Assembly (NCBI GenBank): GCA_964035575.1 | Contig: OZ037898.1 | Location: 682,001 to 746,000 of the forward strand | DNA from: Rhynchopus sp. YZ270_cl-10 | Lineage: Eukaryota; Euglenozoa; Diplonemea; Diplonemida; Diplonemidae | Reading direction: 5' to 3' | Length of the DNA stretch: 64,000 nucleotides | Made by a program: the position numbers and the translations under genes | The notes under the pieces: model-generated | What the model saw: only the letters and a program-made list of their open reading frames with translations | Told to the model about the DNA's origin: nothing | Database searches by the model: none | Shown here: one piece after another, positions 1 through 64,000 of the stretch | Position numbering within the stretch: the first letter of the stretch is position 1 | Layout of the letters: each line of letters opens with the position of its first letter

Positions 1-408
1 GCGATTGAGGGTGCGCGGGCAGCAGTCATTGGGCGGAGTAACATCGTGGGGCTTCCCGTTGCGCATATGCTGCAGCAGATGAACGCCACGGTGACCATTT
101 GCCATTCGAAAACGAAGGACATCGCAGGGATCTGCCGTGAATGTGATATAATTGTGGCTGCTGCGGGGTGCCTCGAATTTGTGAAGGCGGACTTCATCAA
201 GCCTGGTGCTGCCATCATCGATGTTGGCACCAACTGTGTCGAAGATTCAACAAAGAAGCAGGGCTTCAGAACGGTCGGTGATGTGGACTTCGCTGCCTGC
301 AAGGAGGTGGCAGGAAAGATCACTCCTGTACCAGGTGGTGTCGGGCCGATGACAATCGCAACCCTTATGGGCAACACATACGAAGCATATATGGCCTCTG
401 CGATCTGA
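1..408 (+). CDS. folD: Methylenetetrahydrofolate dehydrogenase/cyclohydrolase, C-terminal part (gene runs off the window start)
   Basis: The reading frame is open from base 1 and ends at TGA 406-408, so this is the last ~135 codons of a longer gene. It carries the FolD C-terminal signatures: the NADP-binding loop [16 protein letters not shown] at the start, then VDVGTN-type IIDVGTN, GDVDF, and the closing [16 protein letters not shown]. FolD is a bifunctional enzyme that oxidises 5,10-methylene-THF to 5,10-methenyl-THF and hydrolyses it to 10-formyl-THF in one-carbon metabolism. The catalytic Lys and the substrate-binding N-terminal domain lie upstream of the window. There is no trace of a fused formyl-THF synthetase after the stop, so this is the short two-function form rather than the trifunctional C1-THF synthase. 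GC content drops sharply straight after the stop. Confidence 0.93.
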
Positions 409-894
409 AGGCTATCTAAAAGCAGTTTGTGAAGCGACAAAAAACGACAAAAAAAAAATTTTTTTTTTTTTGTGAAAATCTGAAAGGATTTAGAAGAATT
501 TTGTACAACAAAACTGCTTTTTTGTAGTTTGTATGGTACCCTTTTGCCCTTGCTCCAGTAAATTAAGAGTAAGGTGGGAGAGAGGGGGAGAATGTTGTGA
601 ATTATGTCGGGTGTTTTATACCCAAAAAAAGTTGCGTTCTCATCGTTGTTTTTTCACGAAAAAATTCAAAAATAAAAATAAAAAATTCAAAAAGGAAAAC
701 TGGAAAAGAGCGCTATTTATATAAAACGGTCTTCCAAAAAGTACATCGTTTTTTTTTTGAGCTGCACACTCCAAGTTTTCTGTCTTTCTTTCTTTCTTTC
801 CTCCTTTTCTCCTTTCTCCTTAAGGGTGGACAGACCAAGGACGTGCCTTCTTCTGTGAATCACCCTTCCCAACGCTATTTTATTTTATTTATTT

Positions 895-930
895 TAGGTG
901 ACTAAACACAGAGAGGCTTAGGTTCATCTG
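895..930 (+). repeat. Stem-loop family A1
   Basis: TAGGTGACTAAAC, an ACAGAGAG-type loop and GGCTTAGGTTCATCT. The loop-proximal stem is slightly decayed. Confidence 0.7.
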
Positions 931-1315
931 CTAAACTTCTTTTTTTTAAAGCTGACTAACCCCCAAAGAAAGACTGAGGTCTTACCCTCCCCATTCCCCC
1001 CTTTTTTGTGCAGAATTCCTGTCGTTTTGTTTTTTTTTTTTTGCGACATTTGTGTGGTATATAATTTGCAGATGCGACAAAAGGAAGAAAACGTTTCCAC
1101 TCTTTTTGATAGAGTGTTACCATAAAATAATTATGAGGGCAGAATAATACTGGGGCAATTCAGGGGGAATTTTGGGTTTTTGGGGATGATCTCCGAGAGC
1201 CCTGGTGCATCCCAGCTTTATTCCTTCCCATAATTATTGTTACAGTATAGTGGGATCAACCTCTCAATTAGGCCATTTTGGAGTTTGCCAAGAAACCCCC
1301 TGGTTGATCCTTTTT

Positions 1316-1367
1316 TAAGGTGACTAAGCACGAGACTAATCATCGAGAGGCTTAGGATCATCTTATA
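1316..1367 (+). repeat. Stem-loop family A1, partly duplicated
   Basis: TAAGGTGACTAAGCACGAGA is followed by a second 5' half (CTAATCATCGAGAG) and one 3' half (GCTTAGGATCATCTTA). It looks like a template slip or fusion of two copies. Confidence 0.7.
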
Positions 1368-1687
1368 AACTTTTCTTTTTATTTTGCTCAAAATATTTCT
1401 TATTCAAAGAGGATACAGCGCTGATGGACAAAATTCCATCATTGCTACTGAAAACAAATTATCTTAATCATTTTGCTCAAACAATTGTCCCCCTCTTCCC
1501 CCTCTCTTCTCAGGTCTCGATTTTGCCTTTACGATGGGTGCTAATCAAATCCAGAGGAGGGGTAATGGAAATACCATTTTTCGTGCATCCATTGAGGATG
1601 TCGGCAGTTTAAAAAAAACGTCATCCCTTTTTTTCTGTAGGGTCCTGTGTTCTTGACACAGTTTCCTGCTTGAAACAAAAAGGGGTA

Positions 1688-1798
1688 TTAGGAGACTAAG
1701 CACACACGGTGGCCTTACGAACCCTATTTGGGGTACCCCGCTACGAACGTACCCTGAGGGTTCGTAAGGGCCACCGTGCCAGAGAGGCTGTCTTATAA
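1688..1798 (+). repeat. Stem-loop family A1 split by a palindromic insert
   Basis: The 5' half (GACTAAGCAC) and 3' half (AGAGAGGCTGTCTTATAAA) are separated at the loop by about 76 bp. Within the insert, 1706-1725 and 1757-1777 are inverted repeats with a single-base indel, around a GGGGTACCCC core. Confidence 0.75.
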
Positions 1799-2004
1799 AA
1801 ATATTTTTTTGTTTTGTTTTTATTAGCATGGAGTGTATCCGTATAGGACGTCCTGTTGTGCTTTCTCTTCGTTTTGATTTGGAAACTAATTAGCCGTGAT
1901 GTTGGGGGTCACATGAAAAGGGGGGAGACAGCATTTTGTTACGTCGTTTAAGTCTCCCAGCGTCTCACCATTCTTTTTTTTCTCTCTGTACCTACAAAGC
2001 GTAG

Positions 2005-2088
2005 CTTAAAGGAGACATAGTTCCTTAGATACGGATCGCCAATCACCCCCTCCAACAGGGTAAATTGAGTGATCAACGAAAAAAACCT
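2005..2088 (+). repeat. Small repeat family I, copy 1
   Basis: TTAAAGGAGACATAGT ... TACGG then TCGCCAATCA, a short hairpin, and TCAACGAAAAA. A diverged copy follows about 0.9 kb downstream. Confidence 0.6.
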
Positions 2089-2452
2089 GTTTTTTTCCCC
2101 TTTTTGGTGTTCCGGAAACACCTGTCAAGGACATGTCAATATAGGCCCCCTCCGGAACACCACTTTTACTTGTCAGAGTTACTATGGTTGGCTTCGCAGG
2201 GTCTCACAACGTCTCACAGGATCTCCCCCTATCAGGTAGCCCTTTTCAGATGATCCAGACGAGCATAAGGTGACACATTTATCTTTTCAGTTTTCTTTTC
2301 TTTTTTTTTCCTCTCCAACCTTACCTAAAAGAGATGGGACGCATTTATCTTTAGTGCCATCTTTTGCGCGCATTTTTCTTTTTTTTTTTTAGTGTATTGC
2401 ACAGTGTTTAGAGCGGGCTCAATAGAGAGCCTTTTGTGACACATTTTTTTTT

Positions 2453-2490
2453 AAAAGGTTACTAAGCACAGTGAGGCTTCGGTTCCACAC
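2453..2490 (+). repeat. Stem-loop family A1, decayed
   Basis: AAAGGTTACTAAGC, loop ACAGTGAG, GCTTCGGTTC. The closing 3' arm is degraded. Confidence 0.6.
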
Positions 2491-2594
2491 AAAAATTTAC
2501 AAAACTTTTTTTCCCCTTTTTTTTCTTCTTTTTTTTTTTGTTAAGACGCAAGTTAACCCCCCTCTCCGGAACCCGGACCCCGAGTTAGGGGTAT

Positions 2595-2705
2595 GGCAGT
2601 ATTGTGATGGGAGCCCATTGGAATACGCAAAATACATCAAAATATGTGTATTTTGATGTATTTTTGCGTTGATGTATTCCAATGGGCTCCCATCACAATA
2701 CTGCC
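2595..2705. mobile_element. Foldback element with ~32-bp inverted arms
   Basis: Bases 2595-2626 pair with 2674-2705, and the interior AAAATACATCAAAATA/TATTTTGATGTATTTT pairs again, so almost the whole 111 bp forms one hairpin. No coding capacity. Confidence 0.8.
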
Positions 2706-2879
2706 ACCATTAGGTACCCCTGTCTCTCTCTCAGATTCCCACCACCTCAAACAACTATTCTCAAATGAAGTACTACTGGTGTGAGGTAGCTATACGTTAT
2801 TGTTCCCCCCCTCTTTTTAACTTTATCCCTTTTTTTTTCTCTTCAAAAAATGGTTTATTCCTACGAAGCTTTGCTTTAA

Positions 2880-2948
2880 TGGTGTGGCTGAAAGGGGGTG
2901 CTATTGTTGTGCTATTTTCTGCTATTCTGGGGTCGTCGGCCACACCAC
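2880..2948 (+). repeat. Hairpin family H, copy 1
   Basis: GGTGTGGC/GCCACACC arms enclose GGGGGTGCTATT, TTTCTGCTATT and GGGGTCGTC motifs. The same layout recurs at 14849-14919. Confidence 0.75.
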
Positions 2949-3030
2949 TTAAAGGAGAAATAGTATTACCGGGGTACGGTCGCCAAATCATCCCTCAAAC
3001 ATGAGGATTTGTGCACTCAACGAAAAACCT
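2948..3030 (+). repeat. Small repeat family I, copy 2
   Basis: CTTAAAGGAGAAATAGT ... TACGG, TCGCCAAATCA, CCTCAAACATGAGG hairpin, CACTCAACGAAAAACC. The conserved frame matches 2005-2088 while the hairpin sequence differs. Confidence 0.6.
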
Positions 3031-3206
3031 ACTATTTCTTTTCCAAAGAACGAAATCTCTTCTCAAGTTATTTCTATGACTCTTCGCTGTAAGAGAGACG
3101 CTTTTTATTAATCAAATATTCACAAAAAAGGGCTTTTTTCAAAAAGCGGGGCGTGGGGTGGGCAATACACAAAAGCAGAACACAAAAAACCATAAAAAAC
3201 CGAACA

Positions 3207-4443
3207 ATGGCAAAGCCAGACTATCTTGCCGCACTGATGGGGCTGGTATGTGCTGTTTGTTTGTTTCTCACGATCACCGATAGTATAAGATGTGACTAAG
3301 CACGAGAGGCTTAGGTTCAATCTTATAACCTTTTCTTTACGAACTCCGGCTGGGGAAATGACATCATCCCTGACAACAAACTTGTGGAAGCCAGCGTAGC
3401 TGATGCTGTGCGATAACGAATATGATAAGGTGACTAAGCACGAGAGGCTTAGGCTCAATCTTATAACCTTTTCTTTCTTATGTACGGTGAGGCGTTTTGC
3501 ACGTTCAACTTCTTTTTCTTTTTCCCCTCAAAACACCCTCTTAACAGATTGCCTGCAGCTGTGCGTTCTTCCTGTTCTCCCAACAACGGCAGGGACCCAT
3601 GACCGAAACGCAACTCGCCGGCGGTCTGTGGAACGTCACATACACAACACAGATGCCGACAGAGAAAATGGGGACCGGGGGTATGCAAATCCCAGAGGGT
3701 GTTTTTTTTTTTTGCAGTCCTTTCTCACCCATTTCCCCCCTCAAATAATTCGACAATAATGAGGTCCTCATCTCAATATTTTCGTCGACGTTATTTCCTG
3801 CTGCATGATAACGAAATGTGATCAAAGGTCGCAGCCCCTACTAAGCAAACGAGAGGCTTCGGATCATCTTATCAAACTTTTCTTGTTTTTGTTTATCTCC
3901 TACCAGCTTCGGCTTCATCCTACAAAAATTCCTCAAAAAAAATTAAATCATTTTGCAGAAACATTCAGCTCGCTTCTGCGGTTCAACATCAGCAAAAAGT
4001 CTCAAGCATTTGGATTCATAGAGCCGCACAATGAAGAGGAAGGCGGGGAACGCGCTATTGCCATGTTTCTGCGTGAAAACGCTGGCACCGTGACGGTTGA
4101 GAGCGATGTGATGGGGGAGATCGGGTTTGATTTTACCTTCTCAGTGGCGGACCTGAACCCGGGGAGCTACGATGCCTCTCGTGTTCTCACCGGGGAATAC
4201 TCTGGAATGCGTGGGAAGGGTCGTGCTGAAGTGACGCTCACGGCAAACACATTTTTCGCTACAGTTGTCAACGCTACTGCAAACGAACCGTTCACAACAA
4301 TCATTGGCGACAGAATTCAGGCCGAAACGAAAAAACCCACCCAGTTTATGGACCAGGTGTTCCTGGGGCTCATGGTCTTCGCAGTGGCCGCAGTTGTGAA
4401 CATCGTCAGAAGTGCGCTTTTCCCTAAACAAAAGGTGCGGTAA
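3207..4443 (+). CDS. Predicted two-anchor membrane protein, unknown function (three exons)
   Basis: The gene is assembled from three exons: 3207-3245, 3548-3680 and 3959-4443. Donors are GTATGT at 3246 and GTATGC at 3681, acceptors are TTAACAG and TTTGCAG, and the phases match (0, then 1). The product is 218 residues. An N-terminal hydrophobic stretch at about residues 5-23 (LAALMGLIACSCAFFLF) spans the first exon junction and looks like a signal anchor. The middle is polar and beta-rich (GTVTVESDVMGEIGFDFTFS). A second hydrophobic segment near the C-terminus (FLGLMVFAVAAVVNIVRSALF is split here as FLGLMVFAVAAV and VNIVRSALF) precedes a short basic tail KQKVR. The topology suggests an endomembrane protein with a lumenal domain. 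I do not recognise the family. Introns 1 and 2 contain family-A stem-loops (3284, 3425, 3836). The shortness of exon 1 is the weakest part of the model. Confidence 0.65.
3284..3327 (+). repeat. Stem-loop family A1, best example
   Basis: TATAAGAT (3284-3291) pairs with ATCTTATA (3320-3327), TGA with TCA, CTAAGC with GCTTAG. The loop is ACGAGAG (3302-3308). It gives 17 base pairs with one small internal loop. It lies in intron 1 of the 3207 gene. Confidence 0.88.
3425..3465 (+). repeat. Stem-loop family A1
   Basis: ATAAGGTGACTAAGC / GCTTAGGCTCAATCTTAT with loop ACGAGAG. Second copy in the same intron, 100 bp after the first. Confidence 0.85.
3836..3872 (+). repeat. Stem-loop family A1, divergent
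   Basis: CTAAGCAAACGAGAGGCTTC followed by GGATCATCTTATC. Located in intron 2 of the 3207 gene. Confidence 0.75.
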
Positions 4444-5405
4444 ACAAAAAACCAGTAGATTTGTACTTTGCATCAATGGGTTTCAGGAGTGGAGGGAGGG
4501 TTTTAAAAAAAAAATCTAGAGACAAACTATTTAGTTGTCAAAAGGGGTGTCATTTAGGGGTAATGTCAGGGGAAAAAAAGTTTTGTGTTGAGGGAAAGTG
4601 GAGAAATATGTGTTGTTTTTGTGTGAATAAGAAAAAAGGGCATATTTAGTGACCATATGACCTATATATTGAGGGGGTTAGGATATGGTCAAAATATCTC
4701 CTCTTTTGAGGTTAAGGTCTGAGCGGCCTTCGAAAAAAAATCGGATTTCATTGCAAAAAAAAGCGAGTTTCTCTTTTCCTCTCTGGAAAAAAAGAATGAA
4801 AACAAGTCACCCATCCCTCTCGCCTTTTCATCTCCCCCAGCCAGAACCCTCCATCGTGCAGGCCTCGTGGATCTGTAGCTCCAATGATCCCGGTTCATTC
4901 GATTTAGATTTTTGCAAGATCGGTCACCACATTCACTGCGTGAATCATAGTTACAATTTTACTTTGACGAGTGTCGACGTTTGTGCTGTTTCAAAAAAAA
5001 AACTCTTCAGGTTTGGGGTCATACTCAGATACTATGAACCTTTCGCTGTTTCGTGGTGAAAGGGACATTTTTTTTTGTGAATCCAAAACACTACTGTCTG
5101 CATCATCCAATCATCCCCTTCATGCGGCACACAAAAAACCAAAAATTTGGACTACCCTTCCCAACATTTTAACAATCACACAGACTTATTCTTTCCTTCA
5201 CGACGGTGAAGTCAATGACATGACATGTGCTTTTACATGTAAAATGACATGTGAAATGACATGTGAAACACATGACATTTTTACGGCCAATATACGTTAC
5301 CGCACATGTAAAAACAAGTTACATGGTAAGCACATGTCAAATGCACATGTCATGTCATTGACTTCACCGTCGTGTTTACAGCCAACACCACCCACCCCTT
5401 CCCTA
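4444..5405. other. Gene-free spacer with foldback element
   Basis: A low-complexity AT-rich spacer. Open frames cross it but lack coding character. It contains a 176-bp foldback element (5199-5374) ending about 30 bp upstream of the next start codon. A TTTACAG directly after it could be a cis or trans splice acceptor. Confidence 0.55.
5199..5374. mobile_element. Foldback (MITE-like) element with perfect 32-bp inverted arms
   Basis: Bases 5199-5230 are the exact reverse complement of 5343-5374. The interior carries repeated ACATGT and TGACATGT motifs in both orientations, so the whole unit could fold into one long hairpin. No coding capacity. No convincing flanking target duplication was seen. 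Confidence 0.75.
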
Positions 5406-7255
5406 ATGGGCCGATCTGACAAACGCAAACGAGAGGCAGAAGGGCTGAGCGCTGCAGAGGTGTTGTACAACTTAGGTGCGTCGTCGTGTACTTATGGAGG
5501 GGCGCGACGAGGCACGGTGGTGACGGTGTTGGAGTTTGTCTCGGGGCGGTATAACTATCATGATGAAGCGACGTGGCGGAAGGTGATAGAGGGTGGACAG
5601 CTGCGGGTGAACAGTGCAGAGGCTGAGCCAGAGCAGGCCCTCCGCCCTGGGGACGTCGTCTCCATAGAGAGCAACCGTGCAGACGAGCCTGAGGTGGATC
5701 TGCAGTACAAAGTGCTCGCCGTACACCCGTCGACGCAAAAGAGCCCGCTGGACTTTATTGCAGTAGAGAAAAGCGGCAACCTGCCTGTCTCAGCCTCAGG
5801 GCGCTATAGAAAGAATACGCTTGCGTATGAGTTGCAAAGTACGCTCGATGTGCGGTGCAAGCCGGTGCACCGTCTCGACAAAGAGACCAGCGGCTGTGTT
5901 GTTGTAGCGAAGGACGACACCACCGCCGCCACGTTGTCAGGGATATTTGCAGGTATGTTTTTTTTTTTTGTGCTTTTCATCCGGATGGCACAGCATGGGC
6001 TATTTGAGGGAACACTTCCTAACACGCTGATACGGAGGGGAAGTGGGAAGGAAAATTTCTGCGTCTTTCGAAATTTATCCGTTCCGCTTGATCAGATCTC
6101 GACCGTTTTGTTGCATTGCACGCTTCCACTGTGCGTTTTAGAAGTCTGTCCTGTTTGATATGAGGCTCTCTGGCCTATTATTGATGTCTGTTTTTTGTTT
6201 TAGTCTGTCCTGTTTGATAAGAGGCTCTCTGGCCGCTTTAGAAGTCCTGCTCTGTCCTGCTTTGTTAACAGGCTCGTAGGACTGTCTGCTTTTTCGAAAT
6301 CTGTCTTCTTTTTTAAAGAGTCTAGTAGGTCCTGTTGCTTCTGGTCTGGTGGTTAACTCCTTTACGCTGACGAATATAATAGTTCTTTGTGTTTTTTTGA
6401 CACAATCCGCGTGTACTGATTTTTTTTTCTCTTCCAAATTGATTGTTTCCAGCACACGCGGATTGTGTCAGTGTGTGATGATTATGATTATTGCCTGAAG
6501 TACAGAAAATGGGAGTGTCGGTTGGCGGGGCACAAAAGAGTAAAACGAATAAACCATATCGGGTGGGGCCTCTCATCTGTATATATTTCCCCCCACTCCA
6601 TGTTTGGCCTCTCCACGCGTGTCTGTTGCAAAATATATCAAATGTACCACCCTATACAGGCACTGCTGTCACGAAGCAGTACTGCGCCGTGCTGATTGGC
6701 GCGATGCACAGAGTGACCACATGCGCCGACCCTGTGCAGCCGGTTCACCTCACAGCGGGGGAGGAGTACTGCAGCGGTGCGCTGTTCCCGATGCGGAAGA
6801 TACGCATGCGATGCGACGATGCGGGGAAGACGTGCCGCACTACCTTCACACCTGTTGCTGTGGCAGGCGGACTTACCCTTGCCAGCATAGTCATTGAATC
6901 TGGCCGCACCCACCAAATCCGTGTCCACGCAGAGCAGCTAGGGTTCCCTATACTAGGCGACAAAGTGTACGGCCACGGCAACGATACCGAGGCACAAACC
7001 CTCCGGTGGACAAGAAACGAAGTCCCAATGGAAACACCATTCGGCGTCATAGACAGACATCTGCTGCACTGCAGTCGCATGGTGCTTCCCATCAAGGGTG
7101 TGGAAGACCACGACGAAGCCTGGTCTGTCTCCTCCGACCCAATGCCGTTCTTCACAAAGTTCCCTGCCTGCACCGCTCTGTTCGAAAAAACCGCGGACGG
7201 CAAGGAATATAAAAATGCCCCAAAAGGAGAAAAGCAAAAGGGGCAGACATCCTGA
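5406..7255 (+). CDS. RluA-family RNA pseudouridine synthase (two exons)
   Basis: Exon 1 is 5406-5952 and exon 2 is 6660-7255, joined in phase 1 (donor GTATGT, acceptor TATACAG), giving 380 residues. Residues 55-100 look like an S4-type RNA-binding segment (WRKVIEGGQLRVN ... LRPGDVVSI). The catalytic motif HRLDKETSG follows, with the presumed catalytic Asp at residue 158. Exon 2 supplies the usual RluA sequence: KQYCAV, then ESGRTHQIRVHAEQLGFPILGDKVYG, quoted here in part as SGRTHQIRVH and GFPILGDKVYG. The family isomerises uridine to pseudouridine in rRNA or tRNA, and eukaryotic members act in nucleus, cytosol or organelles. Strongly basic N-terminal residues 4-10 could be a nuclear signal. 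The frame is open well upstream of 5406, but that part overlaps a foldback element and is not believed coding. The 707-bp intron holds TGTTTGATA/GAGGCTCTCTGG repeats and a 17-bp inverted repeat (6398-6414/6454-6470). Confidence 0.9.
6398..6470. repeat. 17-bp perfect inverted repeat in intron
   Basis: Bases 6398-6414 and 6454-6470 are exact reverse complements around a 39-base T-rich loop, inside the intron of the pseudouridine synthase gene. It could fold into a hairpin in the pre-mRNA. Confidence 0.8.
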
Positions 7256-7540
7256 TGGGGTTGCGTGAGGGGGGCTTTCTCAACGTTGTTGTGTCAAAAA
7301 AGGGGGGTAAAAATCTTTCCTATTTTTTCCCTGTCAGAATCACCTGCCTAACCAGAGGTGCCTTTCTTTTTTTTTTCTTCTATCAACTTCACTTTTTCTT
7401 TTCTTGCGCACTTTCGGCATTTCTTTGACAGGACATGCCCCCCCATACAAACGTGAATCCTCCCCACTCCTCCTCACTGTTTTGACATCACTGCACTTCC
7501 CACCTACACTGTACACACCACTCCCCAGCTTACCCCTACA

Positions 7541-8017
7541 ATGTCTGACACCCACGACCTACATGGAGTGGCGAAGACCTCCGGTGCTGTGCGTCGTGCA
7601 CGCTTTCACGACGACAAGGTGCGTGCCTTTGGGCGGTGCAATACGTACCTGCGGTACACGGGGGGCATCCCCCCTGAGGCAGAGATGGAGAGAATGGCCG
7701 TGCCCCAGCCACACGATCTTGTGGTGAAGGCTATGGACAGGTCTGTTCCTGTATCGTGTGCGACATATGATCGTATTGCACGGACACGTCGTAGGGCAGC
7801 ACCTGCAGCAGACGTGACCTGCACAGACACCCACCAAGCAATGCCTCACCGTGTTATGACCCTGGTCGACAACGCAGCGCCGTGGGGATTCCGCAAAGTA
7901 AAAGGTAAGCGTGGTCGCAACAGAACCAGCCCTAAAAGATACTCCGATGGGTCGTGCAAGTACTGGCACCGCATGTGTGTCAGCAGGGCGAACCGTGTAG
8001 AGGCTGTTGAACGATGA
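7541..8017 (+). CDS. Small basic protein, unknown function
   Basis: An uninterrupted 158-codon frame of coding-like GC content runs from ATG 7541 to TGA 8015-8017. The product is basic, with Arg/Lys clusters (RTRRRAAP, KVKGKRGRNRTS) and five Cys. No signal peptide or membrane segment is visible, and I do not recognise the family. The 5' flank is pyrimidine-rich, typical of the sequence before starts in this window. A GTAAGC inside the frame (7903) is a potential donor, so a spliced variant cannot be excluded. The stop codon sits inside a perfect short palindrome (GAACGAT/ATCGTTC, 8009-8025). Confidence 0.6.
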   Translation: MSDTHDLHGVAKTSGAVRRARFHDDKVRAFGRCNTYLRYTGGIPPEAEMERMAVPQPHDLVVKAMDRSVPVSCATYDRIARTRRRAAPAADVTCTDTHQAMPHRVMTLVDNAAPWGFRKVKGKRGRNRTSPKRYSDGSCKYWHRMCVSRANRVEAVER

Positions 8018-8967
8018 CCATCGTTCGGGAAGAACAAAATCTGTGAGATTATCGAGATGCGAATCTCTGGACCGTGATCTGAGTCTCGGTCGGTTGTGTG
8101 TTTGAAAAAAGTAAAAGAATGTGGGTTCCGTTCTTATGGAACCCTGTAATATATCCCATGATTTGTGGTGTGTCTACCAGCCTTGGTTTCTTGTTTTGTT
8201 CCAAATCTTGTGCCATATTCATTCTTTTGAGGCACATGCATCTTGCAACTATTCTTTCTTTTTTGCAGGCGTTTGTACTGCCAACTTCATTTGTGTTAAA
8301 AGGTGGCTAACGACGCGAGTCTAAGGTTCATCTCAACGTTTCTCTTGTTTTTGATGTGGAACCTCAACTCTATCAGAGTGTGCCCCTGGAACCCTAACCC
8401 AGCAGCGGGCCTCCACTATAAAGAGCAAAATGCAAAAGAGCCCTGTTTCTGTATTTATATTTCTCTAAAACATCACCACAAATTTGCACATTCCATTGGC
8501 GCGCCCGGGTTGTAGGCTACGATTGTCGCCTAATCTCATACACCCCGATATAAAGGCGTGTACTTAGTTTGTACAGCTGATATGGAGGTTACGCTTGCCT
8601 CGTTCCCGCCCCTGAATCACCTCACCCTCTCTATTCTCACAGTGGGGTACACGCCAACACCCACCCCAACCCACAACCCACACACACACTTGCCTTCTTC
8701 TTCTTTTTTCAATCCACTACGGTTTTGTTCTATATTGGCTTCGAATCTGCACAAACAACGTTCCGGGCTCGGGGAAAAAGCAACACGGCAACGGAAGGTG
8801 GCCGTAAGGCATTAAAGGCGAGAGTCTTTTTTTGTTCGGGGTAGCACCGCTCGCCCCGCTCTCTGCCCCCTCTACCCCCCTCAGGGTGTGGGTAGGGGCG
8901 TGTGGTTAGCCTAGCGACCGCGGGTGACAGCTTTGGGCTTTTGCCAAACACAGCAGAGTAAGACATC
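8018..8967. other. Gene-free spacer
   Basis: T-rich spacer between the small basic protein and the kinase gene. It has a weak family-A stem-loop at about 8297-8335 and a short perfect hairpin near 8127-8146 (GGTTCC/GGAACC arms). No coding frame is supported. Confidence 0.5.
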
Positions 8968-11900
8968 ATGTCGACAAACAACTCGGATCAGAGCATAGCG
9001 AACTTGATGCACAGGTATGTCTTATTTTCGTTTTTACCCTTTTTTTCCCCTTCAACCATTCTCAAAATATGCGTCCAGTTTTTCCCTCTATCTCCGTTTT
9101 CGTTCCTTCGGGGGGGCTGTGTTGCACCCTTTATGTTCGCTAAACAGTAACATGAAACAATCTTTTTGCCCTGTTGTACCACCTCAAACCCACACCCCTT
9201 TGCACAGTATTGGGATATCGCATTTCATAAAGCTTCTCGCGGCAAACGGCGTCGATGATACTGACACGCTTGCATGCTTCACGACAGCAGAGCTCAAGGA
9301 GATGGGGATTCCGGTATGCATGTTTGTCAATGAAGAGTGCTCTCTGGGGTTCGTATAACCACGCGGAGAACCCTGCGTTTTGCACTTTCAACTTCTCTTT
9401 TTACCTTTGCAAAGAGCTCCACCGAGCTGCGTTTTAGCACATTTTCAACTACTATTTATCGTCCCCTTTCCAGAGGTTGTTCCTAGACAAGGATACAGTC
9501 TTACAGATGTCTTCGCGAAGATTTTTTTCTTTTTGTCAACTTTTCAGTTGTAAGTTTTTTTGATGATTTTTTTTGTATTTTTTTCTTCTTTCAGCGTCAT
9601 GGCGATCGGATAAAAATGCTTCTCGCTGCAAGGGAAGGGATCGCTGCTGTTCCGGCGCCTTCTAAAAAAGATGTGAAATCGTTTTTCGAGCGGGAGGAAA
9701 GTTTGTCTGAGTATTTGGATGCTGTGGTGCAGCAGGGGTTGGACTCTGTTGCGCTGCTGGGGATGGTGAGCGAGGGGGATATGGAGCCGGAGCTGGGGAT
9801 TAGCAAGGCAGGGCACCGCAAAAAGCTTTGGCTGCGAATGCAGGAGCACAACTCATCCCCGCAGAACAGCCCCCAGCATGGGGCTGCCGCGCAGGTCACT
9901 TCGCCGTCCAATAACTCCTCCAGCACCCCAGCCTCGTTTACTCGGCCGGTTCGGCCAACACATACACGTCTCAACCTCTCCACGATCAGTGACGATGATG
10001 TCACGCAGATCCACAACGCATCGACAGGGTCGAATGTATCCACCAACTCTATCTCCATGCTGCCGTCGTCTGTCTCCTCGGCACCGCTCCCATCGAGCAC
10101 GCAGGGCAGTGCGAAGGGCTGGAGTGTCTCCTCCTTCATGGACGTCCCCGAGCGTGCCTCGACACCAGGCTACAGCGGTGGGGTCGGCCGTCTCCTCTCC
10201 CCCGCAGAAGACACTGCACCAGGTGACGGCTTTGGCGTCTCATCTGCATCGCATCTGGCCATGCGTCGCGTCTCCCCCCGCCACTTCTCACGTACCAGTA
10301 CCTGCTCTACAGCGCCGAAGAAGTACAGCCTTGCAAACCGCGTCAACTCCCAGCCCGTAGGAAAGAGCCGTGCGAGCGGTGGAGATCTGAAGTACAGTGA
10401 CTTCAACGATAACACAGCCGAGCCCACCCCAGCCTCCGCACCCCCGCCAAAGAAGAACGACGATAAATTAAAAATCCTGAAGGTCTTCGAAAACGGCCGC
10501 ACCAAGGACGAAAGGGGGTGCATGCTGTCCAAGCATGTGACCATCCCTTACACCCCAAACATTGCGATGGAAACCATCTACAAGGTGATTACCCGCAACC
10601 TTGGCTGGCACAACTCCAACTGCAACATCTACCGACAGGGCGACGACACCGCGGGGGGTACCACGGTGGGCAACCTCTGGGCGTTCAACGGGAAGCCCCT
10701 CACCTGCTGGGAGGACCTTGTCAATGGGCAGTGGGTAGTTGCAGGGAGCGCGAACTCTGAGTTCATCAACATGCTTCCTTCTGAAGAGTCTACGGGCACA
10801 GCGCCACAGAAGAAAGAGGTGAAGAAGTCAGATGAGACGAAGTCACACAAAGACAAAGCCCCGCCGCAGAACGGCGGGACGAACATGAAGTCCTGGGCGG
10901 ACAGACTGTCGGACCCAAATTTTTTCACAGGGACACAACGGGAGAAACACAACTCTGTGTATCCTGCAAAGAAGGCAACACGGGGAACAGTCTTCACCAA
11001 CAAAACGGGAATGAAGAAGAGAATCCAGGAGGCACGCAACCCAAACAACGCGGCCTCTCCACGGGCCCACTCCGACCCTGCGTCTGGTGTCAAGGTGCTT
11101 GTCTCCTCGCCGCGTCCCCCTTCCCCTGCCCGTCGTGGCCCCACCGGCAAAGTCCTCTCCTCCACAACAGGCGGTATCCGCACCCAGCCACCGCTCACAG
11201 ACCGCCTCTCTGCCAGCGGGCCCACCAACGGGCACAACCCTGCGTCGCCGAAGCCGCTGGACACCTCGCCAATCCTCTCAGACTCCTTCGATGATTTGGA
11301 TGGGTTGGTGCCGAAGGATTTGGAATCTTCGAATCGGTATGCATTGCTACGATAACGGTGCTGTGTGCATTTTTTGTGATTTTTTTTTGACAAAAAAATA
11401 AATGAAATAAAACAGGTCGCGACTGATGGGATGGGAAAAGGGGCTCCTCTTAGGAAGGGGACAGTTCGGGATGGTGTACCAAGGGAAATTGAAGGATGGG
11501 ACAGAGACTGCGGTATGTTTCACAGATACTCACACAAAAAAAATAGCCTTCGGGCGACATTGAGTACAGATCCTGCACCAGCAGGTGATTGTCGACACAA
11601 CAAAAACACCCCCTCCCCAGGCGTTACTTACATTCGAACGAAACCATCAAACCTACTCAATATTCTTTGGGTCCTGGCTTCTTTTTACTGCAGATTCATT
11701 GTTTTGATCATTGTTATGGTGTAGTTGATACTGTAGGCCAATGGTTATGATGTCTGAGATACACTGATTCAGCAAACGTTATCTCTTTCCTTTCTTTTTT
11801 TCTTTTTTCTTCCCATAACCAACAAAACACCATCAGGTCAAAAACGTGTGTCTGGGTACTGGGTCTGACCCAGCGGAGTTGCGCCAGCTGTTCATGGAAA

Positions 11901-12941
11901 TTAGATTCATCCAAAAGCTCGACCACCCGCACATCGTGAAGTACTACGGCTGTCTCTACGACGATGCAGAGGGGCAGGTCCAGATCTTCCTCCAGCTCAT
12001 GACCGGGGGCTCGCTTGCGTCTCTCATCATCAAGCACAAAGGCAATGTCCCGCTCGACCTTGTCAAAAAGTACACCCGCCAGCTTCTCCAGGGGCTTGAA
12101 TACCTGCATGCGAGGAAGGTTGTGCACAGAGGTATGCATTCCTTCTAAGGAGGTTTTTCACCGCTTTTGGGCATTTTTTTCAGGATTTATCAATTTTTGG
12201 TAGCAACACAAAAAAATAAAAACAACACCAACAACAACACAGATGTCAAGGGTGCGAACGTTCTTATCCACAACGGCGACTGCGCGCTGGCAGACTTCGG
12301 AACCTCGAAGGCCATCGACGACATGCTGAGCAAAACGAACGGCTGCACAACAATGGTGGGCACACCGTACTGGATGGCGCCCGAGGTCATCACTGCGTGC
12401 GATGACGGTGCGTACGACACGAAGGTCGACGTGTGGAGTGTCGGCTGCACCATCGTCGAGATGGTGACCGGCAACCCCCCGTGGTCCGGCCTGCACGAGA
12501 ACATGTGGGCCGCCATCTTCCACATCGCACAGTCCAGCGAGCCGCCACCACTGCCAGCCGACCTCCCCGACGAAATCAAATGCTTCTTGAATAAGGTATG
12601 CCGCAGAAGAAAGTAAAGAGCTGAAAAAGTTGTTTCTACGAGGGCTGAGGGTGGTCTGTCAACTCTATTTTGCTACGCTTCTCTTCTGTTCTCAATATTT
12701 ATTCACTTAATATGTGTGCACGAGAGTCACATTCATAAGGTTTTTTGACACTCTACATTTAAACTACCGCTCATGCTACCCTTTTGATGAGCAGATGAAC
12801 ACAACCGAGCTGCGTTTTTAGCACTATTCAACTACTCTTTACACCTTTTTCTTTCTCCTTCCTACACAGACATTCGAGCGACTACCCGCTCAGCGTCCTA
12901 CTTGCACCCAGCTTCTGGCAGACCCATGGATTAAACAGTAA
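8968..12941 (+). CDS. Tandem-SAM, doublecortin-like, MAP3K/STE11-type protein kinase (seven exons)
   Basis: Exons are 8968-9014, 9208-9313, 9595-11336, 11416-11512, 11837-12131, 12243-12595 and 12870-12941. All phases join, giving 903 residues. Residues 17-66 form a SAM domain (LLAANGVDD ... LKEMGIPRHGDRIKML) and 75-136 a second one (SLSEYLDAV ... LGISKAGHRKKLWLRM). After a Ser/Pro-rich linker, about 343-443 resembles a doublecortin domain (KVFENGR, CWEDLVNGQWVVAGSANSEF given in part). The kinase starts near 632: glycine loop GRGQFGMVYQG, Lys666 in AVKNV, HRDVKGAN (Asp763), DFGTSK (Asp780), GTPYWMAPEV, and a final RPTCTQLLADPWI. The motifs match STE11/MEKK-type MAP3Ks, where SAM domains mediate scaffold binding; DCX domains bind microtubules. 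All catalytic residues are present. The last three codons follow the usual alpha-I region, so the kinase is C-terminal. Introns carry stem-loops of families B (9337), E (11547) and A (12711). Confidence 0.88.
9337..9395 (+). repeat. Stem-loop family B (two hairpins)
   Basis: Hairpin 1 is CTCTGGGGTTCG/AACC..GGAG; then CCTGCGTTTTGCACTTTCAA with the family tail CAACTTCTCTTT. In intron 2 of the SAM/DCX kinase gene; a partial second copy follows at 9412-9455. Confidence 0.65.
11547..11605 (+). repeat. Stem-loop family E
   Basis: Outer stem CGACA/TGTCG, conserved TTGAGTACAGATC, inner stem CCTGC/GCAGG with loop ACCA, then GTGATTGTCGACACAACAAA. In intron 4 of the kinase gene. Confidence 0.82.
12711..12737 (+). 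repeat. Stem-loop family A2
   Basis: TATGTGTGC, loop ACGAGAG, then TCACATTCATAAGG. In intron 6 of the kinase gene; a partial family-B unit follows at 12795-12835. Confidence 0.7.
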
Positions 12942-12956
12942 ATCGTACAGCAAACC

Positions 12957-12982
12957 CCGTGTATCATTGCACTGATACACGG
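12957..12982 (+). other. Perfect 10-bp hairpin just 3' of the kinase stop codon
   Basis: CCGTGTATCA and TGATACACGG flank a 6-base loop, starting 16 bases after the stop codon. It would form a strong hairpin in the 3' UTR. A role in 3'-end formation or stability is only a guess. Confidence 0.6.
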
Positions 12983-13195
12983 ATGGGGGTGGGGATGAAC
13001 GGGCGTCCCCACAAAACGTAAGGGGGGGGGAAAGGGGGAGTGGGGTGGGTACTTGTATTGGGCTGGGCCTGTGGTGTCGGGTTACCTAACTTTTTCTTAT
13101 GTTCATTTTTTTTTTTAAACTGCCTGAAGGCAAGTAGAGATTTGTGGCAGCTACACCATGTTTCCACATTTTTTATTTTATTTTTTTATGTTTCA

Positions 13196-13262
13196 CTCCG
13201 GGGGTTCGATAACCCGTGGAGTGTCAGTGCCTGCGTCCCAGAGGCGTTTTGCACTATCAACT
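13196..13262 (+). repeat. Stem-loop family B (two hairpins)
   Basis: Hairpin 1: CTCC/GGAG and GGGTT/AACCC around CGAT. Hairpin 2: AGTGC/GCACT enclosing CTGCGTCCCAGAGGCG. Tail ATCAACTTCACTTTT. Confidence 0.8.
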
Positions 13263-13343
13263 TCACTTTTATTTTATTTTCAACAAATATGGTTTGCCAA
13301 CGATCGTACGAAAACGGCAGTCGCTTAAAAAAAACGTTTGGTA

Positions 13344-13398
13344 TAGTGGGAGCTCATCCTCGGGGGTGTCTACACTAACACAGCCAAGATTTCAAAAA
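13344..13398 (+). repeat. Stem-loop family C
   Basis: TAGTG/CACTA outer stem with GAGCTCATCCTCGGGGGTGT inside, then ACAGCCAAGATTTCAAAAAA. Confidence 0.7.
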
Positions 13399-13502
13399 AT
13401 GAGATCGCAGTTTTTATTTTTTGTGTGATTTTTTGTAGTTTCCGTAAGATCTGAGGTAAACCATGAAGAAAACAAAACAAAACAAAACAAAAATCCTGTT
13501 AC

Positions 13503-13562
13503 AGGTTACATTGAGTACTGAACCACCTTTTTTGGCGGGGGGTGATTGCCGAGACAACAAAG
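13503..13562 (+). repeat. Stem-loop family E
   Basis: ACATTGAGTACTGAACCACC ... GGGTGATTGCCGAGACAACA. The conserved framework is kept and the inner stem differs. Confidence 0.72.
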
Positions 13563-13787
13563 GAACGACAATCCCTCTTCAGCTCCCCCCCCCCCCCCCC
13601 CCCCATTTTTTCCTTACATCCCAACCACCCTCCCCGTCCACCTTCCTTATGAGTGGTTAACCATGTCCCATTTGCACAGGGGAGGTATTTTTTTTTTTTT
13701 TGCCTCCCCTTATCCAGTCAATGTATTTTTTTTTTTTGACTGCCTTTTTTCTTTTGAATGTAGTCAACACATTTCGTCGACCTGTTG

Positions 13788-13826
13788 TAAGGTGACTAAG
13801 CAAAACAAAGGAGCTTAGATTCAGCC
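13788..13826 (+). repeat. Stem-loop family A1, decayed
   Basis: TAAGGTGACTAAGC, altered loop AAAACAAAGGA, GCTTAGATTCA. Confidence 0.6.
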
Positions 13827-14047
13827 AACTCTCTCTCTTTTTTTTCTCTTTTTTTTTCTTGCAAAAGCTTCCCTCTTCCCCTCGAAAAACTTTGTTCACA
13901 ACACAACAAAGGGTTCCCGCCTATTTTGGCGGCATACTCACCCGCGCTCCCCCCCTTTTTTATTTACTCCCACTCCCGTAGGCTCGACGAGTATTATTTT
14001 GATGCGCACGTGATGCAGTCATTTGCAACATTTTTTTTTTAAACAAA

Positions 14048-14084
14048 ATGGTGACTAAGCAACAAGAGGCTTAGGTTCATCTTA
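14048..14084 (+). repeat. Stem-loop family A1
   Basis: ATGGTGACTAAGC, loop AACAAGAG, GCTTAGGTTCATCTTAC. Confidence 0.78.
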
Positions 14085-14848
14085 CAAAAACACCCCCCCC
14101 CCCCCCCCCTTTTAAAGAAACAACAGGGCACATGAGTGGACGTTCTTTTCCCCCCCTCCAGTTCTTCGTCCTTTTCAGTTAAATAGGTTATGGCATTTTT
14201 TCTCTTTTCAACTTTAAAAAAAAACAGCTGTGTCACAGAAACATGTAGATAGGTCATGGCTGTCGCCGCTATTCACCCCTCGAAATCTTTAATAGATAGC
14301 ACTTTGTGGAAAAAGATGTGTGTAGGAGGCGAGGTGGACACATCTTTCAAGTTTTCTTTAAGTTTTGCCTGAATTACTTGAAGATATGTGTTTTGTGTAT
14401 GTGTGTGTCAATGTGCACGGTATGCACGTTCATCTTACAAATTTTCTTTTTTTTTTCTTACGCACCCCCCCCCCCTCTTCCCCTTCCCCGAATTCAGTTC
14501 TCCTCTCTCGGTGTGGCTTAACGGTCGTAAGGGCTTTGGTTCACCTAACCGTTTTAGAATATGTGTTTGATAACTATATGGGGAAATTCTTGCACAGAAT
14601 ATAGCCCCATTGTGTGTGTGTGTGTGTGTGTGCAACGAGAAGCACATCTTTCACGTTTTCTTTTTTTCCCCCTCTTTTTACGGGGTACAACATGCAATAT
14701 CTCCCAAAAAAAAAAAGCTGCCCCTTTTTTTCGGTTTCAAACAGTTTTTTTTTCCTTTTTTGTTTTCAGTCTTGCAACGTAGCGGCTTGGTTTAAATAGA
14801 AAAAAAAAAAGGAAGGGAACAGTGTTGTTATGCCTCGCGATGCAATGT

Positions 14849-14919
14849 GTGGTGTAGCTGAAAAGGGGGGTGCTATTTTTCTGCTACTTTCTGCTATTTT
14901 GGGGTCGTCAGCCACACCA
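14849..14919 (+). repeat. Hairpin family H, copy 2
   Basis: Matches 2880-2948 in order and orientation, with shared GGGTGCTATT, TTTCTGCTATTTTGGGGTCG and a terminal GCCACACCA. Confidence 0.75.
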
Positions 14920-15585
14920 TAATGTGTGCTTTTTTTGTTACATCATTTCCTCTCTCTCTGTGATGTAAATAGTTTGGGTCGATGGAAGTGGGGGGATGAG
15001 GTTCTAAGGGGAGCGATTATCCTCCTAATGAGGTGGATCACGTGGCCATGAAATAATTCATGCAGCCTCCAACAGATAGACATTTGAGAGAACTCGCTTT
15101 TAAGGTGACTAATCAGAGCCTGGTATCATATTACAAACATTATGTTTCCCCCGCCCGCGGAGTGTCAGTGCTTGCGTCTCGGCGTTTGTACTATCAATTT
15201 CACATTTTTTTTGTTTTTGTTTTTGTGACCGGAATGGGGTGTTTTTTTGTATGGTTTATCTCGTAATATTCTCACTGGTGCCTATGTTACAGTAGTCCAA
15301 ATCGCATTGGTCGTCGAAATAAGTTTGGTGAATTTGATAGGATTTTTGAGGTAATTTATCCACTTTTTTTGGATGCCAACATATTTGGGCTACTATAATA
15401 TGGGGAAAATGCGCCATGCGTGATAAACCATCTCCAAAGACAGTTCATGCCAATATCCAAGACTTCGCACGGAAAAGGGAGGACAAAAGGTGTGGACTTC
15501 TTGAAATGTGTTTATTCATTTAAAACCAGGCACATTATTTTTGTGTGTGTTTTTTTAAAAGGGAATCTGTGCAGACGCCTTAAGT

Positions 15586-15624
15586 TAGTGACTAAGCACA
15601 GAGAGGCTTAGGTTCACCCTAATA
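15586..15624 (+). repeat. Stem-loop family A1
   Basis: TAGTGACTAAGC, loop ACAGAGAG, GCTTAGGTTCACCCTA. Followed by T-rich sequence. Confidence 0.75.
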
Positions 15625-15953
15625 ATTTTTTTTTTCTTTACTTTTTTTTTTGCAGTGGTTCCCCTCAGGTACATCTCCCTCTTTTTTTAATTTTTTGTTT
15701 TGGTTTCTATTTTATTTTTTTTTTTTGCGAGTCCCCCCCTCCTTCCCCTTCCCCCCCTTCCCCCCCTTCCCCCCTTCCCCTTCCCCCTCTTCACAAAAAA
15801 CGTGAAGAGGGGATGGGTTTCCCCCCCCTCTCCCTCAACGAATGGTTCATGAGACTTGCAGGCAGCATTCTGCGGGTCTGCTAGTGTGTCACTGCCTATA
15901 TAGGTTCCTTTGCAGGAAGACGGTGCTTCTACTATTACTGTACCTTTTTGACC

Positions 15954-15992
15954 TAAGGTGACCAAGCACCTGAGAGGCTTAGGATCATCTCA
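15954..15992 (+). repeat. Stem-loop family A1
   Basis: TAAGGTGACCAAGC, loop ACCTGAGAG, GCTTAGGATCATCTCA. Confidence 0.78.
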
Positions 15993-16127
15993 TCAAGATT
16001 TGAGTTTTTTTTTTTTTGTTCCAATCTGCCCAAAAAAAAAAACACCCTTCGTAAAATAGGGGATGTGGGAGTGTTCGGCGCGAAGCAAAAAAAAAAAAAA
16101 AAAAGAGGGGGGGAAAAAAATGTAGTG

Positions 16128-16206
16128 AGGCTTCGGCCAACATTGAGTACAGACCCGGATTCTCCCACCTGGTGGGATTACTCGGAGATTGTGGAGACAA
16201 CAAAAA
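16128..16206 (+). repeat. Stem-loop family E, long inner stem
   Basis: GGCTTCGGCCAACATTGAGT then ACAGACC, an inner hairpin CCCACC/GGTGGG with surrounding pairs, then GATTGTGGAGACAACAAAAA. A C element starts at once (16209). Confidence 0.75.
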
Positions 16207-16208
16207 TG

Positions 16209-16255
16209 TAGTGGAGCTCATCCTCGGGTGTCTGTACTAATCCAAGTTTTCAAAG
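16209..16255 (+). repeat. Stem-loop family C
   Basis: TAGTGGAGCTCATCCTCGGG, TGTCTGTACTAATCC, AAGTTTTCAAAG. Directly follows an E element. Confidence 0.7.
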
Positions 16256-16410
16256 AAAAAGAAGAAAAATAAGAAGATCTAACCCAAATTAAGGGGTGGT
16301 ATTGGATCTGAAAGCTTGAAAATGAACAGATGTGGGGGGTGGTTTGAGCTTGCCAGGGTTAGGTGATGTGAGTGTACAGCAAGGCAAGAGACAACTGCAC
16401 TACTCCAATT

Positions 16411-16557
16411 GAAAAAGAAGAAGAAGAAGAAGAAGAAGAAGAAGAAGAAGAAGAAGAAGAAGAAGAAGAAGAAGAAGAAGAAGAAGAAGAAGAAGAAGAA
16501 GAAGAAGAAGAAGAAGAAGAAGAAGAAGAAGAAGAAGAAGAAGAAGAAGAAGAAGAG
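16411..16557 (+). repeat. (GAA)n microsatellite, about 147 bp
   Basis: Near-perfect GAA triplets on the + strand. Apparent ORFs in all frames (poly-Glu, poly-Lys, poly-Ser on the other strand) are by-products of the repeat. Confidence 0.97.
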
Positions 16558-16858
16558 GAGTCTTTACAAGATAAAGACGAGTATACAAGTAAACTAAAAA
16601 AGGGGGGCGGGGGGAGATTCTTTTTTCCGTAGATGAGGAGAGGAGTACGTACAGAGGGCGATACTGGGGAAGCAAAAGACAAAATTCTGATTCGTGAATG
16701 TGTGTTTGTGTGTTTTGTGTGTTTTGGGTTCCCCATCGATCCTCGTTCCAACCTTACTAACCGTAAGTGGTAAGCCCATGAGGGGCATGCTGCATTAGTC
16801 ATTCTATATCTTGAAAGACTCCTGAGTCGAAGCAAAGCTTCTTAAACAAGTTTACTGT

Positions 16859-17366
16859 AGAAGAAGAAGAAGAAGAAGAAGAAGAAGAAGAAGAAGAAGA
16901 AGAAGAAGAAGAAGAAGAAGAAGAAGAAGAAGAAGAAGAAGAAGAAGAAGAAGAAGAAGAAGAAGAAGAAGAAGAAGAAGAAGAAGAAGAAGAAGAAGAA
17001 GAAGAAGAAGAAGAAGAAGAAGAAGAAGAAGAAGAAGAAGAAGAAGAAGAAGAAGAAGAAGAAGAAGAAGAAGAAGAAGAAGAAGAAGAAGAAGAAGAAG
17101 AAGAAGAAGAAGAAGAAGAAGAAGAAGAAGAAGAAGAAGAAGAAGAAGAAGAAGAAGAAGAAGAAGAAGAAGAAGAAGAAGAAGAAGAAGAAGAAGAAGA
17201 AGAAGAAGAAGAAGAAGAAGAAGAAGAAGAAGAAGAAGAAGAAGAAGAAGAAGAAGAAGAAGAAGAAGAAGAAGAAGAAGAAGAAGAAGAAGAAGAAGAA
17301 GAAGAAGAAGAAGAAGAAGAAGAAGAAGAAGAAGAAGAAGAAGAAGAAGAAGAAGAAGAAGAAGAA
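16859..17366 (+). repeat. (GAA)n microsatellite, about 0.5 kb
   Basis: An uninterrupted GAA array of roughly 169 units with purines only on the + strand. It is in the same strand sense as the shorter array 300 bp upstream. Arrays of this length can form triplex DNA. Confidence 0.97.
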
Positions 17367-18144
17367 AAACGGGTTAAGGGTTCAGTGTGGCGAACTGTGC
17401 CAATTCTGAAAACCCCCCCTGTAACGATTTTTTTTTTTTTTTGAAATATTGCAAAAAACAGCAACCACTTCGAATTAAATTTTACCCCCCTTTTTTTGTG
17501 GTGTGTGTGTATGTAACTGAAGACACGCACTTCACTCCATCATTCATATATTTTTTGTACTTTTTTATTATAAAAAAAACTCCCCTCAATGGGATGAAAA
17601 AAGGTTTAATTCTGTTCTTAGTGCCTGCGTCTGCCGGATTGTCGGCTAAGCGATTACTTTCAGCTTCTTTTCTGTCTCACACTTTTTTTTTTTTTGCTCT
17701 AGGTTCAGCGTACTTATCCTTGGCATTTTCTGTCCAAAAAGAAACCCTACACAGGCATATACAAAGGCGTTCCTCCACCCCCTTCCTCAGAATTTTAGTT
17801 TCTTTTCCCCTGACGTTCCCTAATTTTTTTTTTATATTACTGTTGCCAGTGTTTTTTCTAGGATTTGGAGGTTTTGGCTGACGGGGGTGCACAGGGCAAA
17901 AAAGTGCGTATATTTTTTTCCCCGCGGTTGACCATGCAACAGGGGATTAAAAAGGTTTTGGGGGTTTTCGCTGAAACTCGGTCAAAACTCGGTCGAACCC
18001 GGGTCCCCAACCCAGCTCAAGTTGGGGGCCTCCGGCGGAATATGGGAATTCCTCAGTTATCCAACTGCGGAGTTCGACACTTCATTGATATTTGCACTAG
18101 ACACACGCGGTGCACGAAGTACCAGTAACCTCAGAACATTTACA

Positions 18145-18330
18145 AAAGAAACGGCGGTCATGGCACCCAAAGGTTCCTGGCGAAGCCACGGTACGCAACA
18201 TTTCTAAGAAATGATGACATAAAATGGCACTTTCGTTGGTAATTATCTAAAATGAAAGTTTCTGGCGAAGCCACGGTACGCAACGTTTCAAAAAATTGCG
18301 CTTAAAATTGCACATTTTTACTGCCAAACA
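18145..18330 (+). repeat. Interspersed repeat R, isolated copy
   Basis: Contains two tandem half-units, each with GGCGAAGCCACGGTACGCAA, followed by related AT-rich spacers. The same sequence occurs at about 33150-33290 and 33325-33545, and inverted at 34890-35170, inside the CAGGG-ended element. It is probably a remnant of a related element. Confidence 0.85.
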
Positions 18331-18631
18331 GAGAAGAGCTATACTTCCAGCACCTGGGACGCAAAACAGTTATGTTTGCAGCTATGGAAACGCCGACTCC
18401 TTACTTCCTGGTGAGGCTCGCGAGAGCATGATGGGGAAGGTGAAGGGGGGCAGAGTGGTAGGGGGGTGGGTCCCCCACCCCCGACCACTCTGCCCAGGGG
18501 GTGCGTGCACCCCCTAGGGGGTGCGCGCACCCCCTCGAAATCTCAAAAAAGTCTGATGGGGGTGCGCGCGCACCCCCGCACCCCCTCCAGAAAAAACACT
18601 GCTATTGCTTCTCACTTTCTTTAAAAAAGTT

Positions 18632-18690
18632 TGACAGTGGAGTTTGCAGAGGTTGGCAACTACACTATTTCAACAATTTTTCAAAAAAAA
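18632..18690 (+). repeat. Stem-loop family C/D
   Basis: AGTGGAGTTTGC/GGCAACTACACT stem with loop AGAGGTT, then ATTTCAACAATTTTTC and an A run. Confidence 0.75.
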
Positions 18691-18717
18691 AAAAAAAAAA
18701 AAAAAAAAAACCATCCC

Positions 18718-18757
18718 CCGAGGTGACGAAGTACGCGAGGCTAAGGCTTATCTTACC
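18718..18757 (+). repeat. Stem-loop family A1, divergent
   Basis: GAGGTGACGAAGTACGCGAG then GCTAAGGCTTATCTTACC. Confidence 0.65.
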
Positions 18758-18794
18758 AAACCTTTCTTCTATCGCAATAAAAAAAAAAAAGGGA

Positions 18795-18860
18795 AAGGGT
18801 GCATTGTGTTGACCCTCTCAAATACTTTCAATTCTGTGAACTGAAAGTATAATGAATCTA
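18795..18860 (+). repeat. Stem-loop family F
   Basis: GGGTGCATTGTGTTGACCCTC hairpin (GGGT/ACCC), then ATACTTTCA/TGAAAGTAT stem and ATGAATCTAAT. Nearly identical to 37918-37982. Confidence 0.82.
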
Positions 18861-19700
18861 ATTCTATTGCGTGTATTTTGTGTGTTTCCCCCCCCCCCCC
18901 TTCTTGGAGCGGGGTGCCCCTCTAACAGGGTCGCTCGCTATCTCGAGAAAAGACAAAAAAAAAAATTGTCGACATAACAAAAAGCAGTAATTCGCTTAGC
19001 AGGAAAAAAGAGAAGGAAAAAAAGGCAGGGGGTATGTGTGTGTGTGTGTGATCTGACTAGAGTTTCGTTGCGTTTGCTTTATTCCAAACTCTCTCCGATT
19101 CTCAGAGGGGGCGGGGGGAGGGGGGAACGTCAGAGTGGCTGCTGAAAGGGGTTCTGTACGCGAGAGTGGCACACTTTAACTTGCCAATGGTTTCTTTCTC
19201 TCCCTCTTTTAGCACTTTAAACCCCCGCCAAGTGTCTGGATGCAGCCCATTGCAAACAGTACACCAACGTTTTTTTTAGTTTTTTTTAATTTTTTTTTTG
19301 CGTCGTCCCTTGCATCCGCCGTGAAGTCTGCACATAATCAAATTCATTCTTTTGTTTTTCTAGGTGACTAAGTGGCTTACTAAGGGTTCCATACAAAATC
19401 CTCACAATTGAGTGCAAACACAGCAACAAAAAATAGGGGAGTACTTTACCATTTTGTGACAACTGTAGATGTCCAAACCAATTCGTTATTTTTTTTTTCT
19501 TTCAAAGATTTCTTCGAGGGGGGAAAAGAACCCCCATTTCCTTTTAAAAAAAACACCACAGATATCACGGATATCTGGCTTTCCTCGTGGAGCTACCACA
19601 GCAACGAGGAAAGTTCCCCAAGTTTAAAAAAAAAAATACTTTGGAACCTCTCATTTACTTGTGAGTACAGCAAAAAAGGGGGGGGAAAAAAACAATGGAC

Positions 19701-19772
19701 TGTGGAGATTTGCACAACTGTGGCGACACAACCGAGGCAACTACACTGCTCCAACAATTTTATCAAAAAAAA
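19701..19772 (+). repeat. Stem-loop family D
   Basis: GTGGAGATTTGC/GGCAACTACAC outer stem, CAACTGTGGCGACACAACCG inside, then CTCCAACAATTTTATC and an A run. Abuts the 19781 mobile element. Confidence 0.8.
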
Positions 19773-19780
19773 AAAAAAAA

Positions 19781-20444
19781 TGTGTTACCGGCCGCGTACA
19801 TATTACGTCGCGTATTTATTACGGGGGGTACTTATTACGTCGCGTACTAATTAAGTCGCTTTTTGGGGGCCCGCGTGCCCAAAAAGCGACGTAATTAGTA
19901 CACACCGTAAGGTGAAAAAAGTGGGGGTAATCATGTTGGAACACAGCTGGTGTGGGCACATCACTGGGGGGAAACCACCAAACCCACACAATCCCGAAGT
20001 CATCGCAGACCGTGTGAGCGAGGGGGAGAACAAACCCAACACGCGGCGCGTGTAGACGGCACAGGGTAAGGTGGAAGAAATCGGTGAGAACTCTGCCACA
20101 GTGCGTCTAGTACCTCCACATGCGCAAGAGGAGTGGGAAGTGCCAATGAGTTCCTCAAATCCGCAATTTGAGCCATTCGTTCATATTTCAACGAACATTT
20201 TAAAAAAACTTTTGTTTGCATGTTGCAATCTCTGCCCAATGTAACCTTGTAAAGGGCCGAGGGCCAACACGCCAGCACCAAGAGAAATGCCAGACATCCT
20301 TCCCACTCACCTTGTCCGTAGATTTTGTTTTTCTTCAAAAAATTAATTACGTCGCACACTTATTACGTCGCGTACTAATTAAGTCGGTATTTGCCCTAAC
20401 CGACTTAATTAGTACGCGACGTAATATGTACGCGGCCGGTACAC
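19781..20444. mobile_element. Non-autonomous DNA element with ~32-bp terminal inverted repeats
   Basis: The left end (19781-19814) and right end (20412-20444) are inverted copies differing by one inserted base. Each end has a subterminal palindrome built from TTAATTAGTACGCGAC-like sequence (left around 19838-19905, right around 20362-20418). The element is about 0.66 kb and has no credible ORF. It begins just after the A-tract of a family-D stem-loop. I could not define a target duplication in the A-rich flank. Confidence 0.75.
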
Positions 20445-20605
20445 ATTTCGTCGATTACTCAATTAACCCCATGAGTCAAGCCAATAAGCTTCCTCTGAAC
20501 AGATAATCCGACATTTCAACACAACAGGGGTACGCTACCTATGCACTACTCCGTCAAGGGTGTGTGGTTGTTGTTGATATGAAAAAAACCAAAAAAAAAA
20601 AAAGA

Positions 20606-20658
20606 TAGTGGAGCACACTCTAGGGTGGCTACACTAATACAACCAAGTTTTCAAAAAA
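20606..20658 (+). repeat. Stem-loop family C
   Basis: TAGTGGAGC/GCTACACTA stem with one internal mismatch, inner CACTCTAGGGTG, tail ATACAACCAAGTTTTC plus A run. Confidence 0.82.
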
Positions 20659-20723
20659 AAGAGAAAAAAGGGGGCAACCGGTATAAGAGCCCTGTTGGCT
20701 TTCTATCTTTGTTTTTTTTTTTT

Positions 20724-20760
20724 AGATGTGTGTGTGTGCACGAGAGGCATATTCATTCTT
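20724..20760 (+). repeat. Stem-loop family A2
   Basis: GATGTGTGTGTGTGC, loop ACGAGAG, GCATATTCATTC. Confidence 0.75.
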
Positions 20761-21988
20761 CAAGTTATTTTTTTTTTTTTTTCTGAAAAGAACGAAAAAT
20801 GAAAAGAGTGTTTTTTTTTTTCTTCGCTTCTTTTGAGGGGGTTTTTGTGTGTGGAAAAGAGTCGGGGTACGGTAGAGCAGACATTTTGTTTTTTTTTTTC
20901 TTCATGAATTAATTTTCTTCATTTATTTTTATCAAAAAAAAATATGCAATTAAACGGGTAGTTCCGTTTGGACGTTTGGCGCATTTTTTTTTGTCTATTT
21001 TTTTTGTTTATGAAATTGAAAGTGCTTGGGTTTGTATGGCCGAGATGGAAGGGGAAAGTGTCAGCATTGCTGTGGGTTTTTTTTTTAAATTTTTTTTTGA
21101 GAAAAGAAGGAGGGGACAGCGATCTTTGTCGCTATCTACCCTATTGTGCATTGCATGGTAGTCTTGGTCGGTTGGACTCTGCCTTTGTTGATAATCCTGA
21201 ATTTTCTTGAATTATTCTTGACTTTCAGAAGTCAGGAAAAAGTCAAGAAATGGTCAAAATTGGGTGTCTTGAGTCTGGTCACAGTCGGGCAGACCACTAT
21301 GCATTTTTTTGCCTCATTTTTTTCATTTTTTTCTTTTTGATATTTTTGTTTTTGGTTCACAAACAAAAAATAAAAATACCCCAGATACATCGGACACCAG
21401 CTCCTCTCCCTTAACACTTCTGATAGGTGGTGAGATATTCCCTTCTGCCCCATCCCTCGTTGCCTGTTTGTTCATCCATATTTTTGTTGATAATGTGACA
21501 ACGGGATCCAGTCACCACATAGGTGGTCAATACTGCAAAGCGTCACCTTGCCCTGTCACCGGTTTTTTTTTGTTTTTTTTTTTGTAGTGAACCGTTTCCA
21601 AGGTTCTATTCTATAATATGAGGGTGTTGGTGTTGTTGTGGCTTTCCATACATCACCCCGAGACAGCGTTGTACAAGGTATGTGTCGAGTACATTAGATA
21701 TTGTGTGCAAGAGAGAGGCACATTATTTGAGAGAAGAAAAAAAAAAATACTGCTGAACCTCTTCTCCGGGGGGGGGACTATGGGATAGGGTTGTTAACTA
21801 TTCTGTTTTCCCAAAAAATTTTCTTCCAAATACTGGAATTGAAAGCAATCTTCAAAATCTTTCAAAAAAAAATACGTATCAGAAGGTGATTTACCTCTGG
21901 GAAAGCTTGGGTGGCCCCTCAAAAGGAAGGCACCTCAAAAGAAAAGAAAATTTCCGCGCGCGGTCCGTAAGGGGTTTAAAAAAAAAGT

Positions 21989-22057
21989 ACGGCTTTGGCC
22001 GACAATGAGTACAGATCGTTATCATAGTAGGTATAACGTGATTGTCGACAACAAAAG
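21989..22057 (+). repeat. Stem-loop family E
   Basis: GCCGACA/TGTCGAC outer stem, AATGAGTACAGATC, inner stem GTTAT/ATAAC, then GTGATTGTCGACAACAAAA. Compared with 11547, the inner stem is replaced entirely but still pairs. Confidence 0.82.
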
Positions 22058-23589
22058 AATGCCTCGGTAGACAAAAGGGGGGTATCCGGGCATTCTGAAG
22101 GGCAGACCAGACCCTCCACGCCAATGCATCTTCTCCCTTTACACCAAGGGCAAAAACTACTCCCCGTTCCACTAATATGATTTTTTTTGTGTGATATTGT
22201 TTTCCTCATTCTTTCAGTTCGTCTGCTTTTGTCCATTTTTTTTTTTTTTTGTACATTGATTGAAGAAGAAGGGAATTTAAAGAGAAGTGTCTACCCCTAT
22301 TTTTTTCCACAAAAAAAAGAGTTGCGCACATTTTTTTTCACATCCCCCCTTTTTTTTACTTTCCCACCCCCTTCCCCCTCCGTTACTGTTTCAGATTTGC
22401 TTTCTTGTTTTGACATTTTTTTTTTCTCTCCCCCAAAGATTGTGAAGATTGTCTAGGCAACTGCACTTAACAGATAAAAAAACAAAAACAAAAACAAAAA
22501 AAAATACAGAGAAAATACCAAACCAATTTTTTTTTCTCCCCCTTTTTCCACTCCCGTTCCCCATATTTCCCATTTCCCCATCCCCTTCCGTTTCTGGTTC
22601 AGATTTGCTTTCTTGTTCGTCGTTGTCGCTGTGGGAGGGAGGGGGTGAGGGAATAGGTATAGGTAACGGTAAATAATACGTGGAGGTTGGGATTCATTGC
22701 GAGTGACAGGTACACTGTTCTGATAGTCCTCCAAAAAAAAAGAAAAAAAGAAAAACTATTTAAAATGGGCTATTGAGGGGGAAGGGTGGGTGTGTTGAGG
22801 GTGGGAGAGGGTAGACAGCTTGTGTTATTGAATACCCCTTTTAATGGGTTCATAAAAAAACCCATTTTTAATTCCCTTTTATGGGTTTGCGGAGAGGGAA
22901 AAAAAAAGCGAAATTAGCACAAAGCAAAAAATATTAAAATAATAACAAAAAACTTCATGAAAAAAGCCCATTCAATTCTCCTCATCACAAAACAAACAAA
23001 ACGTGTAGGCCGTCTAGGGTGAGAGTCCTACACTGTCTTACAGTCAACAACCGACCTTTTTTTTCTTTTCTTTTTTTTTTTTGTCGATACCTTCTGAGTG
23101 GGAAAGGTGATTTTTATTTGTTTTTTCGTTAGGTAGTTTTTCCCTTTTCACATATTTTTTCCCAAAAAAAAGCAAAAAAAAAAAAAACAACAAAAAAATA
23201 TAAAAAAAAATACAAAAAAAGCAAACAAAAAATACAAAAAAAAAATACAAACAACAAAAAAAAACAAAAAAAAAAATACAAAAAAAAACCAAACAACAAC
23301 AACAAAAAAAAACAAAAAAAACACAAAAAAACAAAACAAAAAATCTTCTTTTATCGCCCTCATTTTTATTGATATCATTCCCCACTACATCCCACTGAAC
23401 TTTGTCAATAGTACCCTATGTCAAGAGTTCCCTCACCAACGCAAACCCCGCGGAAGAACCAAACACCCCATTGCTGTCCGCTGGTTGACCCGATGAACGA
23501 TGAGGTATTTCTTGCACAATTTTCAACTTCATTCTAATAAATATATTTCCCCCCCCGCCCAAATTAGCGACTCAGCCGGTCATACCAAG

Positions 23590-23618
23590 GTACACTGTTC
23601 ACGAGAGGGCTTTGTATT
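23590..23618 (+). repeat. Stem-loop family A3
   Basis: GTACACTGTTC, loop ACGAGAG, GGCTTTGTATTTCAAC. Confidence 0.78.
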
Positions 23619-23780
23619 TCAACTTTTTTTTGCGATAAACGAAAAAGTGTTTTCTTTATTTCATTTAACCGTCATATCCTGAAGTCGTTTTTTCTATTTC
23701 ATCCTCTACCTCCCACTTCACTCCTAGACCAGGTCCTCTTTCTCCCCCCACCTTCATTCCTTTTTTGTCTTTCCGATCTT

Positions 23781-24383
23781 ATGGAGGTGATCTTGGAGTT
23801 TGGATCTGAATCTGCGGTCGTAGAAATACAGGAACACTCTTTGCCTGCACTTCGGCGCACAGTGTGCGAGGTGTTCAAAGGCCTTGCCGTAGGTGGGTTT
23901 GATCTGAAGCACCGTGGTGCGGTGTGCGACGACGCCTTGGAGCTGGCGGGTGGGGATGTGGTGGAGGTTGTGCCCTCTGTGGCGGTGCAGGCAAGGGGGA
24001 GGTTGGAGGCGAAGGGGCTGCCGGTGAATGGTGACATGCTGTTAGCAGCGTCGCACTGCGGGCAGCTGGAGCTGTGCAGGCTGCTTCTCGAAGCAGGGAT
24101 CTCCCCAGACTCGAGCGATTCAGACCATCGGACCGGTCTCATGCTAGCGGCAAAAGGCGGCCACATCGCTGTCTGCCGTCTCCTCCTCAACCACGGCGCC
24201 GATGTCAACCTCCACGACGACAGTGCACTCACCTGCCTCACCCTCTCCCGCTGGTCCGGTCGACGTGAAGTCACCTCCCTCCTCCTCCAGCACGGTGCAG
24301 TCGACGATGTAATGTCTCCAATGATGAAGCCGCTCTCAACCCCAGCATGGATGCTGTTGGCTTGTCCAGCGGAGCATGTTTAA
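23781..24383 (+). CDS. Ubiquitin-like / ankyrin-repeat protein
   Basis: A single-exon frame of 200 residues with GC-rich composition. Residues 1-66 have the pattern of a ubiquitin-like fold: alternating hydrophobics in MEVILEFGSE, SLPALRRTV, an LKHRGAVCDD turn and LAGGDVVEVVPS. Ankyrin repeats follow at about 83-180 (LLAASHCGQLELCRLLLEAG, TGLMLAAKGGHIAVCRLLLN, then a degenerate LTLSRWSGRREVTSLLLQHG). Such proteins are adaptors; the Ubl part suggests contact with the ubiquitin or proteasome machinery, which is inference. No enzyme domain, signal peptide or membrane segment is visible. Upstream is a pyrimidine-rich leader; downstream the sequence becomes T-rich at once. It is one of three ankyrin genes in the window. 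Confidence 0.8.
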   Translation: MEVILEFGSESAVVEIQEHSLPALRRTVCEVFKGLAVGGFDLKHRGAVCDDALELAGGDVVEVVPSVAVQARGRLEAKGLPVNGDMLLAASHCGQLELCRLLLEAGISPDSSDSDHRTGLMLAAKGGHIAVCRLLLNHGADVNLHDDSALTCLTLSRWSGRREVTSLLLQHGAVDDVMSPMMKPLSTPAWMLLACPAEHV

Positions 24384-25114
24384 CCTTTTTTTTTTGCATA
24401 ATTTTCCGAAATAGAGTTTGCCTCATTTGTAAAATTCTCAAGATTTTTTTTTGCTTTTGCAACACTCTGGGGTTCGATAGCCCAGTGCCTGCGTCCTAGA
24501 GGCGTTTGCACTGTCAACCTCTCTTTTTTTGGGATATGGTACACAAATTCCAAGAAAAGCGAGGTGTCTACACGTCATCAATTATTCAAGAAAAGAAAGC
24601 CAAAAAAAAATAGAAGATTTTTCGGAGGGGTCTCATCTCTGCTTTCCAGCGGAGAGTCCCCACTGATATGCGTTGAATGGCAGAGCCACACAGTGTTTAC
24701 ACACAGTGGACGTCTGGGCCGTTGTTGTCTTGATTTGCATGTGGGTCTGTGCGCCAGACACTTTCATTATTTTCCAATTCCGAATCGTTGAGATTCCACC
24801 CAATTACGAAGCCATTCATATCCACGAAAATGACAAACCAATCCAGTTTTGTTCCGTCTCACCGTTCATCCGTATCGCCAAAGCGCCCCTTCTCTTTCAC
24901 CTTTGCGTCCACATCGCGCTGTCTGTTTGCATCATCTCAAGGCGTTGCCCTGTTTCTTCAACAAGCATCCCTCATCCCCCACCTCTCACCCAACCCCTGC
25001 TCAGCTCCCCAAAGCACCCCCCCTCCTAAACGTTCTCTTCTCTTTCTCTCTCACCTTCCCTCTTCCCCCCTTCCCCTCCCCCTTCACCTCCCCTCCCCTC
25101 CCCTCCCTTCTCAT
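24384..25114. other. Gene-free spacer with pyrimidine-rich leader
   Basis: Contains a family-B stem-loop (24464-24520). The last ~230 bp before the next start is almost pure pyrimidine (strongest 25027-25110). Open frames extend through it into the next gene, but their composition is not protein-like. Confidence 0.55.
24464..24520 (+). repeat. Stem-loop family B
   Basis: CTCTGGGGTTCGATAGCCC, AGTGCCTGCGTCCTAGAGGC, GTTTGCACTGTCAACCTCT. Hairpin 1 is shortened. Confidence 0.75.
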
Positions 25115-26242
25115 ATGGACAAACTCTTCGCAAAAGCCAGTCGCGGGAATATACGACCTGGCAATCATTCACCCAGCGAGAAGGCCCAACTCGAACTCCG
25201 TGAGGTCCAGAGAGAGGTGGAGGACCTGCGAACACGGCACGGATCATTATCTTTGGAGGTGCAGGCACAACGTGAACACGTGTACCTCACACTACGCCAC
25301 GTACGTGCCCAGAGGGAGGTCCTCCAGCATATGCTGGAGGAGCACCAAAGCGCGCCCCTCTCCTACTACTTAGTGGACAACCCGCTGATGGAGAAGGCAG
25401 CACCAGGCAGCAGCGACAGTGCCTTTGTCGGTGAGATTGCGGGGCGCACCATTACAATACTGGACGAAGCAGCGGCGAGCATTGCGGAGACCTACGAACG
25501 GCTTGAGGTCATTGCAGACTGCACTGCGTTGGATGTCTTGGCACCTCGCTTTCAAGACTCCCAAACGGTCTTGGGTGACTGCGCTGTCATGCGGGCCAGC
25601 CTTGACACCGCACAATCCGAAGCAACCCGCGCAAAGCAAGAATCCAAACGCCTTGCCGCAGCCCTCAGAAAGGTTCAAGTACAATGGTCCGCTGCTGCAC
25701 TGTCCTCAGGGATTCGCCCAGCTCCGCAAGGAACACTACCGTCGCTTCTCCCCACGCAGGCATTGAATTGGGCACCTACGACGCAAATACAGACCTCAGC
25801 AAAACTCAATATTGTCCATTTGGCAGAGATTTCGGAGGAGTTAAAGCCACGTCCCCCGATGAGGGTGACCCCAGGTAGCAAAATAAAACGGATGTACGGA
25901 AAGAAGCGGGGCACACCTCGGCGGGAGGAGGAGGAGGTAGTAGAGGGGGGCGGCGACGGTGGGGGTAGGGGTGGGGGTGTTGTGCAAGGCATCCGTCTGT
26001 ATCTTTCGGCATTCTGTGCGGATGTGGCACTGCTGCTACACCGTTTCCGCGAGGTCTGTGGTCGTGACCATTCAGAAGCATGTCGCCTCCTGTCTGCGCC
26101 ACCCTTCTTCACACGAGACAAAGTCTCGCACAACATGTTAGTAAGCGCGCACTTCAAAAACCCCTTTCAAGAAGAAATGACAATGATCGCAGATGTCTAC
26201 AACGCAGTGCTCGGGTCGCTTCTCTTTGCGTTAAAGAAATGA
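25115..26242 (+). CDS. Coiled-coil protein, unknown function
   Basis: A 375-residue single-exon frame. The ATG at 25115 is chosen because the upstream in-frame sequence is a translated polypyrimidine leader. Residues about 25-80 form a clear heptad coiled coil (LELREVQREVEDLRTRH, ALRKVQV later), and a second helical stretch covers about 165-195. A Glu/Gly-rich low-complexity insert (EEEEVVEGGGDGGGRGGG) at about 270-290 separates a helical C-terminal part (YLSAFCADVALLLHRFREVC). No signal peptide, membrane span or enzyme motif is seen. The shape suggests a cytoskeletal or trafficking scaffold, but I do not recognise the family. Confidence 0.7.
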   Translation: MDKLFAKASRGNIRPGNHSPSEKAQLELREVQREVEDLRTRHGSLSLEVQAQREHVYLTLRHVRAQREVLQHMLEEHQSAPLSYYLVDNPLMEKAAPGSSDSAFVGEIAGRTITILDEAAASIAETYERLEVIADCTALDVLAPRFQDSQTVLGDCAVMRASLDTAQSEATRAKQESKRLAAALRKVQVQWSAAALSSGIRPAPQGTLPSLLPTQALNWAPTTQIQTSAKLNIVHLAEISEELKPRPPMRVTPGSKIKRMYGKKRGTPRREEEEVVEGGGDGGGRGGGVVQGIRLYLSAFCADVALLLHRFREVCGRDHSEACRLLSAPPFFTRDKVSHNMLVSAHFKNPFQEEMTMIADVYNAVLGSLLFALKK

Positions 26243-27161
26243 GACTGCAGAAGGGGTCTGTCATTGTGGGTGTGTGTTTGAAAAACACTGTTTGGGCAGA
26301 ACCGCGGGCTCTTGAGTGGAACATCGTCCAGGATGGCGTAGCAATACTGTGCGGAATGCTGTCCACATTTGAAAAATGTTTGGGGGCATGCGTGTCGATA
26401 AGAGAAGCGGTCGTGGAGAGGGGGTGGTGGTGGTGGTGATACCGTGTGATGTATGTATTACCAAGATGGGAACAGTGAGCAGCGAGAGGGTTACGTTCAT
26501 CCGAATGTTCTCTTTTGTGTTGGGAGTCAGGCATATCAGATGCCAACCTCGAAAAGTCATGGACGTAGGACTGCATGGTTGGGGCACCACCCCGGTGCAC
26601 CGACCCGGTGCCAGCACACGGTACACTGTCACGAGAGGGCCTTGTATTTTCAAGTCAAATTTACATTATTTGCAAAGATGTCGGGGACCTCTGTGGAGGG
26701 GGCAGTCTCGCATCTTTTCTTCAAGTTTTGTTTCTTTCTTCAGTGCCTGCAGCTGCCGGTATCCGGTATGCGCACTTAGCTATTTTTTTCCCTCCCCACC
26801 AAGTTTCCAACCCAGTGTGTCGCCCGCACGACAAACGATAGTAACCAAATGAGCACCCACATTCCATCTTTCACAACAACTCTTCTCAAAACAAAGCCCT
26901 TTTTTTTCTATTCTCCTGAATTGGAAAAAAAAAATGCCATCTAACCTCCTTTTTGCTCTCAACCCCTACCCCCCCTTCCTCTTACGAGAAAGGTCTCCGG
27001 GTTATACGGGAGCACAAAACATACGTTATGACAAAATTCTCAGAAATCCTCCTCTCTCTCCCCCCTTCATTTTTCACAAGACTGCAAAACCCCTTTACAA
27101 CATTAGACTCATTTTTTTACCTCCTTTTTTTGTGTTCTCTTTTGCACTACTGTATCATCTT
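26243..27161. other. Gene-free spacer
   Basis: Holds a degenerate family-A-like hairpin around 26461-26498 (loop GCGAGAG) and a clear family-A3 stem-loop at 26621-26650, followed by T- and C-rich sequence. No coding frame is supported. Confidence 0.5.
26621..26650 (+). repeat. Stem-loop family A3
   Basis: GTACACTGTC, loop ACGAGAG, GGCCTTGTATTTTCAAG. Confidence 0.78.
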
Positions 27162-27830
27162 ATGACTGAGGGGTCTCATATTCATACGGAAGGATGTTCA
27201 TGCTTGCAGAGGGCAGCCCCTTTGCAGCAGACTGTTGAAGAGATGGAGTGGGATCGGGGGATATGGTGTGCAGTAGTGTCAGGACAGATTGCGAAGGTGG
27301 AAACCTTTTTGCGTACTGATGCAGGTCGTTGGCTTGAAGCGCGGGATGGGGCGGGGTACACCGCGCTGCACTATGCATCAAGCAATGGACGAGAGGAGAT
27401 TGCCCGGCTCCTTCTCTCACGTGGTTGCAACGCATCCCCGACCACACCATCCGGCCGCACGCCACTCCACAAAGCTGCATCCAACGACCACGCCCCGGTC
27501 ATCTCCACCCTCCTCCAGCACGGTGGCGACCCTTCCCTCCACGATGCAGATGGTACCTACCCGATTCATGATACCCCCATCAATTCGCATTCAGAACGGC
27601 TCTTAACCGCTTTACCACATTACCCTTCACGCTCTACTCCAAAGATACCAAAAATTCGGAAAGAAGAAGACCAAAATCCAAATCCAAAAGGAGAAAAGAA
27701 ACAAGAAGAAAGGGAGGAGGAAGAGAAGGAGAAGGGAAAAGAGGAGGAAGAGGAGAAGGAAAAAAGGTCGGTACAAAGCAATGCAAGGGTCTCTCATAGA
27801 GGGTGGGGGTCCTCGTTGTTTGCGGCGTGA
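27162..27830 (+). CDS. Ankyrin-repeat protein with acidic/basic tail
   Basis: A 222-residue frame from ATG 27162. An in-frame ATG at 27243 (MEWDRG) is an alternative start directly before the first repeat-like helix. Ankyrin repeats cover about residues 30-145: IWCAVVSGQIAKVETFLRTD, YTALHYASSNGREEIARLLL, RTPLHKAASNDHAPVISTLL, then a shorter YPIHDTP unit. The C-terminal third is a charged, low-complexity Glu/Lys stretch, translated from a purine-rich run, ending in GWGSSLFAA. The repeats form a protein-binding surface; partner and location are unknown. No membrane or signal segment is credible. Confidence 0.72.
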   Translation: MTEGSHIHTEGCSCLQRAAPLQQTVEEMEWDRGIWCAVVSGQIAKVETFLRTDAGRWLEARDGAGYTALHYASSNGREEIARLLLSRGCNASPTTPSGRTPLHKAASNDHAPVISTLLQHGGDPSLHDADGTYPIHDTPINSHSERLLTALPHYPSRSTPKIPKIRKEEDQNPNPKGEKKQEEREEEEKEKGKEEEEEKEKRSVQSNARVSHRGWGSSLFAA

Positions 27831-28386
27831 AAAAAGGGAGGGGAGGAAGAGAATGTGAAAAATGACGTTGTGTGGGTATTTTGTTGCCACTTCTTCAAAA
27901 AAAAAAAGCATTGGAGCTTGAAGAGGTGGCAGCTACACTAATTCCAACAATGATTCCAAAAAAAAAAAAATGTTTCTCCCTCATAGATAGGTCGTAGAAA
28001 TATCGGTTTTTGTGGTGGTCGTTCTTTTGTGGGGGGTGGTGGTGTGTCTTCTTTTCCTTTGCCTCTGATAGACGGTATAAAAACAATTTCGCAGAGTTTT
28101 GATGTGATTCCTCACTCGACGCAAAGAATTCGGGGGATCAAAAAAACGTTATAGTGGAGCACACTCTACGGGTGGCTACACTAAATACAACCAAGTTTTC
28201 AAAAAAACGATATCTTCTTTTCATACAACAACAATCCCCATTTCCATCTTTCCATCCTTTTTTTTTTTTTTTTTTCCAGCCAAAAAACAGGGGGAAACAC
28301 TACACACTACCTTCCTTTCCCCCCTTTTTCGCACAAAGTTCTCTTCTTCCTCTTCTTTCTTCTTTCTCTCTTCTCTCTCCCCCACT
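27831..28386. other. Gene-free spacer with stem-loops
   Basis: Contains a weak C/D-type element (27910-27960) and a good family-C element (28151-28200), followed by a pyrimidine-rich leader into the next gene. Confidence 0.55.
28151..28200 (+). repeat. Stem-loop family C
   Basis: TAGTGGAGC/GCTACACTA with inner CACTCTACGGGTG, tail AATACAACCAAGTTTTC plus A run. Confidence 0.82.
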
Positions 28387-31240
28387 ATGTCCTTCCTCAA
28401 CCGGATAAACCCTTGGGGAGAGAAGAAGCCTGATGCGCATAACCCGTATGCAGTGGATGCAGCAGAGGGTTCGCATGATCCTTTTGCGAGCGCGGTGGCA
28501 CCGCAGAAGAAGGAGGGTGCAGCGGCGGCAGCTACCACGGCAGAGGCAGATGTGAAGCCGACAGCTACACGGAAGAGATGGCCATGGAACGGCAAGAAGG
28601 ACACAGAGGTTTCCGAAACGCTTAAATCCAATCTGACCACCCCGCTGGACCAGGTCCTCCGTGATGAAGGTTCCGTCGCGCTTATGGCGCTGCTTGAAGG
28701 AGAATGGGTGCTGTTCCGTACTGCAGATGTCGTAGGGGAAGAACTACCACGGTACACAATACATGACGCAATTCTAAAAGAAATCCCGTTCGAAAGCGAC
28801 TCGAACGAAGAAACACAACGGAAGCTCAACAAAAAAACGGCGCTCAACCAAACCGCAGAAGGGGTCTATTTTGAAAGAGAATTGGACCAAGATATGGAGG
28901 GGTCCGCTATACACGACGACGCGAAAATGGTAGTCAAAAAGTCTGTTGTGATGCAGAAAAGCCATTCTAAGGTGTTACTCTGGTCTGACGGAGAAACCTG
29001 GCAGCGGCCTTACACAGAACTCCCTCCGGTACCCCCTGTGGACGAACGGAACAGCCAATACGCACAGGCCTCCACCGCAGTACCACTGGACGGATCAACA
29101 CCACCACCACCCAAGAATATGGCCGCCTTTCCAGACGCGGTTTCAGTCTCCTGCTTCGATAAACACGATGTAGACGGAGTATACACTGCAAGCGGTCACG
29201 AAAAGATGAACGGTCTCCCCGTCTACTGTAGTGCCCGCAAGAGACTCTATTCCGGAAAGGACGGAAAATGGATGTTCTCCTCCATCCTCAAAATGAGCAG
29301 AGATTTGTGCGTTGTGATTTCAGTTCTTCCGCATAATGGCGCACCCCCTGATCAAATGGCCTCATGGGAGTTCTATGATGGGCAGAAGAAAGTGAAGAAT
29401 GTTGTGCAGGATGTGTGGAGTCCGTGTACATTGATGTCGGTTCAGAGAATGACGAAGGATGACATCGAAAATAAGAGGTTTGTTGCGCCACGTAAACCGA
29501 TTAGTGGGTCTGTCAGGCAGAAGATCGGGAGTGATGTGGCGGAGTCGCAAAAAGTGGTGCAGAGGGTGTTGAAGAGCGACGCGGATTTAGATGGGGATGA
29601 AATTCGATTGGTCCTTGAGGTCTTTTTTGAAACCCAATCTGCGCCCGACGGAGAGCGTGAAGACGCGGTGATTGAGAACCTCCACGGCTACGTAACATCG
29701 CAAAAGGCAACCCTCAGCACCATCCTCTCCACCCTCTGCAAAAAAATGCTCGTCAAAGACCCACGCTGGACAACGACCTCCCTCAACACATACCTCAAGA
29801 ATGTGCATTACTACCTCCTCAAGCTCTTCTTTGCCACGTACGACGCAAACGCGCTAGCAACAGCGGACAGCCTGATGGAGGACATCGAGTTAGGGAGGTA
29901 CTCCTTCCCGCAGGTCCTCAAGCAGATCTGTGAGAAGTGGGAGGGCAAAGGGGCGGTACTGCAGGATTGGAGTGCGCCCTTCCCGGCAGGGGCGAGGATC
30001 GGGTTCCAGCCGAAGGATGCGGGGAATGCGGTATGCAGTGTTCTTTTAGTTTGGGTTTGAAGTAATTTGTTGACATTTTCTATGAAATTAAAATGAAACC
30101 AACAGACGTTGCCATTGAAGCTCCGCCGCGTCAGCGTCCTGCTCGCAAAGAAGCTGTCAATCAAATTGCCTCAGAGGAATATTCCGAAGGAAAAGCCGAG
30201 GGTGAAGCCTGCGTCGAAGCCGGTTGCTGCTCCTGCACAGCCTGCAGAGAAGAAGGATAAGAAGGAGAAGAAGGAGAAGGGGACGAAGTCAGCAATGCAC
30301 GCATTGGCGAAGATCGAGAAGGCAGCACGCCTGGAGATCGCACAGGAGCACCACACGTCGTTGCTGTCAACGGTTCTGCCCCAGCGGGCCTCCCTCTGCC
30401 TCGGCGTGATGGCGCTCAACCAGAAGGAGCTCGTCTCCTCGATCCAGACCCTCGAGTCGCACACTGCAAGCGGCGAGGAGCCCCCCGAAGAAGTCTCAGG
30501 GCTCTACCTCCGCAGGTGCTCCTCTCTCAAGCAGTCTGTCATTGTATGTAGAAAAGGCCACTCCTCCTCCCCGATTTTTTTAGAAGTAGCAAAGTTTTAA
30601 AAAAATGTTTCAAACTTTTTTTTCCTCCGGGGAAAGTAACAAAGTGACCCCATTTTTTTCATTCATTTTTCTTGTATATTTACTTCTTTACACCGAAATG
30701 GAGTGTTTTCAGCACCACTATTTTGAATTTTTCTCTTTTTTTCAGGCCTCCGAGTTGGCAGCCTCGTTGTGTGCTATGCCTGAGTCATTGTCCGCGATGG
30801 TTACCAAGTCAAAGAGGAACTTGGCAGTACTTGCGGACAGCGAGGGGGCTGTGGACGAGCTGCTGCAGAAGAAGCACGACTGTGAGGAGAAGATCAGCGC
30901 CACCTCCGCGACCATAAAGGAGCTCGTCGGGCAGCTCTCGGACGACAACGAAAACAGCGACGCCAAGGAAGAGCTGCAGCGTCTCAACTCTGAGTTTACA
31001 TCGCTCAATGAATCATGCAACTCTCTCGAAAGATCAATTCTCGAACGTGCCGGGAACTCTCCTCTCCACGCTTGGCGAGTAACTGCGGACAAAACAAAGA
31101 ACCCAACTCCTGCAGAAGACACCCCAGCTGACCCCAAAACAACCGACGAACCCACCGACAACGGGGAAAAAAAGAAGAAAAAACATAAATCGAAAAAGAA
31201 CAAAAAAGAAAAAAGTGGGGAGGGAGGAGGGGCTGATTGA
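28387..31240 (+). CDS. Large hydrophilic protein, unknown function (three exons)
   Basis: Exons are 28387-30030, 30106-30543 and 30746-31240, joined in phase 0 (donors GTATGC and GTATGT; acceptors CAACAG and TTTCAG), giving 858 residues. The first 75 residues are Ala/Lys-rich and probably disordered. About 275-315 has a compact motif (VDGVYTASGHEKMNGLPVYC ... LYSGKDGKWMF) that looks like a small beta domain. Residues ~400-545 are helical (VLKSDADLDGDEIRLVLEVF ... LKNVHYYLLKLFFATYDANA). Exon 2 begins basic and has a Lys-rich linker. Exon 3 encodes a coiled coil (VDELLQKKHDCEEKIS, ELQRLNSEFTSLNESCNSLE) and a Lys-rich tail. No catalytic motif, signal peptide or membrane span is visible. I do not recognise a family. 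Intron 1 is only 75 nt. Confidence 0.75.
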
Positions 31241-31371
31241 ATGATGGTTTGAATTGAGATTGTTATTAACCGGTTATTTCAAACAAGAAATCACACCGAG
31301 ATAACAAAATAGCCATCGTTTGAAGGGAAGAGGGAAACCGTGTCACTCTTATTGGAGAAGGGGGAGGGGGG

Positions 31372-31406
31372 AAGGTGGCTAAGGTGGTGAGGCTTAGGTT
31401 CATCTT
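31372..31406 (+). repeat. Stem-loop family A1, shortened loop
   Basis: AAGGTGGCTAAGGTGGTGAG then GCTTAGGTTCATCTTGA. Loop altered, helix 1 kept. Confidence 0.65.
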
Positions 31407-31443
31407 GACTCAAGCTTTTTTTTTTTTTATATTCCTTTTTATT

Positions 31444-31481
31444 TAGGTGACTAATCATCGAGAGGCTTAGGGTCATCTTAT
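31444..31481 (+). repeat. Stem-loop family A1
   Basis: TAGGTGACTAATC, loop ATCGAGAG, GCTTAGGGTCATCTTATA. Confidence 0.8.
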
Positions 31482-31670
31482 AAACTTTTTCTATCTTTAT
31501 TTTTCGATCGTGTCGAGGAGGAGCCTTCAAAATAACCTTGTCAATTATTTTTTTTTTTGTGCAAAACATAGAGAAGAGTTCTTAAAGAATCGACACATCC
31601 ATTCATTGAAAATTCAAAAAAAAAAATCTTTCCAAAAAAGGGGGAGGGGATAGGGTGAAATGAATAGAAA

Positions 31671-31705
<35 letters not shown>

Positions 31706-31716
31706 ATGGGAGGATA

Positions 31717-32253
31717 CTGGGGGGGGAGCTATTAAAGTATACGTATACTTTATTCGGCGGGAATTACTGCTTAAATGGCCAAAAAACGAAAAGTGGAAGA
31801 AAAAAAAAATCACTGTTATTTTGGGGTTTCTAGTAGCCGAAACCTCGCGAAAACACCACCATTGGCATTTTTGGGCCAATCCCAGCCAGTGGTGGGGTCA
31901 ATGTGGAAAAATGAACAATTTTTTGGTGACTTAAATTTTCACAAATCTGAACCCCATCAGCACCAATCGTGTAAAAACTGATACACGCGTTTTAGGTCAA
32001 AAATACTCGTTTCTCAGCGCAAAGTGACCCCATCACAGCACGTACAGAATCCGGACCACCGAAATCAAAAAAAAATTTTTTTCGATTTTTTGTGCAAAAC
32101 TTGCTGAAAAATTTTTTTAGTAAGAAAAATGTACACAAAAACCGTATACTTTATTTCACAGATTTCCACGCTCAAAATGGGTTTCCGCACCGTATACTTT
32201 ATTACCCCCGTATACTTTATTAGCACCGTATACTTTATTAGCCCCCCCCCCAG
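31717..32253. mobile_element. Non-autonomous TA-flanked DNA element (Tc1/mariner-like MITE)
   Basis: The ends are inverted repeats of about 27 bp beginning CTGGGGGGG (left) and ending CCCCCCCCAG (right), each continuing into AGCTATTAAAGTATACG-type sequence. TA flanks both sides (31715-31716 and 32254-32255), as expected for a TA target duplication. The right end carries three tandem copies of CGTATACTTTATTA. No ORF encodes a transposase. The superfamily call rests only on the TA site. Confidence 0.7.
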
Positions 32254-32347
32254 TAAGCGAACCTGAATTCACGCCAATACTTTTTTTTTGAATTTTTTTT
32301 TACATTTATTTCCCAAGGTGACCACAGCATGGCTTAGGATTAAAAAA

Positions 32348-32415
32348 CAGTGGAGATTGCATACAACTGTGGCAACACAACCGAGGCAACTACACTACTC
32401 CAACAATTTTATCAA
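32348..32415 (+). repeat. Stem-loop family D
   Basis: AGTGGAGATTGC/GGCAACTACACT, inner ACAACTGTGGCAACACAACC, tail CTCCAACAATTTTATC plus A run. Confidence 0.8.
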
Positions 32416-32582
32416 AAAAATCCGCTATTTTTTGTTCGTTCGTTCACAATTCTTGCCTATTTTAGAGGTTTCTGTTTGCATTTTTTTTCTTCAAACTACG
32501 CCTGAGGCTTGGTTTCATCTTATTAGCTTTTGCTTTTTTTTTTTTTTCTATACTCCCCCCTTCAGCGCTCGGCATCTTTTTA

Positions 32583-32612
32583 TGATGTGTTTACCAGAGA
32601 GACACATTCATC
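32583..32612 (+). repeat. Stem-loop family A2, divergent loop
   Basis: GATGTGTTTACCAGAGAGAC then ACATTCATC. GATG/CATC and TGTGT/GACACA pair. Confidence 0.7.
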
Positions 32613-32801
32613 CTTTCACTTTTTTTTTGTACAAATGCATTTTTTTTTTCTCTTTTCTTTTGATTCTCAATTAGGTTAGATAGCGTGCCTCATATCGTTG
32701 AAACGCTCTGAGTGGAGGGGGGGGAGAGTCTGCAACACTAACGAACACTTTTTTTTGTTTTTCTTTCTTCAGTGTATTTATATCACCGTCTTTTTCGTTG
32801 G

Positions 32802-35390
32802 CAGGGTTTTATCTCCTTATATGTTAGTGGTCCCTAGACCGGGTAAAATAAAAAAAAAAATATTTACCCGGTCTGGGCATACTTATCGCTAAATATGCCG
32901 TTTTTCCCGAAAAATTTTAGAATTCCACGCCCAATTTCTTTCTTTTTGGCAAAAAAAAAAATTTCGCGCTTCGCGCGAAAAAGGTCCTCAGAAGCTCAAT
33001 TCCGGAAACAAATACGGGGGGAGCGACGTTTTCCAACTCCTCCGCCATCAGCAGGAACACCTCCGTTTTCTCTTGAACCTGTGACGCTTGTTGCTGAGAA
33101 ACAGGGCAACAGCGCGTTCAAGCATATTCCCCATCTTTTCAGTGTTAAACTCGTGGCGAAGCCACGGTACGCAACATTTCTAAAAAATGCGCTTACAATT
33201 GCACCTTTTTTTACAGCCAAACTATGTCATGGAAAGGATGTAATGCAAGCTTGCGCCGCAGGCGCATGGTACGCTACTTTTTTCTTTGCCCTTATCCTTC
33301 TTTCTCACTCCTCATTGCTTCCCAAAGGTTCTGGCGAAGCCACGGTACGCAACATTTCTTTAAAATGTTGACATAAAATGGCACTTTTGTTGGTAACTAT
33401 CGTCCAGTTCCGTAAATTTTACTTCCATATTTTGCTAAAACGAAAGTTTCTAGCGAAGCCACGGTACGCAACATTTCTAAAAATTGCGCTTAAAATTGCC
33501 TACTATGTCGCGGGAAGGGTGGGTTGAAAGCTCGCGCCGCAGTGCATCTTCCTTTTCCGGTAAAATAGAAGAAAATTGTCTTCTAAAAATAGAATTCTGT
33601 GGGGGTTAGGTGAGAGGTGGGCGCAGCCCCCACTCCTCACCTAACCCCACCCCAGCCTCAATCCAAAACCCAAATTACCCGTATGGACACGTACGGATTC
33701 CACCTTTTCAAAACAATTCACGTATGGATTTCCATACGTTCCACACGTGGAGCGTAATCCCTGTCACCAGAGTCACTCAACGAACCCTTTTTTGCGGAGC
33801 AAAAAATGAAAAAATGGTGCCGCAGGCAAAAAAATTTAAGATACAGGATGCAACCCAGTTCCCCAGGTGCATTTCTTGGAAGGAAATTTATTGCCTGAGG
33901 AAAATTTATTTCCTGGAGCAAATTTATTTACTGAGGGAAATTTATTTCCTGGGGCAAATTTAGTGCCTGAGGGAAATTTATTTCCTGAGGGAAATTTATT
34001 TCCCGAGGGGAAATTTAGTGCCTGGGGCAAATTTATTTCCTGAGGGAAATTTATTTCTCGAGGGGAAATTTAGTGCCTGATGAGGTGATCCAGTCTCACG
34101 CTTTTTCACACATTTTCACTTGGTTTCACACATTTTCACACATTTTCACACATTTTCACATGGTTTCACATGGTTTCACACATTTTCACTTGGTTTCACA
34201 CATTTTCACATGGTTTCACGGTGTGAAAAAGTGTGTACGAAAGTGAAAAAAAAACTGCTTCACGCACTCTGAGTGGATTCCTCCAGAAAAAAAACTTGGT
34301 GTTTTCACACATTTTCACTTGGGTTCACATGGTTTCACACATTTTCACTTGGTTTCACATGGTTTCACTTCGTTTCACATATTTTCACTTCGTTTCACAC
34401 ATTTTCACCTTGGTTTCACACATTTTCACTTGTTTTCACACGTTTTCACGGTGTGAAAAAGTGTGGAAAAGTGTGCGCTGGATCACCTCACCTGAGGCAA
34501 ATTTATTTCCTGAGGGAAATTTATTTCCCGAGGGAAATTTATTTCCTGAGGCAAATTTAGTGCCTGAGGGAAATTTATTTCCTGGGGGGAAAATTTTTTC
34601 CCTGGGTAAAAAAAATTTCTTTCCGGCCGATTTTTTTCTTTCTTTTGGGAAACAAAATCGCCACGTACCACGGCTAGTTAGCTACAAGTATGCGGTCTGG
34701 GAAAAAAAAAAAAAAATAACCACCCGGCCAGACCAAAAAAAAAACCAAAATGATATATCTTGGGGGTACCTCACACAAACCTCTAAGAGTGACCAGAACT
34801 GGTCTCATGAACAAAGTGACCCCGTCACAGCCAGAACGCGACCCAATTGGTCAAACGCCGAAGGAAAAGGAAGCATGCAGCATGGCGAAAGGAAAAAAGT
34901 AGCGTACCGTGCGCCTGCGGCGCAAGATTGCAAGCCACCCTTCCCATGACATAGTTTGGCTGTAAAATGTGCAATTTTAAGCACAATATTTTGAAATGTT
35001 GCGTACCGTGGCTTCGCCAAAACTTTCGTTCAGCAAAATATGGAAGTAACATTTACGGGAACTGACGAACGACAGTGCCATTTGATGTCAACATTTTTTT
35101 AGAAATGTTGCGTACCGTGGCTTCGCCAGGAACCTTTGCCATGACTGCCGTTTCTTTTTGTAGATGTCTATAGAGGAAACGTCCGCACGCTACCGACCTG
35201 ACATGATTTTTTTGCTTCTTCCGCAAAGGTGGGGAACGTGAGATGATATGCAATATGCGAGTGAATGCAGCAATTTTAACGGTTTACCGGACATTTTCGC
35301 CGGAGGCGAAAATTTTTTTTTTGACCACTTTTTTGCCAGACCGGGTAGACCGGGTAGAATTTTAAAATGTTTTTTCAAGATAAAACCCTG
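32802..35390. mobile_element. Non-autonomous hAT-like element, 2.59 kb
   Basis: The left end CAGGGTTTTATCT is matched by AGATAAAACCCTG at the right end. The flanks are TTCGTTGG (32794-32801) and TTCGTTGC (35391-35398), a 7-of-8 match. CAGGG ends with 8-bp duplications are typical of hAT elements. The interior has inverted ACCGGGTA hairpins near both ends, repeat R in direct copies (about 33150-33545) and an inverted copy (34890-35170), two blocks of an 18-bp minisatellite and a TTTCACA minisatellite. No transposase frame is present, so it would need one in trans. Confidence 0.72.
33880..34615 (+). repeat. Two minisatellites inside the hAT-like element
   Basis: Units of about 18 bp built on GGGAAATTTATTTCCTGA occupy 33880-34085 and recur at 34490-34615. 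Between them (34098-34462) is an irregular array of TTTCACACA and TTTCACTTGG units. The two flanking blocks frame the central array symmetrically, suggesting a once-contiguous minisatellite split by the second. Confidence 0.85.
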
Positions 35391-35418
35391 TTCGTTGCCC
35401 AAAAAAAAAAAAAAATGA

Positions 35419-35500
35419 AGTGCTCTCTGGGGCGTGTATATAACCCACGGAGAACCCTGCGTCCACCGATGTCTGGTGTGGCGTTTGCACTTTTTTTTTT
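35419..35500 (+). repeat. Stem-loop family B
   Basis: GTGCTCTCTGGGGCGTGTAT, then AACCCACGGAGAACCCTGCG, and GTGTGGCGTTTGCAC. Starts 20 bp after the right target duplication of the hAT-like element. Confidence 0.68.
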
Positions 35501-35671
35501 TCAACTTTCTTTTTCTTTCCATGATGTATTACCCTCTCGAAACCTTCTTCTTGTGAGGCGGATTCATCACAATGCTTTCGTTTATTTAAAAAAAAAGGAA
35601 TTGGTGGGCGGTGGGGGGGAAATCAAACGCTATATTTGGTGGGAGACTGTTGATTACGAAGAAAATTTTTA

Positions 35672-35852
35672 AAGGCTTTTGGCTGACATGAAGTACAGAT
35701 CTTTTTATACCAGTAGACACCTGATTTTGTCTGAAATTTTGGTGGAGTTTGGTGCTGTTAAAACCGCTTTTAACACCACAAAACATCACCAAAATTTCAG
35801 GCAAAAATAAGGTGGGGGTAGGTGTACAGTGATTGTCGATACAACAACAACA
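35672..35852 (+). repeat. Stem-loop family E with nested foldback
   Basis: GGCTTTTGGCTGACATGAAG/TACAGAT and the 3' GTGATTGTCGATACAACAAC frame an insert. Within it 35731-35744 pairs perfectly with 35787-35800, and GTTAAAA with TTTTAAC at the tip. Confidence 0.75.
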
Positions 35853-36048
35853 AAAAAAAGAAAAGAAAAACATCGGCGTTTTCGGCATAAAATGTAATAT
35901 CAAATTGACATGGCCTGAGGTGCGTGTGTTGGTGCCTTTTGTGTTGTGGTTATTCTTTATTTCGATTTTATTTTGTCAAAAAAAAAAAAATTTCCCCCAA
36001 ACGACAGATCCGTATAAAAAAGGGCACACAACGAAGACCAAAAAAAAA

Positions 36049-36113
36049 GTGGATATTGCACAACTGTGGCAACACAACCGAGGCAACTACTACAATATTT
36101 TTTTCAAAAAAAA
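36049..36113 (+). repeat. Stem-loop family D
   Basis: GTGGATATTGC/GGCAACTAC, inner ACAACTGTGGCAACACAACC, then ACAATATTTTTTTC plus A run. Confidence 0.75.
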
Positions 36114-36271
36114 AGAAAAGGTCATATCCTCCATCACATCCCTTCCCTCCCCCCGAGAAATATGAAAATCAAACCCCCCTTTGGACAGCACAGTCTTCCC
36201 ACCCCAAGGGAAACGGTGACCATGTACCCGCCCCGGGTAATAATTTTGCTGATGTTACTTAACCAATAGTG

Positions 36272-36309
36272 GTAAAGATGTGTGTGCACGAGAGGCACAT
36301 TCATCTTAC
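36272..36309 (+). repeat. Stem-loop family A2, best example
   Basis: GTAAAGATG (36272-36280) pairs with CATCTTAC (36302-36309) with one bulge; TGTGC pairs with GCACA; loop ACGAGAG (36288-36294). Confidence 0.87.
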
Positions 36310-36586
36310 AAATTTTGCAGATGTATTTCATGCGAAAAACGTTATCCTTTTTTTAGCATGTTGCCCGGGGGTATATGGTCACCGCGACGGGATGGGAGAA
36401 AGACAACTCTTATCCCTCCTCCCCACGCCTTTTTGGCTGTGTTTTGTCTAGAAAAGAGGGGGTAGGGAATACAATCTTGCTTGTTTTGCTGTTTGTTGTT
36501 TTTTGCCGCTTTTTTTTTACCCCCTTTTTCAAAAAAGCAGTAGCAGGAGCACGTTCCTGTCTATCTAACTCAACCAAAAAAAAATT

Positions 36587-36622
36587 GTAAGGTGGCTAAA
36601 CAGGCTTAGGTTCATCTTATAA
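36587..36622 (+). repeat. Stem-loop family A1, short
   Basis: GTAAGGTGGCTAAACAGGCT, TAGGTTCATCTTATAAGC. The ACGAGAG loop is missing while helix 1 persists. Confidence 0.68.
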
Positions 36623-36639
36623 GCTTTTCGTTCTTTTGA

Positions 36640-36668
36640 TACACTGTCACCAGAGGGCTTTGTATTTC
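36640..36668 (+). repeat. Stem-loop family A3
   Basis: ATACACTGTC, loop ACCAGAG, GGCTTTGTATTTCAAG. Eighteen bases after an A1 element. Confidence 0.76.
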
Positions 36669-37520
36669 AAGTCAAATTTTAAAAGATAATTGTCACCCAC
36701 CTCCTGTGACCTTTCGGGGGGATTTGCTTATTAGGTGACCATCGTGGCTCAGCTTCATCTTTTTATCCTTACCAGCAGAAACTGATTTTTCTTTTTTTAC
36801 TTTTCTTTTTTTTCCAGCGTTTTTGGTGACACAGTGCCTGAAAAAAAAATACCAGAAAATGAAATTTCTGCTTCAATTTTTTTTTCAAATAAACCCCCCT
36901 TATTCCCCCCTGGCTTTGAGAGATCTGAAGACTGTTCTCCGCCATGCAATATCACAACAAACGATGGCAGCCTTGTTGTTGTTTTTTTTTTTTGTTACGT
37001 CGACAAAAAACCACTACCGATTTTAAAAATGTTTCTGTCCGCACCCGGTAAGGCATTTGTACCACAGCGTTGGGTTTGCATTAAGATGGGTTCTGTTCTT
37101 CAACTCATCCATTATTTAGCAAAAAAGAGAGAGAAAAGCAAATTTGGTTTCTTTTTGACAAAAAAGAAAATCGATACCTAGCATATGGTAGCCCGCGCTA
37201 AAACAGATCCAAACCGTGTTGCCTAAGTGGATGTGGTTGGGGGTTGGTGATTTTTTCTTTTTTTTTTCCTCTCCTTTTCTTTCTTTCTTTAGCTACAAAC
37301 CCCTGCACACCCCCCTAGGGCAAAGTAGCTACGCCATGATGGATTTCTTACCCACCCCCGATTTTTTTCCCCTCATCCCCCACAATGTACATCGCTTGTT
37401 GACACCTGAAGCACAGACTCGTTGCCCAACAACACGCAACAAGACCTTCTCTTTTCACCTACCAGTCTCCTTTGCTCTTTCCTTCCGTTTCCATGTCTCG
37501 ATTTTTTTTCTTTTTTTTTC

Positions 37521-37552
37521 AATGTGTGTGTGTACGAGAGGCACATCCATCT
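37521..37552 (+). repeat. Stem-loop family A2
   Basis: ATGTGTGTGTGT, loop ACGAGAG, GCACATCCATCTTAC. Confidence 0.78.
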
Positions 37553-37815
37553 TACAAATTTTCTCTTTTTTTTTCTCGAAAGAAACAATCCATTTGGGAT
37601 GGAAAAAAAAAAAGGGGGAGGGGTATCATATTCTTCTGAACACTAAATCTCATTCAACACACAACAAAGCTACCCACAGGGAAAAGGTTTGTTTTTTGAG
37701 TTCCATCCGTACACAATTTTTAAAAAAGGCCTTTCGCGTTGATCTGAGGCTGTAAGACCGCGCGTTTTTTTTTCTCTCTCTCCCCCAGGGGAACTTTTGC
37801 GGGAAAAAATCAACG

Positions 37816-39864
37816 ATGGAACCAGAGGTATGTACACTCAGGGGATCTGTATATTTTTTTACTCCATTTTTTTTCTTTCTCTCTTTTCCCGTTTGTACTT
37901 TTCAATTTCTTTTTTAGAAAGGGTGCATGTGTTGACCCTCTCAAATACTTTCAATTCTGTGAACTGAAAGTATATGAATCTAATCTTTTTTCCTCAAGAT
38001 ATGCATGCATGCAAGGCGTAGTCAGCTTTCCCTGAAAAATCTATCAATTTCCCCTTCTTCTCTCTCCCCCAAAACAGACACTTCCGGAAGGCCAGGTGAC
38101 TGGGCACGCATCGATCCTTCATGATCTGAGCATGAACGCTACTGGCTCACGGATGGCAACCTGCAGCACAGACAGAGACATCAAGATCTGGGATCTCGAC
38201 ACCTCTTCGGGTGCAGCCAAATACACGCTCTCAGGCAACATCACCAATGCCCACGCAGCGTCTGCGATGAAGCTCTCCTGGGCCTGCGGTACCTACGGGC
38301 AGATATTTGCCTCATGTGCGCTCGACAATGTGCTCAGAATATGGCAAGAAACCTGCTCCCCCTCTGCGCACGGAGAGGAGAAGGTGTGGAGAGGTATGGT
38401 TTCTTGACTATGCAGTCTAAATGCCATGATTATTTGAAGGATTGTTGGAATAATGTGATTGCCACCTGCAAGCCCCACCTAAAGATAGTTTTTTTTTTTG
38501 CATTTTATGCAAAAATCATGATCCGTACCAAAGAAATATATCATAGTGTACCGGGTAACATGGTCAAGGTACCCAGGGTTATTGTTCTTATATTTCCTTC
38601 CCAACAGTTCTCTGGAGCACCGTCATCCCGGGGGGTGTGTCTGACGTGAAATTCGCGCCGAGGCAGTTTGGACTGAAGGTGGCAGCGTCTTCCAACGATG
38701 GTATATGCGACTATTTTCCCACCACCCCCACCACCGCCACAGCACCACTCAAGACATCTAATTATACCGCATCAAGCATTTCTCCCATTTTTTTTAAAAA
38801 CCCCACGGCCACACCCTGTTGCACCTTCGTGTAAAGACTGTTGCACAACAAAAGGTCGTTCCCCTCTTCTTCCCCTATCACCTTATCACCCTTATCACAA
38901 CCAACCCATAGGAGAGGTCCAGACATTGGTAGCTGCAGGGATGAAGTTCGACTCCTGGGAGCAAATACGGAAGTTTGAGCCGACGAAGAAGGGCCCGAAC
39001 GGACCACAGAAGGTGGGCATCGTGTGCATGTCGTGGAACCCAAGCACGTTGGAGGACAGGGAGATGCTGGTATGTGCTTCACACCACCCCACCACCCCCC
39101 GGTCCTTTACTTACAGTGAAATATCTAAAAGACCCCAAAAAATACACCGTTTTTTAACCCTACTCTACCCAAAACAACCGTTTTGCAGCTGATTGGAACG
39201 GACAGTGGTACGGTGCTGCTGTGGGCGTGCGACGCGCAGAACAACAGAGACCACTGGTACCCGCTCACGATGAAGAAGGCCGGGTGCGAGGACGGGGAGG
39301 CGATCGACCACAGCACGACGATCACGGACGTGGCGTGGGCGCCGTGTGTGGGGCGCTCCTTCCACCTGGTGGCCTCATGCAGCAGGGACGGCTCGCTGCT
39401 TATCAATAAGCTCTACCCCGCAGATCAGGTACGTACATCAAAAAGCGAATTTTTTTTAGAGGCCATTATCCCTTAGTGAACGTTTTTTCAGAAAGCCAAA
39501 ATGCTATACAAACGCCACACGGAGTGTTGACTACCTGCTACTATCCTTTCTTTATTGATGTCGTGAATTTACCAGATTTTTTACCAAATAAAATTCAAAA
39601 CCACAGTCATCCCGAGCTACGAAGGAATACAACGTGGTGACCGTTCTGAACAGCCCGCGGGCGCACGGTGCGAACAGTGTGTGGCGGGTGTCGTGGAACC
39701 TTACGGGGACAACACTGGCGAGTAGCGGGGACGACGGGCGGGTCATCCTCTGGCGACAGTCGCTGATGGAACTCGACGAGCAAACCAACGAGCCCCTCTG
39801 GCGGAAGGTGCAGGCACTCCAGCCGAAGTCGGTGACGGACTACCTTGCAAACGATTTCCAATAG
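37816..39864 (+). CDS. SEH1: Nucleoporin SEH1, WD40 protein (six exons)
   Basis: Exons are 37816-37827, 38078-38393, 38608-38700, 38912-39069, 39189-39428 and 39607-39864. Phases agree throughout and the product is 358 residues, close to animal SEH1. WD repeats include [20 protein letters not shown] ... IKIWDL, then [51 protein letters not shown] and [20 protein letters not shown] ... VILW. The VAWAP-GRSFH and SGDDG-V-LW patterns fit the SEH1/SEC13 group, SEH1 better than SEC13. SEH1 is a beta-propeller in the Y-complex of the nuclear pore and in the SEA/GATOR2 complex. The first exon has only four codons (MEPE), plausible but the least certain part. Donors include GTATAT and GTACGT, the loosest in the window. 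Intron 1 contains a family-F stem-loop. Confidence 0.87.
37918..37982 (+). repeat. Stem-loop family F
   Basis: GGGTGCATGTGTTGACCCTC, ATACTTTCA/TGAAAGTAT stem, ATGAATCTAATC. In intron 1 of SEH1; nearly identical to 18795-18860. Confidence 0.82.
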
Positions 39865-40836
39865 GCTCACGACTATCGGGCAATGGGTGGGTGGGGTGGG
39901 GTGGGGGTGGGGATAAAACCAACGAACGTCCGTCGCGGCGTTGCTCATGTTGCACTGTTTCAAAGGGAAACGGAAGGCCAACCCTGCTTCCAGCGCAAAA
40001 TACCCCATTTCTTAGATACAGCAGGGACACAACGATGTTTGGGGTTGAACGAACGAAGGGAGGAAAGATCACACAGCCGTACCGCTTTTCCAATAGGCGA
40101 CTCAGGGGGGAGCAAATCCCTTTGGTTCACCCCCTGCTTCTTGAGGTAGCTTGGGTGGCTGAAGTTCGTCTTTCGTTCTTAGAAGAAGGAAGAAGAGTCG
40201 GAAGCCTGCAAAATACGTTTTACTAATTTAGGCTGTGTTTTCCTCGACTTTCAATGGGTAATACAATCTTTTTTTGGAACAAAATGGCAAAAAAAGCAAA
40301 AAGTCACCCATTTCCCCCTAAATGTTGCGATAATTGCATCCAAAATGTTTGGATTGGCTGTTCACTATACCTTGCTCTGCTTTTCACATTAGATTTCCGT
40401 TGATACAGCGTTGTGATCGAACGCCTCGCAGTCTTATGCGCGAGTAGGGCAGCTTTGCCACCGCAAAACCAATCGTCCATCAGCACCCCTTCACTGCAAC
40501 TCATTAAGTCACACAACACACCTCCCCAACCCCCATCCCCAACAAACAAAACCCCTCATTCACCAAAGGGGATGTTCAACACACGATCTTTTCGTTGACA
40601 CAAAAAAAATAAATAACTCCCCCCACCATTCTCAACACTTGACCCTCCTTTTTTTCTTCCAAATTTCACATATTTCCTCCCCCCCTACAAATCTCCGCTG
40701 AAAAAAACGCTCTCTTAGTGACCATACAAACGACAGAGAGAAAGCCCCCAGGGTCTTTTTTTTCATACCGTCAAGAGCAGAGAGAGCAGAGGGGGTTTTT
40801 AACAATAAAAAGGGGGGCTGTTTTGATTCTTCTTAA
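39865..40836. other. Gene-free spacer
   Basis: Begins with a G-rich GGTGGGGTGG tract and ends in an A- and T-rich leader. No coding frame and no clear stem-loop family member were recognised. Confidence 0.5.
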
Positions 40837-43176
40837 ATGCCGGATGATGCTGTACTAGAGTCGTTGAGGTTTCTTTCACAGTGCGATCCTGCTGCGATAT
40901 CACGTGCAGCAGTGGGACTCTCACCAGAGGCTGCACAAGCGATCGCCGCCTCTCTTTTGCAGCACCCTGCAGAAGCGCTGAACCCTGCAGGCTCTCCCGA
41001 AGACGATGGTCTCCAACCCTCCCCTCCTCCTCCCCCTCCCCCTCCCGCTCCTGCTGACCTATCTGACATAGAAAACGACCCCGCAAAGGAGAAAGACTCT
41101 CCCACTGAATGTGTCCCCCAGCCGCACCCCCCCGACACAGCGCGCTCAGATAGTAACCGCCATACAATCTGTTCCGCAAGCACAACGTTAACCCGAACGG
41201 AGCGGGCGCGGCTGACTGCGTCGACGCAAAGGGAAACGGTAATACCAAACAATTCATTTGACGGTGAGTCTGGGTTTCATCCGGGTATATTAGAGGCAGA
41301 GAGGCGGCGGGCTTCGATTAAACAGGTTTTTAACCGTTGGGAGTGCAGCCAAGGAGGTGACACTGAAGGAGGAGAGGGTGCGCATGAGGAAGGGGAGGTG
41401 GGGGCTGTGGACCCAGGGGTGTCGCTGGCAGAGCTCGAGGCGGTGCTTGCCTGCTTCTACAGCTGCAGGGATGAGACGTTGGAAAGTGTCAAACAAACCA
41501 GCGAGGTGGACCTACCAGAGCTAGATATCATTAGTTGGCCTGCGTTTGAACAGTATGTATTTTGACTAAAAAAATTAGATGGTCTTTAGGGGTGAAGGAG
41601 GAACTATACCTTCCAGGCTTCGGTCAATATTGAGTGCAGAATTTTCGGAGTTTCTCCCCCCACCAAGGGGAAATTAGGCGAGAGTGGACAAAAATATGAT
41701 TTCAAAAAATAAAATAAAAACAAAATTACTCAGGTATATCACAGCATTGTCGCGGGACAGCTCCCCGAGGGATTTCGATGGGTTGTGTGACTTTTTGATA
41801 CAATGCAATGGTGATGTCTCGAAAGGTATTGATTTCCCCCATACACATGCCTCCCGACACCTAGACTTTCACGGTCATTGTTTTACTCAAAGAGCCCCTA
41901 GCCCCTACACCTGCCTTTCTTGGAAGTGGCGAGGCATTGTGAGGCTTAGGTTCATGTGTAAACTTTTTGGTTTTTTTTTTCATCAACAAAGGGGAGATGC
42001 TTCCATTTTTTAAGAATTTGTTATGATCATTTTTGCATCTACACAGTGCAAGAACGGCAGCGACGCGGGTATCTCGTAAAGAAGCTCTTCACTGTGTGGT
42101 GCGGTACCCCAACGGGAACCATACAGATGGAGGACGTGGCACGTACATTGGAGGTTTGGGTGGCACGCACCCCGCCTGCCTCGGAGGACCTCGTCCGTCT
42201 CTTGCTCTCACGCGCACAGACCAGTGGCACGCACAGCGTCAGCAAAGGGGAGTTCGCCTCACTCATGCTGAACATGGTTTGTTCGACCTCCCCCACCCTT
42301 TTTTACACTTCCAGTACTTCCTTTTCCCCGGTATCACATATGATACTGTTTTCCATTGATACACATGAAAAGGAGTTCCGTGCTATTATCAGAACTAGAC
42401 AGGCGATTGAGCGTATCTAACAACCAAAACAAAGAAAGTACAAGAAAAATACGAAATGCAGGAAAAATATGCAAAGAGAAAGAGATTCTGACAAAGGGAC
42501 AATAAAGGGTGCTTTTTTTTAAAATCAATGCTACACTACACTACTCAAAAATCAGCTTTTCCCTGCAAGCTCGGGGCAGTTTGATACTCTAGTGTACACC
42601 CTCTTGCGTGCACATGAGGTGCGCCGTGCTTGCCCTGTGCACAGCGAGCACAGCGCAGCGCTGTGTGACACGCTTCTCGAGGTTGTGTACGGGAGCGCAT
42701 CAGACCCATTCGCCCCAGTGATCGTGCATGGGGGACGGGTGGACCCGTGTGCCGGGGTAGAGGCAGCTGCTGCAGAGGGCGGGGCGGTGCTGAACACCTT
42801 CCTCCTGACGCACGACCAGTCCGTCGCTGATGCGATTAAAGTGCTTATGAAAAATGGGTTTCAACGTGGCGAGTGGGTGCACATTGTGCTGGACCAGACG
42901 TATCCGTCTGAACCCACGCTACGGCAGGTAGGTATACTATTGTCAACAAATGCCGACAGAGGGGCTGGTATGATCCACAAAAAGTTCCGCATCTTCATCA
43001 GCACCGTGCAAAGCAGTGTGCTAGACTTCCCCAAGGTGCTTCTCCTGAAGGCAGTGCTCATCAATGTCGATACCTTAAAAAGACAGAAAAAGAAAGCCAT
43101 CGCAGACCTCCCTCCTGATCGCAAATCTGCCGCAGAAAGAATCAAGCAAAGAGAACAAAATGCGAGGGCCTGTTAA
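40837..43176 (+). CDS. Protein with EF-hand-like region and dynein heavy-chain AAA6-like domain (four exons)
   Basis: Exons are 40837-41549, 41734-41825, 42047-42276 and 42556-43176, giving 551 residues if the exon 3 donor is GTTTGT. An in-phase GTATCA about 54 bases later is an alternative. The N-terminal third is disordered with a poly-Pro run. About 200-345 is helical with EF-hand-like spacing (SLAELEAVLACFYS, KKLFTVWCGTPTGTIQMEDV) but no complete calcium loop. Exon 4 (346-551) resembles the dynein heavy-chain AAA6 (D6) region: DPFAPVIVHGGRVDPC for the SPGADP segment, an ADAIKVLMKNG helix, then GEWVHIVLDQTY for GxWVxLQNxHL, HKKFRIFIST for HxxFRLWLT, and DFPKVLLLKAVLINVDT. It lacks the rest of the motor ring, so it cannot be a motor. 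It ends in a basic coiled segment. Introns 1 and 2 contain an E element and a weak A element. Confidence 0.68.
41613..41692 (+). repeat. Stem-loop family E, divergent
   Basis: GGCTTCGGTCAATATTGAGT, GCAGAATTT, inner TTTCTCCCC/GGGGAAAT, then GAGAGTGGACAAAAA. In intron 1 of the 40837 gene. Confidence 0.65.
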
Positions 43177-43442
43177 TAAAATGGATGTTTTTTTTTGTTG
43201 ATGTTCTTTCTCCTTCTTGAGAAAGTTTTTGAAAAACTTTTTTTCATGTTTTTTTTTGTCTCTCATATCTGAAGTGTGTACCATCTTGTATGTATCCTAG
43301 CCCTGAGTTTGTGTCAGAACCTTTTTTTATTGGTGATTCTTGATGCAGAAAAATGCGGGGGGTTTTTTTTATCGTGTAGGTACCAGCTACACCTTCCAAC
43401 AAAAATTCCAATAATGTATCGAGGAAGAGTGGGGAAATTAGT

Positions 43443-43494
43443 ATAGTGGAGCACACACACTATAGGGTGGCTACACTAATACAACCAAGTTTTC
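43443..43494 (+). repeat. Stem-loop family C
   Basis: TAGTGGAGC/GCTACACTA stem, inner ACACACACTATAGGGTG, tail ATACAACCAAGTTTTC plus A run. Confidence 0.82.
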
Positions 43495-43604
43495 AAAAAA
43501 AAAAACGAACAGTCTGCCCTAGTTTCTACGTAAGGGTGAAGTATTCCCTCCCTGCCCCCTACAAAACCATAGTGTGGGTGCCTCAGGCCCATCTTTTCTT
43601 TGTT

Positions 43605-43634
43605 ATGATGTGCACGAAAGGCCACATTCATCTT
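43605..43634 (+). repeat. Stem-loop family A2, variant loop
   Basis: GATGTG, CACGAAAGG, CCACATTCATC. Helix 1 GATG/CATC is retained. Confidence 0.76.
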
Positions 43635-44068
43635 TCAAGTTTTCTTTCTTTTGGGTTCACTTTGATGCTTTTTTCAATCCTCCCTTTCCCCCCCCCCTCC
43701 CATAGGCTGTTCACACATCTCATGGGCAAGGGGGTGGGAGTGAGTTGTCCCCCCTCGCCTCCCCCCCTTTTTTTTTGCTCTTGCTTGTCTTCTTACAAAC
43801 ATATCCACTGTTTGGAGTGGTTTCCTTCCTTCAGTTTTTTGCTCAAAAAAGTTTCTTTTCCCCCCTTCCCTTTTCCCCTCAAAGTCTATGCAAAAGATGC
43901 TATTTTTCAAAAGTGTTGTGCCAAAAGTAGATTCCCAAAAAAAAAATAAAGGACTACTTTCCCTTCTAACAAATCTCTCCTCCCCACACACACCACCTCA
44001 TCCTGCATAACAGGTCTTTTCTCTCTCTCTCTCTCCCTCCCCCCCTCACAGCAGAGAATAAGCCCGGT

Positions 44069-44250
44069 CCCCGCTCCCCGGTCCCGGTCCCTGGTACTGG
44101 TCCTGGACCGGGACCAGTACCAGGACCAGGACCAGGGACCGGGACCGGGACCGGGACCGGGACCAGTACCAGTACCAGGACCAGGACTGGGACCAGGGAC
44201 CGAGACCGGGACCAGTACCTGGTCCTGGTCCCGGTCCCGGTCCCCCACCC
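44069..44250. repeat. GC-rich self-complementary minisatellite
   Basis: Built from GGTCCC, GGACC, GGGACC and CCAGTACC units in both orientations: a GGTCCC-rich left side, GGGACC-rich middle and GGTCCC-rich right side, so large hairpins are possible. A shorter related tract lies at 44329-44355. Confidence 0.9.
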
Positions 44251-44469
44251 TCCCGCGCCCGGGTCCCCTCCCACTTTCGGGCGTTTTCACCACTGTTTTC
44301 TACATATTGTGTCCCAGTCCGGCTGAGAATAACCCGGTCCCCGGTCCCCGGCCCCCCCTACCTTATTCTCTGCTGTGCCCCCCCTTCTTTTCCTTCGGAG
44401 TGCACCTTTGTGTTAAATAGAAGGCAATTTATCTATTTTACTGTACTCTAAAAATCCTCTTTTTTCCTT

Positions 44470-46473
44470 ATGGACCGTTCGTACATAGCGCTCCAGAGGG
44501 CGGTTGATATGGCCGAGCTGCGTACCGGGTGCAGTGGTGTTCCGTTGTCGGTGTTGGAAGCAAGCTTCGGGCTTGGATTCGCAGAGAAATACCCGGACAC
44601 AGGGTTCGCATCGTTGCAGGAGTATTTGGTGGGGAACCCGAAGAGGTTTCGCTTGCATGCAGGGAGGGTGTGGGTACTAAAGCAATGGGAGCACGCAGGG
44701 GCTATACCAAGCAGCGAGCTGGACGCGGTGATGGTGGAGGGGTTCCACAGTGGCATTACCGATGCGGTGCGGAACAGTTTGGCACGACTGTCATTTCATG
44801 AGGCAGTAGCGCTTGGCGTCGAAGGGGTTACCTTGGTTCTGCAGCGCGGGATGCACACTGTCGACGAGCGTGACGCTTCCCTCCGTACCCCTCTTATGCT
44901 TGCAGACTCTCTCGCCGTAGCTACCCTCCTCCGCGGTCACCGAGCAGACCACACCCTCCAAGACGAAAACGGCTGGACCGCAGTCTCCCACGCCTCCCAC
45001 AACGGCCACACCGACATCCTCCTCTTCCTTTCACATCAAGGTGCAAATGTATGTCACAGATCGCACAATGGTGACACCCCCCTCTTTCTTGCTGCCCAAG
45101 CAGGGCAAGAGGAATGCGTCGATGCGCTTCTAGGAAAGGTGCTTGGGAAGAGCGATCTGTGCAGTAGGGCAGTTATGTCGCAGAATGGTAGTGGTTTGGC
45201 ATGTCTTCATGCGGCAGCGATGGCGAGAAGTCCGAAATGTATCTCGCGTCTGGCGGAGGCAGTGGAAGGGGACGCATTTTGTTTGCAATGTGATGATGGA
45301 AATACTGCACTGCACATTGGGTGCGCATATGACGCTGACATCGTCGCAACGTTGGTTGCGCATGGTCCTGAGGCGGTTAAGGTGCGAAATGCGAAGGGGG
45401 AAACACCATTGCACGTCGCAGTTCGCCACGCTCAAGCAGGTTGTGTCACAGCGTTAGGAAACTGCGACGCAGGCGCTCCTGATAACGAAGGCAAAACACC
45501 CCTCCACGATGCAGCAGAGCAGGGTCTCGCGGAAATCCTCAATACCCTCACACAGAACAGCACCGCAAGCGTGGATGTACAAGACATGCTTGGGTACACC
45601 CCGCTGCATTACGCATGCAAGGAAGGGCGGGCCTCGTGTGTCTCGGTGCTTCTTGAGCACAGCTGCGACTATACTGTGCCCATGGCGAGCAGTCTGTACA
45701 CCCCTATTCACGTTGCGGCAGCGCATGGACAGCGTGAAGTCTTGGAGGTGCTGCTCAAGGCGGAGCCCTCGATGGTGCATCTGAGGGCACAGCATACGGG
45801 GATGACACCACTGCATGCGGCGTGCCTGAGTAATGATGTTGCAGGGATTCGGGTCCTTCTGGACCACGCAGCGTCGTGCAATGATTTGACGCATGAAGGT
45901 GAATCAGGGATCCACCTGGTTGCGGTGAACCCAACGGTGGAGTCCGTACAGTGCGTGATTGCGACAGAGAACCTCACCTCCACGACGTTGCGCGCAACGA
46001 ACAACTCTGGCATGAATTTACACGCGATTCTATGCAACGCACTGCTTGCCTCTGAGACCGGGTCAGGTCTGGTCGACCGCGGGGAGATAGAGCGCTGTGT
46101 GGAGCTGATCAACATACGCACACAAGAGCTGATGATGGGCGAGGAAAGTGCAGCGAGGGTACTTGAGGTGTTAAAGGAAGAGGAGACATCTGTGGAGCTG
46201 CAAAAGAGCATGCAGTTCGAATTCGACGCGCGTGCCCTAGAGGAAGAGCTCGATGGGTACATGGAGCTGCGTACCTTCACGTATGACCAGCTCCGTCTGC
46301 CGCAGTCTGCCTTCGACGCCGACAGCATCAACATCTACCTGCGTGAGTTCTACCTATCCGACACCGACTTCGAAGCCCTCTTCGAAACCGACAAAGAAAG
46401 CTACCGCCTCTGGCCGCAACACAAAAAGGAGGTCCGCAAAAAGGAGCTCTTCCTTCTTGATGAAGCAATGTAA
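44470..46473 (+). CDS. LOTUS-like / ankyrin-repeat / villin-headpiece protein
   Basis: A 667-residue single-exon gene. Residues ~5-75 resemble a LOTUS/OST-HTH winged helix (GVPLSVLEASFG ... GFASLQEYLVGNPKRFRLHA followed by VWVLK). About ten ankyrin repeats cover about 110-520, for example RTPLMLADSL, GDTPLFLAAQAGQEECVDAL, GNTALHIGCAYDADIVATLV, GYTPLHYACKEGRASCVSVL and GMTPLHAACLSNDVAGIRVL. The last ~60 residues match a villin headpiece: FTYDQLRLP, YLSDTDFEALF-like FYLSDTDFEALFETDKESYR, and a basic helix HKKEVRKKELFLL at the C-terminus, where headpieces normally sit. Headpieces bind F-actin; LOTUS domains bind RNA or Vasa helicases. Together this suggests an actin-tethered scaffold, possibly linked to RNA. 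The LOTUS call is the least sure, the ankyrin call certain. Confidence 0.82.
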   Translation: MDRSYIALQRAVDMAELRTGCSGVPLSVLEASFGLGFAEKYPDTGFASLQEYLVGNPKRFRLHAGRVWVLKQWEHAGAIPSSELDAVMVEGFHSGITDAVRNSLARLSFHEAVALGVEGVTLVLQRGMHTVDERDASLRTPLMLADSLAVATLLRGHRADHTLQDENGWTAVSHASHNGHTDILLFLSHQGANVCHRSHNGDTPLFLAAQAGQEECVDALLGKVLGKSDLCSRAVMSQNGSGLACLHAAAMARSPKCISRLAEAVEGDAFCLQCDDGNTALHIGCAYDADIVATLVAHGPEAVKVRNAKGETPLHVAVRHAQAGCVTALGNCDAGAPDNEGKTPLHDAAEQGLAEILNTLTQNSTASVDVQDMLGYTPLHYACKEGRASCVSVLLEHSCDYTVPMASSLYTPIHVAAAHGQREVLEVLLKAEPSMVHLRAQHTGMTPLHAACLSNDVAGIRVLLDHAASCNDLTHEGESGIHLVAVNPTVESVQCVIATENLTSTTLRATNNSGMNLHAILCNALLASETGSGLVDRGEIERCVELINIRTQELMMGEESAARVLEVLKEEETSVELQKSMQFEFDARALEEELDGYMELRTFTYDQLRLPQSAFDADSINIYLREFYLSDTDFEALFETDKESYRLWPQHKKEVRKKELFLLDEAM

Positions 46474-46765
46474 TTTTTTTTTGGGGGGGATTTTTTTAGA
46501 TGATAAACGAAATGCCTACCAAAGCACACTCTGTTCTCAAGCAGGCTGTTAAATTTCAAACCAACATTTTTTCCCCCACCTTTTCACCGCATTTTTTTTA
46601 GGTCTTTTTTTTTTCAACACTCTTTCGGGTCCAGCTTTTACAAGCCCCACCCCAAAAAAATACCTCCTTTCAAAATCCCTACAACATTTCTTTCCCCTCC
46701 TTCCCCTTCCCCCCCTTCTCCCCCCTCCCCTCCTCCCCCACCCTTCTCACAGTACACTAACAAAT

Positions 46766-49356
46766 ATGGCGCGAGTACGGTCACGCACCCATGCAGATGA
46801 AAAGAAGCTGACCCTTCATTCCGACGCTTTTGATGCGAGAGCGTATATTAATGCGCACCTTGGGGAGAAGAGTATCGAGGAGCTTCGCGACGAGCAGATG
46901 GGCATTGAAGAGGAGCAGGAGCAGAGCGAGCAGAGCATGCGCCTCATGGTGAGCCGCCACCTCCAGACCTTCATCGCCTGCAAGGACACCGTCGAGATGC
47001 TCCACAGCTCCGACAGCAATTTACTCCACGCTGCCACTCTCCGAAAATTTTCCGCCGCCAAAGAAACTGTACAGGGCCAATGCAAATCAGCATTCTTCGA
47101 TCTCCTTGAACGCGACTCCACTTTACAAGAAATCAAACAGGCTGCCAGAGTATTTGATAAATTTCAGTTTCTCTTAACGATACCTGATGCAATCAAAAAG
47201 GACATTAACAGTGGCGAATACCAGAAGGTCATCTTCAACTACAAACGCGCACGGCACTATGAGAAGGCGCATCTTCTGGATGACGACAAATATGCTTCAT
47301 CGCTCTTTGATGGTGTGTTCGCCGAGGTGACGGACTCTGTGGAGATGCTGCGCCAGGACCTTCTCAACAAGGTGCAGCAGCACGGCATTGCGGAGATGGC
47401 GCAGACCGAGACGTACCTCAGTGTGCTGCGCTCACTCGAGGCGCCCGATCTCCTCGCAAGGTTCATTGAGCTCTCGAAAGACAACTTCGCTGCCGCCCTG
47501 CAAGCAGAATGCAAAGAACTCAAAGCCACCATCCTCCAAATGAAACACCACCAAGAAAAGGTCAATCAACAAGAGCAAGCCTGGGGGCAACTCCAAAAAG
47601 CGCGTTCCAGCATGTGGATGAACCGTAACCGTGCAGTGTCGCACTTCAGACTGAGAGGATATGAGCAAGAACGTGAGGCGGCGGCGGCAAGCGAGGAGTC
47701 GACGTCCCCTCTGCATGAAGTGTTGGTGCATGTCTCGGACACCTGCGCGTTGCAGGAGACGTTGTCGATGATTGAGCGGTGTGGTGTCTTGCTCCTGGAC
47801 CACCTCACGCATTTTTGGCATGTGTATGAGAGGAGGTGGGGTGAGGACTATGTGCAAATGCAGCGTCTGCACAACGGTGCAGAGGGCGACTCACGCAGTC
47901 TTGACAAATGCGAGTCGATGGTGGCTGCGATGGCGTCGGAGTTCTTCACTGAATGTGACGATCTTGTGTGGCCGGTGGTCGAGCGTCTCCAGCCGGACAG
48001 CAACTCCGGCGCTACAGTGCAGCAGTGGAGGTCTGCTCTGCTCTCGGTGGTCCGCCCCGTCACGAAGCTGCAGACAAGCACCGGCCTGCGCTGCCCAGAG
48101 ATGAAGGCCATCAAAGAACGCTGCCAGCACCAATTCCACCAGCAGTCCTGCGGGAAGCTCACTGCGGAGATCGCCTCCTGGGCGGAAGGGGTGCAGTGGA
48201 AGGCGGGGAACAGGGTGTCGCGGCAGTTCCCCTCCACTGCCCTCCCCCTCAAATTCGAAACCGCCGTTCTGGGCCTTCTCGAGCTGCTCAACTCTGCAGA
48301 CGACATGCTAGCAGCACCTGAACAAATGGTATGCTCCCACACCACACCCCCACACACACCACACAAGAATTACCCGTATTAGTTATCAAACACACACACA
48401 CCCCGTAGGTCGACGCCCTCCGCGAAATGGTACTAAAAGCACACGAAGACTTTGCAGACCTGCTCCACCACCTTGCCTTCAGCGACACTACCGAAGCCTC
48501 TGAGGACCGTTTACTCCTCCTCTGGGCCGACTGCCACGTCCTGGAACGTGTTGTCACGAAGCAGACGTACAGCTCCCTACGCGGCTGGCTGGGGGAAGGC
48601 GACACGCAGACGTACCACCACATCTCCTCACCACCACACCTCCGCAGCTCCATGGCGGACCTTGGGTGGTCACACGGCAACCTCCCTGCTGCACTCGGCT
48701 CTCCACGAGAGATCGAACAGCAAACGCCTCTGGACTCACCTTCCAACGATGTCTCGGAAGCGCACGGCAGCGACGTCGCTGTGCTCCACAACGTCTTCTC
48801 CAGTTTAAAAGACAAGCTTGTCGGTGCGGCGGTGTCCTTACGTATGGAGAAGGTCTGCAGAATCATCACCATCGACGGATTTCTGCGAAGCGACATAAAC
48901 TGGGCATACGCAGGCGAGCCTTACGGAGGTGTGCGAGCGTACTGTCATGAGGCTTTGCTGGGTTTGGTCGAACTCCATGAAGCAACGGTACGCCTCACAA
49001 AGGGGTACGCAACGAGAGCGGTGATGACGGAGGCATTTAACCAGACCATGGCCGCCTTTTTGCATGGCGTGCTGAGTCTGGATCTCTTCAACTGCTCGGA
49101 CCTAGCTGCCCGCAATGCCACCCTACAGCTGGAACTCGAAGCAGAGCTCTTAGGTAATGCCATGTCAGGCTTCCGCAGCACAGTCTGGCAAGGCTTCCAA
49201 ACCCAAGCGGTCGACCACCTCATGCAGTTCTACGTCAACACCAACCAGGAAGCAGAACGGAGGAAGAGCGCGCGCAACCGTTTCTTCGTCGACGTCCACA
49301 AAAGCCGTGTTCTCCTAGAAGCTCTCAAGCAAAACCCTTTGGAGGAAGGGCAGTGA
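46766..49356 (+). CDS. SEC5: Exocyst complex component SEC5/EXOC2 (two exons)
   Basis: Exons are 46766-48328 and 48409-49356, joined in phase 0 (donor GTATGC, acceptor CCGTAG), giving 836 residues, a usual length for SEC5. The N-terminus has the SEC5 pattern: DAFDARAYINAHLGEKSIEE, a long heptad region, then FIACKDTVEMLHSSDSNLL, and DKFQFLLTIPDAIKKDINSG-EYQKVIFNYKRA, the conserved FLFNLP...I..GDY...I..Y.RA block. The rest is all-helical, as expected for CATCHR tethering subunits. SEC5 is part of the octameric exocyst that tethers secretory vesicles to the plasma membrane before fusion. No N-terminal TIG domain of the animal type is visible. The next genes downstream encode secreted proteins, though that adjacency need not be functional. 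A purine-rich GAGA run follows the stop. Confidence 0.82.
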
Positions 49357-49770
49357 AAAAGAGGGAGGGAGAGAGAGAGAGAGAGATTTTTTAAAGGGTT
49401 TTGCTAGCTTCCGTTGTTTTGTGTCGTCAAAAAAAAGATATGATGACCATAAAAGCCCTAGAAGAAAAAAATAGTGTTTTTTTTAGATTTTTCCCTTGAA
49501 ATGCTTCTGTTTTCGTGAAAAGAAGGTCTCTGTAGCTGGGTGTGGTGATTGATCTGGTACAGTATGGGCAAAAGCCAATTAGGTTTCCTTTCACAGCCGT
49601 CTGTTGTTGGCTGCAGGGTACTTTGTACGCTTATCCGGATGGGGTGGCATTGTATGGGTCAGTCGGAGGTGCCCACAACATATCAACACAACACACCCAC
49701 AGGTGTTATTATCTACACAAAACAACAACTAAAAGAAGAAAAAAAGGTTGCAGGCTTTGTGCATACAAAA
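49357..49770. other. Spacer and leader of LPMO copy 1
   Basis: Starts with a GA repeat (49361-49386). The last ~90 bp (CACCCACAGGTGTT onward) are closely shared with the leader of LPMO copy 3 at 62161-62280, and more loosely with copy 2. CACCCACAG could be a splice acceptor. Confidence 0.6.
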
Positions 49771-50775
49771 ATGGTGCCGCCCAGGATGCTCCTCCTGGCA
49801 TGTGTTGCTGTGTCGGTGTCCGGACACGGGTACGTGGAGTCGCCGCCGTCGCGCGGGTATGGCTGCAAGTCTGGACTGAGCTCCGGGTGCGGGCAGGTGC
49901 AGTACGAGCCGCAGAGCGTGGAGGGTCCTGACGGGTGGCCTTCAGGAGGCCCTGCTGACGGGACACTGGCTGCTGCGGGGCGTTCAAACTTTGGGCAGCT
50001 GAATGCTCAGACGTCGACGCGTTGGGGGAAGACTGCGATTTCTGGTGGTACGAATGTGTTCACGTGGCGCTTCACTGCAGCACACCGCACACGCGACTAC
50101 AGGTACTACATCACACGTGCGGGGTGGAACCAGAACGCGCCGCTGGGGACGTCGTCGTTTGACACAACGCCGTTCTGTGTGGTGGACGGGGGGATGCAGC
50201 TGCCATCAAGCCCCACGAGCCACAGCTGCACGGTGCCCACACGCTCGGGGTACCACGTTGTGCTTGCTGTGTGGGACGTGGGTGACACTGCTGCGAGCTT
50301 CTACAACGTGCTTGACGTGACCATTGGTGGTGCGGGCCCGACTCCCCCTGGCCCTGTGCCCATGCCTGTGCCACCACCCACACCAACTGTGCCCGTGCCC
50401 ACACCTCCGTCGGGTGGATGCTCGGGTGGTGCGGGGGTGGCTCTGTGGGGCAACTGCAGGGCTGCACCGCACTGCTGTGCGTCGGGGTCGACGTGCTACG
50501 AGCAGAGCGACTGCTTCGCACAGTGCAAGCCGTCGTGCTCCAGGGCAGACGGGTGGACTTGCCGTGTGCTCGGAGCAAGCGCAGGACCGACGCCTCCCAC
50601 ACCTCCTGCACCTGTGCCTGTGCCACCCCCTTCTGTGCCTGTCCCAGCACCCACACCACCGGCAAGCAACTGCGGTTCAGCGATCCAAAAATGGAGCAGG
50701 TGCCTCGGGCAGGAGAGCTGCTGTGCTGCAGGGCTGAGCTGCACGGGGACACGGTGGTGGAAGTCGTGCAAGTAG
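49771..50775 (+). CDS. AA10 lytic polysaccharide monooxygenase with two CBM1-like modules, copy 1
   Basis: 334 residues. Start 49771 is chosen because MVPPRMLLLACVAVSVSG then forms an 18-residue signal peptide and leaves His19 as mature His1. The frame upstream is open but leader-like. The catalytic domain (19-187) shows AA10 hallmarks: HGYVESPPSR, YEPQSVEGPDGWPSGGPADG, TAAHRTRDYRYYIT, GWNQNAPL, VPTRSGYHVVLAVWDV and the final FYNV. Mature His1 and His87 would form the copper histidine brace, the same spacing as bacterial CBP21; Phe159 fits the axial position. Two Pro/Thr linkers lead to CBM1-like cystine modules at about 217-256 (WGNC, CCASGSTC, CFAQC) and 300-334 (CCAAGLSC, WWKSCK). AA10 enzymes oxidatively cleave crystalline chitin or cellulose outside the cell. 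AA10 is mainly bacterial and CBM1 mainly fungal, so the combination is unusual. Confidence 0.93.
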   Translation: MVPPRMLLLACVAVSVSGHGYVESPPSRGYGCKSGLSSGCGQVQYEPQSVEGPDGWPSGGPADGTLAAAGRSNFGQLNAQTSTRWGKTAISGGTNVFTWRFTAAHRTRDYRYYITRAGWNQNAPLGTSSFDTTPFCVVDGGMQLPSSPTSHSCTVPTRSGYHVVLAVWDVGDTAASFYNVLDVTIGGAGPTPPGPVPMPVPPPTPTVPVPTPPSGGCSGGAGVALWGNCRAAPHCCASGSTCYEQSDCFAQCKPSCSRADGWTCRVLGASAGPTPPTPPAPVPVPPPSVPVPAPTPPASNCGSAIQKWSRCLGQESCCAAGLSCTGTRWWKSCK

Positions 50776-52227
50776 TAAGACTGCACACCTGCATTAGCAA
50801 CACACAAATGATTATTTAATCATTGCCCTTTGGCTCAAGGCACCTTTTGCCTTGTTCTTATTATTTACCGACCGCTTCTTTTGCGGCCTTGATAGACCAT
50901 GTGTTGTGGCCCACGTACAGCACTTTCGTGAGCGCACGCGTTCGTGTGTACTTTATTCTACACCTGCCACTGTCCCATTCCATTCCACTTCCCTCTTGTT
51001 AATTTTCCTTTTTGGTTTTCACAAATTTTCTATTAAAATGTTAGTTTCTGAAGTTGGTTCTGTTGGCTCTGCGTCTGCAGACTCCACCTGAGACTTCGAC
51101 TTCAGTGCTCTTGATTTTATTCCCCCTTATTTCCTTTTGCCTCTCAATTTCCTTGTCTTGACATATAGTCTCATTTCATTTGTTTTCGGTATCCACCTCC
51201 GCACGTGCACACTACAGTATAATAGACGACAAAACACAAACCAAAACCACCGTTTCCCGCATAGTTTCCCAACACTAGATACAGCGGGACACGATGCGCG
51301 CAGCAAGGGAACCAGAAGATACATTCCCGAGCCGCGCCTCTCTGTGTGTGTGTGTGTGTAATGTGTGTGAGAGTGTGTGGCCGAACCTTCCGCTCGCATG
51401 AGGGCTCGGTGGACACATGCCGAAGATACAAAAAAAAGTGAAACAAGATACATGCACAATCCAAGAAAGAAACCAAACCACAAACAAACAAAGCACCCCC
51501 TCTCCCTGTTGCCGACACTCTGTCTCATACCCTCCTTCCCATAATGAGTGTTATTGTTAAATGGGTAGGACGGGCCGGGCTGCCGTACCACTGTGACCTC
51601 TACAACGGAAACGTTATTCCCTCCACTTTCCAGAGGAAAACAGTATTCTCTGAGTGAAAAGATTTTGTGATATCCATGGTATCCTCTTTGTTGTTTTTCC
51701 TCGGTTACTTTCTGTTCAAACACCATTCCTCCGTGGGGTAACTACCGGTGTTTTCTCCAAGAAGAAAAATTGGTAAATTGGGCTGCTTGCCCGTAAGAGT
51801 GACCTCACCACAAATGGCGAGGAGTTCGGATATTTCAATTTCTGCATAAATAGGTTTCAGGCCGTCTAGCACGCACTCCCCTCCCAGTCTCAGTATCCCG
51901 CCTACCAGTGGCAAGATCTTTTTTAAAAGGAGGCGGGGAACTTGGTTGCTTGTAGGGATAATGGGACAAGTTGCCTACCTTGGTGCCGAGGTGCTCCTGC
52001 GAAGTCTGTAGAGGTGAGCTGTTGATAACTATTCCTTTTTTATTGGATGTGTACACGAGAGGCACATTCATCTTACAAATTTTTAAAACGTAATTTCCCC
52101 ACACCCCACAGGACACCGTGCGAAAAGCATACTACACTTAACACAAAAGCACGATCCACACTATTTAAAGCGCCCCCCCTTCCTCCCCATCTTTGGTGTC
52201 CCTTCACTGGGCCTACCCATCTCAACA
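50776..52227. other. 3' flank shared with LPMO copy 3, then spacer
   Basis: Bases 50776 to about 51530 are nearly identical to 63331-64000, showing a recent segmental duplication. It includes a CCCGC/GCGGG hairpin near 51256-51289. The remainder holds an A2 stem-loop (52045-52076) and the leader of the next gene. Confidence 0.75.
52045..52076 (+). repeat. Stem-loop family A2
   Basis: GGATGTGTAC, loop ACGAGAG, GCACATTCATCTTAC. Confidence 0.78.
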
Positions 52228-54437
52228 ATGATGCAACGCACTGCTGTGTTGCTGGCGGTGCTGTCGCTGTGCCGTGGACAGGGGGGCGAGGAGGAAGGTC
52301 AAAAGTGTCCGGTGGACTTCCAGATTTTTGGAAACTACACCTGCCATGGGCTGACGGAGTGGTATAAAAAGAGCTCTGCAGGGGAGTTGGTGTATAGTAC
52401 TGTTACTGCTACTTCATCGGAGAACTGCGATTCACAGATTGTAACGTGCAATATCTTTCATACACTTCATGGACACACGACGGTCACAGATATTTACAAT
52501 CGTTCCACCCTTTGCGACACAGGGCTGGTTGTGACCCAACGCTACGACATCAAGATGTACAACGAATCGTCCCAGGAGAACTCCTCCTTCCGGGTCGCGC
52601 AGACGACAGCCTTCCCTTACTCAGGGCGGGTCCCGCATACGACTCCGCTGGGTTTGGTCACTGACGCACCGCAGGAATACCTGCGGGTGCAAATGCGCGG
52701 AGGAGAGTTGAACCGCGAGAGTGGGACACTAAAAGGATTCTTCGCAATGTTTGAGCTCTCGACAGACGCGGAGCTGTTGTTCCAGGAGTGGATGCTGCTG
52801 AGCTATGAGAAGTATTCATGCAACCGGGGGTGGTTGCATGCAGGGTACACCTTGTATCATGATACACAGTGTTTGGTCAAATCGGACTATGTGGATATCA
52901 TTCGTCCGGATGGTTTTTGTTACTTTGCGTCAAAGCAGCCTGTTGCCGGAGACCTGACACAGCCAGGTGGTCTCGGCATTGCGGCCCTCTGTGAAGACGG
53001 ACGGCTCTACTTCTCCAACCTCTTCCCCTCCATCAGCAGCTGCGCAGCTAACATCTCAAGCACATTCCAGCTCAAGCGCGAGGCCTCCTCCATCTCCTAC
53101 GACCACCGTGGGGTGTGTCTCACAGACAACGTCACCTCCATCAAATTCGACGCAGACACATGCCAGAAGGAGCAGAACCGTATGGAAAAACAAAACCATT
53201 TGAAATCAAACCAAAACATCTTCCTCACAGAATGCGTCTGGAAAAAGGGTAAGGTAGGCGGTACGCGCTATAACATTGGAACAAACGTATGCATTGTTTT
53301 GAACCCCATTTTTTTGAAGCGTCAACGCATCAAACAACCACAAGGGGAGGGAACGACACAATGACACTTTTTTCGCATGCTGGTGGCAAATGAAATGCGA
53401 GACGCGGAGTTTCATCTATATTTATTGGTGACTAAAACACGAGAGGCTTAGGGTCAATCTTTATACACTTTTCTTTCTTTCTAAGCCGACGAAGCATTTT
53501 ACTTTTCTTTTCTACGTTTTTGCAAAACACACACCATAAAGATGGGAACATTTTTTGTTGATCCCTCACCATATACTGTCATTTATTGCACATGATGAAA
53601 ATACTGTTTACCAACATCAAAACACCACAACAGCTAACCATGGAGGAATGCTACAACAGCTACGTCACCGCCGGCTTTACTCAAGCACCCTGCGGGATTG
53701 CTTGGAGCGAAAGCGGCGTAGGCTCCCCTACTACCCGGTGCTTCTATTTGGCAGACTCTTGCGTAGCCGAGGTAGACTCCACAGAGCTCAACACCGGAGG
53801 CGCCGAATGGACCTGCATCCTCCGCTCTGCCGCATCACCTATCGAGAAGGCCTCGCAGAACAACCTGGTTCTGGAGGTGCTCATCGTTGTATTGGGGGTA
53901 TGCTGTGTGGTCTTCGTTGCAGTGCTGTTGCGGGTGATTTGTCAGTATCAGAGAAGGTTGAGAATGCGGCCGGACCGTGGTGTGCATGATGTTGATAGTG
54001 GAAGGACGGATGGAGTGGTCCATGGGGTTCCAGTTCCGACGGAACGTCAGTTGGAGCATGATGAGGATGATGATGATGCATGCAGCGCTGGGCCCACCCC
54101 AGATGCAGCGACACCCCCAGAGGATACAGAACGCAACGTCGCGTCGTCCTCCTCTGCATCGCCACAGACCTTCCACCCAGACCCCAATGTCACCGCGAAC
54201 CCTCTGCAAAACCTTGCGTCTCCACAAGGTGCAGTGCAGGAGCGACCCTCCAGACGTTCCCTTGCAGCGCCGTCCTCAGACCCGCAGAGTGATGGAGAAA
54301 GGGAGGAGAGGGGGGGGGAGGAGGAGGAGCAGGGCAGGGAAAGAGAGGTGGTGGAGGAGGAGGAAGTCAGGGTGAACGTCGAGAGTGACGCGGAAGGGGT
54401 GGAGACCGATGAGGAGGTGAGGGTCGGGGTGGCGTAG
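52228..54437 (+). CDS. Single-pass type I membrane glycoprotein, unknown function (two exons)
   Basis: Exons are 52228-53286 and 53634-54437, phase 0 (donor GTATGC, acceptor CAACAG), giving 620 residues. A signal peptide covers about 1-18 (TAVLLAVLSLCRGQG). The ectodomain to about 430 is Cys-rich with many N-glycosylation sites (NYT, NRS, NES, NSS, NIS, NVT), so it should be lumenal or extracellular. A clear membrane span lies at about 431-455 (LVLEVLIVVLGVCCVVFVAV), followed by a basic stop-transfer CQYQRRLRMR. The cytoplasmic tail of ~160 residues is Ser/Pro-rich and then very acidic. I recognise no ectodomain family. It sits among LPMO genes, so a surface sensor or adhesin is conceivable, but nothing in the sequence proves it. 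The intron contains a good A1 stem-loop (53426-53474). Confidence 0.8.
53426..53474 (+). repeat. Stem-loop family A1
   Basis: TTGGTGACTAAAAC, ACGAGAG, GCTTAGGGTCAATC. In the intron of the membrane glycoprotein gene. Confidence 0.78.
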
Positions 54438-54585
54438 TGAAGTGGGGGGGTGGTGGTGGTGGTGTGGCTGCGTGAGTGGTTATTTTTTAAAATTTAAGAG
54501 GGTGTGTTTTGAAATGAGTTGATCGTAGTAGTCAGTACAACTCCCCAAAGCACATCACTCCTGTTTTTTTGGTCATGTACCAAAG

Positions 54586-54615
54586 GTACACTGTTCACGA
54601 GAGTGCTTTGTATTT
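54586..54615 (+). repeat. Stem-loop family A3
   Basis: GTACACTGTTC, loop ACGAGAG, TGCTTTGTATTTCAAG. A partial B unit follows at 54631-54680. Confidence 0.77.
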
Positions 54616-54795
54616 CAAGTCAACTTTTTTTGGGAGTGTCAGTGGCCCTACGTCCCAGAGGCGTTTTTGCACTAAACTTTATTTTTGTCTGGGAAATCAT
54701 CATGTTAAAAGGTGGTTGTGTTTTCCATGTGACATACGAGGGAAAGAGCGTCATATGTGAGGACATAATCTTTTTTCTTTTCTTTCAATTTTTCG

Positions 54796-54832
54796 TTGGT
54801 GACTAAGCACGAGAGGCTTAGGTTCATCTTAC
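54796..54832 (+). repeat. Stem-loop family A1
   Basis: TTGGTGACTAAGC, loop ACGAGAG, GCTTAGGTTCATCTTAC. Consensus-like in the loop and 3' half. Confidence 0.83.
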
Positions 54833-55007
54833 AAACTTTTCTTTTTTTCTTTTGATTGATGTGGGGGGTTTTTTTAGCGTAGTGTAGCTTTCCGTTATTA
54901 CCTTTTTTCATTTTATGTTTTGAAAGGGATGGAAGAGTGTGCGAAAATATTCATCTGTAAAAAAAAAGCAAAACAAAAAATCTGAATTAAATCTGGTCTT
55001 CTTTGAG

Positions 55008-55062
55008 CGGGGTTCGATAACCCCGCAGAGTGTTCCCCAGAAGCGTTGTGTATCCATCAACG
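55008..55062 (+). repeat. Stem-loop family B
   Basis: GCGGGGTTCGATAACCCCGC is a strong hairpin, then AGAGTGTTCCCCAGAAGCG and CATCAACGTTACTT. The TTCGATA loop resembles a tRNA T-arm, but no tRNA body is present. Confidence 0.75.
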
Positions 55063-55292
55063 TTACTTCTTTACAAAGATAGTCTTAACTGTCCACTTTA
55101 ATAGGGGGGGCAAAATGTTCCCCCTCTTCTCCCCCCCCCCCCCTTTTTCCCCTTAGTTGGAGAACTTCACATAGGATGCTATGTTCTAATGGTATTGCCT
55201 TCACATATTTTTTATTCTCGAGTATCTCTCTCTCTCTCTCTGTGTGCACTCACTATCGAAAGCCACCATGCGCGTATTTTCTTTTTAAAAGC

Positions 55293-55360
55293 AAGGGTAC
55301 ATTTTTCGCACCCTCTTTGCTTTCTTTTCGTTTCGTTAAGAAAAGAAAGTATATGAAATA
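55293..55360 (+). repeat. Stem-loop family F, divergent stem
   Basis: GGGTACATTTTTCGCACCCT, then CTTTCTTTTC/GAAAAGAAAG stem and TATATGAAATA. The frame is shared with 37918 but the second stem is entirely different. Confidence 0.75.
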
Positions 55361-55580
55361 ATAAAAAATTGTACACTGTTCCATTTTGCTCTTTTTTTCT
55401 TTTCTCACCCCTTCCGTAATATTCGTTCCTTCCCCCGTTTTATAAACAAAACAAGAGCGCAAAGCAAATAACAAAATAACAAAAATAACAAAAAAAAAAA
55501 AAAACCTAAAAAGTTTGACTTCGTATTGTGTGCTTGACACGAGAGGACACATTTCGTTCTATTCAAGAATTTCTCTGATA

Positions 55581-55610
55581 AGTACACTGTCACGCTAGGC
55601 GCTTTGTATT
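55581..55610 (+). repeat. Stem-loop family A3, variant loop
   Basis: GTACACTGTC, loop ACGCTAG, GCGCTTTGTATTCCGAG. Confidence 0.7.
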
Positions 55611-56638
55611 CCGAGTCAATTTAAGGTGACTACACACCGAGAACAAAACATTAAGTAATCTAATCAGACTTCACACCGAGATGCTTCGAGTACTGAATAT
55701 TTGTGTTTTCCCCCCCTTTAGGTACGCCCGTAAATCGGGTTTTTATTTTTCTTCTGCTTTCATCCGGATTGCTGGCAGTACGTCGGTCAGTCGGAGGTGA
55801 CTGCATCAACAACTACAGTTTTCCAACCCCCTTCCGAATTCCCAACTACTCTGTGTTTCTGATTCTATAATCACAATACCCCCCCATTTTGCAGAGGGTG
55901 ATCTTTTTGTTTTCGAACCCCTCTTTTTTTTGAACGATCTGTGTGTACGTGCCCCCCTCTCTTCCCCCCTCATGCTTCTAGACATCGGGGAAACAAAAAA
56001 GCCTTTGTGTGTGATAACAATACGATCTCAAAAAAACAAAAATAAATTACCCCTGTTCTATGCCAATGGACCCCACTAGGCATACCTAGAAGGCGGATTT
56101 CGTGTTCGCCCTACATTCGGATCCAATATAGGGCGAATATGGTCCAAGAATTTTGGGATCAGTGTGGCTGCAAGAAGACAAAAAAAAAAAAAAAAAACGC
56201 ATCCTGACAAAGTCTTGACCTATTGACCTATCTTTTTTGGACTCAGCCATGAATTAGTGGAGAAAAAATCTGGGGTTTGATGTGACCTACATAGTGTCAA
56301 ATGTGCCTGTATGTGCAGAGGTGTTTTTTGCACTGTATGTACTTCATTTATCTTCCCCCTTTTTTTGTGACTAAGCGAGGGACTAGTATTATGTTACAAA
56401 AAAATCTTTTTTCTTTTTGAACACCCGCAGCTGTTTTAGGCACTGTGGGAGAGCGTTGTGTGTGGAGAGAGAAGGGGGTTCTAAGTCCCTCCCGCGTACA
56501 ACGTCGTTGTGTGAACAATGAAACCCCCTTAGTGTGTTACCCCCCTTTTTTTCTTCTTTTTTTTACAATTCTGCCCTCCCTTCTAGCATCCACTCTGTGC
56601 ATGACCCGCACCGATATCGTGTTTTTTTTTTAAAAGAT

Positions 56639-56703
56639 GTGCACAGTACATTTAGTGCACCCTATTATACCTTCTATTCAGTAGAATAGTTAGTATATGA
56701 AAC
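56639..56703 (+). repeat. Stem-loop family F, divergent
   Basis: GTGCACAGTACATTTAGTGC, ACCCT, then CTTCTATTC/GTAGAATAG-like pairing and TAGTATATGAAAC. Confidence 0.6.
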
Positions 56704-56992
56704 AATTTAAAGATGTGCACAGCACAAATCTTAACCGAACTTTTCTTCAAAAATGGCGGTGAATTTTTTCTGCACAGTTCTCTTTTTAGCAAAGTTCCTC
56801 CGAAGTGCACTCCTCTACACGACGCGTGTGGTGTCATCATTGCAAGCCAACGATGAACAGTGAAACTACAAGTCAATTTATTTACTTCCACCGTCGTGTA
56901 GGAGGAAGAGGGGAGCGATACCCCTTTTTTAAGGGATGTCCATCTAATCACACCCATCTCTTTTGGTGGGGCATTTTATACATAAAAAAACT

Positions 56993-57140
56993 GGTGTGTT
57001 CCGGGGTATCGGAAAATACAAATTTTCACAAATTTTCACAACATAATATTTGCCATTTTTTTTGTGAAGATTTGTGAAGATTTGTGAAGAGTTGTGAATT
57101 GAAATGAAAATTTGTATTTTCCGATACCCCGGAACACACC
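56993..57140. mobile_element. Foldback element with ~36-bp perfect inverted arms
   Basis: The arms run from GGTGTGTTCCGGGGTATCGG to its exact inverse ending at 57140. The loop has short direct repeats of TTTTCACAAA and TTTGTGAAGA, themselves mutually complementary. No coding capacity. No clear target duplication. Confidence 0.75.
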
Positions 57141-57555
57141 AAAAACCCTTTTAAAAAAAAACACATAACTACTCCCTCTCTCTCTCCCCCTATTTACAAT
57201 AACGAAAAGAAAAAAATCCTCTTTTTTTCCCCTGACCAGTAGTCGTATCTCAAAACTTCCCACGCCCCATTGCCAGTTGCAGATTTATTTATTTTCCGTT
57301 CACTTTTTTTTTTTTGGGGAATCAAGGATTCGAAGCAAATGTATGTTTCTCCTCCCCTTTTTGATGTGCGCGCCATGAAGCGCGTTCATCTGTCAACATA
57401 CGTTTTTATTTTATGCCACAGCTGTGTGTGTTTATTTTCATTTTTTTTTTGGCCGTTTTTTTTAAAGACACGTTTTCAGAGTCTAGGGGTGTGCTTCGTT
57501 ACGATTTTGTGTGTACGCGATGCAACATTCGTTTTTTTTTTTTTCAATGTTTCTA

Positions 57556-57592
57556 TAGGTGACTAAGCACGAGAGGCTTATGATCATCTTCT
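57556..57592 (+). repeat. Stem-loop family A1
   Basis: TAGGTGACTAAGC, loop ACGAGAG, GCTTATGATCATCTTCT. Confidence 0.82.
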
Positions 57593-58042
57593 AAACTTTT
57601 CTTTGTTTTGTTCTGTGCTAATGTACGTCGGGCGGAAGGTCCGGTGTGAACACACCCCTAGATGTGTGCACGTCACATCTTTTACGTTTTTTTTTCGTTT
57701 TGTGAAGTGATTTTTGGCGGTGAGGGTTTTTTGTGTTTTTCTCTTCCTCACCCACGAAGAGACACAAACGACGCTTCGGTTCGCATATACCATGTGCATC
57801 AGTAAGGGAGGGTATGTGGAACACAATTTAAAAAGAAAAATTATTCGTGGTACTGTACCCGGTTATGCAGAGTGGAGTGGTGTCTTGACACCTTCAGCGC
57901 AAGGGCGAGTCTGGCATGGAGACTATTCAAACAAGAAGAAAAAAAGTGGGAATGTTTTTTGGTTCAAGGCTCCGTTGCACACAACGTATCCCACACCACA
58001 CACACACAGAGCATTTATATCTACACTACTCAACAAACAACA

Positions 58043-58792
58043 ATGATGTCAAAGGCAGGACTCGCAATGGCCGCAGCCTTCGTGGCTCTGGCTCAAGGTG
58101 CACCCTCTTCAGGAACAGTGGAGCTGCTGGAGGGACCTGAAGTGAACGGTGTGCGGACGAACGCCCCTGGGCTGCACGTGACCCTGCTGTCGTCTGGGGT
58201 GGACGCGTGGCCGAACCTTGACGGGTCGACGCTGCGCGATGTGCCACCGTTCATGCGCCTCATGCCAACGACGCTGGCGAACTGGAGAATGAAGTCCGGG
58301 ACAACTGTGAAGTTCTCATGCCCGAACGAGCCTTCCCTGATTGATGTGTGCGACGCATGGGTGTTCTTCTACAGCTGCCCGCAGAGCTGTGTGACGAAGT
58401 ACCAGGGCGGTCTGCAGGGCCAGCTTGCGGCACTTCCCGGCTGGGAGAGGACACAGTGCGCACCTTCCTTCTGGACGAACGCACCCGGGATGACCTTCGT
58501 GCACCCGATGGGAAGCTTCAGAATGCAGCTGGCACCCGGCCAGTCGACTGAGTTTGACCTTCAGGACGACGCAGAGTTCCTTGGCTTCGGGATTGACTCG
58601 AACGGAGAGGACTGCACGAAGCACATGGACGAGAACTCCTGCCCTGTTGCGGGAGGACGCTGCAGGTGGGAGTCGGGTGCGTGCGTGAACCAGTCCTGCA
58701 AGGGCCGCTTCGGACCCCCGCCACCGTGCCGTGAGTGCCCCTGGGAGGGAGTTGTGCGCGTTGCTCGCCCTGCCTCGGACGGTCCGTTCTAA
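58043..58792 (+). CDS. Secreted Cys-rich protein, unknown function
   Basis: 249 residues from ATG 58043; a second ATG follows immediately. MMSKAGLAMAAAFVALAQG is a clear signal peptide, and the rest has no membrane span, so the protein is probably secreted. The body has a conserved-looking core (GTTVKFSCPN, DAWVFFYSCPQSCVTKYQGG, GWERTQCAPSFWTNAPGMTF) with paired Cys residues. A small C-terminal Cys cluster (EDCTKHMDENSCPVAGGRCR ... CVNQSC) resembles a plexin/PSI-like knot. I do not recognise the family. It lies between LPMO copies 1 and 2 and shares their high GC and secretory character, so a role in the same extracellular degradation or binding programme is an inference. Confidence 0.8.
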   Translation: MMSKAGLAMAAAFVALAQGAPSSGTVELLEGPEVNGVRTNAPGLHVTLLSSGVDAWPNLDGSTLRDVPPFMRLMPTTLANWRMKSGTTVKFSCPNEPSLIDVCDAWVFFYSCPQSCVTKYQGGLQGQLAALPGWERTQCAPSFWTNAPGMTFVHPMGSFRMQLAPGQSTEFDLQDDAEFLGFGIDSNGEDCTKHMDENSCPVAGGRCRWESGACVNQSCKGRFGPPPPCRECPWEGVVRVARPASDGPF

Positions 58793-59871
58793 GTTGCGTG
58801 ACAGGAGACAAAGCCACACGCCTGCAAAAGGACGTCAGAAACAAACAAACGAAACGAAACAACCAAATCAATATCCCCACCCACGCTTGCGTCACTTCAC
58901 CACTGGCAGCACAGGAGTGCTTGCAGGGCCTCCTTGTGTGTGCTGCGCGTGTTTGTGAAGCAGGCTCTTCTTCCACTATATGAAACTGCAAATCCACAGC
59001 GAGCGCACATCGATCACATGCTCCGTGGAACATATCAAAGCAGTCCCCATATTACTTTTTTACTTTTATCTTTTTGAGCTCTTTGCCGGATCATTTTTCA
59101 TTTTTCTTTTTCATTTTCACTTCCCGTTCGCACTACACGTGTGACTTCTCAACACACCCGAAGGTGCAGAAGCTACCCAGGCAAAGCAATCGCACCTGAC
59201 CCTCTTTTGCACCTTCGTTTTTCTTATCTTTTTGTTGCTCTTTTGCTTCTCCGTCCACGTCAGGCCTGTCTTGTCTGTTGGATGGCTGGGGTTTGTCTTT
59301 GCGAGCTGAGTGCGCTCCTTGCGTGTTCAGCCTCTGGACAAAGAGAAATTTGTTAATTTTTCATTGTGACTCACAAGTTTTTGAACTTGGTACACACCAC
59401 AAGGCATTTCCCCCCTTGTGTTTTCCTTTTCCTTTTCCTTTCTTCATTTTAGCAAAGACCTCTGTCTTTTCCTTTCTTGACAAGATGTGTCCCTTCATAT
59501 GAGTTACAGGATGCCCCCTGCCGACGCCTTCTTCTTGCAACTATGTGTGTGTGCACGCCCCCAGACAGGTGGGTGTTGCGCACACACCTCTTTTTGCTCT
59601 TTTGCCTCAACGACAAAAGAGAAGATGTACGGTGGGAGACATGCAGTGACAGAAGGCATGCACACAAACAATATCAAACCAAATGCAAACCAAATACAAA
59701 ACAACATGCTTTCCCCTATTTTCTTATAGTACCCATTGCCAGCCCACTAATCTCTCTTAATACAAACACACACAGGGTTATTCTCACACACAAGACAACT
59801 AACGAAAGCAGACACATATCGTATACTTACAGAAGAGCTTTGTGCCTCCGTTCTTGCCAGCCTTGTACACG
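58793..59871. other. Gene-free spacer
   Basis: Pyrimidine-rich and less T-homopolymeric than the spacers before 50 kb. No coding frame and no recognised stem-loop family. The last ~120 bp resemble the leaders of the other LPMO copies (ACACACAGGGTTATT). Confidence 0.5.
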
Positions 59872-60885
59872 ATGGTGACCAGGATGCTGCTGCTGGCATG
59901 TGTTGCTGTGTCGGTGTCCGGACACGGGTACGTGGAGTCGCCGCCGTCACGCGGGTTTGGCTGCAAGACTGGGCTGAACTCCGGGTGCGGGTCTGTGCAG
60001 TACGAGCCGCAGAGCGTGGAGGGTCCTGACGGGTGGCCTTCGGGAGGCCCTGCGGACGGGACACTGGCGGCTGCGGGACGTGCAAACTTTGGGGAGCTGA
60101 ATGCTCAGACGCCGACACGTTGGGGGAAGACTGCGATTGCGGGCGGTGTGCACGTGTTCACGTGGCAGTTCTCTGCAGCGCACGTGACGCGCGACTTCAG
60201 GTACTACATCACACGTGTGGGGTGGGACGAGAACGCGCCGCTGGGGACGTCGTCGTTTGACACAACGCCGTTCTGTGTGGTGGACGGGGGGATGGTGATG
60301 CCTGCAAACCCTTCGAGCCACAGCTGCACGGTGCCCACACGCTCGGGGTACCACGTTGTGCTCGCTGTGTGGGATGTGGGTGACACCCCTGCAAGCTTCT
60401 ACAACGCGATTGACGTGACGATTGGTGGTGCGGGCCCGACTCCCCCTGTCCCTGTGCCACCACCGACGCCAACTATGCCTGTGCCCACACCACCGACACC
60501 ACCGACACCAACTGTGCCTGTGCCCACACCTCCGTCGGGTGGATGCTCGGGTGGTGCGGGGGTGGCTCTGTGGGGCAACTGCAGGGCTGCGCCGCACTGC
60601 TGTGCGTCGGGGTCGACGTGCTACGAGCAGAGCGACTGTTTCGCACAGTGCAAGCCGTCGTGCTCCACAGCAGATGGGTGGACGTGCCGTGTGCTCGGAG
60701 CGGACGCAGGACCGACGCCTCCCACACCCCCGACACCAACAGCGCCTGTGCCCGTGCCAACACCACCGACAAGTGGATGCAGTGCAGCGATCCCTGCGTG
60801 GGGTCCATGTCTGGGGAAGGAACACTGCTGCGCTGCAGGGCTGCAGTGCACAGGGACGCAGTGGTGGAAGTCGTGCAAACAGTAA
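59872..60885 (+). CDS. AA10 lytic polysaccharide monooxygenase with two CBM1-like modules, copy 2
   Basis: 337 residues. A 17-residue signal peptide (MVTRMLLLACVAVSVSG) leaves His18 as the N-terminal copper ligand. The second brace His is in FSAAHVTRDFRYY. The catalytic domain is the most divergent of the three (VHVFTWQFSAAHV, GWDENAPL, GGMVMPANPS) but keeps every expected AA10 motif, including SGYHVVLAVWDV and SFYNAIDV. Linkers are longer Pro/Thr repeats (PPTPPTPTVPVPTPP). The first CBM1-like module is nearly identical to copy 1; the second differs (SAAIPAWGPCLGKEHCC, QWWKSCKQ). Its better W-G-C spacing in AWGPC is closer to canonical CBM1. The different linker and second module suggest altered substrate binding. 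Its 3' flank is diverged from the flanks of copies 1 and 3, so this duplication is older. Confidence 0.93.
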   Translation: MVTRMLLLACVAVSVSGHGYVESPPSRGFGCKTGLNSGCGSVQYEPQSVEGPDGWPSGGPADGTLAAAGRANFGELNAQTPTRWGKTAIAGGVHVFTWQFSAAHVTRDFRYYITRVGWDENAPLGTSSFDTTPFCVVDGGMVMPANPSSHSCTVPTRSGYHVVLAVWDVGDTPASFYNAIDVTIGGAGPTPPVPVPPPTPTMPVPTPPTPPTPTVPVPTPPSGGCSGGAGVALWGNCRAAPHCCASGSTCYEQSDCFAQCKPSCSTADGWTCRVLGADAGPTPPTPPTPTAPVPVPTPPTSGCSAAIPAWGPCLGKEHCCAAGLQCTGTQWWKSCKQ

Positions 60886-62280
60886 GCAGCAAGCAGGGAT
60901 CGTGAGCGTCGCATATAACTATCCTTCCCATACTTTTCTTAATAACAAACTAGCTACAACTCTTGTTTCAGTTTCAAAGTCTGTCACAAAAAAAAGACAC
61001 ACCTTGTTTGTGGGGTCTTTTCTGTTGGGCAACACATTAAATGCCTTATTTTTCGTTTCTATTATACTGGGTGATGAAGCGCAGCTGCGAGGCTTCGGTT
61101 CATCATCATCATATACTTTACGTAGTTTTGCCCTTCGGTTCCAACCGAACCCCTTTTTCTTATCCCTTCAATTGCTTTATACTTGATCTACTTTTTACCA
61201 CCCGCTTCCATTTGCGGACATACTAGACCATGTTCATGTGTCCCACGTACAGCATCTTTGTTGAGTGCATGCGTTGGTGTAAACTTTGTTCTATGCCTGC
61301 CACATCCCTATTCCTATCCCTATTCCTATTCCCTCTATGATACTGCAAACAAAAAGCAAAAGGGAGGTGACAATGTCGCCTTGTTGTGTCCACATTCCAC
61401 TCCCCATGTTTCGCATGCAGTGCAGTCCTGTTGCCTCAGCGACGTCTCTGCACACCACAAACGCACAAGAAACATGGCTGCGGTGGCCAGCCCTGTCCAA
61501 CCGTTCCCCACCATTCCCTCCCCTCGCGTGCACCACACACACACACACGGTGGTTGGAGAAGAGGTGGATGATTTGGTGGTCCCTTTGTTCACTATTCGC
61601 TTTTTGACGTTTGCCTTTCGCCCCTTTTTTTCTATTTTTGGTTCTGAAATTGGCTCTGTGGTGGCTCTGTGTGTCTGCAGGCTGCACCAGGGACTTCAAC
61701 TTCAGCGTTTTCTTTATATGTCCTACCTTCAAAAGTTGCTTCTCTTGACTACTCTTCCATACAGTTCCATTTTATTCTTCGGTTATCCACCTTTCTTGTG
61801 CGTGCCTTTCACGTGCACAAGAAAACGAGACCAAACAAAACCACCCTTTCCCGCATAGTTGCCAAGCTAGATATAGCGGGAACAGATGTGCACAGCAAAG
61901 AAACCAGAGGATACATTTCTGAGCTGAGCCTGCAGGTGTATGCGTTTGTACATGGGATGTGTGTCCGAGTCTCTGCTCTAACGAGGCTCGGGGAGACATG
62001 CCGAAGACACAACAGATGGAACAAAAATAAAACATGACACAATCCAATAAATATGCAAAAAAAGACAAAAAATAAAAAAGAACACACCTCCCCAAGTCCC
62101 CTCTTTTCTCCTCAAAACAGACGATACCCTTTCCCAAGAAACCAAAACCCACCCACGAATCAACACAACACACCCACAGGTGTTTTCATCTACACACAAA
62201 AACAACAACTAAAAGCACCAGTTGCACACGCGCAGAAGAAGAAAAACAGGTTGGTTGCAGGCTTTGCGCACACAAATAAA
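60886..62280. other. Spacer between LPMO copies 2 and 3
   Basis: The first part is a diverged version of the 3' flank of copies 1 and 3, with an A-family-like stem-loop (61070-61105) and a CCCGC/GCGGG hairpin near 61851-61881. The end is the shared LPMO leader. No further gene is supported. Confidence 0.6.
61070..61105 (+). repeat. Stem-loop family A, new stem
   Basis: GATGA/TCATC helix 1, GAAGC/GCTTC helix 2, loop GCAGCTGCGAG, then the family GGTTCATC. Downstream of LPMO copy 2. Confidence 0.68.
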
Positions 62281-63330
62281 ATGGTGCCGCCCAGGATGCT
62301 GCTCCTGGCATGTGTTGCTGTGTCGGTGTCCGGACACGGGTACGTGGAGTCACCGCCGTCGCGCAATTATGGTTGCAGGTCTGGACTGAACTCCGGGTGC
62401 GGGTCTGTTCAGTACGAGCCGCAGAGCGTGGAGGGTCCTGACGGGTGGCCTTCAGGGGGCCCTGCGGACGGGACGGTGGCAGCTGCGGGGCGTTCAAACT
62501 TTGGACAGCTGAATGCTCAGACGCCGTCACGCTGGGGGAAGACCGCAATTTCCAGTGGTAGGAATGTGTTCACGTGGCGCTTCACTGCAGTACACCGCAC
62601 GCGCGACTACAAGTACTACATCACACGTGCGGGGTGGAACCAGAACGCGCCGCTGGGGACGTCGTCGTTTGACACAACGCCGTTCTGTGTGGTGGACGGG
62701 GGGATGCAGATGCCATCAAACCCCACGAGCCACAGCTGCACGGTGCCCACACGCTCGGGGTACCACGTTGTGCTTGCTGTGTGGGACGTGGGTGACACTG
62801 GTGCAAGCTTCTACAACGCGATTGACGTGACGATTGGTGGTGCGGGCCCGACTCCCCCTGTCCCTGTGCCACCACCGACGCCAACTAGGCCTGTGCCCAC
62901 ACCTCCGACACCACCAACACCAACTGTGCCTGTGCCCACACCTCCGTCGGGTGGATGCTCGGGTGGTGCGGGGGTGGCTCTGTGGGGCAACTGCAGGGCT
63001 GCGCCGCACTGCTGTGCGTCGGGGTCGACGTGCTACGAGCAGAGCGACTGCTTCGCACAGTGCAAGCCGTCGTGCTCCAGGGCAGACGGGTGGACGTGCC
63101 GTGTGCTCGGAGCGGGCGCAGGACCGACACCTCCCACACCTCCCACACCTCCTGCACCTGTGCCTGTGCCACCCACACCGCCCAGGCCCGTGCCTGTCCC
63201 AGCACCCACACCACCGGCAAGTGGCTGCGGTAGAGCGATCCGGAAGTGGAACAGGTGCCTCGGGATGGAGAGCTGCTGTGCTGCAGGGCTGAGCTGCACG
63301 GGGACACGGTGGTGGAAGTCGTGCAAGTAG
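62281..63330 (+). CDS. AA10 lytic polysaccharide monooxygenase with two CBM1-like modules, copy 3
   Basis: 349 residues, closest to copy 1, with the same signal peptide and mature His1 at residue 19. It carries HGYVESPPSRNYGC, FTAVHRTRDYKYY for the second brace His, GWNQNAPL, SGYHVVLAVWDV and SFYNAIDV. Linkers are expanded by Pro/Thr units relative to copy 1, consistent with slippage in the CCACCGACACC-type DNA repeats. Both CBM1-like modules are present (WGNC ... CFAQC and RKWNRC ... WWKSCK). Leader and at least 650 bp of 3' flank match copy 1 closely, so copies 1 and 3 arose by a recent segmental duplication, with copy 2 now lying between them. Confidence 0.93.
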   Translation: MVPPRMLLLACVAVSVSGHGYVESPPSRNYGCRSGLNSGCGSVQYEPQSVEGPDGWPSGGPADGTVAAAGRSNFGQLNAQTPSRWGKTAISSGRNVFTWRFTAVHRTRDYKYYITRAGWNQNAPLGTSSFDTTPFCVVDGGMQMPSNPTSHSCTVPTRSGYHVVLAVWDVGDTGASFYNAIDVTIGGAGPTPPVPVPPPTPTRPVPTPPTPPTPTVPVPTPPSGGCSGGAGVALWGNCRAAPHCCASGSTCYEQSDCFAQCKPSCSRADGWTCRVLGAGAGPTPPTPPTPPAPVPVPPTPPRPVPVPAPTPPASGCGRAIRKWNRCLGMESCCAAGLSCTGTRWWKSCK

Positions 63331-64000
63331 GAAGACTGCACACCTGCATTAGCAACACACAAATGATTTTTTATTCATTGCCCTTTGGCTCAAGGCGCCT
63401 TTTTGCCTTGTTCTTATTATTTACCGACCGCTTCTTTTGCGGCCTTGATAGACCATGTGTTGTGGCCCACGTACAGCACTTTCGTGAGCGCACGCGTTCG
63501 TGTGTACTTTATTCTACACCTGCCACTGTCCCATTCCACTTCCCTCGTGTTTATTTTCCTTTTTAGTTTTCACAATCTTTTCTATTATAAATGTTAGTTT
63601 CTGAAGTTGGTTCTGTTGGCTCTGCGTCTGCAGACTCCACCTGAAACTTCAACCTCAGTGCGCTCTTGATTTTATTCCCCCTTATTTCCTTTTGCCTCTC
63701 GATTTCCTTGTCTTGACATATAGTCTCATTTCATTTGTTTTCGGTATCCACCTCCGCACGTGCACACACCAATATAATAGACGACCAAACCAAACCAAAA
63801 CCACCGTTTCCCGCATAGTTTCCCAACACTAGATACAGCGGGACACGATGCGCGCAGCAAGGGAACGAGAAGATACATTCCTGAGCTGCGAGTCTGTGTG
63901 TGTGTGGAATGTGTGTGAGAGAATGAATGTGTGGCCGAACCTCCGCTCGCATCACATGCCGAAGATACAAAAAAAAAGTGAAACAAGAAAACATGCACAA
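63331..64000. other. 3' flank of LPMO copy 3 (duplicate of 50776-51530)
   Basis: Near-identical, over its full length to the window end, to the flank of copy 1, with small indels in GT repeats and T runs. No coding frame. Confidence 0.85.

Follow-up and report, generated by a model that had tools for sequence, protein, structure and literature searches.

Hairpins scattered through a diplonemid genome as probable 3' tails of non-LTR retrotransposons

The 152-Mb genome of the spliced-leader diplonemid Rhynchopus sp. YZ270_cl-10 contains, in the window analyzed here (the whole stretch of 64,000 nucleotides), about 30 hairpins on the + strand throughout, with the consensus loop ACGAGAG and three stem versions, A (TGTGC/GCACA), B (CTAAGC/GCTTAG) and C (GTC/GGC plus TACA/TGTA). 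Are they RNA structures under selection or traces of a mobile element? The original prediction, made from the letters alone, allowed both. The answer we favor, with a probability of about 0.8, is that they are 3'-terminal stem-loops of non-LTR retrotransposons, mostly present as tail-only copies.

RESULTS

Copies and stem versions

The scattered hairpins are genuine and well above chance expectation, and the stem versions described at 3284, 36272 and 23590 are as predicted (Table 1). The weak member is C, which folds at a z of only -0.4 against mononucleotide shuffles (A, -4.1; B, -3.1) and so is a weak hairpin. The score scan (cut-off, 21 of 27-28) gave 28 + and 0 - hairpins in the window, and 69 in 234 kb, a set that includes four tiles chosen for already containing matches. 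These comprise 39 B, 17 A and 13 C, and two antisense matches at threshold 21 are the same hairpins read in reverse; in a pattern search, some copies fitted the A and B patterns alike. A covariance model (CM) built on 28 B copies found 89 matches at E<=5 in 264 kb, 88 of them on the locally expected strand and the remaining one with E=1.6. With strict patterns, B occurs at 1,789 places genome-wide and A at 286, the reversed-pattern control giving 0 for each; the genome-wide pattern analyses took the first 100 places of 268, 1,789, 286, 1,373 and 364, respectively.

The loop and the 3' strand had been described as constant, which they are not. ACGAGAG is exact in 12 of the 28 window copies (24/69 in 234 kb) and the 3' strand TTCATCTTA in 6 (14/69 in 234 kb), while version C carries a different 3' strand. 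The copy at 61066-61117 does have the GAAGC/GCTTC stem ascribed to it, but its loop region is GCAGCTGCGAG.

A known RNA family was rejected, since an Rfam search in evalue mode (E<=1) returned 42 matches, all sub-threshold, mainly to miRNA families, and with zero at hairpin places. Such hairpins are also unreported in the literature searched. The claim that no described family has this motif therefore holds for Rfam, but version B is the tail of a LINE with public protein relatives, as described below.

Table 1. Hairpins and related features of the window (CM, covariance model)
Feature	Position	Strand	Found by
B hairpin, tail-only	893..941	+	CM
B hairpin; 3' strand and tail like LINE-B (bulge A, TTATAAAC)	1315..1375	+	score scan, CM
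Diverged B hairpin	2453..2499	+	CM
Predicted host gene, 3 exons (3207-3245, 3548-3680, 3959-4443), 218 codons	3207..4443	+	exon joining
B hairpin, intron 1 of predicted gene	3287..3335	+	CM
5'-truncated LINE-B copy, intron 1 of predicted gene	3337..3473	+	
B hairpin, intron 2 of predicted gene	3837..3881	+	CM
Diverged B hairpin	8298..8345	+	CM
A hairpin	12709..12737	+	
B hairpin	14046..14094	+	CM
A hairpin	14402..14449	+	score scan
B hairpin	15583..15631	+	CM
B hairpin	15953..16002	+	CM
B hairpin	18718..18765	+	CM
A hairpin	20725..20772	+	score scan
C hairpin plus part of longer C unit	23573..23633	+	score scan, sequence comparison
Longest C unit of window, 75% to L028 C unit	26536..26663	+	score scan, sequence comparison
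B hairpin	31370..31417	+	CM
B hairpin	31442..31490	+	CM
A hairpin	32580..32627	+	score scan
A hairpin, consensus copy	36273..36320	+	score scan
B hairpin, C unit directly after	36587..36629	+	CM
C hairpin	36634..36681	+	score scan
A hairpin	37517..37566	+	score scan
Diverged B hairpin	41921..41969	+	CM
A hairpin	52038..52087	+	score scan
B hairpin, 59 nt past an ORF stop	53423..53472	+	CM
C hairpin	54581..54629	+	score scan, sequence comparison
B hairpin, consensus copy	54794..54841	+	CM
C hairpin, loop diverged	55577..55625	+	score scan
A hairpin, stem CGCGC/GCGCG	57359..57405	+	score scan
B hairpin	57554..57601	+	CM
B relative, stem GAAGC/GCTTC, loop other than ACGAGAG	61066..61117	+	CM, E 0.006

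A non-LTR retrotransposon ends in the version B hairpin

LINE-B, a non-LTR retrotransposon, has at its 3' end the B hairpin followed by the tail ...TTATAAACTTTTCTT, which bears out the possibility of a mobile element. In L043, ORF2 (605-4969, 1,454 aa) codes for an APE-type endonuclease (PF03372, E 1e-13) and a reverse transcriptase (RT; PF00078, E 1e-23), its closest relative of solved structure is human L1 ORF2p, and the hairpin start GGTGAC lies 12 nt downstream of the ORF2 stop. Five LINE-B copies are identical through the tail save one stem A/G difference (in two), after which the flanks diverge. A tblastn search with ORF2 gave 33 matches, 18 of them near-full copies covering aa 2-1454 at 95-100% and 12 of them 5'-truncated copies that begin at aa 265-834 and finish at aa 1454; the other three are pieces ending elsewhere. 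LINE-B has, then, a constant 3' end with 5' truncation, and it occurs in near-full, 5'-truncated and hairpin-only forms.

B with its 5' extension was scored at 40 places including the query (93-100%), and eight of these have an RVT_1 domain ~1.6 kb upstream on the same strand. RT domains were compared with hairpin places for 145 of 150 RT rows, among 739 RT candidates, the five left out belonging to a 3,381-aa family. A further pattern, reaching 17 nt into or past the ORF2 stop region (<=3 mismatches), has 364 places. The 234 kb contain LINE-B ORF2 at 2 places and the LINE-B 3' end at 33, every one sense. Within the window, the predicted gene at 3207..4443, with GTATG...CAG introns, carries three B elements in its two introns; the truncated one is made of the final 77 nt of ORF2 (3337-3413), the hairpin and a T-rich tail, at 96% identity to the LINE ORF2 and 94% to the LINE 3' end. 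The LINE-B protein has 114 matches in public data, one at 99% and the next at 53-54% and lower, many of them labelled Diplonema papillatum (best of these, 48%).

For A and C the search turned up no LINE: the 2.1-2.2 kb behind the RT of eight other families had no match scoring at least 20, and the listed A, C and D places are all more than 6 kb away from the 145 RT domains compared (739 RT candidates). L052 and L053 were rejected as sites of the LINE of A, as no long ORF reaches these two A hairpins. The idea that the C unit starts sharply was also dropped: 39 of 40 places begin at query base 1-3, but the query was cut there, and four sampled C copies agree back only to about CAGATG.

Tail-only copies and insertion sites

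Hairpin copies number in the thousands, most of them as tails of ~47-50 bp without the rest of an element, and in both A and B conservation begins at the hairpin. In a sample of 44 B copies, which partly misses copies beginning inside the hairpin, 41 reach 0-6 nt upstream of GGTGAC and are tail-only, unlike the ORF2-bearing copies, which begin at many points. Target-site duplications of at least 8 nt were seen in 6.2% of short copies versus 5.2% of mismatched pairs, T-rich flanks hiding them (threshold 20; two tandem-duplicate copies in L027 excluded, as for 5' extent). We found no RNA-gene-derived SINE head with a Pol III promoter in A or B, and a tRNA-derived SINE was rejected, as ARAGORN found 0 tRNA genes in the window. 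A clean insertion in the LPMO paralogue flank (60.9-61.2 kb) was rejected too; copy 2 is longer and contains the 61066 hairpin, and the extra ~220 nt are not a clean insert.

The sharp 5' start of B copies, set against the scattered starts of ORF2-bearing ones, raises the possibility that tail-only copies are a separate, non-autonomous and head-less micro-SINE that makes a ~50-nt RNA of its own and is parasitic on LINE-B. Two A copies in unrelated flanks starting at corresponding structural points would agree with this, but the ~47 nt have no recognizable promoter or head, a structure-dependent stop of reverse transcription also yields a fixed end, and the scan would overlook some of the copies whose start lies inside the hairpin. 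We see this as a possible reading with somewhat less than an even chance, and one compatible with the LINE-tail explanation; if true, there would be a discrete ~50-60-nt RNA starting at GGTGACTAAGC. If they are retroposons, the tail-only units would, to our knowledge, rank among the shortest known.

Orientation

Hairpin strand follows transcription at all but one of 307 mapped places, an isolated case, in orientation blocks defined from the hairpins themselves. The C19 tiles were oriented by hand, blockwise (below 966 kb reversed), after the hairpin strands had been seen, which limits the independent part of the 69:0 ratio in 234 kb to the window (28:0) and to the interior of tiles. Other RT families occur in both orientations, with sense:antisense ratios of 39:29 for all placed elements and 19:9 by two-sided calls, versus 14:0 (p 0.0015) and 6:0 (Fisher p 0.16) for LINE-B; RT family 1619 is also 6:0. 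These families were grouped by ORF length, some shorter ORFs being assigned by ranking neighborhood, and one-sided block calls can err near a switch (3/40 extended-B and 1/38 D places opposite). The sense bias in the 234 kb is shared by tail families that differ in sequence, whether their ends are T-rich or A-rich; the 1747 tail has 20 sense matches, which may include A-run matches, and two antisense ones that are genuine partial copies. T-tract targeting was rejected as the sole cause of orientation, as it predicts a mild bias (T-rich to A-rich tracts, 391:239) and not exclusive sense.

Selective loss of antisense insertions, independently of how insertion works, could also leave sense copies only. 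A reversed copy would bring A-rich sequence and a donor-like GTAAGA site into the transcript, and a roughly fourfold sense bias is given for Leishmania SIDERs in PMC2689281. However, other RT families, whose elements are far larger, do have antisense members (29/68 placed, 9/28 two-sided), T-rich- and A-rich-ended tail families are equally sense-biased, and near-consensus copies also have hardly any exception; we give this explanation a little under one chance in three. Tentatively, and with a probability of about one in three, we propose that the LINEs insert in a way confined to the transcribed strand: in polycistronic units the template strand alone would serve for priming, and an ORF2 protein that reads the loop would spread tens of thousands of head-less ~50-nt tails with several different sequences. 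This would be target-primed reverse transcription in a form that is coupled to transcription and exclusive to one strand.

Pairing and decay of copies

Compensatory change, originally read as the signature of a structure under selection or of a structure-templated mobile element, is present only between the three versions and so does not support selection acting on the copies. Pairing within B was 90.3% in 28 aligned copies versus 90.2% after shuffling, and 571/600 in 100 of the 1,789 genome copies (shuffled, 569.2; SD, 1.2); within A it was 446/500 in 100 of the 286 copies (shuffled, 443.1; SD, 2.0). Neither A nor B has the within-copy covariation above shuffles expected of a cis RNA structure. 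Among the 100 B copies listed, mutation per site was 4.4% in the loop (31/700) versus 4.0% in the stem (48/1,200), and 22 of the 100, listed with intact stems, had a mutated loop. Resident copies decay as dead repeats, with the loop conserved no better than the stem.

The tails at 52042 and at L017 2448 run into CAG, hence the idea of a splice-acceptor or branch-point module. It was rejected, as the next YAG is at no shorter distance than in T-rich control tracts (within 30 nt for 31.9% of hairpins and 27.8% of controls).

The near-exclusive sense orientation, the high density of hairpins, their occurrence in introns and between genes, and the finding that 0 of 31 window positions fall within the 14 ORFs compared could all be expected of cis-acting RNA elements with a function in polycistronic transcripts, in processing, stability or splicing, one of which LINE-B would carry as its 3' signal. 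But the lack of selection on pairing or loop in A and B, the equal sense bias of other tail families, the YAG distances and the stretch at 43.7-52.0 kb (ankyrin, Sec5 and LPMO genes), with zero hairpins by score scan or CM, make this improbable. A cruciform or single-strand DNA element moved by a strand-specific transposase would account for hairpin, strand specificity and undetected target duplication, but it is very improbable overall and largely refuted for B, which terminates an RT element known here from a series of 5'-truncated copies.

DISCUSSION

A proposed loop-reading model

In the LINE-tail explanation, the ORF2 protein would select its template by binding the hairpin, recognizing the loop and accepting whatever stem is paired, and would then use the U-rich end for priming at T-rich sites. 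By analogy with known LINEs, one loop with exchangeable stems would be the expected trace of such a protein. This would explain why A, B and C have a common consensus loop and differing stems, and why pairing is kept in replicating lineages and not in dead copies. A and C tails would be mobilized by LINE-B or a sister LINE. Tail-only copies may originate as a short RNA, or reverse transcription may halt at a fixed point, and insertion may be tied to the transcribed strand, for example by nicking of the template strand only, resulting in sense-only orientation. Against the LINE-tail explanation are the fixed 5' end, which differs from random 5' truncation, the lacking LINE for A and C, the weak fold of C, the loop being exact in only 24/69, and target-site duplications not above controls.

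Comparison with known systems

Introner elements are short intronic repeats in sense orientation. They differ from the hairpins, of which only three window copies are placed in introns and the others between ORFs, with no splice-acceptor enrichment beside them. Stringent-type LINEs with SINE partners (ZfL2-1/ZfL2-2, eel UnaL2) have, as here, a 3' stem-loop common to the LINE and to commoner short copies, and for zebrafish ZfL2-2, PMC4176376 describes binding of the 3' tail by the ORF2 protein as loop-specific, with a foreign stem accepted. In contrast to these LINEs, the B short copies are the ~47-50-nt tail alone with no head recognized, their orientation matches that of transcription, the 3' end is rich in T and the host is a diplonemid. 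Leishmania SIDERs, relatives of ingi/L1Tc, are likewise short, degenerate and sense-biased LINE relatives in a polycistronic euglenozoan, at ~4:1 sense:antisense in PMC2689281 versus 28:0 in our window; a common 79-bp signature of trypanosomatid retroposons is described in PMC2323293. The LINE proteins of Diplonema papillatum (DIPPA_05013, DIPPA_12764, "transposon X-element" and "R2" records) share ~45-48% identity over the RT region in the better matches, many with endonuclease and RT domains like LINE-B, a comparison by protein only.

Significance

What appeared to be an unknown RNA family becomes a natural experiment on template choice by LINEs, with one consensus loop, three exchangeable stems and thousands of copies. 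If the strand lock arises at the insertion step, it would count as direct evidence that retrotransposition is coupled to transcription, and the hairpin tails would then provide a map of transcription direction along diplonemid chromosomes.

Hairpin abundance and gene setting

The genome comprises 152 Mb in 126 contigs, the window coming from contig C66 (positions 682001-746000). A spliced-leader motif matches 737 genome places; at loci L009 and L010 the leader sequence reads CCAACGATTTCTAAAGCTACAGTTTCTGTACTTCATTG followed directly by GTATGG, close to the diplonemid leader. U2 genes are found among the leader genes, as likewise reported for Diplonema papillatum (PMC10161547). Both introns placed in the window are GTATG...CAG, a type of site reported for several Diplonemidae (PMC12621601). 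Pfam matches were obtained for 7 of 10 window ORFs on the forward strand and 0 of 10 on the reverse, so the window genes run forward. Three LPMO-type paralogues share 85 to 89% DNA identity (see the table), and four long inverted repeats, with arms up to ~88 nt, are possibly hairpin DNA elements; these draw Rfam miRNA matches, all below the gathering scores.

Coordinates of features in the window
Feature	Positions	Strand	Remarks
Hairpins in introns	3287, 3425, 3837	+	Inside predicted gene 3207-4443
5'-truncated LINE-B copy	3337-3473	+	Homology to LINE-B
A-tailed, tail-only units of the 1,747-aa-ORF LINE (L045)	20605-20669, 43438-43505, 28150-28207, 13332-13399, 16209-16272		
Family E, A-tailed ~60-nt unit	36046-36110, 19702-19769, 32349-32418		AGTGGAGATTGCACAACTGTGGCAACACAACCGAGG...
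Family D, ~70 nt	37916-37985, 18793-18862		Two hairpins (GGGT/ACCC, ATACTTTCA/TGAAAGTAT)
LPMO-type paralogues	49549-50775, 59842-60885, 62053-63330		Pfam LPMO_10 matched in both genes submitted (first and third)
Long inverted repeats	2592-2707, 5197-5376, 44056-44172, 56964-57166		

The ~50-bp hairpins (stem versions A, B and C, consensus loop ACGAGAG) were scored in 234 kb consisting of the window and C19 contig tiles turned by strand block, four of them chosen for already containing hits. At a score of 21 or more there are 69 copies, every one in sense. The 64-kb window and 130 kb of contiguous C19 tiles hold 28 copies each and, if these regions are typical, ~30,000 to 70,000 hairpins would be present genome-wide, with a strict-pattern floor of 1,789 B and 286 A. 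The conserved block is sharply bounded, with ~11 nt, the loop, 20 nt and then a T-rich run of ~20 nt. Besides introns, hairpins occupy the space between ORFs, and 0 of 31 positions fall within the 14 window ORFs compared.

Version B as the 3' end of LINE-B

Upstream homology is seen in two or three of the sampled B copies, and one such copy used as a query gave 40 scored places including itself (93 to 100%), 8 of which lie ~1.6 kb downstream of a reverse transcriptase (RT) domain on the same strand. At one of these 8, locus L043, we found, in order, an upstream ORF, a 1,454-aa ORF, a stop, 12 nt and GGTGAC... with the tail. The long ORF codes for an APE-type endonuclease and an RT, with human L1 ORF2p as the best solved relative; named relatives of the LINE protein are mostly D. 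papillatum records, the best at 48%, which points to a diplonemid of a different species. Five copies of this element, LINE-B, are identical up to ...TTATAAACTTTTCTT save for one A/G stem difference, and diverge after it. There are 18 near-full copies at 95 to 100% and 12 that are 5' truncated, whose starts vary but whose end is fixed, a combination that is a hallmark of target-primed reverse transcription.

Tail-only copies

Sampled B copies mostly consist of hairpin and tail: 41 of 44 reach 0 to 6 nt beyond GGTGAC on the upstream side, and of the other three, one reaches 14 nt and two continue into ORF2. Near-consensus copies are extended more often, with 364 places genome-wide reaching 17 nt further (at most 3 mismatches) against 1,789 strict hairpins. 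The tail-only start falls inside the outer helix (ATAAGGTGA/TCATCTTAT) of the hairpin that the LINE itself carries. Two A copies elsewhere consist of the same ~50-bp unit in unrelated flanks.

A second LINE, with a 1,747-aa ORF, has a 3' UTR (TATAGTGGAGCAC...AAGTTTTC(A)n) that also occurs as tail-only units, mostly beginning 10 to 14 nt after the start of the stop codon. Family E resembles such units. Family D has 84 to 100% identity in 38 other genome places listed, of which 19 agree with the hairpin blocks, 1 is opposite (a one-sided call), 4 lie in switch intervals and 14 are unplaced; in 4 of 12 loci (L031-L042) it stands directly behind an A/B/C-like tail.

Covariation within and between versions

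The original prediction took stem covariation around a constant loop as a mark of an RNA or cruciform structure under selection, or of a structure-templated mobile element. Within versions A and B, which the test covered, pairing hardly departs from shuffles. In 28 aligned B copies, 11 pairs are 90.3% paired versus 90.2% in shuffles. When only the inner stem was allowed to vary (100 listed copies each with a fixed loop and outer helix, such fixed-site patterns being biased to young copies), B has 571/600 paired versus 569.2 (SD, 1.2) and A 446/500 versus 443.1 (SD, 2.0). One-sided stem changes keep versus break the pair in 12 versus 28 cases (B) and 41 versus 53 (A), and transitions alone give 12:10 and 41:40, the chance expectation. 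Paired double changes occur in a few A copies (7/500 cells versus 4.3 in shuffles). Nor is the loop constant: with stems fixed and loop free, it is mutated in 22 of 100 B copies, at 4.4% per site versus 4.0% in the B stem. As pairing matches shuffles and the loop mutates like the stem, single copies of A and B are not maintained as structures, and covariation lies solely in the differences between versions A, B and C.

Orientation and strand blocks

On C19, hairpins are on the minus strand up to 976 kb and on the plus strand from 1,008 kb, and in the right block ORFs with Pfam matches above the cut-off (thiolase, GNAT, MAPEG) are all plus. The 307 listed hairpin places on 34 contigs form 273 neighbour pairs, among which there are 28 strand switches, and one place is isolated; 23 contigs have one switch, 9 none, C1 three and C2 two, and among the listed places single switches run from minus on the left to plus on the right. 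Chromosomes thus resemble a pair of long transcription units that diverge. Of 100 listed LINE-B copies reaching ORF2, 79 are on 24 contigs that carry two or more of them, giving 55 neighbour pairs, 14 switches and 0 isolated copies.

Taking as sense, outside the window and C19, the hairpin block pattern rather than annotated genes, LINE-B RTs are 14 same and 0 opposite, with 3 in switch intervals and 10 unplaced, and all other RT families are 39 same and 29 opposite; two-sided calls (6:0 versus 19:9) are not significant alone. Sense-to-antisense counts in the 234 kb are 33:0 for the LINE-B end, 15:0 for C, 9:0 for E, 3:0 for D and 20:2 for the 1,747-aa-ORF LINE tail. An antisense ORF in a sense block (L019:313-1035), whose weak RNase H match falls short of the Pfam cut-off, is perhaps another retroelement inserted antisense.

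A preference for tracts is insufficient alone to explain the orientation, since T-rich and A-rich tracts on the sense strand stand at just 391:239. Loss of antisense copies is the other alternative; because large elements of other families do stand antisense, we favour a strand lock by nicking of the transcribed template strand.

Loop recognition and spread of the tails

Binding of the 3' stem-loop by the ORF2 protein of zebrafish L2-clade LINEs takes its specificity from the loop, and ZfL2-2 accepts a foreign stem given the right loop (PMC4176376). The hairpins described here, as read from sequence, are similar in having one consensus loop with exchangeable paired stems. A single loop-reading machinery, of LINE-B or its sisters, may spread the A, B and C tails. 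A LINE for A or C was found neither at the listed places near the RT domains used nor behind the RTs of 8 other families. For short B copies, whose T-rich flanks hide duplications, target-site duplications were not above mismatched-pair controls. Our verdict is that the hairpins are probably tails of stringent LINEs, with putative loop recognition. Two features stand out as unusual, the tail-only form and the near-absolute sense orientation.
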